Source of the DNA: Meira nashicola
Lineage: Eukaryota > Basidiomycota > Exobasidiomycetes > Exobasidiales > Brachybasidiaceae
Length of the DNA: 64,000 nucleotides
Reading direction: 5' to 3'
Assembly (NCBI GenBank): GCA_001600355.1
Contig: BCJU01000003.1
Span: 186,001-250,000, forward strand
The notes beneath the pieces were generated by a model. It was not told where the DNA came from. It searched no databases and saw nothing but the letters and a program-made list of their open reading frames with translations. Of the stretch, positions 1 to 64,000 are shown piece by piece (position 1 is the first letter of the stretch; every line of letters begins with the position of its first letter). A program made the position numbers and the translations under genes.

Positions 1-41
1 CAACATCCTCACCCGACCCTTCCCCATTTTGATCATCGGAA

Positions 42-1730
42 ATGATGCTGTTCACTTCCGCAATCGTTGCGATCGCAACACTTCTACCATCCATTTCAGC
101 TCAATCTAGACCATCATCTTGCATTTCGTTACAAGGAAGTAAAGAATGTCCTGCTTTTCAAGATCAATATATCAACCCGCAAAATTTATCCAGTGCATGG
201 CCTTGGATGGCACAAGTGAACGATGTCGCTTCTTTTGATGATCAATTCTCACAGTACTGGACAGATCCTACACGATTTAGAAGAACAAAGATTAATATTG
301 GTCTACAATGCAATCGAACTGGTTCTGCTAACGTCACTTTACAGTACGAAAGGACAGTCTTTTGCGCTCAATTTACTCAAATCAGTTATTCCGCTCAATG
401 CAATGCTGGCACACAGGCAAAAATGGTTTGTCAAAATACTTGCACACAATATTCTGCTTCTCAACAAGCAATCGTTGCAAATCCTGGAATTTGTGCACCA
501 ACAAATATCTTGACTGCTCAACACAATGCAACTAGATCACAAACATTAACAAAAGACTTTACACAATGTACCAATTGGACTACTCTAGCCACCAACAATA
601 CAAATACATGTATCGAAGGTCCAGCAAATGAAGGAAATTGCGGTTATGGTCCCTTCGTTAGTGCTCAATTATGTCAAGCTTGTGACCCTTCCGGCAATAA
701 TACAATCTCTTCTTGCTGTACAGCTTCGAATACAAATTTGACCGATTGCGCTTCATTCGGATTCCCCGGTGCCGCTAGAGTGGCCGCCGCTGCTGCCGCA
801 ACTTCTTCAAGTTCTTCTTCCGCTGCCGTTGCAAGTGAAACGAATGGAGGATCTTCTTCCGCCGCATCCAGCAGAGAGAATAATAACGGACCAGATTTGA
901 GCGGTGGACAATTGGCCGGTATCATTGTTGGCTGTATTGTTGGTGCTTTGCTTTTGGGCGCTTTGATTGCATTCTTGATCTTTGGAAGAAGAAGAAGAGA
1001 TCAAGATCCTGAAGCACGCAGGGGTGGTGGTGGCATTTATAGTGCTGCTGGAGCTGCATCTTCAGGACGTGCCTCTAGCGGTGATAAGCCATGGCATAGC
1101 GAAGATCATATGTCTAGGCGGTCATTGGCAGGTAGTCCAGAGATGGAGAAATCCGCTGGAGGTCCAAGCAATACGATGAGCATGAATGCATTGGGTGCTG
1201 GACTAGGAGCGGGTGCTGCTGGAATCGGTGCTGCAGGATATGCTGCTCATCGTGAACAAGAACAAAGAGCACCTTCCCCGGCCAATAGACCTACAAGTCA
1301 AGCTCTAACGTCCAGTTCGGGAGGTGATAAAGGTGCAACTGTACCAATGGTGCGCGATCAATACACCGGTCAAGATATTCATGTTGGAGAAGAAGTTGTT
1401 GCAATTTATCCTTATAATGCTTCTCTAAACGATGAATTAACACTTGAACCTGAACAAAGAGTGACAATCGTTCGTCTATACGATGACGGTTGGGCACTTG
1501 GACGTACAGCTGATGGAAGTGAAGGTGCTTTACCATTGGTCTGTGTTAGCTCAACAAAAGGAGACCTACCTGGACGTAGAGGAGGAAATGGAAGCGGAAC
1601 GGGAACGGGAACGTCTGATGACGAAGGCATGACAAGTGGTGCAGAATACACATCAAGCGTTGATGGAGCAGTAACGGCAGAAGAAGGAGGCTTTACATCT
1701 GATGCACGTAGTCAACGTAGCAGAAGATGA
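42..1730 (+). CDS. Single-pass membrane protein with cytoplasmic SH3 domain
   Basis: A 562-residue single-exon protein. It opens with a hydrophobic signal peptide (about residues 1-20), followed by a Cys-rich, Asn/Thr-rich ectodomain with many N-glycosylation sequons and a Ser/Ala-rich stalk. One membrane segment lies at about 289-313 and is followed by a stop-transfer run of arginines (GRRRR). The cytoplasmic part is Gly/Ala/Ser-rich and disordered, then carries an SH3 domain at about 448-505, recognisable from its AIYPY (ALYDY-like) strand, the acidic ELTLEPEQ RT-loop region and the DDGWALG tryptophan motif. The layout recalls fungal surface sensors or fusion proteins of the Fus1 type rather than the four-helix Sho1, so a role in surface signalling or polarity is an inference. 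Two adjacent ATGs (42 and 45) could start it. The domain assignment is firm; the function is not known. Confidence 0.85.
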   Translation: MMLFTSAIVAIATLLPSISAQSRPSSCISLQGSKECPAFQDQYINPQNLSSAWPWMAQVNDVASFDDQFSQYWTDPTRFRRTKINIGLQCNRTGSANVTLQYERTVFCAQFTQISYSAQCNAGTQAKMVCQNTCTQYSASQQAIVANPGICAPTNILTAQHNATRSQTLTKDFTQCTNWTTLATNNTNTCIEGPANEGNCGYGPFVSAQLCQACDPSGNNTISSCCTASNTNLTDCASFGFPGAARVAAAAAATSSSSSSAAVASETNGGSSSAASSRENNNGPDLSGGQLAGIIVGCIVGALLLGALIAFLIFGRRRRDQDPEARRGGGGIYSAAGAASSGRASSGDKPWHSEDHMSRRSLAGSPEMEKSAGGPSNTMSMNALGAGLGAGAAGIGAAGYAAHREQEQRAPSPANRPTSQALTSSSGGDKGATVPMVRDQYTGQDIHVGEEVVAIYPYNASLNDELTLEPEQRVTIVRLYDDGWALGRTADGSEGALPLVCVSSTKGDLPGRRGGNGSGTGTGTSDDEGMTSGAEYTSSVDGAVTAEEGGFTSDARSQRSRR

Positions 1731-2331
1731 TAAATGTTGAATTTTATTGCTTTTTCACTGCTTTCTCTTCTGTTTCTATTGTTGTATTCTTTTAAATCAT
1801 TAATTCGCATCTTCCACCAAACGATCTACGGTCAAATCTTTTTAACTTTTTCTCTCATTACCTCTTTCAAGCAGCGGTACAAATGTATCGCAAACATACC
1901 ATCTTTGCATATTTTCCATTGTCAACATTTAAACAAACCTCGCTTCACAAGTCGTCTTTGCAAATTGCTGTTATTATTTTTTATTCGCAACACAGACAGA
2001 CATACAATCACAAACGGACATTGCCGTACATTCTTTACAGTTTCATCATTGTCACAAGTTACATACAATCTTTTCTTCCTCTTTTTTTTTCAACATATCA
2101 CACCCTAAACGCAATGCTTGTTTGCCCATGCCCAAATTCCCCTTTTCATACCAAACAGCAAGCATGCATCGCGCGCCGCTCATATCAGTACAGACACACT
2201 CTCTCCCATACTATCTTGACGCTGGCTGCTTTTAATATTTAATCAAATGATTCAAAATTTACTCTTAATGTTTGCGTTTGAGATTAATAAGGAGGTATAA
2301 AGTACATAGTAAGATCGATGATGACTTGAAA
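1731..2331. other. Intergenic, convergent 3' regions
   Basis: AT- and pyrimidine-rich spacer between two converging genes. The short open frames here are low complexity with no recognisable protein. I see no RNA gene or repeat. Confidence 0.5.
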
Positions 2332-3936
2332 TCAAGAACGACTTCTGTTAGCTGCCGCGAATGCAGCAGAGCTTCCTCTCCAATTAGAACCAGAAGATGA
2401 ATTGGATTGTTTGGCAAAAGACGGAGAAGGTTTAGACATTGCTGATGGCGGAGGCGGAGGAGCAAGATTTCCTTTTGCGAGTATAGGCGAGCTTCTGCCC
2501 GTTTGATCACCTGCGGTACCGTTTGAAGGTACAGGTGAAGGAGCACGAGAAGTGATTGCAGGTGTGACATTACCCGTTGCAAGAGCAGATTTGATACCCG
2601 TCAATGCAGGCGTACTCGTTCCATGGGCATTAGTTGTCGATGAAGATGAATTTGTAGTAGGATTAGCATTTGTAATAGATGCCGCATTTGCCTTTAATTC
2701 AGCACTTGTGGGAAATTTGTTTGCTTCTTCACTTATCCAGCTAACTGCACTCCAGACTCTTCCTCCTAAACTTAAAATTTCACGTCCACTTCTTTGCCAT
2801 TTACGTGTGAATTTTGACGTTGCTTGTTTATCAATCGGATTTGGAACAACGAATCCGATCGGAATCTTTGGAGGTGGTAATACAGGTGGGCCTCCACGTA
2901 TGATTGCTCTGATTGCTTTTCCTTCTTCTTGCATTGTTGGCATACTCTGCTTAGTGGGAGCAGAGACAGGATTAGGAGTAGATGAATGCGTATTTGCATT
3001 TGAGCCACTTTCACGTCTGCCGTCCATTGAACTTGCCAATCCGGCTGCTCTTGCTTTCCTAGCTGCAACAGCGGCACTTGAAGCAGGATAGGCTCTCAAA
3101 GGCTTCACATCTGCTGTACTCGTATTTCCAACAGAACCCGAAATATCTTCCCAATGTCGACTTCCATCTCCTACAGAAGAATCAGCATTTGGAGATTCAG
3201 ATCGCATTGGTGTATTGGCTTTGAAAAGTGCATCTCTTGCTAGAGCTGATTTGGGTTTTTGTGCGAATGAGGATGGCGTTGTAGGGATGACTTGAGCAGG
3301 AGGTGAATCACCTGGTGCACGATAAACAGGCTTCATATCCATCTTCAATCCTTTCCTCCAGCCACGACCTGGTCCCGCAGCTCCACGTAACTTCATTCCT
3401 TTTCTTCTCTTTGCTGCAGGTAAAGCTTCAATCTCTGCCATGCTCATCTCATCGATCGTCTTTCCGTATTCATTGGTTAGAGAAGTACGTTTCCGAGACC
3501 CTCCTGATCCAGAAGGCGTTGGTGAAACTTCTTGTGATCCTCTTCTACTGGTTGAAGCAGATGCTTCACGATCCGAACCAGTAGCGGTAGGTGTACTACT
3601 TGTTCCTTTTGCTTTTCTCAAGCTATTTGCAGCTTTCATTGCAGCTGCTCCTGAAAGTTTACGTACTTTTCCTTGTGCGTTTTGATTCATTTGTTCATCT
3701 GGAGGTGGCGGAGAATCTTCTAATTCGTCCTCTTCTTCTTCTTCGTCTGCAATATCTTCACTTAAAAGACTACTTCCATCACCATCAACAGCAGAACTAC
3801 CACGTTCAAAAGCAGAATTTGATCGAGAAGGACTATTGATTAAATTTCGATTGGGAGATGGTTGTGATTGTTTGTTTGACGAATCTTGTCCTGATTTGCC
3901 GCCCAATTTGAGCTTGATTCGGAATGAGCTTGACAT
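2332..3936 (-). CDS. Disordered nuclear protein, possibly INO80 subunit Ies4-like
   Basis: A 534-residue protein starting at the first ATG in frame (3936); the open frame continues upstream but without an ATG. It begins with SSSFRIKLKLGGK, then has Ser-rich and acidic tracts (DEEEEEDELED). A basic block (AAKRRKGMKLRG, then GRGWRKGLKMD) lies at about residues 171-200. A better conserved-looking C-terminal block at about 355-405 contains a Pro-rich stretch followed by RKWQRSGREILSLGGRVW. The initial beta-strand-like LKLGG, the central Gly/Lys/Arg patch and the late Trp-containing segment recall fungal INO80 complex subunit Ies4, but this is memory of a family pattern, not a proven match. A nuclear, chromatin-associated role is likely from composition. 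The tail is Ser/Pro/Asn-rich. Confidence 0.6.
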   Translation of the reverse strand: MSSSFRIKLKLGGKSGQDSSNKQSQPSPNRNLINSPSRSNSAFERGSSAVDGDGSSLLSEDIADEEEEEDELEDSPPPPDEQMNQNAQGKVRKLSGAAAMKAANSLRKAKGTSSTPTATGSDREASASTSRRGSQEVSPTPSGSGGSRKRTSLTNEYGKTIDEMSMAEIEALPAAKRRKGMKLRGAAGPGRGWRKGLKMDMKPVYRAPGDSPPAQVIPTTPSSFAQKPKSALARDALFKANTPMRSESPNADSSVGDGSRHWEDISGSVGNTSTADVKPLRAYPASSAAVAARKARAAGLASSMDGRRESGSNANTHSSTPNPVSAPTKQSMPTMQEEGKAIRAIIRGGPPVLPPPKIPIGFVVPNPIDKQATSKFTRKWQRSGREILSLGGRVWSAVSWISEEANKFPTSAELKANAASITNANPTTNSSSSTTNAHGTSTPALTGIKSALATGNVTPAITSRAPSPVPSNGTAGDQTGRSSPILAKGNLAPPPPPSAMSKPSPSFAKQSNSSSGSNWRGSSAAFAAANRSRS

Positions 3937-5417
3937 CTTGCGTTGATTATGCTTTATTGTTCCGTATATGATTTTTACTATTATTATTCGGAGAGTATAA
4001 TTTTGTGTCCCCTTTATCTTGTTTCTTTCAGTATAATGTGATATCAAATCAGATGGGTGTATGCAATTTAGAGAGTCTTAAGCGATTGCTATCGGAAAGT
4101 GATTCGTTTTTTTCTTCCGAGAAATGCTGCCCTTCTTCGTTTCGTTTGCCCACAATTGCACACACACACGTCAAAACTTTTTGCGGTGCCGTCGGTTGGC
4201 GTATGTATGACAAGAGCAAAATTCTTGAAGATGAGGAGATGAAGAAAAGAAATGTTTCTTACTCCGAAACGGCGTTCTCCTATGGTGCTTCAATCACTCC
4301 TCCAGTATAAATATCATGCATTGTTTTAATTCTTGTAACTGCGTGTCTTCGCGAATCCCAACCCAGCCAAGCCAAGGAGGCGTGCGTGCATTTATGCTAC
4401 CATCACGCTTAGATAATTCTCCGCAATATCACACGACAGTAAACTTGTGAAGCACTGAGCAGAACAAGGAATAAGATGAGCGTAAGAAAAAGTATAATAT
4501 TCATTGTCTATAATATGACCTGAACATCCTTCAAAGGGCAACCTTATTTTATTGGAAGAAGCAAGGATGATCGATCATAGTTGACAACCATTTATTTCTG
4601 AATACAAAAATCGACGATACACAAGTTGTATGCAAGCATAGACTAGTTAGTCTATTCTATGTACATGTTCTATTACAAATCGAAAGATTGTATACGTAGT
4701 TTGTATACTGCATATGTAGTATGCAATCACGCGTGCGTCAGAAAATCTTGTTCTATCGCGTCTGCGCAGCGTGCGCTTTTTTCTATTGTACATCTCTCCC
4801 TTGCGCAGCGCCGGATCTATTCCGCTGCGTTTGCCCTGCGCGAAACAATGAATTTAATTTAATTTGTACCTAGGCTCACAGCATAATGTCAGCCTTTTTT
4901 TTTCTTTTTTGCCAAATCATTATCGCCGCCGCTGCTCTGTTCCGGACGGGAGGTTGTCATTCTGAAATGGAATAGCCGAATTATAATCATCCGTCATTCC
5001 CTTTTTATAACGATAACTATCAACGGGCGTTCATTTTGTTAACAGTACGGAAAAATAAGCGTAAAGTCAACGTTCACTAAAGTCTTTGCAAATCTCATCT
5101 TTTTATCGAGAAGCATAACCAAGTAAGCCAAAACCGCTCCACATCCAATTGTCTCATCAAATTGTCAGTTGCACAGGCAGTGGTCAAATCTTTTTCATTC
5201 TTGGTATTCTTTCTTCAACCCAGCTCAAGTTATTATCTCATCTCAGCAGTAACTATTATCGCGAAATCGATCTTGAATTCGGCACTTGATCCACAATCGA
5301 CTTTAATCACGTCAACAGCAATAAATTTCTCGAATGCAGTAACAAAGTGTGAATTTTCCACCACACTCTTACATATCCCACCCTTGTCATCTCGCGCGTC
5401 ATACGCTTCCCATCATC
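3937..5417. promoter_or_regulatory. Long divergent intergenic region upstream of the SKN7-like gene
   Basis: A 1.48-kb spacer between divergently transcribed genes and the likely source of both promoters. It contains two copies of the GC-rich word discussed elsewhere (4763-4776 and 4802-4812) within otherwise AT-rich DNA. No coding sequence is supported. Such long leaders are common upstream of regulatory genes; the transcription start cannot be placed. Confidence 0.45.
4763..4812. repeat. Recurring intergenic GC-rich word, two copies
   Basis: TGCGCAGCGTGCGC (4763-4776) and TGCGCAGCGCC (4802-4812), both in non-coding DNA upstream of the SKN7-like gene. Related words occur at 9796, 23741, 23944, 38026, 48130 (reverse complement), 49377 and 59391. 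Confidence 0.6.
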
Positions 5418-8400
5418 ATGTCAGGAGGAAGGCAAAACGTAGGCGGCTCTGGTGGATGGATGCATCAACAAGCTGCAGGTGGATCTTCTCATTCTAGTCC
5501 TGCAAGTTCTGTAAAGTCAAACTCGTACGGAGAGTATGGTAATCCTGTAAATGCTGCTTATCATCAACAGCAACAACAACAAGCAATAGCAGGAAACGCG
5601 CGATACAATCCATCTATGATGCAAAATAACGTTAATCCATATGCTCAACCACAACAACAACAACCTCATATGCAATTCCCGCAACAACAGCAACAGCAAC
5701 AGCAGCAGCAACCACCACAACAGCAGTATGGTACAGCACAAAACCCTAACTTCTATCAACAATACGGTCAGGCTTATCCGCCAAATCAATCACAACCACA
5801 ACAAATGGTGCAGCATCAACAGAATCAAAGGCACCCGCATGTGCTTAATCAAGCCAATGTTAGTCCGTACGGAGTGCAAAATGGTCAATTACCTCCAACC
5901 GGCATGGGCGCTCCCGCTGATATGAACTATGGCGGTGGTCCTTGGGTTAGTGCAGTACCGAGTTCCTTCACTCCACAAGATGGCAGTGCAATCTCTAAAT
6001 CGCAACATACTACCCGAGATAATGGTCCGATTCCGCATGCTGGTGTATACGGACAAACGAATCAAATTCCAGGCATGCCACCTTTTCAACAAACACAACA
6101 AGGTCAATTTCCCGTAGGAAATGTTAATCTCTCCAAGCTTGATCAAGGCGAAGATGGAGAAGAAGAACATGAAGAAAATGAAGATGGAGAGTTGGCGAAA
6201 AAGAGCAGAATGCAACAGAAAGGAGCGAGCGAATTTGTTAAAAAGCTATTCCGTATGTTGGATGATACATCTTATTCGACAATCGTTTCATGGAGTCCGA
6301 ATGGTGACAGTTTCATTGTTAGGGATATGAACGATTTCACAAAGTATGTTTTGCCGCGTCATTTTAGACACTCGAATTTTGCCAGTTTTGTACGTCAATT
6401 GAACAAGTATGATTTTCATAAAGTGAAGAAAGAAGGCGGGGAAGGACAAACAGTAACATTGGGCGTTGACCAACAATGGGAGTTCAGACATCCTGCTTTC
6501 TTGAAAGGGAGGGAAGATCTACTCGATCATGTGAAGAGGAAAGCACCACCTGCAAAGAAGGGCCGTAAAGACGAAGATGGATCACCTCGTGATGGTAGCC
6601 CTTCCATGCCAGGAGTTGCAGATGCTGCTGAAAAGGGCGCTCAAGATTATGCTCAATTGAAAGATCAAGTAGCAACATTAACTGCATCTCAAGATCAAAT
6701 GACCAGTCACATTAATAACCTCACTAAACAGTACCAAGCGGTTATCGGAGAGATGCTCACCTTCCAAAAGAATATGGTTCAACAAGATCAATTGATGCAA
6801 AATTTGATTCAATATCTGATGAATTTAGAAGCAGATCGCAAGATTGATGCTTCGACTGCAGCCCCTCAAGTTGCAGGTCCAAGTAAACCACAATTGGAGA
6901 ATGGTGGCGCATTCGTTTCTACTGCAGACGCCGAAAAATTAGTCTCTTCCTTTTCGGATGTTGCCAAAGAATCATTTAGTCAAATGAGTCAAATTGCCCA
7001 ACGTGCAGCTATGGGAGGCTCTGTTGCTCCTTCTAGTGTTGCTTCTACTGGTACAACTGGGGATGCCAGTACGACCAACACTTCTTTGCCTAGAAGATTA
7101 AGCGAAGATGAAGCATTATCGCCAAAGAGTTCTCTCGCTACTCCAGCTAATTTGCCTGCGCAAAGTCCAAGTATTGATAAAGGTAAAGCGCCAGGATTTG
7201 ATGATTACAACAAAGATTCGTCCATCTTCTTGCATCCACCACATTTCGAAGCAGATGATCTATCAAACGATTTATTCAGTGCAGCTGCCAATGCGATCAA
7301 CAATCCAAGCTTGGCCGGCTTTGAAGATGCGGGACTTCGTGTATTTACGGTCGGCACTCTTCAACCTCGATCAGAAAGTGCAGATGCTAATCCGGAAGCA
7401 TTACAATCTGCTCTTGCTCGTGATCCACCAAGCGGCAAACAATCTGAAAACGATGATAGACCTTTTGGTATCTCTGTACCCAATCTAGAGCAACTTCCGT
7501 CCAAGATGCCGCGTGTTGATGGAAGAGCAACTTCTGCTAACCCTACACCCAAACCAGGAGGCGAGGATGGAAATGAGCCAAGTACACCAAGCGAAGGAGG
7601 AAGTAACTTGCTTCGTATTAGGAGGTCTACCTATGTTCCAGGTTGGGCAGTTCCACCAAAAGTATTAGTCGTTGATGATGATGATGTTTGTCGTAAATTG
7701 GGCTCGAAATTTTTACAAGTTTTCGGTTGTGCAATCGATGTTGCTGTTGATGGTGTTACAGCGGTAAACAAGATGAATTTGGAAAAGTACGATCTTGTTT
7801 TGATGGATATCGTCATGCCAAATTTGGATGGTGTTTCAGCTACTTCCCTCATTCGTGAATTTGATGCAAGGACACCAATCATTTCGATGACGTCCAATTC
7901 TGGACCGCAAGAGTTGCTAAGCTACATGTCCTCAGGCATGAATGATGTTTTACCAAAGCCTTTCACTAAAGAAGGTCTTTTGAACATGCTAGAAAAGCAT
8001 TTAATCCATCTCAAGACTGTTCAAAAGATGGACGAAATTCCAAAAGCGCTTGGATTGCCGCCAATTAGTGGTGATGTGATGCAAAACGTTTTAGCTGCAA
8101 CAGCTGCTAGCGCTCAATCTATGGGATCAGCTGCTCCTATCATGACACCAGGAGATGGTGCAAATCCAATGGCAGCAATGATGGGCAATGGACCTGAAGC
8201 TTTACGAGCATCACAAGATTTAGGAACTGGCTCTGGCAATCCGAATTCTATTAACGGAAATGGAGTTGATGAAAATGGTGAACCTTTAGTTAATCCTTTA
8301 GCTGGAATGGGTTTCTCTGATGAAGAATATATTTCTATGCTTCAAAATCTTATCGCTGCAGGTGCAGTTTCAGACACAAATCGAGGTGAAATGGCAGATT

Positions 8401-8600
8401 CTGTGGCTAACGTCATGGGCGTATCTCGTGGAGAAGGAAGTATGGCTGCTACTATGCCAAGATCCAAGGAAAGTACGCCTGTCAATGCTCCTAGGGGATC
8501 TATGTTGCCTCCTTCACATGGAATCATTCGCAAACGCTCTGTTGATAGCAGTGTTGAAGCGAGTGAAATGAAGAGGTCAAGGTTTACAGAGATGCCATAA
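5418..8600 (+). CDS. SKN7: HSF-type transcription factor with response-regulator receiver domain (Skn7/Prr1)
   Basis: A 1060-residue regulator that would be the terminal output of the Sln1-Ypd1 type multistep phosphorelay (oxidative and osmotic stress, cell wall). The N-terminus is Gln/Asn-rich (poly-Q at about 75-115). An HSF-type DNA-binding domain lies at about 270-375, with the family core FKHSNF-like segment seen as FRHSNFASFVRQLNKYDFHK. It is followed by a helical, probably coiled-coil segment at about 410-480. The receiver domain spans about 747-862: VLVVDDDDVC holds the acidic pocket, Asp797 in VLMDIVMP is the predicted phospho-acceptor, MTSNS provides the conserved Ser/Thr position and LPKPF the conserved Lys. 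The 200-residue tail is Ser/Gly/Asn-rich. The start is the first ATG in frame (5418). HSF plus receiver in one protein is diagnostic of Skn7/Prr1. Confidence 0.96.
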   Translation: MSGGRQNVGGSGGWMHQQAAGGSSHSSPASSVKSNSYGEYGNPVNAAYHQQQQQQAIAGNARYNPSMMQNNVNPYAQPQQQQPHMQFPQQQQQQQQQQPPQQQYGTAQNPNFYQQYGQAYPPNQSQPQQMVQHQQNQRHPHVLNQANVSPYGVQNGQLPPTGMGAPADMNYGGGPWVSAVPSSFTPQDGSAISKSQHTTRDNGPIPHAGVYGQTNQIPGMPPFQQTQQGQFPVGNVNLSKLDQGEDGEEEHEENEDGELAKKSRMQQKGASEFVKKLFRMLDDTSYSTIVSWSPNGDSFIVRDMNDFTKYVLPRHFRHSNFASFVRQLNKYDFHKVKKEGGEGQTVTLGVDQQWEFRHPAFLKGREDLLDHVKRKAPPAKKGRKDEDGSPRDGSPSMPGVADAAEKGAQDYAQLKDQVATLTASQDQMTSHINNLTKQYQAVIGEMLTFQKNMVQQDQLMQNLIQYLMNLEADRKIDASTAAPQVAGPSKPQLENGGAFVSTADAEKLVSSFSDVAKESFSQMSQIAQRAAMGGSVAPSSVASTGTTGDASTTNTSLPRRLSEDEALSPKSSLATPANLPAQSPSIDKGKAPGFDDYNKDSSIFLHPPHFEADDLSNDLFSAAANAINNPSLAGFEDAGLRVFTVGTLQPRSESADANPEALQSALARDPPSGKQSENDDRPFGISVPNLEQLPSKMPRVDGRATSANPTPKPGGEDGNEPSTPSEGGSNLLRIRRSTYVPGWAVPPKVLVVDDDDVCRKLGSKFLQVFGCAIDVAVDGVTAVNKMNLEKYDLVLMDIVMPNLDGVSATSLIREFDARTPIISMTSNSGPQELLSYMSSGMNDVLPKPFTKEGLLNMLEKHLIHLKTVQKMDEIPKALGLPPISGDVMQNVLAATAASAQSMGSAAPIMTPGDGANPMAAMMGNGPEALRASQDLGTGSGNPNSINGNGVDENGEPLVNPLAGMGFSDEEYISMLQNLIAAGAVSDTNRGEMADSVANVMGVSRGEGSMAATMPRSKESTPVNAPRGSMLPPSHGIIRKRSVDSSVEASEMKRSRFTEMP

Positions 8601-8910
8601 AGATCTTTTATGCTTTTCTATTGCTTTATGCTTTCATCCGGAACGAACATTCTCAGATGACTTTCTTTTTTTTTGTTTGGTATTGTGACTTGTTTTTATT
8701 GTACTATTCAACTCTTTTTTATTATTTCGCTGTATTGTTTTCTTGTTTTCTTCTCTACTATCTTTGCAATATTTTCTCTGCAATACAACTTCCTCCTCTC
8801 TGTTTACATTGCAATTTGTTTTAAGCTCAAAAATAAAATAAAAAAGTACATCAGGAATATGACTCAAGGCGTGATTTGAATAGTGTACATGATATGATGC
8901 TCTTTTTACC
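8601..8910. other. Short convergent spacer
   Basis: T-rich 3' flank between the SKN7-like gene and the convergent helix-hairpin-helix gene. No feature seen beyond likely 3' UTRs. Confidence 0.4.
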
Positions 8911-9702
8911 TTATCTGGTCCGCTTCTTCTTTGTCTTTGGCGGGGATGCTATTGATTTGTCTTCTTTTGGTACAAGTGATTTTCGTTTGATGGGCTCCGT
9001 TTTCTCCCCTTCATCCAACATGTCATTTAATTTCAGTATTCCATACGCCCAGACTGCTTTTTCAAATTGTTCGGCATCTTCCAAGCAAGGTTGATTTTTA
9101 CTATTCAGTATCTGATTATTAATGTGTTCGATCATCTTTTGATATTCTATTGGGGTATATTTTGGTTTATCGATTAATCCTGTTCCGTATAATAAAGCTT
9201 CATCTGACATATAAGGAAACGTTTTTGGTCGAGATAAAGCTAATAAAGCAGATGCAGTAGCAGGACCAACACCTTTTAGTTTACTGAAAATGTCAAGAGC
9301 AGAGCGTGCAATTTTGATATCATTTTCGCTCGATCTTTGAAGAAATTCGAAACCTTCTTTAGATATTTGACGAACTTCTTCTTCGGTGTTCCGTCGGGCA
9401 AGACCTTTTAGTGTTGGTCGAAATTTACCTCTCTACATTATGAAGAGAAAAGAGAAGAAGTTAGAAATTCTTCTTAATAAACTGCATTTGATTCTCACTG
9501 TAGTCTTCCAACCGACCAAATTGACAAGTTCATCAAGTGTAATATATGGACCGCATTTCGACTTTGAACGTTTATTTACTTCATCTCGTAATTCTATCCT
9601 GTACCATTTATCTAGATTTGGTAAGCTTTTCGAATTTTTCAAAGAAAGTGCTTCATCATATCTTTTTAAGCAAGAATTGCGTACCTCAACAGAAGGTATC
9701 AT
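8911..9702 (-). CDS. Fungal helix-hairpin-helix protein, two exons
   Basis: A spliced gene, not a single open frame: exon 1 is 9499-9702, the intron 9433-9498 (66 nt, GTGAGA donor, TTCTAAC branch, TAG acceptor) and exon 2 8911-9432. The splice joins GWKTT to RGKFRP and gives 241 residues. The strongest motif, LKGVGPATASALLAL at about residue 115, is a helix-hairpin-helix of the kind that contacts DNA backbone in glycosylase-like folds. Around it are a Trp/Arg-rich N-terminal half (DKWYRIEL, LVGWKTT) and a Lys/Arg-rich tail ending KTKKKRTR. This matches a widespread uncharacterised fungal family, by recall of the pattern. The first ATG (9702) sits downstream of a longer ATG-less open stretch, so an additional 5' exon is possible. 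Confidence 0.78.
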
Positions 9703-9944
9703 ACCTGCAATATCGTAGTGATGGTCTGGACTTCGCGTCAATTTACGCGGATTGCATTCATTGTGTTGCAACTCCAAAGGGCGAGAAAGAACACGTGCGC
9801 AGCGCAGGTAGAATAAGTTTTGGAAGCTTTCAGGAAAATTTCATGATTGAATTTGACTAGAGTTTAGCGCCGGCGCTTAGGTATGGGAAGAATGCGCTAT
9901 CCTTATCCTTTCTTCTTTACCATAAACAATTCTTCATCCTAAAA
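9703..9944. promoter_or_regulatory. Divergent promoter region with GC-rich motifs
   Basis: A 242-bp spacer between divergent genes. It carries one copy of the intergenic word TGCGCAGCGCAG (9796-9807) and a perfect 12-bp palindrome AGCGCCGGCGCT at 9866-9877, 67 bp before the ZUO1 start codon. Either could be a factor-binding site. Confidence 0.45.
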
Positions 9945-11312
9945 ATGGCAGCAGTTGTACCGCTCCCATTCACGCTACCCGCAGCTGATTCTTCGGCAAA
10001 GACTGTGGCTTCAGGTTCAATTTCTGCACCTTCTCAAGCTGTAGTCTTTCCTGCCGGACCATCTTACGTTGCTCATGCTCGTCGTCAATTACGTCAATTA
10101 GACTTTGATGCAGATGATGAAGCAGAAGAAACAAGATTATCAGCATTAAACAAAACAAGTGGATCTGCAGATGATGATGTTGAATTACCCGAAGAAGAAG
10201 AAAGTAAAGATCTTTTAGCTCGTGATCCAAAAGATTGGAAAACACAAGATCATTATGCAGTTCTTGGTTTATCAAGTTTACGTTATAAAGCAACACCCTT
10301 GCAAATCAAAGTTGCACATAGACGTAAAGTTCTCAAACATCACCCTGACAAGAAAGCTGGAGCAACTGGTTTAACAAACGATGATACCTTTTACAAATGT
10401 ATCACTCGTGCACATGATGTTCTCTCTAATCCAGAAAAACGTCGTCAATTCGACAGTGTTGATGAAGGAATCGATGATGAAGCCGTACCATCAGGTAAAG
10501 AGGCCGAAAGCAAATTCTTTGCCCTTTGGACACCTGTATTCGAACGTGAATCACGTTTCAATGACGAAAAGAAGAGTGGTAAGGCTCCTGAATTGGGCGA
10601 TATGAACAGTTCAAAAGATCATGTGGATACCTTTTACGACTTTTGGTACAACTTTGACAGCTGGCGTAGCTTTGAATATCTTGATAAAGAGATCAACGAA
10701 GGCAGTGACAGTCGTGACGATAAACGTTATACAGAAAAGAAGAACCGTAACGATCGTGCACGCAGAAAGAAGGAAGACAATGCTAGATTGCGTAGCTTGG
10801 TCGATAAAGCATTGAGCGTTGATCCTAGAATTAAGAAGTTCAAGGCTGACGAAAAGGCAGCTCGTGAGGCAAAGAAGAACAAGGGTAAACCTGGTCAGGC
10901 TGGTACAGGCAATGCTGCTCAATTGGCTGAAGAAAAGAAGAAGAAGGAAGCCGAAGAGCTTAAGCGCAAAGAAGATGAGGCTAAACAAGCTGAAGTTGAT
11001 AAGGCTGCTCGTGCTGATGCAAAGAAAGTTAAAGAAGCTGCCAAGAAGAATCTTAAGAAGCACAAGAAAGTTCTACGTGATCTTATCACATCAAACAACT
11101 ACTTTGAACCTACTGGAACTTCTCCTTCTGCCAGTGTCATTGAAGCCAAATTGAACGGCTTAGATGCCATCACTGCAGCATTAGCCGAAGAACCTGAAAA
11201 AGTTCAAGCTTTGCGTGAACGTTGCGAAAAGGCTGGAGGTGCAGATGCTATCAAGAAAGAATTGGCTGCTGTTGCCGAGGAGAAGGGCGTTGCAAAAGAT
11301 GCTTTCGCATGA
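9945..11312 (+). CDS. ZUO1: Zuotin, ribosome-associated J-domain cochaperone
   Basis: A 455-residue protein, close to yeast Zuo1 (433). In the family it pairs with the Hsp70-like Ssz1 as the ribosome-associated complex and stimulates the ribosomal Hsp70 on nascent chains. The J domain lies at about 99-172 (DHYAVLGL start, HPDKK catalytic tripeptide at His133-Asp135, then AHDVLSNPEKRRQFD). It is followed by the zuotin homology region with FFALWTPVFERESRF and FYDFWYNFDSWRSF. A strongly charged Lys/Glu/Ala-rich helical segment at about 245-365 corresponds to the ribosome-binding part. The C-terminus ends in a small helical bundle-like stretch. Single exon, ATG at 9945. Confidence 0.95.
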   Translation: MAAVVPLPFTLPAADSSAKTVASGSISAPSQAVVFPAGPSYVAHARRQLRQLDFDADDEAEETRLSALNKTSGSADDDVELPEEEESKDLLARDPKDWKTQDHYAVLGLSSLRYKATPLQIKVAHRRKVLKHHPDKKAGATGLTNDDTFYKCITRAHDVLSNPEKRRQFDSVDEGIDDEAVPSGKEAESKFFALWTPVFERESRFNDEKKSGKAPELGDMNSSKDHVDTFYDFWYNFDSWRSFEYLDKEINEGSDSRDDKRYTEKKNRNDRARRKKEDNARLRSLVDKALSVDPRIKKFKADEKAAREAKKNKGKPGQAGTGNAAQLAEEKKKKEAEELKRKEDEAKQAEVDKAARADAKKVKEAAKKNLKKHKKVLRDLITSNNYFEPTGTSPSASVIEAKLNGLDAITAALAEEPEKVQALRERCEKAGGADAIKKELAAVAEEKGVAKDAFA

Positions 11313-11407
11313 AGTGCTGTATCGTTTTGAGTATGCAGTACAATAGATGTGATGCAATAAAATTACAGTATCTTACAAAAATGATTTAGCATGATCTATG
11401 TTGTGAT

Positions 11408-12624
11408 TTATTTCGAATTTTTTGCAGTGCTACGAGATGCCCAATGAGCTTTACCAAAAGTCTTTGCGACAATTATAGGAAAGATGATAGTTGCATCGCA
11501 ATAAACCTGTGAACATTGGAGAAAAGATGTTAGTTGTGCCAAAATCAAATCATGCTCTCTAAATCTAAACTCACCTTTACACTCTTTCCACCTCTTTCAG
11601 CACTTTTAATCTTTCCCCAGCTGACAGCCTCATCTGGTCTTGCACCACTATCGCTTCCATCAAATTCTTGTCCGGTATTAATATAAACAGCATAATCTGC
11701 TCCATTACGGAATAACATTGCATTGGCAATTTGATGTTTGCAAACTCCACCTCCCAAGATAATCATTCCAGCCTTCTCTGCTTTGACGCTCATATCGTTC
11801 AATTTACGAATATCGCTTACCAGATCAACAATCAGTCCCGGCGATTTGTAAGAGTGAAAGTAGAGCATATCTCCCAATGAACCATCTGTTAAAGCTGGGC
11901 AAAATACGGGTATATCATTCTTTGCTGCCCAATATAAAACGCTTCTTTCGTCATCAATTTCTTCCCCTAGTCTTTTGCAAACTTTGCTTGGCGACCATGC
12001 TTTTGCAAGATCATCACCTTGCTCTTCTCGCATTTTTTCTAGCCTGGGCATAACCCAATCTTCGAATTTGCAATAATTGTCATTTGGCACCAAAAGATTT
12101 CCAATGCGATTCAAGCCTCGTTTACGTAAATCTGAACCGTCCAAATGAAATTGTCCTAGATGTGTCGTTCCTAAACATTTAATGATATCCTCTTCTATTC
12201 CCCCTGCTGTTGTTACTAAAGCAGAAACATATTTATGCTTAACCAAAAACAAGATAACTTCACGTAAACCTGAAGAAATCAAATTTGATGTATAACCTAA
12301 AAATATCGTTGCTCCAATTTTTGATCGAACTTCTTGATTTTGTAATTCTTCATCTTCATCGTCTTGAATTGGTTCATCGGATAATCTCCATTTTCGCATT
12401 TCTTCGATTATCGAACATGCTTGTGAAACCGCGCTTGCTTGAAAACCAATATGTGCATATGCACTTAATAAACTTTCAATCGTTTGTGGTTCTTCTAAAT
12501 TTGGACCTTCGACGATCGGAAATGAAGATGTTGGTAAACTTTCTGAAGGTTGAAGGATTGCTGCTTGTGCACTTGCACTGGCACTTGCATTGGCTTGTGA
12601 GTTGCCATTTATATTATTCGTCAT
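11408..12624 (-). CDS. DYS1: Deoxyhypusine synthase, two exons
   Basis: Catalyses the NAD-dependent transfer of the aminobutyl group of spermidine to a lysine of eIF5A, the first step of hypusine formation in the cytosol. Exon 1 is 11575-12624, the intron 11507-11574 (68 nt, GTGAGT donor, ACTAAC branch, CACAG acceptor) and exon 2 11408-11506. The product is 382 residues, typical for the family. Motifs include [16 protein letters not shown], the [13 protein letters not shown] segment, and [10 protein letters not shown] with the predicted catalytic Lys338. Exon 2 supplies the expected C-terminal strand [18 protein letters not shown]; without splicing this essential part would be lost. The N-terminal 50 residues are Ala/Ser/Gln-rich and variable. 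The start is the ATG at 12624; the upstream open frame does not look like protein. Confidence 0.95.
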
Positions 12625-12970
12625 GTCGCTTATGATACTGGAAGCAGAAAAGACAGAGTTGCCTGTTTGTAAAAACTTTAAATACTTAAGCTTGTGGAGA
12701 GAGAAGATCTTCCTATTGAAATTGTAGAACCACGTGCCTGAGGGAATTTTTCCAGTGCTTATCAAAAAAAAAAGTTTATAATGAGGAAAAAAAAAATAGC
12801 AGACATACACGCACATGCTCAGACGACATGCCCTAGAATTTTTTAATTGGACATTTCTTCTGGGAATTAGCAAAATTGCATCTTGGACCGCCTTAGCTTT
12901 GATTTGGCTGTCAAATCGTACTTCTTGACCATATCTTAACCATCGAAAAGTACCATACAATCGGCCAAAG
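12625..12970. promoter_or_regulatory. Divergent promoter of DYS1 and SRP40
   Basis: A 346-bp spacer between the two divergent start codons, which probably holds both promoters. It includes A-rich tracts at about 12766-12796. Nothing else recognisable. Confidence 0.4.
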
Positions 12971-14257
12971 ATGTCAAATCTAGGATCAAAGGAAGATGTT
13001 CAAAAAGCAAAAGCGATTATAAAAGCATTTGTGCAGCAAGCTTATCCTGCCGCATCTGCATTGATCAAAGATACCCCAGAACAAACATCCGAATCTTCCG
13101 CAAAAAGTGCAAAGGAATTGGTTGAATTTCTTGCAAAAGCGATCAAAAAGGGAAACATTTCCGTTCCAACTCCAGTCAAAGACGAAAGTGATTCTGACTC
13201 TTCTGATAGTAGCGATGAGGATAGCAGTGATGATGATAGCAGCAGCGAAGAAGAAGAAGAAAAAGACGACAAAAAGACACTCAAAGTTCCATCTACTTCA
13301 CAGCCACGTGCATCTTCTGTGACTATATCTGCAGCTTCGATGAGCAGTGAAGATGGAGAAAGTGCTATGAGCGTAGAAAATTCAAATATTCTCAAAGTTA
13401 AAGATAGTAAGGCAAAGGTGGACGAAGTTGCAAAAGATGAAAGCAGTGACTCTAGCTCCGACTCTGATTCGGATTCGGACTCCAGCAGCTCATCCGACTC
13501 GGATTCTGACGCAAAAAAAGGCTCTTCAATCAAGAAAATTGTCGAAATCGTACCTGGCAAAGAAGATGACGAAAGTGACGACAGTAGCGATTCATCTTCT
13601 GATTCTGACTCGGACTCCGATTCCGATTCTGATTCTGATTCTTCCTCTTCTTCATCCTCTTCAGACTCCAGCTCGGATAGCGATTCAGAATCAGACTCTG
13701 GCTCAAGTTCAAGCTCGAGCTCGAGCTCATCATCATCATCCTCTTCATCGGAAAGTGAATCTGACAGCTCGGACGATTCTGACTCCGACTCTGACTCCGA
13801 TTCTGATGCAAAGGTTGGTGTTAAACGTAAACGCAAGGATGATTCAAAAGCACAACCTCCTGCAAAGCGTGTCGAAAAGGTGAAAACGGAAACAGTCATC
13901 GCTTCGCCTTCAACACCGGCAAACGTCCCTACTGCCAGCACTCCAATTGCACAAACAACTGTGATCAAAAATATGCCACGTAAAAGTGGATCATCTACAA
14001 GCAATACACCTTTCCAGCGAGTAAAAAGTAGTGACGCAGTATATGTGAATGATGTCTTGCGTGATAACAGTTTTGATGCACATTTAGCAAGATTAGGAAG
14101 AGATGATTTTGGAGCAAAAGCAAGTCAAAAGCTATTGCAAACAAGAGGACAAGGTTTCACAAAAGCAAAGAATAAGCTCAAAAAGGGATCTTACTCTGGT
14201 GGCACGATTGGTATGGAATCAAGTTCCTTTAAATTCGTCTACAGTGACGAAGAATAG
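12971..14257 (+). CDS. SRP40: SRP40/Nopp140-like nucleolar protein
   Basis: A 428-residue protein with the Nopp140/Srp40 layout: a helical N-terminus (about 1-60), a long Ser/Asp/Glu tract (about 70-280) interrupted by short Lys-rich pieces, and a C-terminal SRP40 domain at about 338-425 (TPFQRV, then [25 protein letters not shown], and FKFVYSDEE). The family acts in the nucleolus in snoRNP assembly and pre-rRNA processing and is heavily phosphorylated by casein kinase 2, which the SD/SE runs would suit. The repeat tract at nucleotides 13430-13810 is a degenerate GAC/TCT/TCC microsatellite-like region and probably varies in length. The C-terminal motif makes the call firm. Confidence 0.9.
13430..13810 (+). 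repeat. Ser/Asp codon repeat tract within SRP40
   Basis: Low-complexity in-frame runs of Ser and Asp codons (TCT GAT, TCG GAC and variants). They leave spurious open frames on the opposite strand and in the other frames. Length polymorphism is likely. Confidence 0.8.
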
Positions 14258-14371
14258 ATTAGACTCATTAGATAACTATTCCGCATTCTTTCCTTTTATC
14301 AAACTGTTTTGCTCATTTCTGTAATTGCATTGTATAATATACATTCTTGTCACTTCTTCTATCTCTATACA

Positions 14372-15094
14372 TCATTGATCTTCATCTTGTTTTGCAAATG
14401 CTTTCATGAAACCATCTACGGAAGAGAATGCTCTAGATATTTGCTCGAGGAGTGGATCATCCCTATCGCGAATTTCTGGATTATTGAGCCCATTCGTTTC
14501 GTTCTGCCTCAATGCAGCAGCTGATGCTCTTTTTCGACGTTGAGATTCTGCAATAAGGAGATCAATTCTTTCTGGTGTCAATTGCATGGGAGGCGGAAGT
14601 TGATCTGCTTCTAGCACATGCTTAATTGTTATTGAATTATGACTTTCTGATTCATCTTTATTTTCTCCTATCTCTGATTCAATTAACTTTTGTTTGCCTT
14701 TGACGTGTCTTTTGCCATAACGAGAATAAATATCAGGTCCACTGCTTACTCGCTTTCCCGTATGATCATAAACGGTAACGCTGCTCATTCCATTTTGTTG
14801 TGCGGCGGCGGTAAAAGAAGAAGATTCAGTTTCTTCACCATCTAAAGGAATATCAAATTCATCTTGCATTTGCTGCCTTTGACCGATGATTTCATTCCTG
14901 GGCGGATAAGCTTCAAATCGTGTACGTTGAGGTGCATAAACAGCTCTCTTTCTATTTGCAGATTTCGATGGTCCAACGGATCCTAAAGGTGGAAAATCGT
15001 ACGGTCTAGTATGATTGTTGCTAGTATCCTCAGAAGATGATGAATTTGGCTTTGAATTGCCCCAAACAGGTCGCCTTGATGGCTCTGCCATCAT
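14372..15094 (-). CDS. Hypothetical protein, Arg/Ser-rich
   Basis: A 240-residue single-exon open frame in a convergent pair with SRP40 and a divergent pair with DBR1. I do not recognise it. The N-terminus is hydrophilic (RRPVWGNSKP, YDFPPLGSVG). The middle contains SSVTVYDHTGKRV and SGPDIYSRYGKRH. The C-terminal third looks helical (LTPERIDLLIAESQRRKRA, then LLEQISRAFSSVDGFMKAF). No membrane segment or signal peptide. A basic RRKRA stretch could be a nuclear signal. Codon use and its fit between neighbours support a real gene. Two adjacent ATGs (15094, 15091) could start it. Confidence 0.65.
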   Translation of the reverse strand: MMAEPSRRPVWGNSKPNSSSSEDTSNNHTRPYDFPPLGSVGPSKSANRKRAVYAPQRTRFEAYPPRNEIIGQRQQMQDEFDIPLDGEETESSSFTAAAQQNGMSSVTVYDHTGKRVSSGPDIYSRYGKRHVKGKQKLIESEIGENKDESESHNSITIKHVLEADQLPPPMQLTPERIDLLIAESQRRKRASAAALRQNETNGLNNPEIRDRDDPLLEQISRAFSSVDGFMKAFAKQDEDQ

Positions 15095-15297
15095 TTTCTA
15101 TAAACGTATTAGCATAACGTTTCTTTATCCGAAAAGATGGAAGCGTAAAGAGAAGAAATAAAATAATAATTAAAATCGGATAAATCTCCACATTGGCGGC
15201 GTACATCGCGTCGAACTTTTTTTAATGCATTCCTCATGAACCGAGTAAATGCTTCCTTTACCACGATGACCTCAACATTCATGGAAGCAACAATAGG

Positions 15298-16980
15298 ATG
15301 AGAGTGAGTGATAGATATCATAAATTGACAAAAGAAGGATTCTAACAGTATTATTCCTTATAGATAGCCGTCGAAGGATGTTCCCATGGATGTTTAGATC
15401 AAATCTATGCAAGCATTTTAGCGATCGATCGTCAAGAAAATAAACAGACGGATCTATTGATCTTATGCGGTGATGTACAAACGCTTCGAAATCCTTCTGA
15501 TTTGCATTGTTTAGCCGTACCTGAAAAGTATAAACAACTTGGAGATTTTCATCGTTATTATAACGGTCAAAGAAAGGCGCCTATTTTGACAATTTTGATC
15601 GGAGGTAATCATGAAGCTTCAAATTATTTATGGGAATTATACTATGGTGGTTGGGTAGCTCCGAACATGTACTTCTTGGGGGAAGCGGGATGCGTTGAAG
15701 TAGGTGGATTAACGATCGCTGGAATTTCAGGTATATACAAATCGCATGATTTTACGCTTGGCAGATTTGAAACTATGCCTTATAATAATAGCACAGTGCG
15801 ATCTGTTTATCATACGAGATGCTACGACACCTTTAGACTTCATCTATTATCTCGTATGCAAGGTGCAGTGAGTCATCCAGATATTGTACTTTCACATGAT
15901 TGGCCCAATACAATCGAACAAAACGGAGATGTTCGATGGTTGGTGCAAAAGAAACCCTTTTTCCGAGAAGAAATTGGATCGAATTCACTTGGCTCACCAC
16001 CGTTGATGGATCTGTTGCATGATCTAAAGCCGAAATATTGGTTCTCAGCTCATCTACATGTTCGTTTTGCTGCATTGGTCAAGCATGGCAAAGGAGAAGA
16101 GAGTATACCCCGCACGACAGATGCAACAATCCCGAACGCTGAAGAGGTCATGATTGACATTGATGGTGATGATGACAATCCTCAGGCGGATGGAAATACA
16201 GAGAAGATGGCCATTAAAGACGATGGAAGTGATAGCTTAGATGCGAAACCAGAACAATTGCAAGAAGCAGTAACGGTGTCAAACACTCGCTTTCTCGCTC
16301 TAAGCAAATGTTTAGAAGGGCAAGATTTTTTGCAAATACTTGAAATACCAGCGCCTTTTGATGATGATGCAAACTTCCAAAGTGCAATAGATGGGGACTC
16401 TAGCGAATCGAAGAAGCAGCCATCATTACGATTCTCTGCTTCGTGGCTTGCTATTTTACGTGCTACATATCCTCTCTTGAGTCTTGAACGTAATCAAATT
16501 CCTCTCCCGAGTTTGGATGATGAAAATTTGGCAAGACAGCTCAAGATAGAGTATGATTGGATACAATCAAATATTGTATCAAATCGTCTTGAAGAAGGAC
16601 ATCCACTAGATATTTTAAAGACACAACAATTCGCTCAAACTGCACCTTCGACATTAGATCCAAATGCAAACAATATGACGGGACCACCTTCTTGGTACAC
16701 AAGTCCACAAACAGTCAATCTATGTAACCTAATTCAGGTACAGAATCGCATCAATGCACCTCCTCTTGCAACTCCAGCATTGGCATCTGTACATCATATC
16801 GTCCCGCCATACTTACAACCACCACAAGTGCAACAGCCATCTATGGACACAGACATTGCTTCTCAGATTACATCTTCAAGTAAGAATGAAGAGTATGGGC
16901 TTTCCAACTCTGATGAAATCGTGGTCACTTTAAGCGATGATGAAGAAGAAAATACGCGATGGAAAGAAGGCACTGGATGA
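15298..16980 (+). CDS. DBR1: RNA lariat debranching enzyme, with a 6-nt first exon
   Basis: Hydrolyses the 2'-5' bond of excised intron lariats in the nucleus. The long open frame lacks the catalytic N-terminus until a two-codon first exon is added: exon 1 15298-15303 (ATG AGA), intron 15304-15363 (60 nt, GTGAGT donor, TTCTAACAG branch, TATAG acceptor), exon 2 15364-16980. The joined start reads MRIAVEGCSHG, the expected metallophosphoesterase opening, with Cys8, His10 and Asp39 (LCGDVQ) as metal ligands, followed by IGGNHE, VLSHDWP and SAHLHV. The product is 540 residues. The C-terminal DBR1 domain includes TRFLALSKCLEG and FLQILEIPAP. The acidic tail ends in SDDEEEN. Splice sites are inferred from consensus and the motif fit. 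Confidence 0.93.
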
Positions 16981-17071
16981 AAGTTTAATGTGTACTATAC
17001 ATTCATCTCTTATTTTCCGAAATCATGTGTACTATTATACAATTGCAATGGGAATGAATTGAACACAAATT

Positions 17072-18149
17072 TTAAATAGTAAATAAGAATTTTGTATTTT
17101 CTCTTGCTGCTTTTACGACGATTGAAATATCTATCCCTTTAGCTTCTGCGATCACTGCAGCAACATTTCCGATCGCACAAGGCTCGTTTCGACTTTTCAC
17201 TTGCTTTTCCGCTTCCCATTTTTCTTTTTTGACAGATGCAGGTGAATATAAAGCAGAAAGATCTGGATGTTTTTCCACAAATCTCTTCAAAAGAGGTGCA
17301 GATGCATGTGTTTGACGTAAATCACACCAAGGAGCATCTGTTCGATTAAAGAAGAAAGACGTTAGTAAAGAATAGGCATAAGTGTACAAGCAAATTGAAC
17401 GCACCTGTCTCGAGCATGAGATATTCCAATGGCACCTCTTTTGCCAATCTAATCCCTTCTTCTTCTTTGAAAGAACAACCAGTGAAGCCGATAAAGAGTC
17501 CTTGTTTGATCAACTGTTGCATCTCTTCTACAGTTCCTGTATGACAATGTGCAACTCCGATCCTCCTTCTTTTGTGTGTATCATTACGTGTAGCATCATT
17601 TTCACATGCTTCTGCAATCTCATCAACTTCTTTTTGTATAATCTTTATGAAATCTTCTTGAGCTGCACGACAATGCAAGAATAATGGTAGTTTGTACTCT
17701 TTTGCTAATTGAAGATGATGTGGAAAATGTTCTTTTTGTACTTCTGCTTTTGAGAATTGTAATCGATCATAATCTAATCCACATTCTCCGATAGCGACAA
17801 TTTTACCTTTGGGATTTTTGGTTATAGCTTCTTGATCAAGAAACCTTCTAAGGTCATTTAAATACTTTGTACCTTCACCAACACCTGAAGTACGTGTAGG
17901 ATGAATGCCTGCAGTTGCATAAAGGCCGGCGTCTTCGTTCTCATATCGTTTCACAAGGTCTAAGACTTGTTTAACTTCCGATACACTGCCTGCGGTCACC
18001 ATTTGAGCAACAACTCCAGCATCTTTTGCTCTCTTTAACACATTCTCGAGATCGGGCTGATGTGCTTTCTTGCCATGATATTTCCCTTTAAACATTCCAT
18101 CGGTCAAATTGACGCCTATATCAACAAATTCAAGTGATGAGCTTGACAT
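17072..18149 (-). CDS. TatD-family metal-dependent deoxyribonuclease, two exons
   Basis: Exon 1 is 17405-18149, the intron 17338-17404 (67 nt, GTGCGT donor, ACTAAC branch, ACAG acceptor) and exon 2 17072-17337. The splice forms ETDAPWCDLR and yields 336 residues. TatD signatures in order: FVDIGVNLTDGMF near the start, ATAGIHP, IGECGLDYDR, PLFLHCRAA, VAHCHTG and LETDAPW, which supply the His/Glu/Asp metal ligands of the TIM-barrel nuclease fold. The family is linked to DNA fragmentation during apoptosis and oxidative DNA repair in yeast. The 18149 start gives the usual family N-terminus. An in-frame ATG at 18233 would add 28 mostly basic and hydroxylated residues that could act as a mitochondrial presequence. 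Confidence 0.92.
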
Positions 18150-18528
18150 ACTTGCTATAGTGATCGAACGTAGATAGCAAAAAGATGTATTTTGTTTTAT
18201 GGCTCGTATTGGAATACCTCTTGGTAGAATCATGCAAATGGTAACCAATGTCGAAATCTTTTTGTTGGATCAATGGTCAAAGTTGCAAGCTGAGTTTATT
18301 CGAGTCATTCTTTAGAAGGCCTTTAGCGTTTCAGAAGAAAGCACAAAGTGGAGCGAGCATTAGAGTTTTGGTGTGATTAAAAACGCGTTCACTCAAAAAG
18401 AATCTCAATAGATTTTTAAGAAGAATGTTTGGACTGCCTTGATCTATCGTCTCACGACATGATGAATATGCTGTTTATTGTTATACAATTAAATGATTAT
18501 ACATGTGTAATACCAAAAGCCTGACAGT
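18150..18528. other. Spacer between TatD and twin-CX9C genes
   Basis: A 379-bp AT-rich region upstream of the TatD gene. Apart from the presumed promoter I see nothing. Confidence 0.35.
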
Positions 18529-18853
18529 CTACCACTTTCGTCCCATCTATTAATGAAAGAGCATAATGTTAGCATAAGTTTAATCTTCTTTCATGATACC
18601 AAAAAGATGAACTCACTTTCGTTTGTACACATTCTTTAAAAGCTGCAAATTCCTTCTCACAAATACCTCGTTCAACTCCCGTTCCTTCTTTACTGAATTG
18701 GGCTCTAAAGATGCATTGTGCATATATTTGTCCTTGTTCGTTACATTGTTTTGAAGCATCGGCTAATTTTCGTATCGGACTCTCTCGCGTTGATGATTGT
18801 TTGAAAGATGATGTTGACTGTATCCATCTTGGCGTTGTAGCTCTTAGTGACAT
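18529..18853 (-). CDS. Small twin-CX9C mitochondrial-type protein, two exons
   Basis: An 84-residue product. Exon 1 is 18617-18853, the intron 18547-18616 (70 nt, GTGAGT donor, GCTAACAT branch, TAG acceptor) and exon 2 only 18529-18546, encoding MGRKW and a stop. Cys37, Cys47, Cys65 and Cys75 form two exact C-x9-C pairs in a coiled-coil-helix-coiled-coil-helix fold, typical of proteins imported by Mia40 into the intermembrane space. The spacing and the FKEC/VQ context resemble complex I assembly factor NDUFAF8-type proteins, but other small CHCH proteins cannot be excluded. The N-terminal 30 residues are basic and hydroxylated. An in-frame ATG at 19060 is unlikely because it would leave only 38 bp to the divergent adenylate kinase gene. 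Confidence 0.82.
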
Positions 18854-19098
18854 GATCTGGAAGAAATTTGCAAGGAAGATGGATGATGAAAAAGAAGAAT
18901 TGTTGAAATCAAAAAAATATTTTCTCAAGTGGAGAAAAAAATACCGCGTAGTCCTAGTGCTTTTACATAATTGGTCCATGCATATTGAGCCCTTTTTCAG
19001 TTTTGCTTTAGCTTGCATTTGTGTCTGAAAGGTAAATAGAATCACTCTTTTACCCCGCATACATTCTTCCTCATCCTACAATCTTCCAACTTGCTACA

Positions 19099-19881
19099 AT
19101 GCTCTCGATTGTGAGAGCGGGAAAGATTCCCTCACTAAAGCAAGCTGTGGTTCAACCTATCCGCCTGTTCAGTACGACAAACAATGTCTGTTCATCGCAA
19201 CCGCCTATTCGAGCATTGATCATTGGCAGTCCTGGAAGCGGAAAAGGTACATTATCAAAAAGATTACTCAAATCAATCCCAAGTTTACAATACCTTTCAG
19301 CTGGAGATCTACTAAGACATGAAAGACAATTAGGAACAGAATTAGGTCGTGCAGCAGAAGAAGTGATGAGAAAAGGTACACTTATGCCAGATGAAACAAT
19401 GATGAAAATAATTGATTCTCGTGTTCGTGATTTACCTTTAAATTCTTCTTGGTTGTTAGATGGTTTTCCGAGAACACGTATTCAAGCAGTAATGTTTGAT
19501 GGTGCTTTAAAAAGAAGAGAAGAAAAATTAGACATCGTTTTACACTTGGACGTTCCTAATGAAGTTGTTTTAAGTAGGATCTTAGATCGTTGGATACACG
19601 AACCAAGCGGAAGGACGTATAATCTTTCATTTAATCCTCCAAAAGTACCAGGAAAGGATGACGTCACTGGAGAAGATTTAACGAAACGAATTGACGATGA
19701 TGCTAAAACATTTGAAGCAAGATTGAATTCTTACGAAGCAGATACAAAACCAATGGTAGACTACTTTTCAAATGCAGGCGGTAATAGTTACGTTCGTCTT
19801 CAAGGTACTTCTTCTGATGAAATTTGGCCTAGGATGTTATCGATTGTCAAACAAAGATTTGGTGATGCTGTAAAGGGATAG
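19099..19881 (+). CDS. ADK2: Mitochondrial-type adenylate kinase (GTP:AMP phosphotransferase)
   Basis: A 260-residue nucleoside monophosphate kinase. The N-terminal 30 residues are basic with hydroxylated residues and no acids, as expected for a mitochondrial presequence. The P-loop GSPGSGKG is at 43-50, the NMP-binding motif SAGDLLRHE follows, then LDGFPRT, and the LID segment DRWIHEPSGRTYN continues into PPKVPGKDDVTGE. The LID lacks the four-cysteine zinc site, as in AK2/AK3 enzymes. DDDAKTFEARL carries the catalytic arginine of the family. It fits yeast Adk2/human AK3, which regenerate GDP/ADP in the matrix. Single exon. Confidence 0.93.
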   Translation: MLSIVRAGKIPSLKQAVVQPIRLFSTTNNVCSSQPPIRALIIGSPGSGKGTLSKRLLKSIPSLQYLSAGDLLRHERQLGTELGRAAEEVMRKGTLMPDETMMKIIDSRVRDLPLNSSWLLDGFPRTRIQAVMFDGALKRREEKLDIVLHLDVPNEVVLSRILDRWIHEPSGRTYNLSFNPPKVPGKDDVTGEDLTKRIDDDAKTFEARLNSYEADTKPMVDYFSNAGGNSYVRLQGTSSDEIWPRMLSIVKQRFGDAVKG

Positions 19882-19949
19882 ATAGATATAATAAGATGCG
19901 ATGCGATAATAATACAATGAAATTCTTAAAAATACATGACTATTCTTGT

Positions 19950-21107
19950 TTACAAATCCTCGACTTCCACTTCAAATCCGCAATCGACACATTTTTTAGT
20001 CTTCTTTTGTGTTCCGATATCCTCAACCGTTTCAAAATTACACTGATGTCGTTTTTCTTGTCGCTTCTCCCAAACATTATTCCTTGTTTTCTTACGTAAA
20101 TCCGCCAATCCTTTGATGAACTTTGACTCTCTCCTTCGTGCTTTCTCTGTTTCTCTTCGATTGAACTCGTCATCCAATCCTTGTTCACTTCCCCATTTCT
20201 TGTCCGAGAATGCGTATTGTTCAACTTGGATTCGTAAATAGAGCATCATGTTGGAAAAAGTAGATTTGTGTGGATTGGCTTTGAGAATATGTGGTAATAA
20301 ATCCGGATCTTTCAACTCGGAATCAGTCAAGAGATAATCTTCCTTCACTTCAGTTTTTGTTAGAAGACTATACTTTTCCGGATATCTCTTCTCACATGCT
20401 TTGCAGACGTAAAGTTTAAAAATCGTTCGGAGTTCTTCCGAAACATCTCTTGATCCACATTCACGACATTTGATATCATCTGCTAGATTGATACCTGGTT
20501 GCATTCCCTCTCTCATTCTTTCTCTCATCCTTTCACGTTCAGCGCGTAATTCTTGTAAAGTCTTTTGAGTTTTACTGTCATCTTCATCATCGATTAAGAA
20601 ACCACCTTTACTGTTTTGTATTTTACTCAAATCAAATTCGATATAATTTCCCAAACTTTTATCTCTCGGCAAAGGAGCATTAGGATCTTCAATCGCACCA
20701 GCTGCAAGTAGAGATGACTGTTTTGCCTTATTTGGTGAAATATGTGTAGCAGAAGCATCTAAATTTGCATTTCTAGTTGTAGAAGGTGTAACTTTGATTA
20801 CGTTTCCATTTGGTCCAATCATTGTCATTTGTTTATTTCGTAGACCATTGTCTGTACTTTCTGCATCTAATCTGATCGGTCCTGGTTTACGTTTTCCCAA
20901 CATACTTAATCTTGCTTCGGGATTTTGTGCTGCTGCTTGTTGTTGTATTCTGGCTTTTGCACGTAATCTATTCTCTCGCATAATTCGTATATTTTCAGGT
21001 GTCATTTGTGAGGAAGAGGCTATAGCCGAAGATGAACCTCCATGGTTGGGCGGAGTAGAAGGTCTACCAATGTCCGCCCCTGATGAAGTAGTAAGTGTGG
21101 CGGACAT
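19950..21107 (-). CDS. RAD14: Rad14/XPA nucleotide excision repair protein
   Basis: A 385-residue DNA damage recognition factor of nucleotide excision repair. The XPA zinc finger lies at about 213-237 (KCRECGS ... VCKACEKRYP), followed by the DNA-binding domain with YSLLTKTEVKEDYLLTDSELKD, LPHILKANPHKSTFSNMMLY and a basic helical segment (ETEKARRRESKF). The C-terminus contains a Cys pair (KKCVDCGF) in the position of the fungal Rad14 tail. The N-terminal 190 residues are disordered, with a probable PCNA- or RPA-contacting part not recognisable by eye. The 21107 start is preferred; an in-frame ATG at 21197 would add a hydrophobic stretch that does not fit the family. The 3' end lies 68 bp from the convergent ADK2 stop. 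Confidence 0.93.
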   Translation of the reverse strand: MSATLTTSSGADIGRPSTPPNHGGSSSAIASSSQMTPENIRIMRENRLRAKARIQQQAAAQNPEARLSMLGKRKPGPIRLDAESTDNGLRNKQMTMIGPNGNVIKVTPSTTRNANLDASATHISPNKAKQSSLLAAGAIEDPNAPLPRDKSLGNYIEFDLSKIQNSKGGFLIDDEDDSKTQKTLQELRAERERMRERMREGMQPGINLADDIKCRECGSRDVSEELRTIFKLYVCKACEKRYPEKYSLLTKTEVKEDYLLTDSELKDPDLLPHILKANPHKSTFSNMMLYLRIQVEQYAFSDKKWGSEQGLDDEFNRRETEKARRRESKFIKGLADLRKKTRNNVWEKRQEKRHQCNFETVEDIGTQKKTKKCVDCGFEVEVEDL

Positions 21108-21537
21108 TGTAGGGTATAGTATAGTTAAGATGATGGTCGTGTGAATAAAGCGGAAATAATGAAAAAATGAACAATTAGCCCAAATAAATTTAATCATTAA
21201 TTCCGGTGCTTAGTAATTATTCCCTTTGCTGAGTTTTTTACACGCGTTTAACTCAAATGGCTGTTAGGTAAGATGGCAATGCATACTTACCTTAACCAAC
21301 ACTTATTCCTCCACTTTCACAGTGTGTGTGTTTTTTTATAGAAAAGATGATTTCATATTACTCGATCATGGGAAGGAGTATTAGATGAGTGGAAATAAAT
21401 TGGAGAATACTGGTTTAACATAAGAGTCTAAAATCGAACGGGTGAAGATCGATGGAGATCGATATTTAAGTTTAAAGATAAAAAAAAAGAATGTCAGATT
21501 GATTCCTCTGATCACCATCACTTTAATATCAGTAAAA
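21108..21537. promoter_or_regulatory. Divergent promoter region, RAD14 and MBOAT gene
   Basis: A 430-bp AT-rich spacer between divergent starts, with a short GT run at about 21322-21331. No gene seen. Confidence 0.4.
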
Positions 21538-23433
21538 ATGAGTGCTTACTTACAAACATGGCTGAATCATACAATCAAATTTCTGACCATGTCAATCGAT
21601 CCAAGTCAATTTTCGCCAAAAAATCCTCATTTTCGACCTTTAAAAGAATCTTTACCGATTCCAGTTTGGGGTGCAATTTTACCACCTCTAACATACTTTT
21701 TAGCATTGACACTTTTACCACCTTTTGAAAATATACCAAAAGGAAAAAGGATTATACTATCAATTTTAAAATTCAGTTTGGCAATCACGAGTATCGTTTC
21801 ATTTGCGATTTTACCTTTTCGATTTCACGTTCCGGGTAGTGCAATTTTAACGTATCAATTAGGATTAATCGGATGTTTTGGAGCAGGAAGAGGGTTTGAT
21901 TTATTTATACTTTCACATCCAAGAGTTCCAAAAAGATTAGCGATTTATGATAGCAAAATAAGTAAAACACAAAATAAACATGAATTAGAAAAACCAAGTG
22001 GTAAATTATATCCTAATGAAACTTTAAACGAATTATGGAATTTACGTCCTCATCCGATTGGAATTCGATCAAGATTATGGTGGGCACTAGATTTGATGAT
22101 AAGTATGCGTGGAGTCGGTTGGGATTTTGCAACGCCTGACGTTCGTCATGATACCAATCCATGGCAAAGGCCAAGTAAGAGACAATTGAAAAGAGCAATT
22201 TTTAAACTTGGACCTGTTTTAGGTTTAACTTTAATCAGTTTAAGAATGATGATTACGTATATCGACTTACAAGTCAATTCAAATTTTCATGAAGATATGG
22301 TCGAATTAGCTGGAATCGGTAAATTACCTTTTGGTTTACGTCCTTTATTTGTTGCTTGTACGGGTATTTCACTTTATGCTCTTTTCGATTTCGGATATAC
22401 AATCGTTTCTGCTTTAGCATTACCTGTTTTACAATCAACAGCATCAATCGTTCAAAATGGTTCAATGAATGGAGGAAATGATGCAGTTATAAGTGCACAT
22501 AATGTTGATTTCTTTCCACTTTTAAATCCTTTAGGTTTGACGGCAATTCGATCAGTTCGTAGCTTTTGGAGTAAAGCATGGCATAGATTATTTCATCGTG
22601 CTTTTTTGATTTATGGTATAATTCCATTTCGTAATATGGCAATTCGAATAGAATATTTTTGCAAGTTGATTCTAAATTATATCCAAAAGAAACCATTACC
22701 TGAACATCCTTTTCGTAATGGTAAACCTTCACCTGCACTTTATGCTGATCCAGGTAGAACGTTAAGAAAAGGAGAAGGTGATTGGGGTAAAGTTTTAGGA
22801 GCATTCTTTGCAAGTGGAGTGATTCATGCAATTTCAGAAAGGGCAGCTTTAGGTGGTAGAACGACATTACCAAACATTCACTTCAGTTCAAAATCAAAAA
22901 TTGGAAATGATACTTTTTCACTTGGTCGTACTTTACCTCCTTTTTCTGGTTCAGGTGAACTTTCATTCTTTATATTGAATGGAGTGGCTGTGATTGTTGA
23001 AACTGCGATCGGAAGGATGGTATTGGCATACAGAAGATCACAATGGCGAAAAAAGAATCCTTCTGTCAATGCCAAACCAAAAACTTCACCTCCTCGTAAT
23101 GAAACACAATTCTTGCTAGGTCAATCAGATTCTACTCTTTCCATTCGTCCAACTTTAGGAGCAACAAATTTCCTAGGTCGAAGGACAACATACAGAAAAG
23201 ATTCACCAGAAGAAACTGATTCAGAAGAAGAAGTTAAACGATCCGGTGAAGTTGCAATCAAAGATGCAAAGAAAGATCAAGTTGAAATCCCTCCAGAAGC
23301 ACTTTCTCGACCATACGATATTTATATTCAAATTGCTTGGACTTTAACTGTTTTGTTAACAACAGGAGAATTATTCACAGAAGGATGGATTGCTTCTGGA
23401 GTAGTGAATGAGATCACAATGGTATCTGTATAG
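21538..23433 (+). CDS. MBOAT/wax-synthase-like membrane acyltransferase
   Basis: A 631-residue multi-pass membrane protein starting at the first ATG (21538). Several hydrophobic helices occur at about 40-60, 75-95, 100-125, 225-245, 270-300 and 470-490, and a further one near the C-terminus at about 595-620. The fungal wax-synthase-like signature is visible as SVRSFWSKAWHRLFHR at about 339-354. The presumed catalytic His lies in ASGVIHAIS at about 431. Such enzymes transfer acyl groups in the endoplasmic reticulum to alcohols, terpenoids or other lipophilic acceptors; the substrate cannot be read from sequence. The loop between the last helices is long, charged and disordered (about 500-590). 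No biosynthetic cluster surrounds it. Confidence 0.82.
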   Translation: MSAYLQTWLNHTIKFLTMSIDPSQFSPKNPHFRPLKESLPIPVWGAILPPLTYFLALTLLPPFENIPKGKRIILSILKFSLAITSIVSFAILPFRFHVPGSAILTYQLGLIGCFGAGRGFDLFILSHPRVPKRLAIYDSKISKTQNKHELEKPSGKLYPNETLNELWNLRPHPIGIRSRLWWALDLMISMRGVGWDFATPDVRHDTNPWQRPSKRQLKRAIFKLGPVLGLTLISLRMMITYIDLQVNSNFHEDMVELAGIGKLPFGLRPLFVACTGISLYALFDFGYTIVSALALPVLQSTASIVQNGSMNGGNDAVISAHNVDFFPLLNPLGLTAIRSVRSFWSKAWHRLFHRAFLIYGIIPFRNMAIRIEYFCKLILNYIQKKPLPEHPFRNGKPSPALYADPGRTLRKGEGDWGKVLGAFFASGVIHAISERAALGGRTTLPNIHFSSKSKIGNDTFSLGRTLPPFSGSGELSFFILNGVAVIVETAIGRMVLAYRRSQWRKKNPSVNAKPKTSPPRNETQFLLGQSDSTLSIRPTLGATNFLGRRTTYRKDSPEETDSEEEVKRSGEVAIKDAKKDQVEIPPEALSRPYDIYIQIAWTLTVLLTTGELFTEGWIASGVVNEITMVSV

Positions 23434-24754
23434 AAGAATTGATGTTTTACGTACATAAATCATATGACAATCAATTGCAGCGTTTCCATGTAAAATTCAT
23501 TGTGTGTGTGCCTGGGTGAACTCAATTTGACGCGTAATAATGCAAAACGTGTATACTAACGCGACGCGTAGAATGCAGTTGAAATGCAAGAAGACTCATT
23601 TTGTGGCGTAGCGCAATGCACAAAAGTACTTATGATAAGAGAACGGTACTGTTTTGTGATTTTAAGCATTATCAGTGTGCATGCACATTTGTGTGTTCCT
23701 CAATTCTTAAGGCGGAGAACACAGAAAAATGGACAGCGTGGCGCAGCGCATGAACCAGTCACACTTGCATAATGAAGCACTTTATCAGTATTTCCTTAGC
23801 AGAACGGATCTTTGTCTTAGAAAAAAAAGGTGTGCTCGACCCTATCAAGAATACAGTTGTGCTAATGTGCCATGTGTTACTTGAACGCATGCATGAGCTG
23901 AGCAACTTCCTTTTATCGTTCGTGCGTCTTGGCTGCTATTGCTCAGCGCAGCGCACGCAAGTGTTGCACAAATGCACGTTGACCGTATTGTATAACTTGG
24001 AATCGGGAGAGGTGCAGTCCGTGTTGGATGCTAAAGAGAAGGGTTAAGGTGTGTTATTTCATTAATTGGGGAGAATGTCACCCTATCCGATTGCATCCAT
24101 CATCTCAACCAAACAAGCAAACAAATTAACCTTCTTTCTTTCTTTCATTTCGGAATATTGAATCCTTATTGTTTGTCGTCATTCTACCTCCAAAAGAATC
24201 AAACTTCAACGAATTCTTTGTTTCTCTCAACGCCACTCTTAAAACCTCCTAAAAGGAAAAACACGGTACCGCCAACACACAAGATTCTTATAACCCGCTT
24301 CTAAAGGATCCGATAATTCGGAGTATCTCAAGAGAAAGGCTGTGTGATTCCGTGGATAAACCGGCTTAGCAAATCCACACATTTTATTTCGGACTTAGAC
24401 TCCTTCCCATCACCTGAAGGGAAAATACGTGTTTTGGAATTAAAGGCGTTAACCCCCTTTTTGGTTTTTGTTTTTTTTTTTTTTCTTTTTGAAACAGTGA
24501 GTAAGGCGTAAAAGGAAACATTATTATCCTTGAAGGGGCTTTATTGTCAACGTTCAATAGCCCCCTCATTTGGAAGTTTCATTTGATTCTGATCAGTACT
24601 TCTCCTTTTTCTTTTTGTCAGCAATTGTGACACATCGGCGTGCGCTTAACCGCCCTCCTATTGATTCACTCAGCCGTTCAAACAATTATCCCGGTTACCA
24701 CATTTATTCGTTCTTAACCATTCAACTACCATCACCACAACCTCTTTCAACATC
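23434..24754. promoter_or_regulatory. Long intergenic region upstream of the HSF-domain gene
   Basis: A 1.3-kb spacer with no supported gene. It holds copies of the recurring GC-rich word at 23741-23750 and 23944-23958, with a weaker one near 23605, a T run at about 24469-24485, and pyrimidine-rich tracts before the start codon at 24755. The length suggests a complex promoter or long 5' leader. Confidence 0.4.
23741..23958. repeat. Recurring intergenic GC-rich word, two copies
   Basis: GCGCAGCGCA (23741-23750) and CAGCGCAGCGCACGC (23944-23958), both upstream of the HSF-domain gene. Confidence 0.6.
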
Positions 24755-27295
24755 ATGACTTCAGAAACGGAAATCCGATCAAGACCTCTTCAACGTCAAG
24801 CAGGCTTCAATGTTTCACAAAATGGAAACGATAATTCTATGAGATCAAACACATCACCTTCCCGACTTCGAACAACAACTGGCGATACCATCGTTCGAGG
24901 CTCATTCGATGGCGATGTAGAAATGGGGGAGGAAAAGAGAGTTTTATATCCGGTACCTATCTTACGATCACAAGATCTTCTCAAATCAAATAATGATGAG
25001 AACGATAAAGAATCAAATCGATCGCGCAATGATTTACCAACGCCACCCGATCATTTAGGCTACAATGCCAAATCAGAAGATGAGAGAAAAGCACAACTTG
25101 GAAGTGATGTCAAATTACCATCATTGCATTCTACTCTAATCAGTCCACGGATCGCCACAATATCGTCATCGCATGTATCCAGCGGTCCAGCATCTATATC
25201 TTCCGCTCAATGGTCTCCAGGACACTCTTCAGATCCACATCTATACTCAATCTCAAGTCAACCATACAGCAATGCCAGTGTAAGACCGTATTTGAGCACA
25301 AGTTTCCAAACATCAGCAGAACGAGGTGCAGGTACAGTTCGTGGTCCAGCCAATTCATCGGGATTGTTGCCTAGGCAACCACAAAATGATGAGATGGACG
25401 ATGACGATGATGATGTATTTGGCAATACAGCACAAGGCTTAGGACTTCATAATACTGGCGAGCCATCTCCACCACAGTTAAGACGATCGAATGATATGGA
25501 CCGCGAAGAAGGAGATGCTGCTGGTGTGTTTAGCTTTTCAAGTCCTTACTTTGGACCACGATCACTTGAAACAACAGATGTTCCTCCACTTTCTCCTCCT
25601 CCTCCTGGTAATGATGGCAGAGGTAGTGCTTATGCACAAAGGATGATGAGTCCAAGTTGGACTGCAGCCTCTCTTGGAAAATTGTCACTTGGAGGTTCAA
25701 GTGCAGAAGGTGCTTCTTCCGCTTCTAGAAGGCCACCTTATGGAACATCACCTAGAAACACGATGGCGAACGCACATGCTGCTTACAGTCGATCATTACC
25801 TTCGGGAGCTGCTGGCCTTCCTATTGGTGGTCAAGCAAGACGATCCTCTTTCCAAAAAAGACCTGCTCCTGGTCCAGGATTACTTCATCCGCATTCTTCC
25901 TATTACAAATCTACCGGTCGTGCCAGATCTACATCAAGATCCAGACCTGAAAGAAGTGCTAGAACGATGGAAAACGTTGACGATGATGAAACAGACGAGG
26001 ACGAACAAATGGCAACACAAGAACAAGATGATGATGCAACAGAAGATGAAGCTGAACCGCAAATTCATGCTCGATATGAAAAGAGATATTCCAGACCGGA
26101 AGAAGCAGGCTACATTCAACAACCTCATCGTCATCCAAGCGGTCAACCGACAACAATGTCTGCATCGTATGAACGTGCACAAAGTGGACTTAGTCGTCAA
26201 TATAGTTCTGATAGGTATGCGCATCTAGGTATGAGCCGTCATCATCCTTATGCTGCCAGTCCAAGTGGTGCATCACCAAGCAACGGAAGTATTTTGGCAT
26301 CTTATTCGCCCAACAATGCAAGAATTCCGATCGGCAGAAGACGTAGCAGTTTTGGTCAAGGAGCTATGCTTAGCGGTTCACCTTCGAATGGGGTAATGCA
26401 TGCACTCTCACATTCACCTCGTTACATTCAAAGTATTCCAACGCGTGATCGACCTCCTATTGGAAGCTATACAAGTGCTTCTGGTGGTGATTATTCGCAT
26501 TATGCAGGTTCACTGCCGCAACATGCACATCCTTCGAATTTATCCGGTTATGGAGAATCACCTGATGCCAATTCAGCTTATAATGCTTCCCGTCGAAGAT
26601 ATGAAGTATATGGGGATGAAGAAGAAGAGGAGGAAGATGAAGAGGATAGCCGATTGGATCATCGTCGATCGATCGGAAATGGAAAATCAACGCATCGCAG
26701 TACTTCGGCAAACAGAGCAGCAGCAGCGGCAGCTTCTGCTGGAGGGGGAGGAGGTGAAGTAGACAGTCCAGAGATGCTTGAAGTGAATGCAATCAGGGAA
26801 CGTTTAGGTGGAGCGGCAAATTGTTCAGCTTTTATTTCCAAATTATGGTATTTGATGTGTAGGCCAGAATTGTATTCAAAGTACATTCATTGGTCAGAAT
26901 CAGGCGATTCAGTTATTCTATCAAACGATCCGGATATCAATAATGAATTCGCATCGGAAGTTTTGCCGAAATTATTCAAACATGGAAATAATGCTTCTTT
27001 TGTTCGTCAATTAAACTTGTATGGCTTTCAACGTGTTCCTTCTTCTCGTTTATTGGATGCTGCTGAAATTAAGGCTGCAAGAAGGTATGCGAATGGAAAT
27101 AATATTTCGACCGCTTTACAATTGTACGGTCCTCATTCAAGCTTTGCTCATCCAAGATTCAAGAAAGATCAAGAGTCTATGTTACCAAGTATGAAGCCAA
27201 GAAGTAGCAAGAAAACAAAGAAGGGCGGTAATCAAGGTGATCTGAGCGGTGGAAGAGGTGATTCGGATGTTGGAGAAGATGAATTCGCTTTGTGA
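24755..27295 (+). CDS. HSF-domain transcription factor with C-terminal DNA-binding domain
   Basis: An 846-residue protein that is disordered for its first 680 residues (Ser/Pro/Gly-rich, acidic patches such as DDDDDDV and EDEEDS, Arg/Ser segments). An HSF-type winged-helix domain follows at about 688-805: FISKLWYLM, YIHWSESGDSVIL, LPKLFKHGNNASFVRQLNLYGF (shown in parts), and SSFAHPRFKKD. Between the recognition helix and the last strand sits an unusually long wing of about 35 residues (from RVPSSRLL to LQLYGPHS). There is no heptad-repeat trimerisation region after the domain; the C-terminus is a short basic and acidic tail. It is therefore not a canonical heat-shock factor, but could act like the HSF-domain regulators of fungal development. 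Target genes unknown. Confidence 0.88.
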   Translation: MTSETEIRSRPLQRQAGFNVSQNGNDNSMRSNTSPSRLRTTTGDTIVRGSFDGDVEMGEEKRVLYPVPILRSQDLLKSNNDENDKESNRSRNDLPTPPDHLGYNAKSEDERKAQLGSDVKLPSLHSTLISPRIATISSSHVSSGPASISSAQWSPGHSSDPHLYSISSQPYSNASVRPYLSTSFQTSAERGAGTVRGPANSSGLLPRQPQNDEMDDDDDDVFGNTAQGLGLHNTGEPSPPQLRRSNDMDREEGDAAGVFSFSSPYFGPRSLETTDVPPLSPPPPGNDGRGSAYAQRMMSPSWTAASLGKLSLGGSSAEGASSASRRPPYGTSPRNTMANAHAAYSRSLPSGAAGLPIGGQARRSSFQKRPAPGPGLLHPHSSYYKSTGRARSTSRSRPERSARTMENVDDDETDEDEQMATQEQDDDATEDEAEPQIHARYEKRYSRPEEAGYIQQPHRHPSGQPTTMSASYERAQSGLSRQYSSDRYAHLGMSRHHPYAASPSGASPSNGSILASYSPNNARIPIGRRRSSFGQGAMLSGSPSNGVMHALSHSPRYIQSIPTRDRPPIGSYTSASGGDYSHYAGSLPQHAHPSNLSGYGESPDANSAYNASRRRYEVYGDEEEEEEDEEDSRLDHRRSIGNGKSTHRSTSANRAAAAAASAGGGGGEVDSPEMLEVNAIRERLGGAANCSAFISKLWYLMCRPELYSKYIHWSESGDSVILSNDPDINNEFASEVLPKLFKHGNNASFVRQLNLYGFQRVPSSRLLDAAEIKAARRYANGNNISTALQLYGPHSSFAHPRFKKDQESMLPSMKPRSSKKTKKGGNQGDLSGGRGDSDVGEDEFAL

Positions 27296-27739
27296 AGAGA
27301 TTTCAAATTTATGGATCTATGTTTTTATTTGTTCGTTGTTTTTAACGTATCGGAATTCTTCTCTTTTTATCATTCGGTGCTTTTTATTCGAGATATTGTT
27401 GGAAGGATGATTTGATTTGTTTTGTTTGTATCATACTTTATTTATTTCTTATTTATGACTTGCTGAACTTTGAATGATGCGTGATGCGTTGGTCAGTGTG
27501 AGAAAATCAGAACCGAGAATCAGAACCTTTCGTATGACGGCTTGTCGGAACAAAACAATCACTACCAGAAAGCGCGCTAAGGCTGCATTCATATTTTTCT
27601 GGTAAAAGTCAAAAAAAAAAAGTAGAAACAAATTTTAGCTCAAACAATTCTTCTGACTCTTTCACCAACACTAAACAAAAATTATGACATCCGCAACCTC
27701 TTTAATGACATCCATATAGTCATCCAAACCATTCTCAGC
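27296..27739. other. Spacer upstream of POP1
   Basis: A 444-bp AT-rich spacer between tandem plus-strand genes, holding a likely 3' UTR and the POP1 promoter. No further feature seen. Confidence 0.35.
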
Positions 27740-30397
27740 ATGTCCAGCTTGGGCAAACGTATGGCTGATGAGCCTATACGGCCCAATAAAAGAGCAAGAC
27801 AAAGAGAACAAAAAAAGGTAGCTCATCAGATCGATGTTGAATCGCAAGCAAGTACGTCTACATCAGCAAATCCAAGTGCGGAAACGTTGATAAAGTTGCC
27901 CGCTCAATTATTTGTTGAGAAAGAATTAGCATCATATGCATATGAAACGCAATCTTTACTTAAATCGATCAAATCATCTTCGAATGGAAGTAGCATTAGA
28001 GCATGGCAAATGTTACCTAGACATAAAAGAAGAAGAAATGCAAGTCATAATTTACTCTCACTTCCGAAACGATTACGCGGAAAAGGTAAATCTGAATTAC
28101 GTGCTAGTAATACAACTGCACTTTCAAGATCGGATATACGAAAACGTAAAGGAAGAAAATTACGTGCAATGATTGGAGCTTATCCGAGAAGGAAGGAAGG
28201 TAAACGAAAATCTGAATTGATCGATAGAGCAGCTAATGCGTCTTCGAATGGGAAAGCATGGCTGGAAACGCATATGTGGCATACAAAACGATTTCGAATG
28301 TCAGGTCAAGAGTCAAAGATGATAGATGGTAAACCGATCGAAAAGATTGATAGATGGGGTTTCAATTTAGCAGAAGAATCTCATTTGAAAAGCTTCAGAA
28401 GTAGTTGGAGAGATGATAAATGTTCAGTAACAATTATGGATCGAAGTTATGATGCTTGGTTACGTGTTAGTGCAATTGAGCGTAGAAGTGATTCTACTGC
28501 TTCAAACTCAATCACGACAGCCTTGCTTAACATTCTACGAGAAGCCGGCTTTGAAGTGGAATGGAAAGATGATACAAATACCACCTACGATCAAAGAGCT
28601 TTTGAATCCATATTGTGCATTGCTGTCGGCAAGGAGGACGAAGAGAATGGGGAAGACATTGCAAATGAAGTCGAAGAATCACCTTTGAATTCAATAAGAC
28701 GTGCTATTGCAAAAGTGCAGATAATTTGGCCTCCTACGTCATATGCACCAAAGAAAAGAGAAGTATTGATTAGGACTCATCCAGCAAGCATTTCAAAAGT
28801 AGAAAAGGCAATACGTCATGCCATTGTACCCGGCTTGCAAAGCATCAATGCCAAAGTTCAGATCGATTTGGTACGTTTGAATAATATACCCCATCCTAAT
28901 ATCTCAGCAGGATCCGGTGCCAAAGGGAGAAGACACGGAAAAGATCTCGAAAAAAAAAAGAAAGCAAAATCCGTTGAAATGAACGAGATCGGACGGCCAT
29001 CAGGAAAGCTATTGATTGAACAGCTTACACAAAATCTTTTGCGGGAATGGAGGCGCAAACAAGCCTATAATATCTTTGAGATTTCGGGACCCTCATCGGA
29101 TAAATTGATCTCCAAAGTTCTAGTGCCAACTGACGATCACAACGGTCAAGGTTACCTTGGAAGCAGGTTGAGGAGCGGCAAAGGCTTGGATGGAGAGATT
29201 ATCTCTCTAGAGGTTCATGATCCAAGATTGAGCTTTCCTCCGCGTGAAGGAAAGAAGTCAAAAAAGAAAGCGACAATCCCTTCGGCACAGCTGGGGCAGA
29301 ATCTATTTTTGGAGGGATATTCTACTCCAACATATAGCAGCGGTGAGATCCACAGCAGAAGAGCCGCTTTACCTGTACCTGGTTCACGCTTGAAGCCAAC
29401 TACAAAAGACGATATCATACCCGTTATTCTGATTCGAAATCGACTATCTTCACACCAATCAAACTGGACAGTGATCTTGCCAAGAGGGTGGGGAAAAGCA
29501 TTTTGGCTTTCTTTTGTTCAACCTGGTACACGTGTCTTGGGTCAAAAACAACTGCATGCTTTGCAATTCGATAAAGGTAAACCTACTTTCCCTTGTGATT
29601 GGGTAACAACACCAGCATTCAAACGTTGGGCTGAAAGTGAAAGTCAATACGAATTTGATATTTGGCAACGTACACCGCCAGCCAAAAGGATTAATTTTGA
29701 TCATAACCGAATTCGATGGCCGTTTGGAGGAGAATCTTTATGGTTAGAAGTTGTGCGAAATGGAATGATTTACAGTATAGGAAAGAATAGTGAACATATC
29801 AAGAATCCAGCAAAACGGCCACCTTGGTTGTTCGCAAACGGCAAGCAATCGAATACGTTACCAGATTTGATCAAAGTATACGGTTTGTGGATTGAAAGGG
29901 AAAAACCCGTTATTTCTACTTTACCTTTTGTTCCTCTCATTTTAGGACTTCGTCGTGCATTGTTGGTAGTTCATTTGACTGCTTGTCGAAGAGGTGCATT
30001 TGAGCGATGGGATGAAATTCACGCTATGTCATATGAGCAAAGCGAAAGATGGAAATCAGCTTTACAAGCCACACAAGAAGATAAATATCAACGTGAACAA
30101 CTTCAAAAGTTAGAGCAAAAAGGTATAAAAGATTCTAATAATCATATCGGTTCAATCACAACTGGACAATTTGCACTTTCGAACGGAAAAGGTAAAGCGA
30201 TTGGCAGTATTAGCTTATTGGCCTATTTGCAAATCATTTCGAATGAGCAACGATTCAATAATAATCTTAAAGAGATGCATCAAAGCACTAACACACTTGT
30301 TAGAAACCCAATTCCGATATCCAACCTTGTTCTCATTCGTTCTACAAAAGGAGGTCCAGTGCGTGCAGCAAGTATGGAAGCCGTTTCGTTGCTTTAG
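27740..30397 (+). CDS. POP1: RNase P/MRP protein subunit Pop1
   Basis: An 885-residue protein, the largest subunit of nuclear RNase P (tRNA 5' processing) and RNase MRP (rRNA processing). The N-terminal POP1 domain is at about 55-190: FVEKELASYAYE, the basic WQMLPRHKRRRNASHNL segment, a second basic block KRKGRKLRAM, and WLETHMWHTKRFRM. The POPLD domain is at about 575-645: WTVILPRGWGKAFWLSF, then FPCDWVTTPAFKRW. The C-terminal part ends with a beta-rich segment containing RSTKGGPVRAASMEAV. The N-terminus has a nuclear signal (RPNKRARQREQKK). Single exon. It marks the conserved left border of the paralogue array. Confidence 0.95.
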   Translation: MSSLGKRMADEPIRPNKRARQREQKKVAHQIDVESQASTSTSANPSAETLIKLPAQLFVEKELASYAYETQSLLKSIKSSSNGSSIRAWQMLPRHKRRRNASHNLLSLPKRLRGKGKSELRASNTTALSRSDIRKRKGRKLRAMIGAYPRRKEGKRKSELIDRAANASSNGKAWLETHMWHTKRFRMSGQESKMIDGKPIEKIDRWGFNLAEESHLKSFRSSWRDDKCSVTIMDRSYDAWLRVSAIERRSDSTASNSITTALLNILREAGFEVEWKDDTNTTYDQRAFESILCIAVGKEDEENGEDIANEVEESPLNSIRRAIAKVQIIWPPTSYAPKKREVLIRTHPASISKVEKAIRHAIVPGLQSINAKVQIDLVRLNNIPHPNISAGSGAKGRRHGKDLEKKKKAKSVEMNEIGRPSGKLLIEQLTQNLLREWRRKQAYNIFEISGPSSDKLISKVLVPTDDHNGQGYLGSRLRSGKGLDGEIISLEVHDPRLSFPPREGKKSKKKATIPSAQLGQNLFLEGYSTPTYSSGEIHSRRAALPVPGSRLKPTTKDDIIPVILIRNRLSSHQSNWTVILPRGWGKAFWLSFVQPGTRVLGQKQLHALQFDKGKPTFPCDWVTTPAFKRWAESESQYEFDIWQRTPPAKRINFDHNRIRWPFGGESLWLEVVRNGMIYSIGKNSEHIKNPAKRPPWLFANGKQSNTLPDLIKVYGLWIEREKPVISTLPFVPLILGLRRALLVVHLTACRRGAFERWDEIHAMSYEQSERWKSALQATQEDKYQREQLQKLEQKGIKDSNNHIGSITTGQFALSNGKGKAIGSISLLAYLQIISNEQRFNNNLKEMHQSTNTLVRNPIPISNLVLIRSTKGGPVRAASMEAVSLL

Positions 30398-30985
30398 AAA
30401 AGCGAGTATACATTTGTACTTTAGCATCATTCCCTTTGTATTTCTATCAATAAAAAGCCACACAAACTCATGCCATTCTTGTACACTAATAAATATTTTT
30501 GAAACAAAAATGAGTTTAATTTATGCACCAATAAGTTAATGTGACATTCGAGTTGAATTCGAGACTGTCTAGATGAGCATTTGAGAACAAAGGAAGAAAT
30601 ATTATACGCTAAAAAGTGATTTCATTGCCGTTTATTAACCAAACAAACGCGTTTGTGGGTGTGTGTAAAAGAAGACGTGTATTGACCGAATATAAGAAAG
30701 AGTTTATTATGAACCGTTTAAATCACATTCACGCACACAGAAGCAGTGCCCTTTTTGTTGCCCCGATACCTTTCTTGATGGTGCCGTGATCACCGATGGT
30801 GAGTGTGAGAAAAGAGGCTCGAGCCGAATGGGGCAAAAATGAAATGAATCTGCTGAGCCGTACTAGTTCTATATTAATTCTATTAAAAAAAACAAAAAAA
30901 GAGTATAAAAGGTGAAGTTTATAAAAATTAATATCTTCTCCTTTAACCTCCGCGTAAAGCCCCAATTTTAGGTCTATAACAGAAA
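30398..30985. promoter_or_regulatory. Promoter region of array member 1
   Basis: A 588-bp AT-rich spacer. A TATA-like TATAAAAGGT begins at 30904, 82 bp before the start codon at 30986. The same ten bases precede array member 2. Confidence 0.45.
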
Positions 30986-32590
30986 ATGTCGCTCGTCAAC
31001 AAAAGTTTGGATTTGTCTTTGGAGGAACGTATACAGGACAGGCCGTTGCAAGAAAGAATGGGTGAACTGTCATTATCTAGATGGATAACATATACAGAAA
31101 TGACTTCTAAATATGTCTCTCTTAAAGGTAAAACTGTTTTTAATAAAAATACAGAAGTCCCATATATATTTCTAGTCAAAGGGAAATTAAAAGGATCATT
31201 TTATAGGGAAGCAAGATCAGCCAAATCTCCTTGTTCGATTTGCTCAAGGCTTAATAAAACAAGACCTTTTGATTCTCCAAGGATTGAATGCATTATTGCG
31301 GATTCGTTTGATTGTTGTGCAACTTGCTTATGTTTAGATATTCCTTGTGAAAAGTGTAATTGGAAATCAAAATTGCAAAATATGCCTCCTTATATCAAAC
31401 GAATTAAAGAACTGGCAGCTAAATCACCTCCACGTTATTGTTCAAACACAAGACCATCATCAAAAAGAAGTTTGGAAGAAGAAGAAGAAGGAGGACTACA
31501 AATTAAAGGTATAGGAAATTTATCAAGCTCTACTAGCCCCCCATTACGTCCTCCTGATCCTAGGAAAAGGCAAAAAAGTGTACATGCTGAAGATACAGAG
31601 GAAATAAGTCAAACGGATACTATTACTCCGGCAGAAGAAGCTATAAACAAACCTGTGATCCATCCAAGTACACAAGACGTGATAATGTTGGAAGAGAACG
31701 TTCAAGGAGACGATAAACTCGAAGAAGAATTGGTTAAGGATAAAGTAGAACCGATTGACGAGATATATATAAGAAGCAAGCTTTTATCGGAATTGAAATG
31801 TGTTCTTAAACGAAAAGAAGAAGAAAAAAGAGATTTTTTGGCAAACGAAGAAGAAGCGCTTTCTATAAACGAAGAGGAAGCAGAACAGTTGTTAGCCAAG
31901 GAAGAGGAAATGAGAACCATATGTGATGAGTTGATAAACGGAAGAGAAGAATTAAAAGAAGGTTTTGAAGAGAAAATAGTGATATTGGAATCTAAGATTA
32001 AAGGCTACGAGAAGAAATTAACAAAACAAAAGACAACTATTAAAGATAAGGAAGAAACAATAAAGAGAGGAAAAAATGGAACTGAAGAGTTACACAAAAA
32101 TATCAATGGTCTAAAAGAAGAACTTATTCGGGAAAGGAGAAGTTATAAAGAACGTCTTAAAGAGAAGCAAAATGAATGTGAATTGGAAAAACAACAAAAA
32201 GAAAATAATGAAAAAACCATAAAAGAGTTACACAAAACGATTGATCAGATGGAATTTGATCAAGCAATTCAATTTACTAAGGTTCAAAATCAAATTTCGT
32301 CTTTACAAGAAGCCAAGATGTACTACGAAAACAATGCAAAGTCAAAGATCGAAAAGTGCGAAGAACAGATGAGACAAAGAGATTCGATAATAAAGGAACT
32401 CCTATTAAAAGTTGAACAAAAAGAGAAAGAGAACGAAGAAATGGGAAAAGAGCGAAATAAATGCAAAGAAGAATTAATTATAGAAAAGAATAAAAATCGA
32501 GATATACAATCAGAATTAATTACAGAAAAGAATAAAAATCAAGATATACAATCAAAATTTGAAAGTTTACGGAAAATAATGTTTGATTAA
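30986..32590 (+). CDS. Cys6/coiled-coil array protein 1
   Basis: A 534-residue founder-type member of the local family. The N-terminal module (about 30-80) precedes the cysteine motif: Cys83, Cys86, invariant-type Asn90, Cys102, Cys110/111, Cys114, Cys121, with an extra Cys116 and Cys124. A basic patch RKRQK at about 192-196 is a probable nuclear signal. The linker is acidic. From about 250 to the end the protein is an almost uninterrupted Lys/Glu-rich coiled coil, ending in two near-identical 14-residue repeats (nucleotides 32471-32554). The coding sequence is markedly A-rich. I know no named family matching it. Zinc binding and dimerisation are inferences from the cysteine spacing and heptads. 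Confidence 0.8.
   Translation: MSLVNKSLDLSLEERIQDRPLQERMGELSLSRWITYTEMTSKYVSLKGKTVFNKNTEVPYIFLVKGKLKGSFYREARSAKSPCSICSRLNKTRPFDSPRIECIIADSFDCCATCLCLDIPCEKCNWKSKLQNMPPYIKRIKELAAKSPPRYCSNTRPSSKRSLEEEEEGGLQIKGIGNLSSSTSPPLRPPDPRKRQKSVHAEDTEEISQTDTITPAEEAINKPVIHPSTQDVIMLEENVQGDDKLEEELVKDKVEPIDEIYIRSKLLSELKCVLKRKEEEKRDFLANEEEALSINEEEAEQLLAKEEEMRTICDELINGREELKEGFEEKIVILESKIKGYEKKLTKQKTTIKDKEETIKRGKNGTEELHKNINGLKEELIRERRSYKERLKEKQNECELEKQQKENNEKTIKELHKTIDQMEFDQAIQFTKVQNQISSLQEAKMYYENNAKSKIEKCEEQMRQRDSIIKELLLKVEQKEKENEEMGKERNKCKEELIIEKNKNRDIQSELITEKNKNQDIQSKFESLRKIMFD
32471..32554 (+). repeat. 42-nt tandem duplication in array protein 1
   Basis: Two adjacent in-frame copies (32471-32512 and 32513-32554) differing at only a couple of bases, encoding EKNKNRDIQSE-like units. 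They lengthen the coiled coil by 14 residues, that is two heptads, so the register is kept. Confidence 0.9.
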
Positions 32591-33093
32591 GGAAATTGTA
32601 ATATATTCAAAAATGAATGTCAAGATTTTGTAGTTCTATGTACACATATGTACTTTTACTCTATACACACCGAAAGATAAAATTGATAAAATGATCTCCC
32701 TGGCCAAAAGCCGGGGAAGATATATATACTTTGCTTGCTTGCATTGAACCAAACAAATTAATCAATACGATTAATATATTTGTGGCGTCACAATTCGATA
32801 TGCAGGAACGGACGCCTTTGTGTACACATTCTGCTGTGGCTTAAATTAAGTTTCCTTTTGTTTTCAAATGTTTTAGATAAACGTCTTTTATTCCTTTGTT
32901 GTTTTTATCATAAATCTTTCATCATGAGGCTGTTCCTTTTGTTCTCATGCTCAATTCATATATGTTCATCATCGAGATCTATAAAAGGTAAGGATTGATT
33001 CTTTAAAATAAAAATCATCGTTCCCCAAACGTTCTTTTCTCTATTGCTACTCTACTTAATACTTTTACCTCAAACAAGATCTATATCGACAAA
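32591..33093. promoter_or_regulatory. Promoter region of array member 2
   Basis: A 503-bp AT-rich spacer. TATAAAAGGT starts at 32980, 114 bp before the ATG at 33094. A short open frame from 32923 looks like a signal peptide followed by a GTAAGG donor, but no acceptor puts it in frame with the gene. Confidence 0.4.
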
Positions 33094-34082
33094 ATGTCCA
33101 CCAACCCTAAATATTTTAAGCGAACAAACAATACGCCCAGAAAATTTGGTCAAATCGATTTTACTAGAACTACATATGTCAATGACAAGCTTAAACTTTA
33201 TTTTCGATTTCCTTTTTGGCCCAAAGATCCTTTTCAAAAGAGTGCATTTATTTCTTCAATTAAATGTGAACCTTGTATAGAAATAAATAAACAAAAACAT
33301 AAAAGTATAGAGAAAGATTTTCCTTGTATACTTTCAACTGATCCACAATTTATTGCATGCGCTTTTTGTTTAATAAGCGATAGAACAAGTCAATGTTTAA
33401 CTAAAAGACAGAGGGAAAGAGCTTTTATAGAGTATATGTCACAATCAGAGGTGGATAATTCACAGGTAGACGAAATCAAAGCACCTGTTGAAAAGAGCAA
33501 AGAAAGAGAAGAAGGTGAATGCAAGAAAGAGGAAGAGAAAAAGGAAGAGGTAGAGGCTGAAATGAAATCGTGCCATCCGAAAGTATCAAATAAGCGAAAA
33601 CGTCAAGCTGATTCGATCGATAAAAGTGAAAAGAAAGCTTGAGCCAAGATCAAGACGATGGAGAGAAACGCGTTAGATTCAACAAGGAAGAAGTGAATGA
33701 TTCTGACTGTTGTCGTACCGAAAATTTAATCAAAATCAAGTCAGAACACGTCGAATTAGAGACTGAGGCAGCAGAAGAGGGTGAATCAAGCCAGACAAAC
33801 GACCCACCAAATGAGCAAATTTGTGATCCAACTGTTGATCAAATAAAGGACAATGAGACATTCAACGGATTGATTAACTCGCCTCTCAAAGATTATAATC
33901 ACGCAATAGAAAATCACAAATTAAACAAAAAGCTAGAACGATGCGAAAATGAAAATCAAATCATGAGAGATTTGCTTCATCTTACTATACAAGACCTTGA
34001 AATTACAAAACTTAACCTTGAAATCGCGAATAGATCACTCAAAATTGCTAATTCTCATCTTCAAGTCATAGGATATCGATAG
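33094..34082 (+). CDS. Cys6/coiled-coil array protein 2, frame-disrupted
   Basis: Two overlapping open frames make up one family member. The 5' frame (33094-33642, 182 residues) has the N-terminal module, Cys58, Cys61, Asn65, Cys78, Cys89, Cys92, Cys101, an acidic EEGE linker and the basic KRKRQ patch at about 167-171, then stops. The next frame, offset by -1 and open from about 33630 to 34082, has no ATG of its own and continues with KRVRFN and a coiled-coil-like C-terminus (LERCENENQIMRDLL onwards). The KRVRFN...EVN stretch lines up with KTIRFD...EVN in array protein 3, so it was coding. A splice that repairs the frame would need the weak intron 33626-33690, which lacks a branch site and would remove that conserved stretch. 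Pseudogene, sequencing error or frameshifting are all possible. Confidence 0.65.
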
Positions 34083-34780
34083 TTTATCCGAGACTAAGAA
34101 TCGAGTAAATTCGAAAATATAGCTTAAGCGAATGACTCGCTTTGATTCCGTTGCTAAATCACATTAAAGTATGTCGTAAATTTTGAATTGTTTTTAAATT
34201 GGTCAAGATTAATATGCTATGGCGTCCCAGCACAGCCCAGCACATTTTAATTAATTTGCAGCTTTAAGCAAGGGTCGGAGTAAGTTTGCTTATCTTTCTT
34301 CATTTGGGACGGAATGGCCTTTTTAACAAGATGCAAATTGTCAGAATATTTTGGCATGTTGTTTTTTTTGATCCGTTAAAAAAAAGTAACGCGAAATAAA
34401 ATTGCTGAGTACACACTATCTACCGAAAAGTATTTAAAGGCGCCAATTCCAATTACCCGACAATCAATGCGTCGATCGTTCCTGGGAACCGGCTATTGAC
34501 TCAATTGCAAACTTTCGTATCCAACGCAGCACTTTTGATCAAATGTCACACTTTTGACCCTCTTAAAGAATACAAACACAAACAAAAATAATTAACGCAA
34601 AAGAAATCAATATACCTTAAGTATCAATATTAAATAAACATTAAAAAAAAAACACTTTTTATTGCCCCATTTGCACTGGTTTTGATCTCCATCCCTTTTA
34701 CCTTAACTCATTCGAAAATAGAAACTCAAGAGAAGGCATGGGTAAGAGAAGACAAAATCTCTGTTTTAGAAGAAATAAAG
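34083..34780. promoter_or_regulatory. Spacer and promoter of array member 3
   Basis: A 698-bp region, AT-rich with A tracts (34379-34386, 34643-34652). A possible intron acceptor (CTTAAC branch, AAAATAG ending at 34721) hints at a spliced 5' leader. A TATTTAAAGG sequence lies at 34431-34440. Confidence 0.4.
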
Positions 34781-36022
34781 ATGATACAACATGTCGAGTT
34801 TTTCACTTCACCACCGATGTATTGGGTAAACGCAAGTCTTTCTGTGCCTTTTAAGCTGAAGAGTTGGCCAGATCATTTCAAAAATGATGCTTTTCAATCA
34901 ACGATCATTTGTACACCTTGTAATCAATTCAACCGATTACAAATTCATGATACCCCTAAACTTATTTGTATTCTTTCTCCGGGTTTTAATGCATGTGCTT
35001 TTTGTATCATGCTGAATCGTCAAGATGAATGTCTCACGAAGAAGCAAATTTTACTTCAAACAAAATCAAGAGCCCTTCAAGCTGTTCAAACAGGATCAAA
35101 GTCAGCATTTGACAATGAGGAAAAAGAAGAAGGTGAATGCGAAGATGACGCTGTCAAGAATTCTCGTGTCGTTACCAGTGGCGAAAAGCGTTATCATTCA
35201 GAACCCGGTCGTGTCGTTACCAGTGGCGAAAAGCGTCATCATTCAGAACCCGGTCGTGTCGTTACAAGTGGCGAAAAGCGTCAATCAGAATCCGATCTTG
35301 ACAAATATACAATGTCCAAACAAAAAATCAATCCTGCTCTTAAAGTTGGCAAGACAATTCGCTTTGATGATGGTTCTATGGTACCTGTTTCGGAGAGAGA
35401 AATCGACGAAAAAGAAGTCAACAAACAAGTGCTTGATGGTCAACAATCTTCTCAAAAGAAAGATCTTGAAATAAAAAATTTGCAAGAAGGGCGTGAAATC
35501 AATGACAATCCAAAAAACAACCAAATCGAAACAGTAAAAGCGACGAATGAAGTAGACTTGGAGAAAACGTTTGTTTGCTTTGACTGTGACATTTTGGAGG
35601 AGAAGAATGAAGACCTCCAAAAAGAGAATTTGAGATTGAAAGATGAATTGGAAGAGGTCAAGAAAGAAGAAATGAAGAAAGAGCATGATTTGCAAAGGAA
35701 CAAGAAGGAGAATAACGTGTTGAAGTCCAAGCTAAAAGAAATGGAAACGGAGAAAGCAATTATGGAGAACAGATTGGAGATAAAGAAAAAAGAGATGATC
35801 ATGTTACAGGATCATATTGAAGAATACAAAAAGGAGAAGGAAGCATTAGAGGGGGGATTGAAAGAGAATGTGGAAAAGCTTGAAAAGATGAAAATCAAAT
35901 TGGAAGAGCGTAAAAGAAAAGCAGATGAACTTTTCTCTTCAACTTTGCGAAGTCTTCAAGCCGCAGAGAAGGCCATCAATAATGCAAAGTCGCAAATCGA
36001 TGATTTTCACAAAATTCAATAG
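34781..36022 (+). CDS. Cys6/coiled-coil array protein 3
   Basis: A 413-residue family member starting at the first ATG in frame; the frame is open upstream to 34682 without an ATG, so a 5' exon could exist. The N-terminal module is short. Cysteines are at 44, 47, 63, 72, 75 and 84, with Asn51. An acidic EEGE linker is followed by three tandem 15-residue units (RVVTSGEKRYHSEPG type, nucleotides 35165-35295), each contributing a GEKR basic patch. Then comes a KTIRFD segment shared with array protein 2. A second Cys pair (CFDCD) lies at about 266-269. From about 270 to 413 a Lys/Glu-rich coiled coil dominates. Function unknown; the architecture suggests a dimeric nuclear protein. Confidence 0.78.
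   Translation: MIQHVEFFTSPPMYWVNASLSVPFKLKSWPDHFKNDAFQSTIICTPCNQFNRLQIHDTPKLICILSPGFNACAFCIMLNRQDECLTKKQILLQTKSRALQAVQTGSKSAFDNEEKEEGECEDDAVKNSRVVTSGEKRYHSEPGRVVTSGEKRHHSEPGRVVTSGEKRQSESDLDKYTMSKQKINPALKVGKTIRFDDGSMVPVSEREIDEKEVNKQVLDGQQSSQKKDLEIKNLQEGREINDNPKNNQIETVKATNEVDLEKTFVCFDCDILEEKNEDLQKENLRLKDELEEVKKEEMKKEHDLQRNKKENNVLKSKLKEMETEKAIMENRLEIKKKEMIMLQDHIEEYKKEKEALEGGLKENVEKLEKMKIKLEERKRKADELFSSTLRSLQAAEKAINNAKSQIDDFHKIQ
35165..35295 (+). repeat. 45-nt tandem repeat in array protein 3
   Basis: Copies at 35165-35209 and 35210-35254 are almost identical, and a third, diverged copy runs from 35255. Each encodes 15 residues with a basic GEKR and a Ser/Glu part. Near identity at the DNA level points to recent duplication. 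Confidence 0.92.
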
Positions 36023-36381
36023 GCAAGAAAGCACCTGATTTGAACGATTGTCGATGGTGGTTTTTAATGGTAGTTTGCGTACAATAATTGTAGACTATAT
36101 GTGTTGAAATTTTTATTCAATTTCTCATTCCATGTCTGTCTCTACTCGCGCAGTGCCGCTTGCGCTTGCGCCGATGCACGAAATGACTTGTCCCTTTGCA
36201 TCGACAACCCATTCGAGCACTGATTGCACATTTGCGTTTGGGCCATTAATTTCCTAATCACGTTCAGTCACAAAGAGAAAGAACAAAGAGCCTTTCTTTT
36301 CTTTCCTCCTCCCTTTGTTCATCCATCCAAAAAAAAAAAATCCCATTGTTCTTCATTCAAACATCTTTTTGAACGTAAATT
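36023..36381. promoter_or_regulatory. Spacer between array members 3 and 4
   Basis: A 359-bp spacer with a degenerate GC-rich cluster (36147-36172) related to the recurring intergenic word, then pyrimidine-rich leader sequence before the ATG at 36382. Confidence 0.4.
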
Positions 36382-37701
36382 ATGTCACATACGCCTACAC
36401 AAAGGCCTGCTGCACCTCAGCATAGTCTCGATCCGAACTATGAGGCAACTAGGCCACAATATGGGGAATCATTGTATAAATGGGCCACGACGGACTACTT
36501 CGACATGAATCAGGCATCATATCCCAATCCAATGACACTTATTACTTGTGAATTAAAAGTGAAACCTAAAACAGAAAAATTCATGCTCACATGTAAAGTA
36601 GCTGATCAAGGCTGCCTACAATGTGCTCAAATTAATCAGACAAGACATCCTGGTCAACCAAAAATTCCTTGCTTAGTTAGTGGCGTTGATAGCCGATGCG
36701 CTCTCTGCATTGTTACCAAAAAACCAAAATCCAGTTGTCAAAGTCAATTGCCAGCCAGTTATCCCTGGCCTCAAAATGCATGGCGCCGTTCTCATCCACC
36801 AGTGATCCCCCTTGCACAACCAAACAGAACTGTTCCAAAACGATCAAGCTCGCCATCTTGGACGCTTGACTTGACTGGTAATGCAGTTCCGCGCAAGCAA
36901 GTTGAAATTTATAAAGAAAACGTACCTCGTCGCTCTGAAAGTCCAGTTCGACAAGCTCGATATTACAATCAAGAAGCCCCAAAAGGAGATTCTGCAATGT
37001 TGGCTCAACGAAAAAGACGTCAGTCAATTTCCGGAATTGACGTCTCTGAGAGCGAGAAACGACACACTTACGAACGTGCATCGACAATTCAAACCGGGCC
37101 TCATGGTGATGATGAAGACTTGAGAGAGGTAGAAAAACGCAATCGTGATTGTCAACAAAGTACATCTATGCCAGTGGCTACAAATTCTACAGTACAATCA
37201 TCTCCGCAAAAAGATATGGATACCGATATGACTCCACCGGCAGGAAACGATGATGCAAATAACAACACTCCGTCTCGCTTGGTTACAGACGACGTGTCTC
37301 ATCATCCAGCGTCACCAAGTTCCTCTCATACATTATCAGCGGGAAAGACATCTATCGGTTCGAATGACTCAAGAAATGACACATCTCCGGAAAGTCTTGC
37401 TCAGACAAACGATAAAGCTTCTCTTCACGCTCAATTCTTTGATAAATTCCTTGGTGATTATAGAAAGAACGAAGAGAAAAACAAAAAGCTAGAGAATATG
37501 GTACGAGAGGAGAAAGAGAAGAGCAAAAATCTTCAAGCTGAAATTGATTTATTACGATTAGAGCTTCAGCGCGCACAAGAAAATATTCAAAGTACTGCTG
37601 TACTGAGAATCGAAAATCAGCGCTTACAAGACAAAATTAATAAGTCGAACAAGAGCTTTGCGATACTCAAGGCTCGAATTACAGAGTGTTTAGGGCAATA
37701 A
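36382..37701 (+). CDS. Cys6/coiled-coil array protein 4
   Basis: A 439-residue family member. The N-terminal module begins around YKWATTDYFDMNQ (32-44). Cysteines at 78, 81, 97, 106, 109 and 119 follow the family spacing (2, 15, 8, 2, 9), with Asn85. A Pro/Ser/Asn-rich linker contains the basic patch RKRRQS at about 209-214. A negatively charged, Thr/Ser-rich stretch follows. A coiled coil occupies about 345-435, with NKKLENMVREEKEKSKNL and leucine-spaced heptads. Compared with members 1-3 its codon use is less A-rich. Single exon, clear ATG. Function unknown. Confidence 0.82.
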   Translation: MSHTPTQRPAAPQHSLDPNYEATRPQYGESLYKWATTDYFDMNQASYPNPMTLITCELKVKPKTEKFMLTCKVADQGCLQCAQINQTRHPGQPKIPCLVSGVDSRCALCIVTKKPKSSCQSQLPASYPWPQNAWRRSHPPVIPLAQPNRTVPKRSSSPSWTLDLTGNAVPRKQVEIYKENVPRRSESPVRQARYYNQEAPKGDSAMLAQRKRRQSISGIDVSESEKRHTYERASTIQTGPHGDDEDLREVEKRNRDCQQSTSMPVATNSTVQSSPQKDMDTDMTPPAGNDDANNNTPSRLVTDDVSHHPASPSSSHTLSAGKTSIGSNDSRNDTSPESLAQTNDKASLHAQFFDKFLGDYRKNEEKNKKLENMVREEKEKSKNLQAEIDLLRLELQRAQENIQSTAVLRIENQRLQDKINKSNKSFAILKARITECLGQ

Positions 37702-38388
37702 GAAACTAACGTCATCATCAAGCTTCGCTCTTCTTAAGATCAATTAACCAAAATTTCATTATCAATCATTCTCAACTTTCTCAGAAAAAAATCATTATGT
37801 GTTATTTATTCTGTTTTGTTCATTATGTTGATTTTTGTATGTTATACATTATCCATTGTTCACTATGTAAATATCATATTTGGATCTTTTGGATAGCGAA
37901 CTGCGTACTCGATTTTTCGGGATCGAGATGAAATTGGCTAGTGATCACATTCATCCATCAATCAACTAATCAATCCAATACTTTAGCAAGTCTTTCAATG
38001 CAACGTGTTATTCGCGTGCGTGTGCTGCGCAGCGCCGCGCTGCGTATCAGCCTGGTAAGGTTGCATGCATACAAAGCGTGCATTTAACGCGGAGTCTTGG
38101 TTGCCGCGTGTGAGATATTCTTTATGCACAACTCAAAAAATATCGGCCCTTTGTTCTTTTGAAATGAGAATCCGATGACAACACTGGTAAAGTGCCTCAC
38201 TTTGACATAAAGTGCAGACATTCTTCTTCTTCTTCAAATGTTCTTTTTGGGGGCGTTCTTGCCCCGCTGAGCCCATGTTCTCCTTCATTAAATCTCTTTT
38301 GACTTAACGAATCTTGATTTTTTTCTCCTCTTTGCTTCTTCCAACCATCACCAACACAATTTATTGCATTGCTTATTTATGAACCGTG
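37702..38388. promoter_or_regulatory. Spacer between array members 4 and 5
   Basis: A 687-bp spacer. It contains the longest version of the recurring GC-rich word (38026-38044, TGCGCAGCGCCGCGCTGCG), which forms an imperfect inverted repeat. Otherwise AT-rich, no gene. Confidence 0.45.
38026..38044. repeat. Recurring intergenic GC-rich word, inverted-repeat form
   Basis: TGCGCAGCGCCGCGCTGCG, an imperfect inverted repeat able to form a short hairpin, between array members 4 and 5. Confidence 0.6.
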
Positions 38389-40023
38389 ATGACTGGTACA
38401 CCACCCATGCCTGCGGGTGGAAGATTTCCAGATGAAGATGAAGAACCGCAAGTGCTTCATGATTCATCATCAAAAGGCGAAAGCAATTTACGCCATCAAG
38501 ATCATAGCCGTTCAACAGATCCACGAAGAGAAAGAGGTCGATCTCGGGCTCGAAGCTTAAGTCGAAGATCTAGTCATCGGGAAGAACGCAATTCATCACC
38601 ACAATCCAATAGTCGATATAGCAAGCACATTCTTTATGAAGAAGCAAAAAGACTCTTTAATATGAATGATATTTGGCGTATGAAAGATGGAACAAAATTA
38701 TGGTGCCGGCCAACGTTTTCACTTCCAGATCAATTTCATTGGGACGATGTTAATTTGGCAAAATTTCCATGCAAAAGGTGTGAGAAAATTAATTCCACAA
38801 AACCAAAAGAAGATCTACCTATACCTTGTTTGATATTAACAAGGCTTGAGCGATGTCTTTTATGCTTTCATGAGAAGATGAGACATGAACAATGCTGTGC
38901 ACGCGAAGTAAATGAACAAAGATACAAAAACGATCAACGTTTTTCTGGACACTCCTCACGCTCTTGGAATCGATATGATCAATCCTACTATGGGTACAAT
39001 CAAGACTATGACTATGGTTACGATAGACGAGCAAATCAAGATCATTTTCATCCTCCAACTTCAAGCCGTAATTATCATTCTCGCGAAGAGCACGACCGAG
39101 ATCGAGGAAGGCGTCTAGAACGATCAAATAGGGCGAATAGAAGCCCAAGCCGTCGTCCGTCTGTTGCCCGTAGTATGAGGGATAGGTCCGCTTCCATCGA
39201 GCGTTCAAATAGATGTGACAGAGGCCGTAGCCGTCGTCCATGTGCAAGAGAAAGGTCCGCTTCGATTGAGCGCTCAGAAAGAAGAGACAAGAGACTCAGA
39301 CTTCATTCAAATCTTGCACAAAGTACTAGAGGGAGTCCTGCTCCCATTGAGCGCTCAAATGGGAGGAACAGAAGTCATAGTCGTCGTCCATCTCTTGCTC
39401 TTAGTAGAAGGGAAAGATCCGTATCAATCTCTCAGGACACAGTCAAAGCTATCGTTTCACCAAGAGTGGGAAAAAGTCAAAACGCAAGAGTTGATTCACC
39501 TCCAACTATTACTGCGCAGAATGGTACAAGCCGTCCTGAAAATGATACTGAAATGAATATTGAAGAAGGTCACCAAAGTCGTCTCCATGCCAGACAAGTT
39601 GATGCGATCTCTCTTTACACTTCTTCTCCTACGCTAAGCCCAGCGGTAGATCCAATACAAGCAGCCAATGTTCGAATTAATGAATTGAAAAGCAAAATTT
39701 CATTGTTAACCAAGGAAAGTGCTAGACAAGTATTAGAGATACAAGAGCTGCGACAAAAGAATGATAGATCGGAAAAGCTACTGAAAGAGTCGGACCAAGA
39801 ATACAGCCAAATAGCGAAAAAGAATGATGGATTGGAAGATCTATTGAAAGATTTGAATCAAAAGTACAGCGAATTGGCGAAAAAGAGCTTTGAAATGGAA
39901 AGAGAGCTAAAACAATTCAAACAGAACAAAATCAAATTGACTCACCTTCAACAAACATTGAGCGATTTGTCTGGCATCATACATAAAAGTGAGCAACGAC
40001 AGTGTCAATCACATAGCAATTAG
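38389..40023 (+). CDS. Cys6/coiled-coil array protein 5, Arg/Ser-rich
   Basis: A 544-residue member. It opens with GGRFPDEDEEPQVL, closely matching array protein 6. An Arg/Ser-rich stretch (about 40-70) precedes the N-terminal module (YEEAKRLFNMND at about 83-94). Cysteines are at 128, 131, 147, 156, 159 and 169/170, with Asn135. The linker carries Tyr/Gly and then Arg/Ser-rich imperfect repeats at about 240-345 (RSASIERSNR-type units), reminiscent of SR proteins. The C-terminal coiled coil at about 425-535 includes two 21-residue near repeats (EKLLKESDQEYSQIAKK and its sister). The RS repeats may mediate phosphorylation-dependent contacts; that is inference. Start at the ATG 38389. Confidence 0.82.
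   Translation: MTGTPPMPAGGRFPDEDEEPQVLHDSSSKGESNLRHQDHSRSTDPRRERGRSRARSLSRRSSHREERNSSPQSNSRYSKHILYEEAKRLFNMNDIWRMKDGTKLWCRPTFSLPDQFHWDDVNLAKFPCKRCEKINSTKPKEDLPIPCLILTRLERCLLCFHEKMRHEQCCAREVNEQRYKNDQRFSGHSSRSWNRYDQSYYGYNQDYDYGYDRRANQDHFHPPTSSRNYHSREEHDRDRGRRLERSNRANRSPSRRPSVARSMRDRSASIERSNRCDRGRSRRPCARERSASIERSERRDKRLRLHSNLAQSTRGSPAPIERSNGRNRSHSRRPSLALSRRERSVSISQDTVKAIVSPRVGKSQNARVDSPPTITAQNGTSRPENDTEMNIEEGHQSRLHARQVDAISLYTSSPTLSPAVDPIQAANVRINELKSKISLLTKESARQVLEIQELRQKNDRSEKLLKESDQEYSQIAKKNDGLEDLLKDLNQKYSELAKKSFEMERELKQFKQNKIKLTHLQQTLSDLSGIIHKSEQRQCQSHSN
39100..39430 (+). repeat. Imperfect Arg/Ser-rich tandem repeats in array protein 5
   Basis: Several copies of a unit of about 30 residues, each carrying an ERSNR-like core followed by SRRPS and R-ERS. 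The DNA copies are diverged but alignable, indicating internal duplication. Confidence 0.65.
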
Positions 40024-40330
40024 CTTGACCACCTCGCTACCTTTTGTATATATAATGTATCTATCAAAACGAGAATTGTATATGTTATTTCTGATAATTT
40101 TACATAGAGGGTAAGTGTTTGCACGTCTTGAAGCAAAATTCCTTTGTTCCGAACGTTGGCCCCGGCGTGCGTGTAAAGCGCGGACCCCCACAGATAAATC
40201 ACGGTCGTAATCAATATTAAATGAACGTTGCTCCTTCCCTTCCTCACATCATCCTTAAAGAAAAAACGTGTAAATTCGTGTAATTTCATTGTTGCTTACA
40301 CAATCACCCAAAGTTTTGCGAAAATCCTAA
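40024..40330. promoter_or_regulatory. Spacer between array members 5 and 6
   Basis: A 307-bp spacer holding the member 6 promoter. It has a GC-rich patch at about 40157-40190 and no gene. Confidence 0.35.
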
Positions 40331-41704
40331 ATGGCATTCGACCTTTCATTGCCACCTATACCACCAAATGGGTTCCCAGATGAAGATGAAGATCCAATCA
40401 TTCTCTCTGATGATATGCAATCAGTGCAAGGATCCGTTGAAGTGAGCATTCCACAAAGAAATGAATCAAAAGCACACACTTCAGAGCGCGCAAATGAACA
40501 AAGGCCTTTACATGAACGACTTTCAACTACCCGAAATGATGGGTGTTCGACAGCTTACGAGCGAGCGGCTGCAAAATACGATTTCAAAGAACGCTTCCAA
40601 GCTAACGAGTATGTTTCAATTCCTGGAAAACCTCTATTTCTTCCACGCAACAGAAGATTTTCTTGGGATGAGGTCAGATACGCTGAAAATCCGTGTATAA
40701 GCTGTACAAGAATCAATGAGAGTAGGCCAAAAGAAGCTCCTCTCCTACCTTGTTTAGCGTCAACACGCTTTGATCGTTGCGTTTTTTGCGTCTGTACGAA
40801 TCCAAGTGGCTTTTGTTCCGTTGGTAACGAACTTCGTGCGAGTAAAGACGTATCTCGAATGCAATATCCACAAACAGCTCATCCATATATGCAACAGTGG
40901 CAATCGCAGCTTTGGGAAAATGATTCACCATACGCTGATTCATCATACGCGGGACACTCATACAGAGCCGCTTACGATCGTGCTTCGTCATCCTACAACA
41001 ACAGTACCAGGAGATCTTCTGAGTACGATCGCGGAGATATTCGCTACTACGATTCAGTAGACAGCCGTAAGCGCAAGAGAAGGAGCAGTAGCAGAGATAC
41101 AACAAGTGTCAGCATTCAACCATCTAACATCCAACCATCTACTATTCAACCATCTATTATTCAACCATCTACAAAAACAACAGCTATCGATCGCCAAACG
41201 AATCATGTCACAGATAGTGCAGCTGTTGATGCACTCTTTCCAAACGTCAATAATGAGGTTATTGAAACAATTAACAGCGACGCTGATACAACTTTGGATG
41301 AAGCTCATGCGCAATCACACGTAAAAGACAACTCAAAAGCAAGAGGATCATTTTCTACCGTTGCTTCAACGCCACCGCTAGACCTTTCCAATGAAGACGA
41401 AATATCGTGCATGCTAAATCAGATTGATGGATGGACGAGAGGTAAAGAAGAATTGAAAGATAAAATTCATCAATTTCAAGAAAAGTACAGTCGAAAAGAG
41501 AGCGAAACGGAGAAATTAGAAAAGGAAAATGAACGATTATCACAATCAGCAGATAAATGGAAAGACTTATACAAGAAAGAAAAGTTAAAAAATGAAGAAT
41601 TAGAAGAACAAATAAAGACAATACAGTCGAGAAACGGGAGTGAAAAGTTGGAAAAACTTAAAAATGATGTCCGTGCCGCTTTCGACCAATATGAGCTTGC
41701 GTGA
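40331..41704 (+). CDS. Cys6/coiled-coil array protein 6
   Basis: A 457-residue member. Its first 26 residues (PPNGFPDEDEDPIIL) match array protein 5, so the two look like a recent tandem pair. The N-terminal module is at about 76-118 (YERAAAKYDF...). Cysteines at 122, 125, 141, 150, 153 and 162, with extra Cys155 and Asn129, give spacing 2, 15, 8, 2, 8. A Tyr/Ser/Ala-rich linker leads to the basic patch RKRKRRSSS at about 245-253. Four IQPS tetrapeptide repeats follow (nucleotides 41113-41169). A coiled coil at about 355-450 ends the protein (EEQIKTIQSRNGSEKLEKL). Single exon, ATG at 40331. Confidence 0.82.
   Translation: MAFDLSLPPIPPNGFPDEDEDPIILSDDMQSVQGSVEVSIPQRNESKAHTSERANEQRPLHERLSTTRNDGCSTAYERAAAKYDFKERFQANEYVSIPGKPLFLPRNRRFSWDEVRYAENPCISCTRINESRPKEAPLLPCLASTRFDRCVFCVCTNPSGFCSVGNELRASKDVSRMQYPQTAHPYMQQWQSQLWENDSPYADSSYAGHSYRAAYDRASSSYNNSTRRSSEYDRGDIRYYDSVDSRKRKRRSSSRDTTSVSIQPSNIQPSTIQPSIIQPSTKTTAIDRQTNHVTDSAAVDALFPNVNNEVIETINSDADTTLDEAHAQSHVKDNSKARGSFSTVASTPPLDLSNEDEISCMLNQIDGWTRGKEELKDKIHQFQEKYSRKESETEKLEKENERLSQSADKWKDLYKKEKLKNEELEEQIKTIQSRNGSEKLEKLKNDVRAAFDQYELA
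41113..41169 (+). repeat. Short IQPS-encoding tandem repeat in array protein 6
   Basis: Four to five units of about 15 nt, reading ATTCAACCATCTA-like, encode IQPS plus one variable residue. Likely length-variable. Confidence 0.85.
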
Positions 41705-42008
41705 ACCGTCAATCAAAACTGTAAATAAGTACCTTGATGATAGCTAATTCAGAATCAGAAGATTTTTTTAATGTAGAATAAGAAGTGAAAATCATAATGT
41801 ATATTCTTTGCTTAGTCGTTTCAATGTCTCTTAGTGAGAAGCCAGCACTTCCAAATTTGAAGAGAGTCCAAACTTGTTCGGGTAGTTTTCCCTATGCATT
41901 TACGCGGTTTGGAATTTCATACGCCATTTTTCTCAAGGTCCGAAGATTCACTAAATTGCTTTTTCTTTCGTACCACATACTTGTTAACCTATCAAACACT
42001 GAAAAGTC
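41705..42008. other. Spacer upstream of the short derivative gene
   Basis: A 304-bp region. I looked here for a lost cysteine domain in all frames and saw none; the short open frame from 41785 has no family motif. Confidence 0.4.
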
Positions 42009-42671
42009 ATGAAAAAAGTCTTTAGCTGGCCTTATTATTCTAAGAATAATGGAAGGGCTACTTCCGAACAAAGTGAGAGCAAGGCAATCTTTTCATCGCC
42101 ACCGCCACATTCAGACGGAGCATTGAACCTTCACATTTCTCCTAATTTATTTGCTCAATTTTGCAATGAAGAGCCACAACCATCTGAAATGGAGACAGAT
42201 GAACGAGAAGATAGTCAAGTCTGTTGTATTGATAGATTATTTCAAAATACAAGAGAGAATGAAGTTACTAATGGTGATAGCTTGGAAGAAGGCGAAATCC
42301 GAGAGATAAAAAAAGAAAAAGAAGAAGAAGAATATGTGATGAGCGAGGAGGATTCAGCTATTCTCGAACAAGCATTTTTTGAAGAATTTTCAAAGGCAGG
42401 TACTCCTTTCAATGTTAATTTTACAAGTACGACACCAGAAGTCCAAAGCATCAAGCGAAAACGTGAGGAAAGTGAACCAGACTCATTGCGTTTGAGACAA
42501 TGGATTACCGATATCGGACAGGAAACAATACCAAATACTACACCGGAAGATGTCGAAGGCCTCAAGAAGCGCATTAAAGAACTGGAAGCTGAAAATGTTC
42601 GGTTGCAGAAACAGGTAAAACACTTCAAACGTCACATTGTTGGTGTTTGTAGCTCTTTGTTAGCATATTGA
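42009..42671 (+). CDS. Short array-related protein lacking the cysteine domain
   Basis: A 220-residue open frame in the array, same orientation. It has no C-x2-C...C-x2-C motif and no N-terminal module, but keeps downstream family features: an acidic SLEEGEIREIKKEKEEE linker (compare EEGE in members 2 and 3), a basic KRKREESE patch at about 149-156, and a short C-terminal coiled coil (LKKRIKELEAENVRLQKQV). It is either a truncated derivative or a coiled-coil-only partner. If expressed it could pair with full members without contributing the cysteine domain; this is speculative. ATG at 42009. Confidence 0.62.
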   Translation: MKKVFSWPYYSKNNGRATSEQSESKAIFSSPPPHSDGALNLHISPNLFAQFCNEEPQPSEMETDEREDSQVCCIDRLFQNTRENEVTNGDSLEEGEIREIKKEKEEEEYVMSEEDSAILEQAFFEEFSKAGTPFNVNFTSTTPEVQSIKRKREESEPDSLRLRQWITDIGQETIPNTTPEDVEGLKKRIKELEAENVRLQKQVKHFKRHIVGVCSSLLAY

Positions 42672-42973
42672 AGGCAGTGAATAATTTGTAGACCTAAAAT
42701 GTAAATGTAATTGTACCATGATCTGATAATGATTCTGTGTAAGCTATTCCATTAAAAGCGTCGAGAAGTCTTGATTGCAATCTGAAGTTGCTGGCAACGC
42801 TTGTCTGAGTGCCGCGAATGTAGGGAAGCTTCGGACAAAGAAAAGACAGTGCAAGCGCTTGTTGGATTGCGCCAAATGCGTTCATTAAATCATTCTTCCC
42901 CAGAATCAGAGATTACGTTTTGACTCACCATCATGCAATGGTTTATTTGAGACAGACAGATTAAACGTTCACA
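42672..42973. promoter_or_regulatory. Spacer upstream of array member 7
   Basis: A 302-bp spacer with no gene; presumed promoter and 5' leader of member 7. Confidence 0.35.
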
Positions 42974-44200
42974 ATGTCCTTGAATAAAGAGAAAGGATTG
43001 TACGAGATTGCTCTTCAATACATCAACTTTGATCAACCTACAAAACTTCCTTATGGAAGAAAGAGCTTACCATTCACACTTCAATATCAACAATGTGGAA
43101 CAAATGTCGCTGTAAGAATGGATGCATTCATCAAAGAGGCAAAAATCAGCAAAAAGCCATGTGACCATTGCATAAGAGTTAATGAACAAAAACCTAAAAA
43201 TGCAAAAGCAATCCCTTGCGTTCGAAGTGATGTGATCGGATTCAATCAATGCGCTCTTTGTATCATGTTAAGAAACTCATTCAAAACATGTAAACTTGCG
43301 CATGAAGATGAACATGAATCAGATCAGCTTTCAAGTTCGCCAGCTAGAGGATGGGATGATGATGATGAAAATTATGATGACAGCTTGACAGCAGAACAAT
43401 CTGACAGAACAAGCAAGGCTGCTACCTCGCAAAAAAATCAAGAAAGCGCTGGAACTTTATATCCCATTCAACAGACCGCAGACACTATGAATGTCAATTT
43501 CCCATTCATGGATGAGGACGAATTTCCGATTGTCATTGATGAGGACCACATAAACAAAGCAGAAGTGTCGAGGTACAATTTTTCTCAAAAGCGTCCACGA
43601 CCATCATCAAGAGGTAATCCTATCGATGTACCTAAAGCTGGAGCATATGATTTTGGCCGAAACGATGCAGACCTTTTGAATCGCAACTTTTCCAACTGGG
43701 ACGATGATATTGAATTACCGCAAAGTAAGCAGTTCAGACGTGATTCGATCTATACACATTCTAGAGATGCTTCTAGGGAGCCTATGACGAGCATGACTGA
43801 TGCTGGTAGCAGCAGAGAGAGATCAGCATTACGAAGTGCAGAACGTCAAGCATCGAGCAGCAGAGTCTCCAAAGTTGTCGCCTTCGATGCATCCCCTACA
43901 AACATGGCAGAAAGTGTGATGGAAAGATTCGTCGGACAAGTGCAAGATGAAAAATTGCAGAACCGATTAAAACAAGAAAAGGAAAAGGTGGTGGAATTAA
44001 ACAAAAAGATAGCCGAGCTGAAAACAAAACAACACGCAGAATTGTGTAAGCTCAAAGAAGAGAACAACCTTTTGAAAAGAAGAGTGGAATCTGATTCGAA
44101 AATTCAAAAACTTCAGCACGAAAGAGCGCATAAATCAGAAAAAGAAGCGCAAGAATTACGATGGGAACTACGACAACTGCGGGAAATGAAAGATGATTAA
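42974..44200 (+). CDS. Cys6/coiled-coil array protein 7
   Basis: A 408-residue member and the last of the plus-strand series. The N-terminal module is at the very start (YEIALQYINFDQPTKLPYG), so the usual disordered leader is missing. Cysteines are at 63, 66, 82, 93, 96 and 106 (spacing 2, 15, 10, 2, 9) with Asn70. An acidic, Ser-rich linker is followed by a basic QKRPRP patch at about 205-210. A coiled coil covers about 320-405 (LKQEKEKVVELNKKIAELK and later heptads). It ends only 56 bp before the convergent BST1 stop. Single exon. Confidence 0.82.
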   Translation: MSLNKEKGLYEIALQYINFDQPTKLPYGRKSLPFTLQYQQCGTNVAVRMDAFIKEAKISKKPCDHCIRVNEQKPKNAKAIPCVRSDVIGFNQCALCIMLRNSFKTCKLAHEDEHESDQLSSSPARGWDDDDENYDDSLTAEQSDRTSKAATSQKNQESAGTLYPIQQTADTMNVNFPFMDEDEFPIVIDEDHINKAEVSRYNFSQKRPRPSSRGNPIDVPKAGAYDFGRNDADLLNRNFSNWDDDIELPQSKQFRRDSIYTHSRDASREPMTSMTDAGSSRERSALRSAERQASSSRVSKVVAFDASPTNMAESVMERFVGQVQDEKLQNRLKQEKEKVVELNKKIAELKTKQHAELCKLKEENNLLKRRVESDSKIQKLQHERAHKSEKEAQELRWELRQLREMKDD

Positions 44201-44256
44201 AGCTGCAAATCTCAAGCATGTATTCTAGTAGTAGTACAAAATGTGACAGTATGATG

Positions 44257-47200
44257 TTAAGATGCTTGTCCACTTATGTTACCCAATAGCTTCCGCTCCT
44301 TGCGTATCGCTTGCTCTAGCTGAAGGAGCTTGAATTTTGTATTGATCAAGCCTCCTGTCTCGTCATCTTGACCAACTAAGAGCTTAAGTAGGGTATTGAA
44401 TTGAGCTTGTGCATTGCGTAATGTTTGAGGTGGTAAAGCAGAATATTGATACAGTGGATCATACGGTGCGGCTGGCTTTTTCTTCTCTACTTTCTCGTCC
44501 TCTTTTGATTTATTGTCCACTACCTTTGATACCTCCTCCATCTTGCCCTTGCGCCTTCTCAATGTTGTAGACTCTTTCTCAGTCACGACATCGTTCTCTC
44601 CTGCTGTGTCACCTAATTCTTCTTTTTCAATGTAGTTCTTTTTTGACAGATGTACCCTCCCTTCATTTATTTCGACACCAATGCTTGCCTTCATGCGTGC
44701 ATCCCAATTTCGGGTCAAATGAGGCGAACCAAGCTGCATGCGTGCTTTGCTCAACTGGAATAATCCTCGTGCAACAGCATCAGAAGACGAATTTTGCGCT
44801 TTCAAATATTCATCAAGTGTAGACAAATACTCTTTTAACAATCCGTCCAATAAATTGCTCTTGCCATGAGCATTGTCCTTTTTGTCCTCATAGGATTCGA
44901 CTTCATATCCTGGCACACCTTCATTGGTCATGAGGGAGGCTTGCAAACTTGGTGGCAATGCGCTTTCACCTTCATTGAGGATAGATTCCGGTAATGTTGA
45001 ATGGTGTATGGCATGTTGATCATCTTCTGCATCAAAGAGGCTCTTTTGCTCTTCCTTGTTTTCTTCTTCTTCCGACTGGATGGGAGCCTGTTTCAACCTT
45101 TCGTAAAAGGTGGTAGCTGCCAAACAGAGAAACGCAACATTAGTCGCACCGAAAAGGTCTGAAGTATATCGTATGCCATATAAAACACCCAGCATTGCAC
45201 CTCTAAAGAACAGGGCTGCAACGAGGAAACTTGCCGCCTTAGATCGTATACGTGAAAAACCTTCGGCTGACATGGAAATGTAGTTGACAAGGATGAAACC
45301 CGAAATCTTCAACACATTATGATCTGATTTGCCCAAAGTTCCATACCATCCATTCCACAAATTGCGAGTCCAGATCAACAACACAGGTGCATTGAGAGGC
45401 AAAAGCCAAAAGAAGATGTTCAAGAAAAGAACTTGTTGATTTGCCATTGCTGTTGAATGCTCTTTCCTTCTCTCATCACTACGAGAGTCGGCTACTGACA
45501 CTTTGACTGTGTTGATGAGTTGTATGAGGAATAGGACCAAAAAGACAAACTGGATTGGCAAGAAGAAGAAAATAGCTAAAGCAAAAATCAAAAACAAAAC
45601 CACTCCTTTAGCAAGATCTTTCCGAGTCGCTGGTCCCTGGCTTGTAGTTTGTTCTGATCTCAAGATTCTTTTGCCCAAGAAGGACAGGGACTTGACTAGC
45701 ACATTGAGAAACGCTGCAATGAGGACCACAACACCATAGGCCGTAGGAATGAAAAGAATGGCCAAGAAAATGCTGTGCAAGATTGGTGAAGCGGGTATGC
45801 CAAAGTTGAGATTGGTGAAAAGGGTATAATCGTCTACGCCAAAACGTAAAAATGCAATCCTCTGCAAAACTGAAGCAGCAAATGAAAGTAGCAGCAGCAA
45901 CGGCAGAATAAATGGGAGATGCATAGACATAGCACTTGTTGTGGTCGCAAAAGGAGCGCCATGATCCCATTGCTCATAAACAATCGATGACAGCAACAGC
46001 ACGATGGACAATGGAAGTGCAACAATGCTCGTACGATAGCGAGACAAGATCAATCCAGCACTTGTCTTCCAGTCAACACTGATCCTTATTGCGTCAATCT
46101 CCTTACAATGATTTAACATCATGTTGAACTTCATCCCTCGTTTTTGACCTTGCGATGTTGGCATGAACGGGGAAGTACCATGCAGCATCAACTTCAATTT
46201 CTCTCCAGAATTGACGGCTGGGTACCATTGTTGGTCACCTGTCGACAAGCTCTCTACGTGTAACATTGGCGCCTCTTTCGCCCAATCTTTGCAGCTTTGA
46301 AACTTATTCTGTGTTGGTAAAAGCTCCAATGTATAGGCGAGTAAGGTAGAATCCATATCACGTACAATATTTACCGTCGATGGCTGTTTATGTGCTCCAC
46401 GAATAAGGATGTTCCTGTTTGACAAATGTTCATGGGCGGATGCTGGATCCTGTGCAAAGACGAAACCACAATCTGAGCTCCCTTCTCTGTGATATTCATC
46501 GACCAAGATGCTTGCTGTTGAGTGTCGTATCAAATCTTCTTTTGTTATTGTGAGAAAGTGAAACCCATTTTCCGGCAGCTCATATCGTTTTTCAGAAATG
46601 GGAAAAGTTGGAAATTTGTCGTTATTTGACATTCTATCCTCACTTCTTGATGGTGGGATAAGATCGTAAGCAGATGGCAACACCCATCGACACCTTTCGT
46701 TCGTATCGCAAAGAGCAACTCTTATCTTGGCTTCTTGATCTATAGGCGGACCAAAGCTCTTGTCCAACCCTACTGGATGTCTTGTGAGTAATTCGAAACC
46801 AGTGATCTCCCTCTCAGGAATTTTGTACGATTCGCTTTGCACATTCTGCCTTGCTTCGCGATCAGCAACAAGTTCAGATATCCGGAAAGAGACTTTCTCA
46901 AGTGGCAAGGTAGAATGCTGCAAGTCTTGGCTCCTAGCAATTCCCAACATACGTCTCCATGCTTCTCTTCTCTCGTTCAAATTGCTGTTTCCTCCCTCGA
47001 TTCGCAAAACCCCACGAGCAACTCTTTCACGTAATTGATCACACCACATCATAGCCAAGTGATCTACACCACTCCAAAGAGCAGCAAGGCCAGATGTAAA
47101 GGCGGACAAGGATGCTTCAAGCTTCCATATACGTGCCAAACGAAGGGAAGATGCTTCGGATGATAGCTGATCGTCCAAGATACCTCCACTCAAAGAGACT

Positions 47201-47985
47201 AGCAGAATGTTATTTGATGCGTCGCCAGCCGCCTTCTCTATCTCTTGATAGATTTCTTCCAGGCCTGTCTCCATGGGAACAGGTGGGTAGGCATGCGGAC
47301 TAGATAGCGTTATGATTGTCTCCACACTTCCTTGTTTGTAGTTCTCTTGTAATGTCATCAATCGTGCTACGATTCCTCCCATACTATGCGCTAGAATTGG
47401 AACCTTTGTCGAATTTGTGTAGATTTTGGATTGTAGAAAAGAGATCACATCATTCAAGTAAACTGCCTGTTCTCGCATCGTTTCGCCATGGAAAGCTGAA
47501 AAGTCTTCATTAAAATCTACAGTCCACCAATCAACTTCACCTTTGTTGTTGTCTATTCCTTCACCGCGTTCATACAAATGATGTGAACTGCTGGCAACAC
47601 TACGTACTTGACCATAGCTACCAGCATTTCCAGGCACAAACAGAGCCGGTCTACCTGTGGGAGGTGAAGGTGTCGATCCGGGCGGAGCTTCGCGATAGAG
47701 GAAAAGTTTGTATTTGGCATCTAAACCAACAGGTGAAGGAGCATGATAGCGCATATATGATGGCCACATGCGAGACATTCGACATCTTTGCTGTAAATGT
47801 AGATTTTTTGGAAGATTGATGAATGATACCGCAAGTTGCAAAAGCACTATGAGTGTAAACAGAATCACAACTCCAATGCTAACGATATTGAATGAAAGAA
47901 GACCTTCATTTTTCTGTCCATTGGATCCTGGCCGTAGGTGCCTTCTTTGTTTTAGAGAAGCCCATCGCAAAAGACGTTGCCACAT
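44257..47985 (-). CDS. BST1: GPI inositol-deacylase Bst1/PGAP1
   Basis: A 1242-residue endoplasmic reticulum membrane enzyme that removes the inositol acyl chain of GPI anchors, allowing export and quality control of GPI proteins. An N-terminal membrane segment (about 32-55) precedes a luminal lipase domain with ALFVPGNAGSYGQVRS, the nucleophile motif LAHSMGGIVAR (Ser201) and SSPHAYPP. The middle is a beta-rich luminal region (to about 660). A series of hydrophobic helices (about 665-970) follows, and then a long hydrophilic cytosolic-like tail with acidic and Lys-rich stretches (about 985-1242), which is longer than in many fungal relatives. The first ATG is 47985. It splits the paralogue array from its eighth, inverted member. 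Confidence 0.93.
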   Translation of the reverse strand: MWQRLLRWASLKQRRHLRPGSNGQKNEGLLSFNIVSIGVVILFTLIVLLQLAVSFINLPKNLHLQQRCRMSRMWPSYMRYHAPSPVGLDAKYKLFLYREAPPGSTPSPPTGRPALFVPGNAGSYGQVRSVASSSHHLYERGEGIDNNKGEVDWWTVDFNEDFSAFHGETMREQAVYLNDVISFLQSKIYTNSTKVPILAHSMGGIVARLMTLQENYKQGSVETIITLSSPHAYPPVPMETGLEEIYQEIEKAAGDASNNILLVSLSGGILDDQLSSEASSLRLARIWKLEASLSAFTSGLAALWSGVDHLAMMWCDQLRERVARGVLRIEGGNSNLNERREAWRRMLGIARSQDLQHSTLPLEKVSFRISELVADREARQNVQSESYKIPEREITGFELLTRHPVGLDKSFGPPIDQEAKIRVALCDTNERCRWVLPSAYDLIPPSRSEDRMSNNDKFPTFPISEKRYELPENGFHFLTITKEDLIRHSTASILVDEYHREGSSDCGFVFAQDPASAHEHLSNRNILIRGAHKQPSTVNIVRDMDSTLLAYTLELLPTQNKFQSCKDWAKEAPMLHVESLSTGDQQWYPAVNSGEKLKLMLHGTSPFMPTSQGQKRGMKFNMMLNHCKEIDAIRISVDWKTSAGLILSRYRTSIVALPLSIVLLLSSIVYEQWDHGAPFATTTSAMSMHLPFILPLLLLLSFAASVLQRIAFLRFGVDDYTLFTNLNFGIPASPILHSIFLAILFIPTAYGVVVLIAAFLNVLVKSLSFLGKRILRSEQTTSQGPATRKDLAKGVVLFLIFALAIFFFLPIQFVFLVLFLIQLINTVKVSVADSRSDERRKEHSTAMANQQVLFLNIFFWLLPLNAPVLLIWTRNLWNGWYGTLGKSDHNVLKISGFILVNYISMSAEGFSRIRSKAASFLVAALFFRGAMLGVLYGIRYTSDLFGATNVAFLCLAATTFYERLKQAPIQSEEEENKEEQKSLFDAEDDQHAIHHSTLPESILNEGESALPPSLQASLMTNEGVPGYEVESYEDKKDNAHGKSNLLDGLLKEYLSTLDEYLKAQNSSSDAVARGLFQLSKARMQLGSPHLTRNWDARMKASIGVEINEGRVHLSKKNYIEKEELGDTAGENDVVTEKESTTLRRRKGKMEEVSKVVDNKSKEDEKVEKKKPAAPYDPLYQYSALPPQTLRNAQAQFNTLLKLLVGQDDETGGLINTKFKLLQLEQAIRKERKLLGNISGQAS

Positions 47986-48129
47986 TACTGTGAGACCATA
48001 AGCGATCGCTACGACATAAAGGGACAGAAACAAACGTTTGTAATGATAATCAAGAATGTTGAAGAAAAAATTGAGTTATTGGCTTGTGCGGGCGCCAACT
48101 TCTATCATTTTAGCGTTGTCTAGAAGCAA

Positions 48130-48139
48130 GCGCTGCGCG
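48130..48139. repeat. Recurring intergenic GC-rich word
   Basis: GCGCTGCGCG, the reverse complement form, between BST1 and array protein 8. Confidence 0.55.
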
Positions 48140-48250
48140 TATTATTGGCACAAACATCTTCCTCTTTGCTCATCATATTATCAGCTACATGCTACAAAGG
48201 CAAATTGCCATTTCTAATGCTCATGATACACAATATCTCAAACAGTGACC

Positions 48251-49126
48251 TCAAACGTTCTTTGTACACCTCTTTATATTTCGCAAAGCCTTTTCAAGCT
48301 CATATATGCGCTTCCTTGTCGACCTATCTTTGGCCTTGTATATTTCAAGTTCTTTACGTAAATTTGCCACAGAATCTCCATCACTAACTTTTCTACGCTT
48401 CAAGGAAACAATCATTTCATCTTTTTTTTCAATTGAATGCTCTAAATCTTTAATTTTTGCAGTCATATTCTCTTTTTGCTCGTACTTTTCGCGTTCTATT
48501 TGTCGTATCTGTTGAAATGCTCTGTCTAAATGATTGACACACGAGCAACATGAGCATTTTTCACAATGTTGATCAATTTCATCACGATCTCTTACCCTTT
48601 CATCTTTTCGACGTTTTGCAGAAAACGAGGATGTATCCAGTACTGGCTCCATTTTTCGTTCTTTTCCTTTCCTCTTCTTGGTATTTTTTGCTATCGGTTC
48701 AGGAGAAGAAGAGACATGCCGAAATGTAGATACTGGATCTTTCCGCCTAGGTCTAGGTTTAGGTCGAGTACTTGATTCACCTTGCTTCGGTTGGAGTTGG
48801 GGATCTTTGTTAGTCCTGACAGCCTTATTTACGCTACAATCTGCTGGGGTCTTGTCCAACATAAAACATAAAAGACAACGTTCAAAATCTTTGCTGATAA
48901 GACAAACTTTTGGACAACTCTCATCTTGATCAAAAAGGTTGATTTTTGAGCATAGAAGACAAGATTCGTTCGCTAATGAAGCTGTATCAAGAAACCGTCT
49001 TAATGAATTCTTTTTTGAATTAGAGAGCATGTCACTTTTAATCCTAAAATTAACTTTTAAGCCAGAAGTGAAAGTTGTCTGACTGTTTGTGTCGAAATAC
49101 TGTGAGATCTTGTCCAGCTCATCCAT
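48251..49126 (-). CDS. Cys6/coiled-coil array protein 8, inverted copy
   Basis: A 291-residue family member on the minus strand, beyond BST1. The first ATG in frame (49126) begins right at the family N-terminal module (MDELDKISQYFDTN); an upstream open stretch without ATG could be a 5' exon. Cysteines at 56, 59, 75, 84, 87 and 97, with an extra Cys71 and Asn63, give the family spacing 2, 15, 8, 2, 9. Two basic patches lie in the linker (TKKRKGKERK at about 149-158 and AKRRKDER near 170). Just before the coiled coil it has a second dense Cys/His group (HCEKCSCCSC at about 186-195) unique in the family. The coiled coil spans about 200-285. Function unknown. Confidence 0.78.
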   Translation of the reverse strand: MDELDKISQYFDTNSQTTFTSGLKVNFRIKSDMLSNSKKNSLRRFLDTASLANESCLLCSKINLFDQDESCPKVCLISKDFERCLLCFMLDKTPADCSVNKAVRTNKDPQLQPKQGESSTRPKPRPRRKDPVSTFRHVSSSPEPIAKNTKKRKGKERKMEPVLDTSSFSAKRRKDERVRDRDEIDQHCEKCSCCSCVNHLDRAFQQIRQIEREKYEQKENMTAKIKDLEHSIEKKDEMIVSLKRRKVSDGDSVANLRKELEIYKAKDRSTRKRIYELEKALRNIKRCTKNV

Positions 49127-49574
49127 TATCTTCTCGTCACACGGTTGACCAGGTCTCAAATTGTTGCAAAATTCAAGTAAGATTGACTTTTGTACGGTGC
49201 TTTTACTCACACATCCGCTTTTGTAGTAAAAATGAGGCGGTAAGGAGAAGAAAAGTTGCGATAATTTGTACACTTACAAGGCGCAAATTGGCCTTGTTGT
49301 CATTAAGGGTTAGAATCAAAACGGGGGAAAGGATACCGAGAGGTTCATGCACGGCAAAGAGTTAATATGAACGCACCGCGCAGCGCAGCTCCTAGCCCTG
49401 GAAACCAGTGCGAAGAAAGTTGCATTAGCGTAGTACGCGTCTTGAGATACATACATTTGACATTTTTTCACCATCATCAAACACATCATCGTGCGACTTA
49501 GCATTCATTCACTTATTCGTTCCCAGCGCATTCACTGACCATTGCATTGATTGCATGGTTACAGACTAGTGAAG
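49127..49574. promoter_or_regulatory. Divergent region between array protein 8 and NUP159
   Basis: A 448-bp spacer with one clear copy of the GC-rich word (CGCGCAGCGCAG, 49377-49388). No gene seen apart from the possible 5' extension of array protein 8. Confidence 0.4.
49377..49388. repeat. Recurring intergenic GC-rich word
   Basis: CGCGCAGCGCAG in the divergent region upstream of NUP159. Confidence 0.55.
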
Positions 49575-52500
49575 ATGAATGATGCCAGTGATGTGCACGA
49601 AGCAATAGAAGCACAAGCAGATTCAACATTCCTTCGTCAAATTTCGCAAGGTGTCAATGTTCGACTTTCAGAACCTTTGCAGATTCCAAAAAATGATGGT
49701 CATGCAAATCTGTTAGCAGTATCGAATCAAAGAGGAGTCTTGTTTGCTTCCACAAATGATGGCTTCCTTCTTCATCCTCTCAAAGATCTACGACAAGAAT
49801 TCAAGGATGCCAAACGTGGTACAGAACCGACATTGAAGCCTTTACGATCCATTGCAACAAAGGCGAGTGGAGACTTGGGTGAAAGGGTAACTTTCCTGCG
49901 TATTGCAGATCAAGAACAGAGCATTGTTGTGGGTCTAGCAAATGGAAGGATAGCTATTTGGTCAATTGAAGCTCTACAAAACAGTGATTCAGTCTCTCCG
50001 TCCTTCATTCTGCAACCACCTTCGCCTGATCTAATTCTTAGAGAAGTTGCACCTAATCCTTCTGACCGATCAGATATATGCGCAGTCATTTTTGCAAAAA
50101 AAGATGAGATATCAAAGCAGAGTGGATCTGTTGCCATACTCAACCTGCGCTCGGGTATTTGGCAAGGTGAGATTAGTGCTCCCGACAATGTTCCCGTTAC
50201 GTCAATTTCTTGGTCAGTCAAAGGCAAACAACTGGCTTTGGGTTTGGACAACGGTCAGATAGCCCAAGTTACACCTGAAGGAGAGCTCAAGAGCAGCTTA
50301 CCAAAAGCAACAGGTCTTTCGGGTGATTTTTATGTCGATAATATTCTCTGGCTAGAGAACAACGTATTCTTCGTTACATATAATGCACCTCAGACATCAG
50401 AAGAACCAGAACATGCGTACGAAATTTATGCCCTGCTTCGAGATACTAGTGCAAATAACAAGATCACATTTGTTCATTTCGTCGATCCCGCTCCTCCATT
50501 TGGTGACACCTCTCGTCGTGGACATCGATATGTGTCTTGGCTTAAAGCTTGGCAACCTATGAAACACATGCTCTTCATGGCAAACACGAGCAGTACAGAC
50601 GTTGGACTATTAGGCTGCTCTGCAGAAAAGACAGGACAATCTGCTTGGGAGGTTCTTGAATTAGAGGATACGTCGCGACCGGCTCTACCTTTCTCTTCAC
50701 TGGACAAAAGCGCGGATACATCGCCGATTGGTCTTGAGATGGATGTGACTTCGGAAGATGCTGTGGATGATCCTCAAGCAGCCGCTCGAGGTGAAGATGG
50801 CAAAGGCAAGTTATCAGCTGTGCCTATCTTGCTGGTGTATACCAATGATGGTGTTCTATTAGCTTATCATATTATCAACACATCTCAATCGGCAGGCAAA
50901 TACACACACATGGTCATACCAGGTCAACAGAGTACATCTACTGATTCGGCGATGACAACGAGTACAACATTGGAAGGATCAAACACGGCTTCAGCACCGA
51001 AAGCCTCGGCACAACAGACCAGTCAACCTGCTTTTGGTCAAGGCACATCATTTGGATTTGGTCAGACCTCAGGATCTAGTCAAAAGCCATCATTCGGTCA
51101 AGGATCAGGGTTTGGTCAAACTTCCGGATTTGGCTCTGGATCATTTGGTAGCCAAAGTGGAACTAGCACGCCTTCTTTCGGACAATCAGCACAAATAGGA
51201 GCAAAGCCGGCATCAGCTTTTTCGGCATTCTCAAAAAGCGGTACATCTTCTCCTGTTTCAGGCGGTTTTGGGGCTTTTGCAACAAAAGCAAATGCGACAG
51301 GGTTCGGAGCGAGCACGTCAACTCCATCTAGCACTGATTCGGTCTTAGGACAGTCATCAGCGGCCGGCACAAGCAGTCAACAAACGCCAGCATCTACTTT
51401 CGGTCAAAGTTCAGGTTTCGGTGCTTTTGCAAATAAAAGTGATAATCCTTTTGCTCAATCGACAGCCTCAAATCCAAACCCGTCATCCGCTTTTGGAGGA
51501 TCGAGTACTGCATTCAGCAATACATCAGCACCTGCATTTGCTCAAAGTTCAGCCTTTGGAAGCTTAGGAGGTGGTGCAAAACTGGGTGCATTCGGACAAA
51601 AGGCGCAGGGAAGCTTTGCTTCTTCATCTACTTTCTCGTTTGGACAAGGTACTTCAACTCCGCCCAAACCGAGCACGCCCGGCACTATTGGGGCTGAAAC
51701 AAACGGTGAAGATTCAAAGAAAGACATCGGTTCAAGTTCTTTCGGTCTCGGCGATCTATCGGCAACTCTAGGTGTCCAGCCAAGTACCTCTGAACCGCCT
51801 ACTTCGTCTGCTTTAAAAGCTGAAGACAAAAAGGACGAAAAAAGTGCTCCAGATAACACTTCAACGTCGACGCTGGCAACAAGCACGGATAAAGTTGAAG
51901 ACAAGAAGTCGGATGAAAAGACAAGTACATTCAGCTTCGGAAACATGACTGATACACTGAAAGACAAAGCCGTTGCTCCTACACAGTCATCAGAGCCAAG
52001 CAAATCGCCATTTTCCTTTGCTCCTTCAGCACCTAAGCCTGAGCAGTCCTCACAACCTGCTTTGTCTGCTGTCGCAACTGACGATAAAAAGGACGAAAAA
52101 AGTGCCCAAGATAGCACATCAACGTCGACGCTGGCAACAAGCACGGATAAAGTTGAAGAAGACAAGAAGTCTGATGAAAAACCAAGTTCATTCAGCTTCG
52201 GAAACGTGACTGATTCACTGAAAGACAAAGCTGTTGCGCCTACAGAGTCGCCTAAACCAGCCCAACCGACTTTTTCCTTCGCACCTTCAGCGCCCAAATC
52301 TGAGGAACCTTCACAGCAAGCGCCGCCGACGAATCTGACAAATACACAAAATAAAGAAGCAGCTGTCCAGAAATCTGCATTCTCTTTTGCCTCTTCTTCG
52401 ACACCCAAGATCGACCAGCCGTCGCAGCTACCATCGCCATTTAGTAGTGCAAATACCCAAAAGAAGGATACAACAGCTCAGAAGTCTGCATTCTCTTTCG

Positions 52501-55196
52501 CTCAGACCGAGCAGCCATCACAGCAATCAACATCTAATGAAGTAACTACACAAAGCAAGGAAGCAGCTGCTAAGAAGCCTGCTTTTTCTTTTGCAAAGAC
52601 CGAGCAGCCATCGCAGCAACCAAAACCGAATGAAGCATTTAGCCAGAGCAAGGAAGTCGCTGCTCAGAAGCCTGTTTTCTCTTTTGCGAAGACCGAGCAG
52701 TCATCACAGAAACCATCGTTATTCAATGGTACACCTGGCCAAAGTAAGGACGCAGCAGCTCAGAAGCCTGCTTTCTCTTTCGCCAAGACCGAGCAACAAT
52801 CACAGCAACCATCGCCATTGAAAGGTGCAATCAATCAAAGCAAGGAAGCGCCCGCCCAGAAGCCTGCTTTCTCCTTTGCATCGTCCAAGCCTATTGTACC
52901 CAATGAAGGATCAAATGAGCCCTTCAAAGGTTTTTCTTTTGCTCCTACTTCAGCAACGCCAAAGAAAGAGGAAGAAGTGCCGAAGAAAAGCACCACACCA
53001 ATCGCTTCGCCTTCTCCTTTCCTTCCAAAGGCCGACAATAAACCGAAGGCTGCAGTCGAGCAAGTCACTCGAGCTACACCTATTCCCGCTCAAGTAGCGA
53101 AGCCGTCGAAGCCAATATTCTCTCCGATCTCTAACCCGCCCAAGTTTTCTGTACCTGCTGGGGATACGTCAAATTCAAGAAATGTACAAGGACAAGGTCT
53201 ACAAGAAGTGTTTTTGCATACATATGAAACCATGGCGAAAGAGTTGGTTATTCTGAAACAGAATGTGGAAAATTGTGCGAAGTTTCAAAGTCGGATTCGC
53301 AAATCGAACAATGAATTGTTAGAAGCGGAAGATTTAGCAAATCCAGGATTGTGGACATTTGGTGAACTTGAATCAAAGTCAAAAATCGCACAAAGGCTTC
53401 TTAAAGAGCTAGAAGGGATTAACGAAAGCTTCAAAGGAGACGAATTCCGCGTCAGACAATTGAGAGCAGAGCAAGTCAAGGTGCAATTGAAACAAGAGGA
53501 AATTGAGCGATTCTTGCGCGCTAAGAGCGATCCTGACTTTGGCAAGATGATCAAAGTACGTCAACTGGGACCAGAGCATACAGAGAATCAACATAAATTA
53601 CGCAGAGGAATCTTGGATTTACGACAAGCTCTTGTTGAATTCGATGGACAGTTGGACACGATACGAAGATCTGTTGTAGATGCAAGACTTGGCAAAGCTA
53701 AACCCATGGAAGTTCCAAGTATCGATCGCATTAACAGAAGTGTGCGTTATATCACTCAATCAGCTGAAGCAAAGCTGCTGGAATTAAAAGCGCTAGAATT
53801 GACGTACGAATCCTTGTTCAACACTCGCTCTAACAATGAAGTGAGAGAACTGAATGGCTTATCCTCGTTATCACTAGGTGGGCTTGATGATCAATCGTTC
53901 GGTTTTGCAGACAATAGTTTCCCTTCATTAAGCAACATTGCTTCTCATCTTCCGAGCTCGACGATCAAGCAGGATCAAGATAGTATAGCCCATCGTGCAT
54001 ATGAACGACACAAGCAAGCAGACAAGATTCGCGATGCTTTCCTCAGAGCCCGTAAAGAGCCTGTGTTGAATACGAAAATGAGAAGGAATAACGGAGAATT
54101 GAAACAGGAAAAGGCATTTGAAGTCTCTGATTTGGACATGGTATTTGCAAAAGGCACTGTGAATCTTGACGAGAATCGACAAGAGCGAATGACAGCAGCA
54201 AGAGAAAGAGAGGAAGCAGAAAGGCTTGCGAAAGCAAAGAAGGAAGAAGAAGAAGCCGCAAATTCGAAGAAAGCGGCGGAAAATGAGAGAGCAAAAGCTG
54301 AATTGCAAGCCTCTGAATTTGCTAAGTCATATGCTTCTCTCAGTCAGTCAGCACCAAAATTTGCGCCAACGCCATTTACCACAGCTGAGGCCAAAGCGAA
54401 CGACAAAAAGACATCTGCACCTACCCTGAACTTTGCAGCCACCTTACCGCCAGGCGCTCTTGATTTCTCAACATCAGCATCCTTTTCACCACGATCATCA
54501 AATTCAAACGATTCTTCGTTGGGTCAAAACTCGTTAGGACGCCCGCATCATAGTTCGAAGTCCAGTAAGAGACAGCCTGCGGTAACATTACAAGCTCAAC
54601 AACCTTCAGAGATTCCATCAACATTCAAAGCTGACTTTTTTGCAATGCCTTCAAGCCAAGAGAAAAAGCCAGCGGCAGATGTTAAACCTTTTAGCTTTGC
54701 ACCTGCTCCTGCTCAATCACAAACTGAAGCAAAAGAAAATGCAAAAGCGTCGTTTGGAATTGGAGCTTGGTCACCACCCTTTCAACCAAGAAATGAGATC
54801 AAAAATGGAATTTCGTTTGCAATGAATAATAATAATCCAAGCTTTTCAAGTTTTTCTAATGCAGCTGCTTCTTCTTCTGCGACTACTTTTAAAGGTTTAC
54901 AAAGTTTACAGCCGATCTCAAAGGAGAACAAAAGTTCATCATCTAGTGGTGCTACTGCTAGCACGCAACCTTTCTCTTTTGCACGTTCAAGTGGACAACC
55001 ATCGATGGATGACGTAGACGATGATGAGGAGGAAAATGACGAAGAATACGAAGATGAAGAAGATGACGAAGAAGGGCTTAATGACGATTACGAAGATGAT
55101 GACGATGATCCTGATTACTCAGACGTAGATGAGGAAGATGAAGAAGAGGGATTGAGTGCGGTCAGTGAGGGAGATGAAGAAGAAGAAGAAGAGTAG
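49575..55196 (+). CDS. NUP159: FG nucleoporin Nup159/Nup214
   Basis: An 1873-residue cytoplasmic-side nucleoporin that recruits the DEAD-box helicase Dbp5 for mRNA export. The N-terminal beta-propeller covers about 1-450. It is followed by a long FG region (about 480-1190) with SFGQ, GFG and SFAKTEQ repeats, including two long near-duplicates and several units of about 38 residues (see repeats). A helical, coiled-coil segment at about 1205-1420 (LQEVFLHTYETMAKEL onwards) is the Nup82-complex binding part. A further FG-like and Lys/Glu-rich helical stretch comes next. The protein ends in about 60 almost purely Asp/Glu residues, which I would not expect in a typical Nup159. The first ATG is 49575. 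Single exon. Confidence 0.9.
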   Translation: MNDASDVHEAIEAQADSTFLRQISQGVNVRLSEPLQIPKNDGHANLLAVSNQRGVLFASTNDGFLLHPLKDLRQEFKDAKRGTEPTLKPLRSIATKASGDLGERVTFLRIADQEQSIVVGLANGRIAIWSIEALQNSDSVSPSFILQPPSPDLILREVAPNPSDRSDICAVIFAKKDEISKQSGSVAILNLRSGIWQGEISAPDNVPVTSISWSVKGKQLALGLDNGQIAQVTPEGELKSSLPKATGLSGDFYVDNILWLENNVFFVTYNAPQTSEEPEHAYEIYALLRDTSANNKITFVHFVDPAPPFGDTSRRGHRYVSWLKAWQPMKHMLFMANTSSTDVGLLGCSAEKTGQSAWEVLELEDTSRPALPFSSLDKSADTSPIGLEMDVTSEDAVDDPQAAARGEDGKGKLSAVPILLVYTNDGVLLAYHIINTSQSAGKYTHMVIPGQQSTSTDSAMTTSTTLEGSNTASAPKASAQQTSQPAFGQGTSFGFGQTSGSSQKPSFGQGSGFGQTSGFGSGSFGSQSGTSTPSFGQSAQIGAKPASAFSAFSKSGTSSPVSGGFGAFATKANATGFGASTSTPSSTDSVLGQSSAAGTSSQQTPASTFGQSSGFGAFANKSDNPFAQSTASNPNPSSAFGGSSTAFSNTSAPAFAQSSAFGSLGGGAKLGAFGQKAQGSFASSSTFSFGQGTSTPPKPSTPGTIGAETNGEDSKKDIGSSSFGLGDLSATLGVQPSTSEPPTSSALKAEDKKDEKSAPDNTSTSTLATSTDKVEDKKSDEKTSTFSFGNMTDTLKDKAVAPTQSSEPSKSPFSFAPSAPKPEQSSQPALSAVATDDKKDEKSAQDSTSTSTLATSTDKVEEDKKSDEKPSSFSFGNVTDSLKDKAVAPTESPKPAQPTFSFAPSAPKSEEPSQQAPPTNLTNTQNKEAAVQKSAFSFASSSTPKIDQPSQLPSPFSSANTQKKDTTAQKSAFSFAQTEQPSQQSTSNEVTTQSKEAAAKKPAFSFAKTEQPSQQPKPNEAFSQSKEVAAQKPVFSFAKTEQSSQKPSLFNGTPGQSKDAAAQKPAFSFAKTEQQSQQPSPLKGAINQSKEAPAQKPAFSFASSKPIVPNEGSNEPFKGFSFAPTSATPKKEEEVPKKSTTPIASPSPFLPKADNKPKAAVEQVTRATPIPAQVAKPSKPIFSPISNPPKFSVPAGDTSNSRNVQGQGLQEVFLHTYETMAKELVILKQNVENCAKFQSRIRKSNNELLEAEDLANPGLWTFGELESKSKIAQRLLKELEGINESFKGDEFRVRQLRAEQVKVQLKQEEIERFLRAKSDPDFGKMIKVRQLGPEHTENQHKLRRGILDLRQALVEFDGQLDTIRRSVVDARLGKAKPMEVPSIDRINRSVRYITQSAEAKLLELKALELTYESLFNTRSNNEVRELNGLSSLSLGGLDDQSFGFADNSFPSLSNIASHLPSSTIKQDQDSIAHRAYERHKQADKIRDAFLRARKEPVLNTKMRRNNGELKQEKAFEVSDLDMVFAKGTVNLDENRQERMTAAREREEAERLAKAKKEEEEAANSKKAAENERAKAELQASEFAKSYASLSQSAPKFAPTPFTTAEAKANDKKTSAPTLNFAATLPPGALDFSTSASFSPRSSNSNDSSLGQNSLGRPHHSSKSSKRQPAVTLQAQQPSEIPSTFKADFFAMPSSQEKKPAADVKPFSFAPAPAQSQTEAKENAKASFGIGAWSPPFQPRNEIKNGISFAMNNNNPSFSSFSNAAASSSATTFKGLQSLQPISKENKSSSSSGATASTQPFSFARSSGQPSMDDVDDDEEENDEEYEDEEDDEEGLNDDYEDDDDDPDYSDVDEEDEEEGLSAVSEGDEEEEEE
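51826..52330 (+). repeat. Two-copy repeat of about 250 nt in the NUP159 FG region
   Basis: Two adjacent in-frame copies of about 84 residues, each running from KKDEKSA through STSTLATSTDKVE and SFSFGN to SFAPSAPK. DNA similarity is high, so duplication is recent or maintained by conversion. Confidence 0.85.
52340..52900 (+). repeat. FSFAKTEQ repeats in NUP159
   Basis: About five imperfect units of roughly 114-120 nt, each encoding a KPAFSFAKTEQ core followed by a Gln/Ser/Pro-rich spacer and QSKEAAAQ. They supply FSFA-type FG motifs. Confidence 0.82.
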
Positions 55197-55395
55197 TAGT
55201 ACAAATAACAAAAAGAAACAGCATATTATGTACATTATCCATAATCGTATCAAAATCAAACTCGAAAATAATCTGTAAAGACAAAAAGACAACTCAGGCC
55301 TAAAAAATAACCGAAGAGATTTGCATTGAATTTTACAGGTTGAGCATGTTTACTACATATTGTACTGAATATTTATATTTTGTGTCAAGTTTTGC

Positions 55396-58300
55396 TTACT
55401 GTTGTGGAGCTGGATTGTGTGTTGAATTTGTTGTTGATGCGGGTTGCGAAACGTTTTGTGCTTGTTGTGGACGATCGGATACAGGGATTGGAGCAGAAGG
55501 GGCTGGTGCTCCATTGACATGCTGTTGAATAGGTTTCCTTTCGATGCTTGTCGATGACGAAATCGGCGCTGACACTCCTTGAACAGGTGCTGCATGAACT
55601 TTGTCAATTGGAGGTAATGTGTGCACGCTTGGTAAAGTTGCTGATGGTCGAATTGGCGATTGGGACGTATAAGGACGTGCTAATGATCCACTTGATGGGC
55701 CTGGACCTTGATTAGAATTGCTTGGAGTAGCAGGAAAAGCTCTTGCACTGGCAGGATCTGATGATTGTGTAGAGCTTGTACTTGTCGAACCAATTGAAGG
55801 TTGTCTGCCATGTAACAGTTCATGATTCAATTGTGATGGTCGACCAGCTGTCAGAGGTGTACTTTGCGGAGTTTGTTGTGCTTGACGATTCAATCCAGAA
55901 GCAGGAGAAGGACTAACAGTTCTCACAGGAGGACCAATTGACATACTTGGCATCGATAAAGGAGATTCACGATGAGGTCCCGAAAGAGGAGATCGAGCAG
56001 GTGTATGACGCAATGGGAATGATCCGCTTGGTTGATTTGAGATATTGCGTGGAACAGATTGACCACCATTCACAGATCCAGGCGATCGAGCAGTATAAGA
56101 TTGATTACCACTATAAGATGGCGATCCATTTGGCTTTCCTGATCCAGGAGAAGATCTTTGCGGTGGTACAGATGCGCCATTGCTATGGCTACTGGTCGGA
56201 GATGGTCGAGAAGGTGTGCCGTTTGCTCCTGGAGCAAATGAACCATGTTGAATGTTTTGTCCAGCAAGATTATGGGGTGGTATAGGAGAGTGTGCTGAAT
56301 GATTTTGCACGTTACCAGCATTGTTTTGAGGAGCTCTTGGCGCACTCATTGCATTGCTCGGAGGAGCCTGCATCGTCAATGGTCTCTGAGTCATCGGCGG
56401 CGGTCCTTGCATTGACGGCTGGAAAGGTGGAATTGCTTGTGGTGGACGAGTTTGGCTAGTTGCATGAGGTATATGTGAAATTGCACCCCCTGCAACATTC
56501 CTTGCCAATTGACCTCCTTCGGGCGTGGAAGATTGGTTGAAAGGCTGTCGTTCAGACTGAGGCACATTCGAAGGATGTGAAAGCGGAGGATAGGGGTAAT
56601 GAGGTTGTTGTTGAGGCGGTTGATGATAGCTATAAGGAGCTTGTTGCATGCTATTTTGGTAATTGCCGTACAAGGTCGTATAATTGGGAAAAGAATTTTG
56701 TGGCCTATCATTACGTTCAGTACTGTAAGCAGCGGCAGAAGGATAAGAGAATGTCTCCTGAACCGGGCTCCTTTGTGAAGGTACGACGGGCGTATTGGCT
56801 TTACTGGATTGTGTAGAAGATTGAGATTGGTTTTGAACGCTGTGTTGAGCAAATGATTGGAATGTAGGTGGTTGCGGGCGAGGTTGACCAGGCGGAGGGG
56901 GTCTACAGTTGGAACAATAGAAATCTTCATTTTCCCAATCACGCTTGCTTCTACCTATCCTGCGATCGAATGCATTCCAACAATCCGTATGTTGCCATTT
57001 ACCGCATTGCTCACAACAAACGATTTCATCAGTATCATCCAAATTTATTCCACTCTTGCCGCAAACTTCACAATCCAACTCCCAACTATCGTCATCCTGA
57101 CCAGCATGTTGAGCATCCAACAATAAATCATCATCAGGCGGTTGACCTCCGTTTGCAATGATTTGTTCTCGCTTCAATTTACGCATCTCACGCAACCTTT
57201 CTCGTTCTTCTCTTTCGTCAATTTCTCGTTGTACTCTCTCTTCTGCTTCCCTTTCTCGTGCTAATAACCTTTCCTCACGTTCACGTAACCTTTCTTCGCG
57301 TACACGTGCCATAGTAACCTCTTCTTGTTCTTTACGAACTTTTTCTTCTTCTTCAGCACGAATTGCAGACATCTTATCTTCCATCTTTTGACGTGCAATC
57401 CGATCACGTTCTTTTTCTTCACGTTCGCTTTCCTTAAGTGCAATACGACTACTCCTCTTACGGTTTGCCATTGCAAGTTCATGTGCTCTTTGCTTATCAG
57501 CTTCATCCAGATCTGCAATCACTTTTGGTAAAACAGTATCTTTCAGCAATTGATGTAATGCTTTTTCATCTGGATGTCTCGATTTGGCAAATCTAGTTGA
57601 CATCCATTCCCACTCTTGCCGTGTGATAGCCAAAGCCTCAAATTCGATCCATTCAGGTTTCTCCTCTTCCTTTACTTCAGGCTGCACAGATTCTTCCTTA
57701 ACGTCAGCCTCACCAGTGTTGTCATTCTCTTCTTCCTTCAAAGTCCCGTTTGGGGGATGAACAGAACCCTCATCTTTTGCTGTGAAATCCTCTTCCTTTG
57801 TTTCTGTTGCCTCTTCCTTCCCTTCTACTAAATCTTCCTCTTTGATTGCTTCGCTTTCATCGCCTTCATCCTTCATTTCCACTTCTGCTGTAGTATCAAC
57901 TTCCATGGCTGTAGTATCATCTTCTGGAGGATCTGAAAGGTCCGAATCGCCATCGTAAAGAAGCTCAGCTGGAATCTCTTCCCAATCTGCAATACGTCTA
58001 CTGCTTCTCGTTGACCTGGATTGTTTTGGTGCCGATTCTCCATTGGCTAATCTACTTCTAGGTGATGATCTTGTTGGAGGTGTACGTGGAAGACGTGCTG
58101 ATGGCTTTGCAGGTGTTGAACGAGAACTTTTTGCCGGTGTGTTTGCATTAGAGGTAGAAGCATTGGCTTCTGCTTCTCTTTTCCTCTTTTGTGCTTCCCT
58201 ACGAGCTTCTGCTTTTGCTTTCTTGGATGACTTTTTCGATGGTGCTTTCGCTTTGGGTGCTGGAGGTGAGGGAGGAGGAGGATGTTGGATCCATAACCGA

Positions 58301-58968
58301 TTGTCATCGAATAGCCAATACGTATTATCCTCCGCATCCCAACCGATTGGGTCTATCCTCCACACTTCCGCATCCTCTTCATTTTTGACAAGCTTTCGGA
58401 ACTTTTCAGCATCCCATAATTGCCACTCACACAATGTGTGTATAGAGTCGACTTTTTCTTGCAATGGTAATGCATGCCATGAACGAGGTTCTTCGATTGT
58501 TCCTAGTAGGGGTGAATCGGGGTCTCGATTGATAAACTGTTTCCGAAGATGATCTTCCCAATTTTTTTCATCGATATTTCGATTGAGGGTTAGTGTATAC
58601 AACAGTCTTCGGAATAAGTCCGGAATAACTTGCTTTTCCGATCCATCTAAATCATTTTCAAGAGCATCTGATTCGAAACCGCTAAATCCGAAAGCTTCAT
58701 CAAAAGTGAATAAGAATTGACAAATGGCAGCGAACTTCCACATAGTCCGTAGCCTTCCAATGATTGGACTCAACGGAATGGCTGGCGGAGGCGGTTTTGA
58801 AGATGATGCAATTGGTGTGGAAGAATCTGCATCCTTTTGAGGTTGTTTTCCATTTTGTTTGTTGTTGCTGCCTTTGGGTGTGCTATCCGAAGCAATTCTA
58901 TTACTGGAAGCCGAAGCAGCTAGATTCGAAGCAGCTGAAACGGCAGCAGCACGTCTTGGGGGTGCCAT
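55396..58968 (-). CDS. DDT/WHIM and PHD-finger chromatin protein
   Basis: A 1190-residue nuclear protein starting at the ATG 58968. A DDT-like helical region lies at about 68-150 (LRTMWKFAAICQFLFTF). A WHIM-type segment at about 200-228 (VWRIDPIGWDAEDNTYWLF) is the element that contacts linker DNA in ISWI and RSF1-class partners. A Lys/Arg-rich and then acidic linker leads to a long charged helix (about 500-600, Arg/Glu repeats). One PHD finger at about 625-687 has the full Cys4-His-Cys3 set (CEVCGKSG, CCEQCGKWQHTDCW, YCSNC). The remaining 500 residues are Pro/Gln/Ser-rich and disordered. It resembles RSF1/CECR2-like remodeller subunits, but the exact orthologue is not settled. The PHD aromatic Trp before HTDCW suits methyl-lysine reading. 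Confidence 0.85.
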   Translation of the reverse strand: MAPPRRAAAVSAASNLAASASSNRIASDSTPKGSNNKQNGKQPQKDADSSTPIASSSKPPPPAIPLSPIIGRLRTMWKFAAICQFLFTFDEAFGFSGFESDALENDLDGSEKQVIPDLFRRLLYTLTLNRNIDEKNWEDHLRKQFINRDPDSPLLGTIEEPRSWHALPLQEKVDSIHTLCEWQLWDAEKFRKLVKNEEDAEVWRIDPIGWDAEDNTYWLFDDNRLWIQHPPPPSPPAPKAKAPSKKSSKKAKAEARREAQKRKREAEANASTSNANTPAKSSRSTPAKPSARLPRTPPTRSSPRSRLANGESAPKQSRSTRSSRRIADWEEIPAELLYDGDSDLSDPPEDDTTAMEVDTTAEVEMKDEGDESEAIKEEDLVEGKEEATETKEEDFTAKDEGSVHPPNGTLKEEENDNTGEADVKEESVQPEVKEEEKPEWIEFEALAITRQEWEWMSTRFAKSRHPDEKALHQLLKDTVLPKVIADLDEADKQRAHELAMANRKRSSRIALKESEREEKERDRIARQKMEDKMSAIRAEEEEKVRKEQEEVTMARVREERLREREERLLAREREAEERVQREIDEREERERLREMRKLKREQIIANGGQPPDDDLLLDAQHAGQDDDSWELDCEVCGKSGINLDDTDEIVCCEQCGKWQHTDCWNAFDRRIGRSKRDWENEDFYCSNCRPPPPGQPRPQPPTFQSFAQHSVQNQSQSSTQSSKANTPVVPSQRSPVQETFSYPSAAAYSTERNDRPQNSFPNYTTLYGNYQNSMQQAPYSYHQPPQQQPHYPYPPLSHPSNVPQSERQPFNQSSTPEGGQLARNVAGGAISHIPHATSQTRPPQAIPPFQPSMQGPPPMTQRPLTMQAPPSNAMSAPRAPQNNAGNVQNHSAHSPIPPHNLAGQNIQHGSFAPGANGTPSRPSPTSSHSNGASVPPQRSSPGSGKPNGSPSYSGNQSYTARSPGSVNGGQSVPRNISNQPSGSFPLRHTPARSPLSGPHRESPLSMPSMSIGPPVRTVSPSPASGLNRQAQQTPQSTPLTAGRPSQLNHELLHGRQPSIGSTSTSSTQSSDPASARAFPATPSNSNQGPGPSSGSLARPYTSQSPIRPSATLPSVHTLPPIDKVHAAPVQGVSAPISSSTSIERKPIQQHVNGAPAPSAPIPVSDRPQQAQNVSQPASTTNSTHNPAPQQ

Positions 58969-59914
58969 CTTTGCTAGATTTTGAAGCAATTTTCCCTTCT
59001 GCTATTGATATAACGAAGAAGAAAAGTTTTGAATCTAAGAAGAGCAAAATTGGGTGATGTCCGGCAAAGTTAACCCGATCTTCTTCGCGCTCCTGTCTTG
59101 GTAAATTGGCAAGACTTATTGAAGCAAGACAAGGGTAAAAACAGTGTGCAAGACCTGCTAATCAAAAACCAGATCCAGAGGCCACGACTTTGTGAAATTA
59201 TTTCACAAAAATCTTTCGTGATTGTCTTGCTGGTTCTGATGATCAAATGGATGTCGGGTGAGAGGAAAGAGCTTCTCAAAAGTAACGGAAAAAGACTAAC
59301 AATCAGAATGTCTAAAAAACGCGAAAACATACAGCCGACGCTGCGTGATGCTCGAAAGAAAGGGCTTGCCTGCCACAAACAGAGTGTATACGCGCAGCGC
59401 AGCGCTTCTTGACAAAGCTGATTTGGCATGAGATCTTTCCTTGCGACTTTGCTTGCAATAATGTCTAGGTTGAATTTGCTCGCAAGGGACAATGTAGAAA
59501 GAGCGGCAATCGATGTTCAAAGAGTCATTATGAGGTAGTAATAATCTCTTTAATCATGATTGTTTCAAGCAAGGTAAAAGGCAAAATAATATGTGAAAAA
59601 CACTGCTTAAATAAGCAGCGCTCTACGAAAAGCGTGTACAGAGTGTGAAAATTGATGCGGTATTTATTGAATGCATAACCCTAACCTTTTCCAAGCAAGA
59701 CGTACAAATTTGAGGCTTCACGGCACATTGCAACAAAATCAAAGAGATTGGCACAAAAAGCTTGACTTTGTTGCCCAAAGCGTAAGTGAAGTGCTTTATG
59801 CCTTCTTTTGGGGGGCGAGCTGAGCATTTTCGCGCATTTATCCGCCACCATCATCTTTTCCTTCTTTTCAAACCAGCAAGGAATCATCGAGTATAAGCCA
59901 GTCAATCAAAGAAA
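58969..59914. promoter_or_regulatory. Divergent intergenic region
   Basis: A 946-bp spacer between the PHD protein gene and the orphan gene at 59915. It contains CGCGCAGCGCAGCGC (59391-59405), the densest tandem form of the recurring word. Short open frames here are not supported as genes. Confidence 0.4.
59391..59405. repeat. Recurring intergenic GC-rich word, tandem form
   Basis: CGCGCAGCGCAGCGC, with overlapping copies of the core, between the PHD-protein gene and the orphan gene. Confidence 0.6.
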
Positions 59915-60964
59915 ATGAGCTCACAATACAGCCTCAGCAGTCCAAGCTCTGGCTATGGCTTTAATGCACCTGTCAATCAACAGGAGCAGCAACAGCAACC
60001 ACCTCCTTATGGCAAAAAATATTTAGAAAATCGTCAAAGACCGGGTAAGTCTAAAATGAATGATAACACTTTAGCTTCATGTAGCATTTACCGTAGCCAC
60101 ATATACAGGTTTTTTTCCTAGACCACAAAATGAGCCTGTAAGGCCATCTGCTCCTGCAATGACGCAGTACAGAAACAACACAAATAATGTTCATCATCAT
60201 TCTGAAGAAGGTAAGTTTTTGCGCATATATGCTGTTTTCTCCCTCTACTAGGCCAATAACTCCCTTTTGATTGCCAGATAATGGTCCTACCAAAGTGCGT
60301 AAAGTAGATTACGGCCAGCATGACCAATATGGATCTCTTCAACAAACAAAATTGAGATTTGTGGAACCAGCACACGTCGCAAGCGATCAAATTATGCAAA
60401 TGAAGTATGAGTCACAACAAAAAGGTCCACGTTACAGCAACGGTGAGTGCAATTAAAAATGTATGCTGAATCTTTTTGAAAATATTTGCTCATTCAATCA
60501 AACAAAATCCAGTAGAAGGACGCATCATGAGCCAGGAAATGGTGAAAGAGCTGACTGAAGAATGTATAAATGCGCCTCTTTCTGAAGATGAGGCACAATT
60601 TCTGGATCCAGCGGATACTAGTGATGCGAAAGGATTGAATCCACCGTTTGACTTTATGCTAGCAGCAAAACCATTCCAAACGCCGCGACCACCTCCACGG
60701 CAAGCTGCTCAATCACACAACACAGGCAAGCAAGGCCCACCACACTCAGCTCAACAACGTCCGGCGGGCAGCATTAAACACAACTCTAGCCCTCTGTTTT
60801 CGAAAAGATCGTCTCCTACGACAAATATGGAAGAAATAGAGGCTTGCCTTGAGCGATATCGTATCAAATTTCATCAAGAAATCAAAAATCTCTTTTTTGA
60901 ACTCAAGGCAGAATTAAAAGCAGGGAAACATGAAAGCTCTCAACTGAACAATACGCAAGCATAG
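59915..60964 (+). CDS. Orphan four-exon protein with C-terminal helix
   Basis: Exons 59915-60044, 60109-60210, 60278-60442 and 60513-60964; introns of 64, 67 and 70 nt with GTAAGT, GTAAGT and GTGAGT donors, all in phase 1. The joined frame is open throughout and gives 282 residues. The N-terminus is Gln/Pro/Tyr-rich, the middle hydrophilic (VRKVDYGQHDQYGSL), and a better ordered part contains VKELTEECINAPLSEDEAQF. A Pro/Gln-rich stretch leads to a final amphipathic helix (IEACLERYRIKFHQEIKNL). I do not recognise a family. It is the most intron-rich gene in the window. The constant phase makes any exon skippable without frame loss. Splice sites come from consensus and frame continuity. Confidence 0.75.
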
Positions 60965-63104
60965 GAAAATGCGATTGGCTTGAAAGTGCTGTAGGTTACA
61001 AGGTGCAGCGTTTATCACAAATAACAAGAGGACAAAGAATGTCTAGATTATGATGACGATTTGTAGCAGAATAATACCGATTGTGCTTACTCAGCAAATC
61101 CCTATCCACCGCTTAATAATCGTGAAGCAAATGCGCCGCGCTTCAACTTTCTAGCTCGGTTCTCTCGGCGTGACATCGGTAGAGCAATGTAACAATTGTA
61201 GACTAAACGACAGCAAAGCCCTCTCTCTCTCTAAAATCATTCCGTCAATTTCTGTATGTATAATCCAAAGACCCTGCCGATTTAAAAGCTAAAGATTTGA
61301 TCAAATGAAGATCATTGAATGGTAAATACGCCGAAAGAAAGTTAAAGAATCTTAGCATTATCTAAGGAGAGAAAAAGGTGAATGGATAATCATTTATCAT
61401 GTAGAAATCTGCATGGAGAAGCAACACGTACATGCCTCGGTTCATTTCCTTGAAAACTAAAAATTAGGGCCACGATTGATAAAGATAAAGAGAAATTCCC
61501 CTGTTGCCGTATGAATACAAGAATAGTGCTCGGCAAAGAGTGATTGAATAAGAAAGATTCTCAAAAGGCGTTTAAATCTGCCTGTGCTTCTCCTTCTTAC
61601 ATACAATTCTATCGGCCAATGTGTGAAGCTCTGTCTATGCGCCCAAGCTTTTCTTATTTCCACGGGCTGTAGGCCGATAGCGGGAATGGTACAATGCGAA
61701 GGCGTGCGCGCAAATAAGCTAAACCTTAACAAGTCCAGTGTGTGCCTAGAAGTGAGCGGCGGGCTTTAAATTTGATGAAATTAAAAAGAAAATGTCGGAA
61801 GCAGAGCTAACAAACAGCGCTGAATAAATGCTATGTTGAAAATGATGATGATGTGTATCACAATCATTCATTCTCCATCATATAAAAATCTATATGTTTA
61901 TTGATAATGTGTGTTTTAATGAGCGAAAAGGAGAACATGCAAGTGTAGTAGGGTGAAGGGCTCCTTTGACTTAAAAGCAGCTTTCGCCCTGTACCTATGC
62001 ACTACATATGCACATTTTATTGGCTCACAGTTCTACCCATCGGACGTAAGGCTTGCATGCTGCTTTCTCTTTAAAAAATAAAAAATCTTGATGCGTGCGC
62101 GTTTTGTGTGCACGCACACACACACACACTCTCTCTCTCTATACAGGGCCAGTCAGCGGCCGCCTTTTGCTTTTTGCTTGAATTTGGGTACTCTCTGAAT
62201 GCACACATGTATGTATGTAAGAGGCAAAAGCGAGAAATAAAAAAAAAGCCTGGACGCATTGGCCCTAGAGGCGAACGTACGATCAGCCAAAAAAAAATCT
62301 CGGAAAGGATTGCTAGGATCGTCATTTATAGGAATCTCTTATCATCAATCCACTTCATCCGTCTTTATTCTTTTCGGACCGCAATCATCATCTTATTTTG
62401 CTTGCTCTCTTCCTCCTTTTCTTCTTAAAGAGAGAGTAGGCGCAAATCATTTGCTATTTCAAACGGGCGTCAAGTAACGCCACCGCGTACAATACCCCGC
62501 TTTGAGCGGATTAAACGACGTGGGTATTCTATTCGACAATATTACTCCATATTGGATAGAATAACAAGAAAAAAAAAGGCTGGGGTAAAATTAGCGGTTG
62601 CAATAAGACGGCAAATTACTAAACAACACGTACAACTGAGCGGCTCATTATTGTTATAATTGGCTTTGACCATCTCGTTTCGGTGTGCTGCAATCTACGT
62701 ATCACTGTCCCGATCTTATTCGCACTTTTACTTCATTTTGCTTGAATTGCTTTTCTTCTCCTTCAAGACCTTTACACAANGTTGTCATCCGAACAAGGAG
62801 AATCTTGGCGTTCCGAACTCAAGATACAGTGGATTGACAGAACCCCGCAAAAAGCACAACCCAAGAATAGAGGGTCAATCAAACAATCACAGCTCTGTTG
62901 TGATTGTCGTGCAGTAAAGATACATTTATTTTGCATATTATCTTGACAACTCACTTTTCTCAAAGAGCACTGGTTGTCGGGTCTATCAAATCATTTTTGC
63001 TTCAACTTGGACTTCTAGGCCGCGATAAAATCAGTCTTATCTCTACGTCCTCAATCAATCGACATCTTTCCCAGTTCGCCCCCCAATAAAACATATCTGC
63101 CAAG
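60965..63104. other. Gene-free 2.1-kb region with microsatellites and one undetermined base
   Basis: No supported gene. Contents: a CT run near 61221-61233, a compound CA then CT microsatellite at 62115-62141, A/T-rich stretches, an N at 62780 and a pyrimidine-rich leader before the gene at 63105. The length suggests a long regulatory region for the REG1-like gene or an unrecognised non-coding transcript. Confidence 0.45.
62115..62141. repeat. Compound CA/CT microsatellite
   Basis: About eight CA units run directly into about six CT units. Expected to be length-variable. Confidence 0.9.
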
Positions 63105-64000
63105 ATGATGTCCGCACCCGCACCATATCCAACTGTTCAATCATCTGCGCCGGCAATCGACGATCATGAAATCACAACGCGCACCCCTTCAATCTGTGTT
63201 GATTACCTTTCGCATAATTGGACTGATGAAGATGTTTGGAGCAGTTGGAAAGCAATGACAAAGAGGAAGAATGAAATCGCAAACGGCGTTCGACTAGAAA
63301 ATGCATCATGGAGAACATGNGCAAAACAAAGAGGAAAATTAAAGACAATCAGTCCGGAAACATTGAATTGGCTCAAAGATTCAGACGTTACATGGCTTTA
63401 TGGACCTCTACATGAACATGCTGATCCTGTTCCTCCTCCAAGACAAGCAACTGCAAGGGAGAGATTAGGATTGGAAGATGTCACACGAACAAAGTCAATC
63501 TTGAAGCATAGAACGATATCAGAGATGCTTACTACTCCAGGTCTAAATGCGGCAAGTCCATCCCACGAAACGCCCCCACCACTTGGTAGTGGTGGAACAT
63601 CAAGAGAAGGTAGTGATGACGAAGAAGAGTCAACCGGAAGAGACAGCGGAAACGCTACACCGACTGGTGGTGCAGGAGGCAGACCTGCGATCTCATTTAC
63701 AAAAAGTGAAACGGCATTATCTGCTTTGGGAAAACGATCTGCCGGAAGTCCACCTGCAAGTGAAAGATTGATGCGAAATATGACGATAGGCGACAAAAAT
63801 GATGGAATCACTCATTCAGCACCCGAAGAGAAGAGGCACATCAGCTTTAACCAGCGCGTTGATCAATGCATCGCTGTTGACGCCCATAATGAAGAAGAAG
63901 ACGAAGATGAAGATGATTATTCAGACGGAAATTATGAGATTGGAAGAAAGGATGATGATGAAGGTTCTTCTAGCGACGAAGAAGTTTTGACGATGAAATC
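63105..64000 (+). CDS. REG1: Reg1-like PP1 regulatory subunit, 5' part
   Basis: The first 298 codons of a gene that continues past the window. In yeast, Reg1 targets protein phosphatase 1 (Glc7) to the Snf1 kinase for glucose repression. A conserved N-terminal domain lies at about 27-105 (VDYLSHNWTDEDVWSSWK, then RLENASWRT and LYGPLHE), of the fungal DUF1752 type. At about 244-260 is KRHISFNQRVDQCIAVD, in which HISF is the RVxF-type PP1 docking motif and the following residues match the Reg1 consensus. Acidic Ser/Asp stretches follow. One base (63320) is undetermined and sits in the third position of a TGN codon where the family has Trp; TGG is most likely. Two adjacent ATGs (63105, 63108) could start it. 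Confidence 0.88.
   Translation, partial: MMSAPAPYPTVQSSAPAIDDHEITTRTPSICVDYLSHNWTDEDVWSSWKAMTKRKNEIANGVRLENASWRTXAKQRGKLKTISPETLNWLKDSDVTWLYGPLHEHADPVPPPRQATARERLGLEDVTRTKSILKHRTISEMLTTPGLNAASPSHETPPPLGSGGTSREGSDDEEESTGRDSGNATPTGGAGGRPAISFTKSETALSALGKRSAGSPPASERLMRNMTIGDKNDGITHSAPEEKRHISFNQRVDQCIAVDAHNEEEDEDEDDYSDGNYEIGRKDDDEGSSSDEEVLTMK
63320..63320. other. Undetermined base in the REG1-like coding sequence
   Basis: An N in the third codon position of TGN after SWRT. Family context favours Trp; TGA would be a stop, TGC/TGT would give Cys. Confidence 0.9.

Follow-up and report, generated by a model that had tools for sequence, protein, structure and literature searches.

In Zn2Cys6 clusters of the Gal4 type a helix opens at each CxxC, and IBR/ZBR domains (PF01485) have seven Cys and one His as their eight ligands. 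The consensus spacing of Zn2Cys6 clusters, as given in an excerpt of PMC5542705, is CX2CX6CX5-12CX2CX6-8C. As far as the quoted sections of PMC4832277 go, PacX of Aspergillus nidulans is a nuclear protein in which a zinc cluster fitting the consensus lies far from a long coiled coil, the two standing in the opposite order to that found here, and its homologues are placed within Leotiomyceta. A looser analogy is offered by the spider GATA-like genes (fuchi/GATAL), which concern an unrelated domain in animals and which the excerpted text of PMC9535882 presents as diverged zinc-finger genes that are restricted to a lineage, vary in Cys spacing and lie partly in tandem.

The window, a 64,000-nucleotide stretch of the Meira nashicola genome, carries a tandem array of eight sister genes (m1-m8; Table 1). 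Their products have an N-terminal domain in common, some 100 residues long, in which six Cys are spaced C-x2-C-x15/16-C-x8/10-C-x2-C-x8/9-C. The first-pass annotation had described eight paralogs and one derivative lying between and around POP1 and BST1. The eight paralogs hold up: each is an unbroken ATG-to-stop frame, a scan of the whole window in six frames finds the spaced six-Cys pattern at exactly eight places, each within one of these ORFs, and leave-one-out HMMs recovered all eight members (E values of 8.2e-18 to 9.6e-13, with the best non-member at 0.087). Both named neighbours were verified by Pfam. All six Cys are retained in nine of nine domains when the outside relative P0005 (see below) is included, and no His is conserved across these nine rows; a Phe and an Asn of the domain are also invariant. 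The first seven members run head-to-tail and m8 is inverted beyond BST1; spacers within the array measure 302-1138 bp, and the ends of m7 and BST1 lie 56 bp apart. Codon-usage z scores range from 2.6 to 6.0 across the eight members, with 3.8 for the intervening ORF d. GC content of the window, in 2-kb rows, is 32-47%, and searches of the window for tRNAs and Rfam families gave no match. In a check for a subtelomeric position, no telomere repeat array was seen at the start of contig C3, into which the array lies 217 kb, while one was present on C2.

Table 1. Members of the array, the intervening ORF and the neighbouring genes, with positions in the window
Feature	Position	Strand	Length (aa)	C1-C6	Remarks
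POP1	27740..30397	+			RNase P/MRP subunit; flanking gene
m1	30986..32590	+	534	31232-31357	Long, K/E-rich, coiled-coil-like C-terminal tail (heptad test weak)
m2	33094..33642	+	182	33265-33396	KRKR patch, protein ends soon after; no clear coiled coil
m3	34781..36022	+	413	34910-35032	Tandem repeat of 45 bp at 35164-35303; weak heptad score in a coiled-coil-like tail; the pattern used finds no basic patch
m4	36382..37701	+	439	36613-36738	RKRR patch; C-terminal coiled coil
m5	38389..40023	+	544	38770-38895	Linker rich in RS/RE; tail coiled-coil-like but weak in the heptad test; 43-45% identity to m6 in the domain, across about 50 aa
m6	40331..41704	+	457	40694-40816	RKRK patch
ORF d	42009..42671	+	220		No Cys6 domain; basic patch; short leucine-zipper-like C-terminus
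m7	42974..44200	+	408	43160-43291	KRPR patch; C-terminal coiled coil
BST1/PGAP1	44257..47985	-			GPI inositol-deacylase gene; inside array
m8	48251..49126	-	291	48836-48961	KKRK patch

The kinship of the supposed derivative, ORF d, is not demonstrable. It lacks the Cys motif, tblastn to and from the members gave no match at E 0.05, and its best scores, against m5 and m3, were equalled in 3 and in 6 of 200 shuffles, with 8 comparisons made.

With each of the eight members as query, no further copy was found in the 17.9-Mb genome, and the family is, on these searches, so far a single-locus one. The earlier remark that no named family with this layout is known is borne out for PDB folds and for Pfam, NCBIfam and PDB sequences, none of which gave a credible match over the domain; literature searches, made of necessity without a family name, likewise turned up no description of the family, which may nonetheless have been published. 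A full-length profile search, which scored the 7981 candidates sharing most words, returned m1 from the window itself and P0002, a fern-named protein in which POP1 and m1 sequence of the same or a nearly identical fungus are joined. Searches led by m6 (7992 candidates scored with the full-length profile, 12 with the m6 region) added one outside relative, the metagenome protein P0005, which has the same length as m6 and is 69% alike; a viral-contig scan with P0005 as query gave no relative. These homolog searches depend on shared 5-residue words, and related genomes may lie outside the database, so the finding of no other relatives is a weak one.

Structure modelling predicts a compact fold for the domain, with a short helix opening at each of the two CxxC pairs and small strands connecting them. 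For the m6 module, modelled at a mean pLDDT of 82.6 and a pTM of 0.73, predicted helices at 56-63 and 84-89 begin just after C1 and C4, the sixth Cys being imperfectly aligned in both modelling alignments and the last helix of low confidence. The model of m8, the sole full-length one, agrees (helices at 57-65 and 85-89), the two being built on the same sequences and so not independent. Foldseek found no PDB match for the m6 module; the m8 model drew 251 matches with E values up to 10, of which none reached 0.001, and the 50 matches listed were mostly coiled-coil or helical proteins. A viral structure library yielded one meaningless match to the m6 model.

The architecture first proposed for all members, a six-Cys motif followed by a basic patch and in most cases a coiled coil, stands for the six-Cys domain (eight of eight) and for the patch (seven of eight), and for the coiled coil stands in m4, m7 and m8, is weak in m1, m3, m5 and m6, and is not clear in m2. 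An NLS-like patch lies no more than 170 residues after the domain in these seven members, and in a test that included ORF d the score of eight of nine sequences was equalled by 2 of 1000 shuffles. The heptad scores of m4, m7, m8 and d were equalled by 0 or 1 of 60 shuffles and those of m5, m3, m6 and m1 by 2 to 6 of 60, a weak signal, with the lowest score in m2; in the m8 model, long C-terminal helices are predicted at 194-244 and 250-290. No relatedness was detectable between the linkers of the members, and a pattern search gave no support for a SUMO-interacting motif. Homology among the tails was likewise undetectable in 28 pairs (local-shuffle z of 1.9 or less in all but two, m1-m6 at 3.2 and m3-m4 at 3.0, for neither of which do we claim homology). 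Because the tails are not detectably homologous and the heptad signal is weak in four members, the coiled coils may be independent acquisitions with different roles. By hydropathy only, none of the eight members has a signal-peptide-like start; their N-terminal maximum is 1.11, as against 2.47 in a neighbouring control ORF with a signal-like start.

The reading that we favour, tentatively and at a little below an even chance, is that the eight genes of the array code for nuclear regulators that dimerise through coiled coils and carry a new six-Cys module. In this scheme the six Cys would bind two zinc ions in a cluster resembling Zn2Cys6 but longer in the Cys2-Cys3 loop, the basic patch would mediate nuclear entry, and the C-terminal coiled coil would form homo- or heterodimers, so that a dimer could offer two copies of the zinc module to chromatin or to a protein partner. 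Direct DNA contact in the manner of Gal4 would be a less likely use, because the basic contact charge is mostly missing. The copies would have arisen by old local duplication, with the module kept and the dimerisation tails diverged or swapped. The invariant Cys, the models, the basic patches above shuffles, the missing signal-like starts and the single locus speak for this reading, and the hhalign probability of only 4.6% with zinc clusters, the lack of a clear coiled coil in m2 and the lack of a patch in m3 speak against it.

A more far-reaching version, which we consider possible though on balance doubtful, is that the domain is a new two-part metal-binding domain, a small N-terminal subdomain plus a six-Cys cluster with a long first loop, confined perhaps to one fungal lineage, and that its eight single-locus proteins, most with coiled coils that perhaps pair combinatorially, form a lineage-specific regulator network derived from old in-place tandem duplication. 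A zinc cluster outside the Gal4 mould would show a lineage building a new regulator class beside a large Zn2Cys6 family. One domain in eight copies at a single locus, on tails now dissimilar, is also a compact system in which to study how a domain persists as its dimerisation tails change, and a new domain model is a practical gain for annotating genomes.

The alternative that survives best, though rather unlikely, is that these are true but far-diverged Zn2Cys6 transcription factors that bind DNA with the six-Cys module and whose dimerisation has moved to the C-terminus. As in Zn2Cys6 proteins (PF00172; Gal4, Ppr1, Hap1), the six Cys fall into two CxxC...C halves in the same order, with a helix predicted to open at each CxxC, and a basic patch and a coiled coil occur in one protein; PacX sets a precedent, in the sections of PMC4832277 cited above, for a coiled coil distant from the cluster. 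The genome, with at least 119 PF00172 places, also holds a possible source. However, none of these places (E up to 0.001) is in the array, and hmmscan left PF00172 unmatched by the members at E up to 1 and by domain pieces at E up to 10. The Cys2-Cys3 spacing is 15 or 16 in all eight members rather than the consensus 6, the Cys5-Cys6 spacing is 8-9, and the array proteins have an additional subdomain of some 45 residues at the N-terminus and a coiled coil at the far C-terminus. They are also less basic than the best 30 of the 119 same-genome clusters: net charge over the seven residues after Cys2 averages +1 (0 to 3 in nine rows, with 3 reached by m1 only) versus +4.1 (3 to 5), and over the core plus 10 residues per side +2.3 versus +8, while charge over the ten residues that follow Cys6 shows no difference (+1 versus +0.8). 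The array profile found no Gal4-class PDB chain at E up to 10, whereas a same-genome control cluster finds Gal4 at 1.6e-8. In hhalign, 30 same-genome zinc clusters ranked first at 4.6%, over a 10-column alignment, ahead of PHD (0.4%) and of nine of the eleven same-genome IBR places (0.3%), all three values being insignificant.

It is improbable that selection has diversified these genes for recognition or conflict (allorecognition, drive or defence), although the tandem layout, the strong divergence and the finding of P0005 as the sole outside relative fit such a role, as do the short tandem repeats, with periods always divisible by three, that lie inside six of the eight members. Young conflict arrays usually contain recent copies and pseudogenes. 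Here the frames are all open, no gene remnants were found between members, and DNA similarity between copies amounts to three short matches. None of the six inner branches of the domain tree is well supported, and we used two pairs, m2-m3 (90/93), m3 being the nearest sister of m2, and m6-P0005 (84/95). The distance from m6 to P0005 is 0.36 changes per column and the stem of that pair 1.17, as against end branches of 1.3 to 4.5 for the other seven members. Since the paralogs are far more divergent than m6 and P0005, the copies split long before that pair; judged by domain divergence, the array is old, and the earlier suggestion of conflict or recent radiation is not supported. Between m6 and P0005, likeness drops from 89% over the 46 residues preceding the Cys core to 71% in the core itself, as a conflict gene might show, but the gap amounts to 12 (core) versus 5 changes in a single pair, with 71% lying near the 65-76% seen over most of the remaining protein, which P0005 retains at full length.

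We consider it very unlikely that the array encodes ubiquitin-type zinc-binding accessory proteins, with an IBR/ZBR-like module on a coiled-coil scaffold. When PDB sequences were searched with the domain profile, the sole match with an E value up to 10 was a weak one, to the zinc-binding region of F-box protein 43/Emi2 (FBXO43, 2rt9; E 0.046), in which C1, C2, C4, C5 and C6 are in register and C3 is off by one position. Single-member queries gave no match of this type and Foldseek none at all; a further zinc-site Cys of 2rt9 between family C3 and C4 and the His typical of the domain type have no counterpart in the array, and profile-profile support is absent. That these are exported effectors of a plant-associated fungus is scarcely credible: effector genes often show this pattern of clustered, cysteine-bearing orphans and sequence of the same fungus occurs in a fern-named record, but the lack of signal-like starts by hydropathy, the spaced CxxC pairs, the nuclear-type basic patches and the coiled-coil tails all stand against it. 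As a minor observation, an EEGE motif is present in m2, m3 and ORF d.

The tandem array lying between POP1 and a NUP159/214-type gene is a real, old, single-locus family, and the domain its members share went unmatched in the libraries searched. In the host assembly (17.88 Mb, 20 contigs; window at 186001-250000 of contig C3), this interval contains eight open reading frames (ORFs) of 182 to 544 aa, m1 to m8; all are on the plus strand except m8, which lies on the far side of BST1 and runs on the minus strand. The pattern C-x2-C-x(10-18)-C-x(5-12)-C-x2-C-x(4-9)-C fits all eight and nothing else in six frames of the window; the actual spacings are x2, x15 (m2: 16), x8 (m2, m7: 10), x2 and x8-9. 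Leave-one-out HMMs, each built from seven domains and run against 1155 six-frame pieces 30 aa or longer, recovered the omitted domain in 8/8 runs (E from 8.2e-18 for m6 to 9.6e-13 for m1; top non-member piece, 0.087), bearing out the eight-member array with a shared six-cysteine motif proposed in the first-pass annotation. Codon-usage z values of the members were 2.6 to 6.0, with ten other window ORFs as reference and synonymous codons redrawn at spacer base frequencies as control.

Features of the array and its surroundings (nucleotide positions in the window, except for the m6 model, given in model residues)
Feature	Position	Strand	Detail
POP1	27740-30397		left flank of array
m1	30986-32590	+	
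m1 repeat	32470-32559		period 42
m2	from 33094	+	
m2 acidic motif	33508-33522		EEGE[CI]
m2 repeat	33524-33549		period 12
m3	from 34781	+	
m3 acidic motif	35126-35140		EEGE[CI]
m3 repeat	35164-35303		period 45
m4	from 36382	+	
m5	from 38389	+	
m5 repeat	39750-39886		period 63
m6	from 40331	+	
m6 repeats	40921-40950, 41113-41172		periods 15, 15/30
ORF d	42009-42671		
ORF d acidic motif	42285-42299		EEGE[CI]
m7	from 42974	+	
m7 repeat	43496-43546		period 27
BST1/PGAP1 ORF	44257-47985	-	
m8	48251-49126	-	
NUP159/214-type gene	from 49575		right flank of array
145-aa ORF	60527-60964	+	
m6 model, Cys1-2 part	48-63		strand 48-50, C55, helix 56-63 containing C58
m6 model, Cys3-5 part	74-89		C74, strand 75-77, C83, helix 84-89 containing C86
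m6 model, C-terminal part	95-109		C95, helix 97-109 (low confidence)

Likeness between members is restricted to this N-terminal domain of about 100 residues, in whose alignment one Phe, six Cys and one Asn are invariant in 8/8 members. Domain identity to m7 is 18-25%, and the closest pairs, m2-m3 and m5-m6, reach 43-45% over 47 to 79 aa. C-terminal of the domain, local-composition shuffles of the 28 member pairs revealed no family-wide homology (z of 3.2 for m1-m6, 3.0 for m3-m4 and no more than 1.9 for the remaining 26).

Searches of Pfam, NCBIfam and PDB sequences gave no family common to the members, in agreement with the earlier remark that no named family has this layout. With whole member proteins, no Pfam family exceeded its cut-off; the weak stretches, absent from m1 and m2, all lay C-terminal of the Cys domain, among them a C2H2-type match at 262-285 of m3. 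When the eight domain pieces were searched together with P0005, a metagenomic relative of m6, no Pfam or NCBIfam family matched more than one of the nine rows; the best matches were to ADIP, a coiled-coil family (1.9e-4), and to the model of a phage protein (3.3e-4), and the m6 piece had none. Among PDB sequences, the domain profile found a single match, the zinc-binding region of Emi2 (2rt9; E 0.046), with 5/6 Cys in register, while the m6 domain as query found none and the m5 domain two weak matches to other kinds of protein. One same-genome zinc cluster, used as a positive control, returned 17 PDB sequences from 1.6e-8, including Gal4, Ppr1, Hap1, Cep3 and Rsc3.

Whole-genome queries with all eight members (the full-length protein for m7, the domain for the rest; matches listed to E 10) hit this array alone, in a search that scores its best candidates only and that a far-diverged copy might escape. 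Among 5.8 billion proteins, the window's own proteins, P0002 and P0005 were returned. P0005, a JGI metagenome protein on a 3086-base contig, equals m6 in length and is 69% identical to it at full coverage; a viral-contig scan with P0005 as query found no relative. P0002, recorded under the fern Adiantum nelumboides, fuses this fungus's POP1 with part of m1, and is a fungal sequence in a fern record whose gene model merges two genes.

An AlphaFold2 model of m6 residues 68-180, built with nine alignment rows (mean pLDDT 82.6, pTM 0.73), has ten-residue pLDDT means of 81-93 over residues 11-90, then 76, 62 and 37; its first 45 residues form one helix and small strands. The m8 model, built from the same sequences, reproduces this fold and adds C-terminal helices at 194-244 and 250-290. 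A Foldseek search with the m6 model, matches being allowed to E 10, returned no PDB chain, which does not prove a new fold because small domains are easily missed.

The cysteines form two CxxC...C halves, and in the models a helix begins at each CxxC; both features count for a zinc cluster. All six Cys are retained in 9/9 rows; between m6 and P0005, 29% of core positions have changed, yet the six Cys remain. The Zn2Cys6 (Gal4-class) family PF00172, however, matches no member, the Cys spacing differs, and the hhalign probability is 4.6% for zinc clusters (IBR 0.3, PHD 0.4). The domain is also less basic than the 30 best-scoring same-genome clusters, possibly the most typical ones: charge in the nine rows is +1 versus +4.1 over the seven residues after Cys2 and +0.1 versus +3.5 over the ten before Cys1, and does not differ over the ten after Cys6. 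On these four grounds we do not file the domain as Zn2Cys6. It may still hold metal in a Zn2Cys6-like way, and zinc binding is predicted as likely; Gal4-style DNA contact appears doubtful, and direct DNA binding by the array proteins seems on balance improbable.

Seven of the eight members have an NLS-like basic patch no more than 170 residues past the domain; counting the neighbouring ORF d makes it 8/9 proteins (3.5 expected; 2/1000 shuffles as high). No member start is as hydrophobic as the signal-like one of a control ORF. The C-terminal coiled coil ascribed to most members held in part: in a heptad test, m4, m7 and m8 were equalled by 0 or 1 of 60 shuffles, whereas m5, m3, m6 and m1 were weaker (2 to 6 of 60) and m2 scored lowest. 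Taken with the models, these features suggest that the array proteins are most likely nuclear, dimerising regulators. Short tandem repeats occur in m1-m3 and m5-m7, every period being a multiple of three.

In the domain tree, m6 and P0005 are separated by 0.36 changes per column on a stem of 1.17, terminal branches leading to the seven remaining members measure 1.3 to 4.5, and inner support is poor. DNA likeness amounts to three short matches (23-41 bases) among members and one of 20 bases among spacers, and tblastn at E 0.05 found no member-like remnants outside the ORFs, bar two alignments running at most 30 bases beyond a start codon. Together, the branch lengths, scant DNA likeness and lack of remnants indicate an array that is old and kept. 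They provide no evidence for conflict, initially suggested as one of two readings, and the array is of interest as a new domain rather than as a sign of conflict. For the one pair m6 and P0005, identity is 89-90% in the N-terminal 30 residues and in the 46-residue stretch preceding the cysteines, 71% in the Cys core and 65-76% in most of the remaining sequence.

ORF d, previously called a derivative of the array, is no more than a candidate for that status: it has no Cys domain and no tblastn match with members in either direction, and its top matches, m5 and m3, are equalled by 3/200 and 6/200 shuffles (eight comparisons). An acidic motif common to m2, m3 and ORF d has what we take to be a resemblance to the Ars2-binding EDGEI motif.

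Elsewhere in the window, the 145-aa ORF lacks both a Pfam match and coding bias (codon-usage z 0.5), and may be an exon or spurious. On contig C2, two related short frames near the contig end, L080 and L081 (about 3.77 and 3.82 Mb), each contain two consecutive zinc-cluster stretches. The literature matches listed make no mention of Vma22; the BST1/PGAP1 ORF has a Vma22/CCDC115 domain (PF21730, E 3.3e-14) at residues 1050-1197, beyond its transmembrane part, and apparently joins a GPI-deacylase to a V-ATPase assembly factor within a single open frame.
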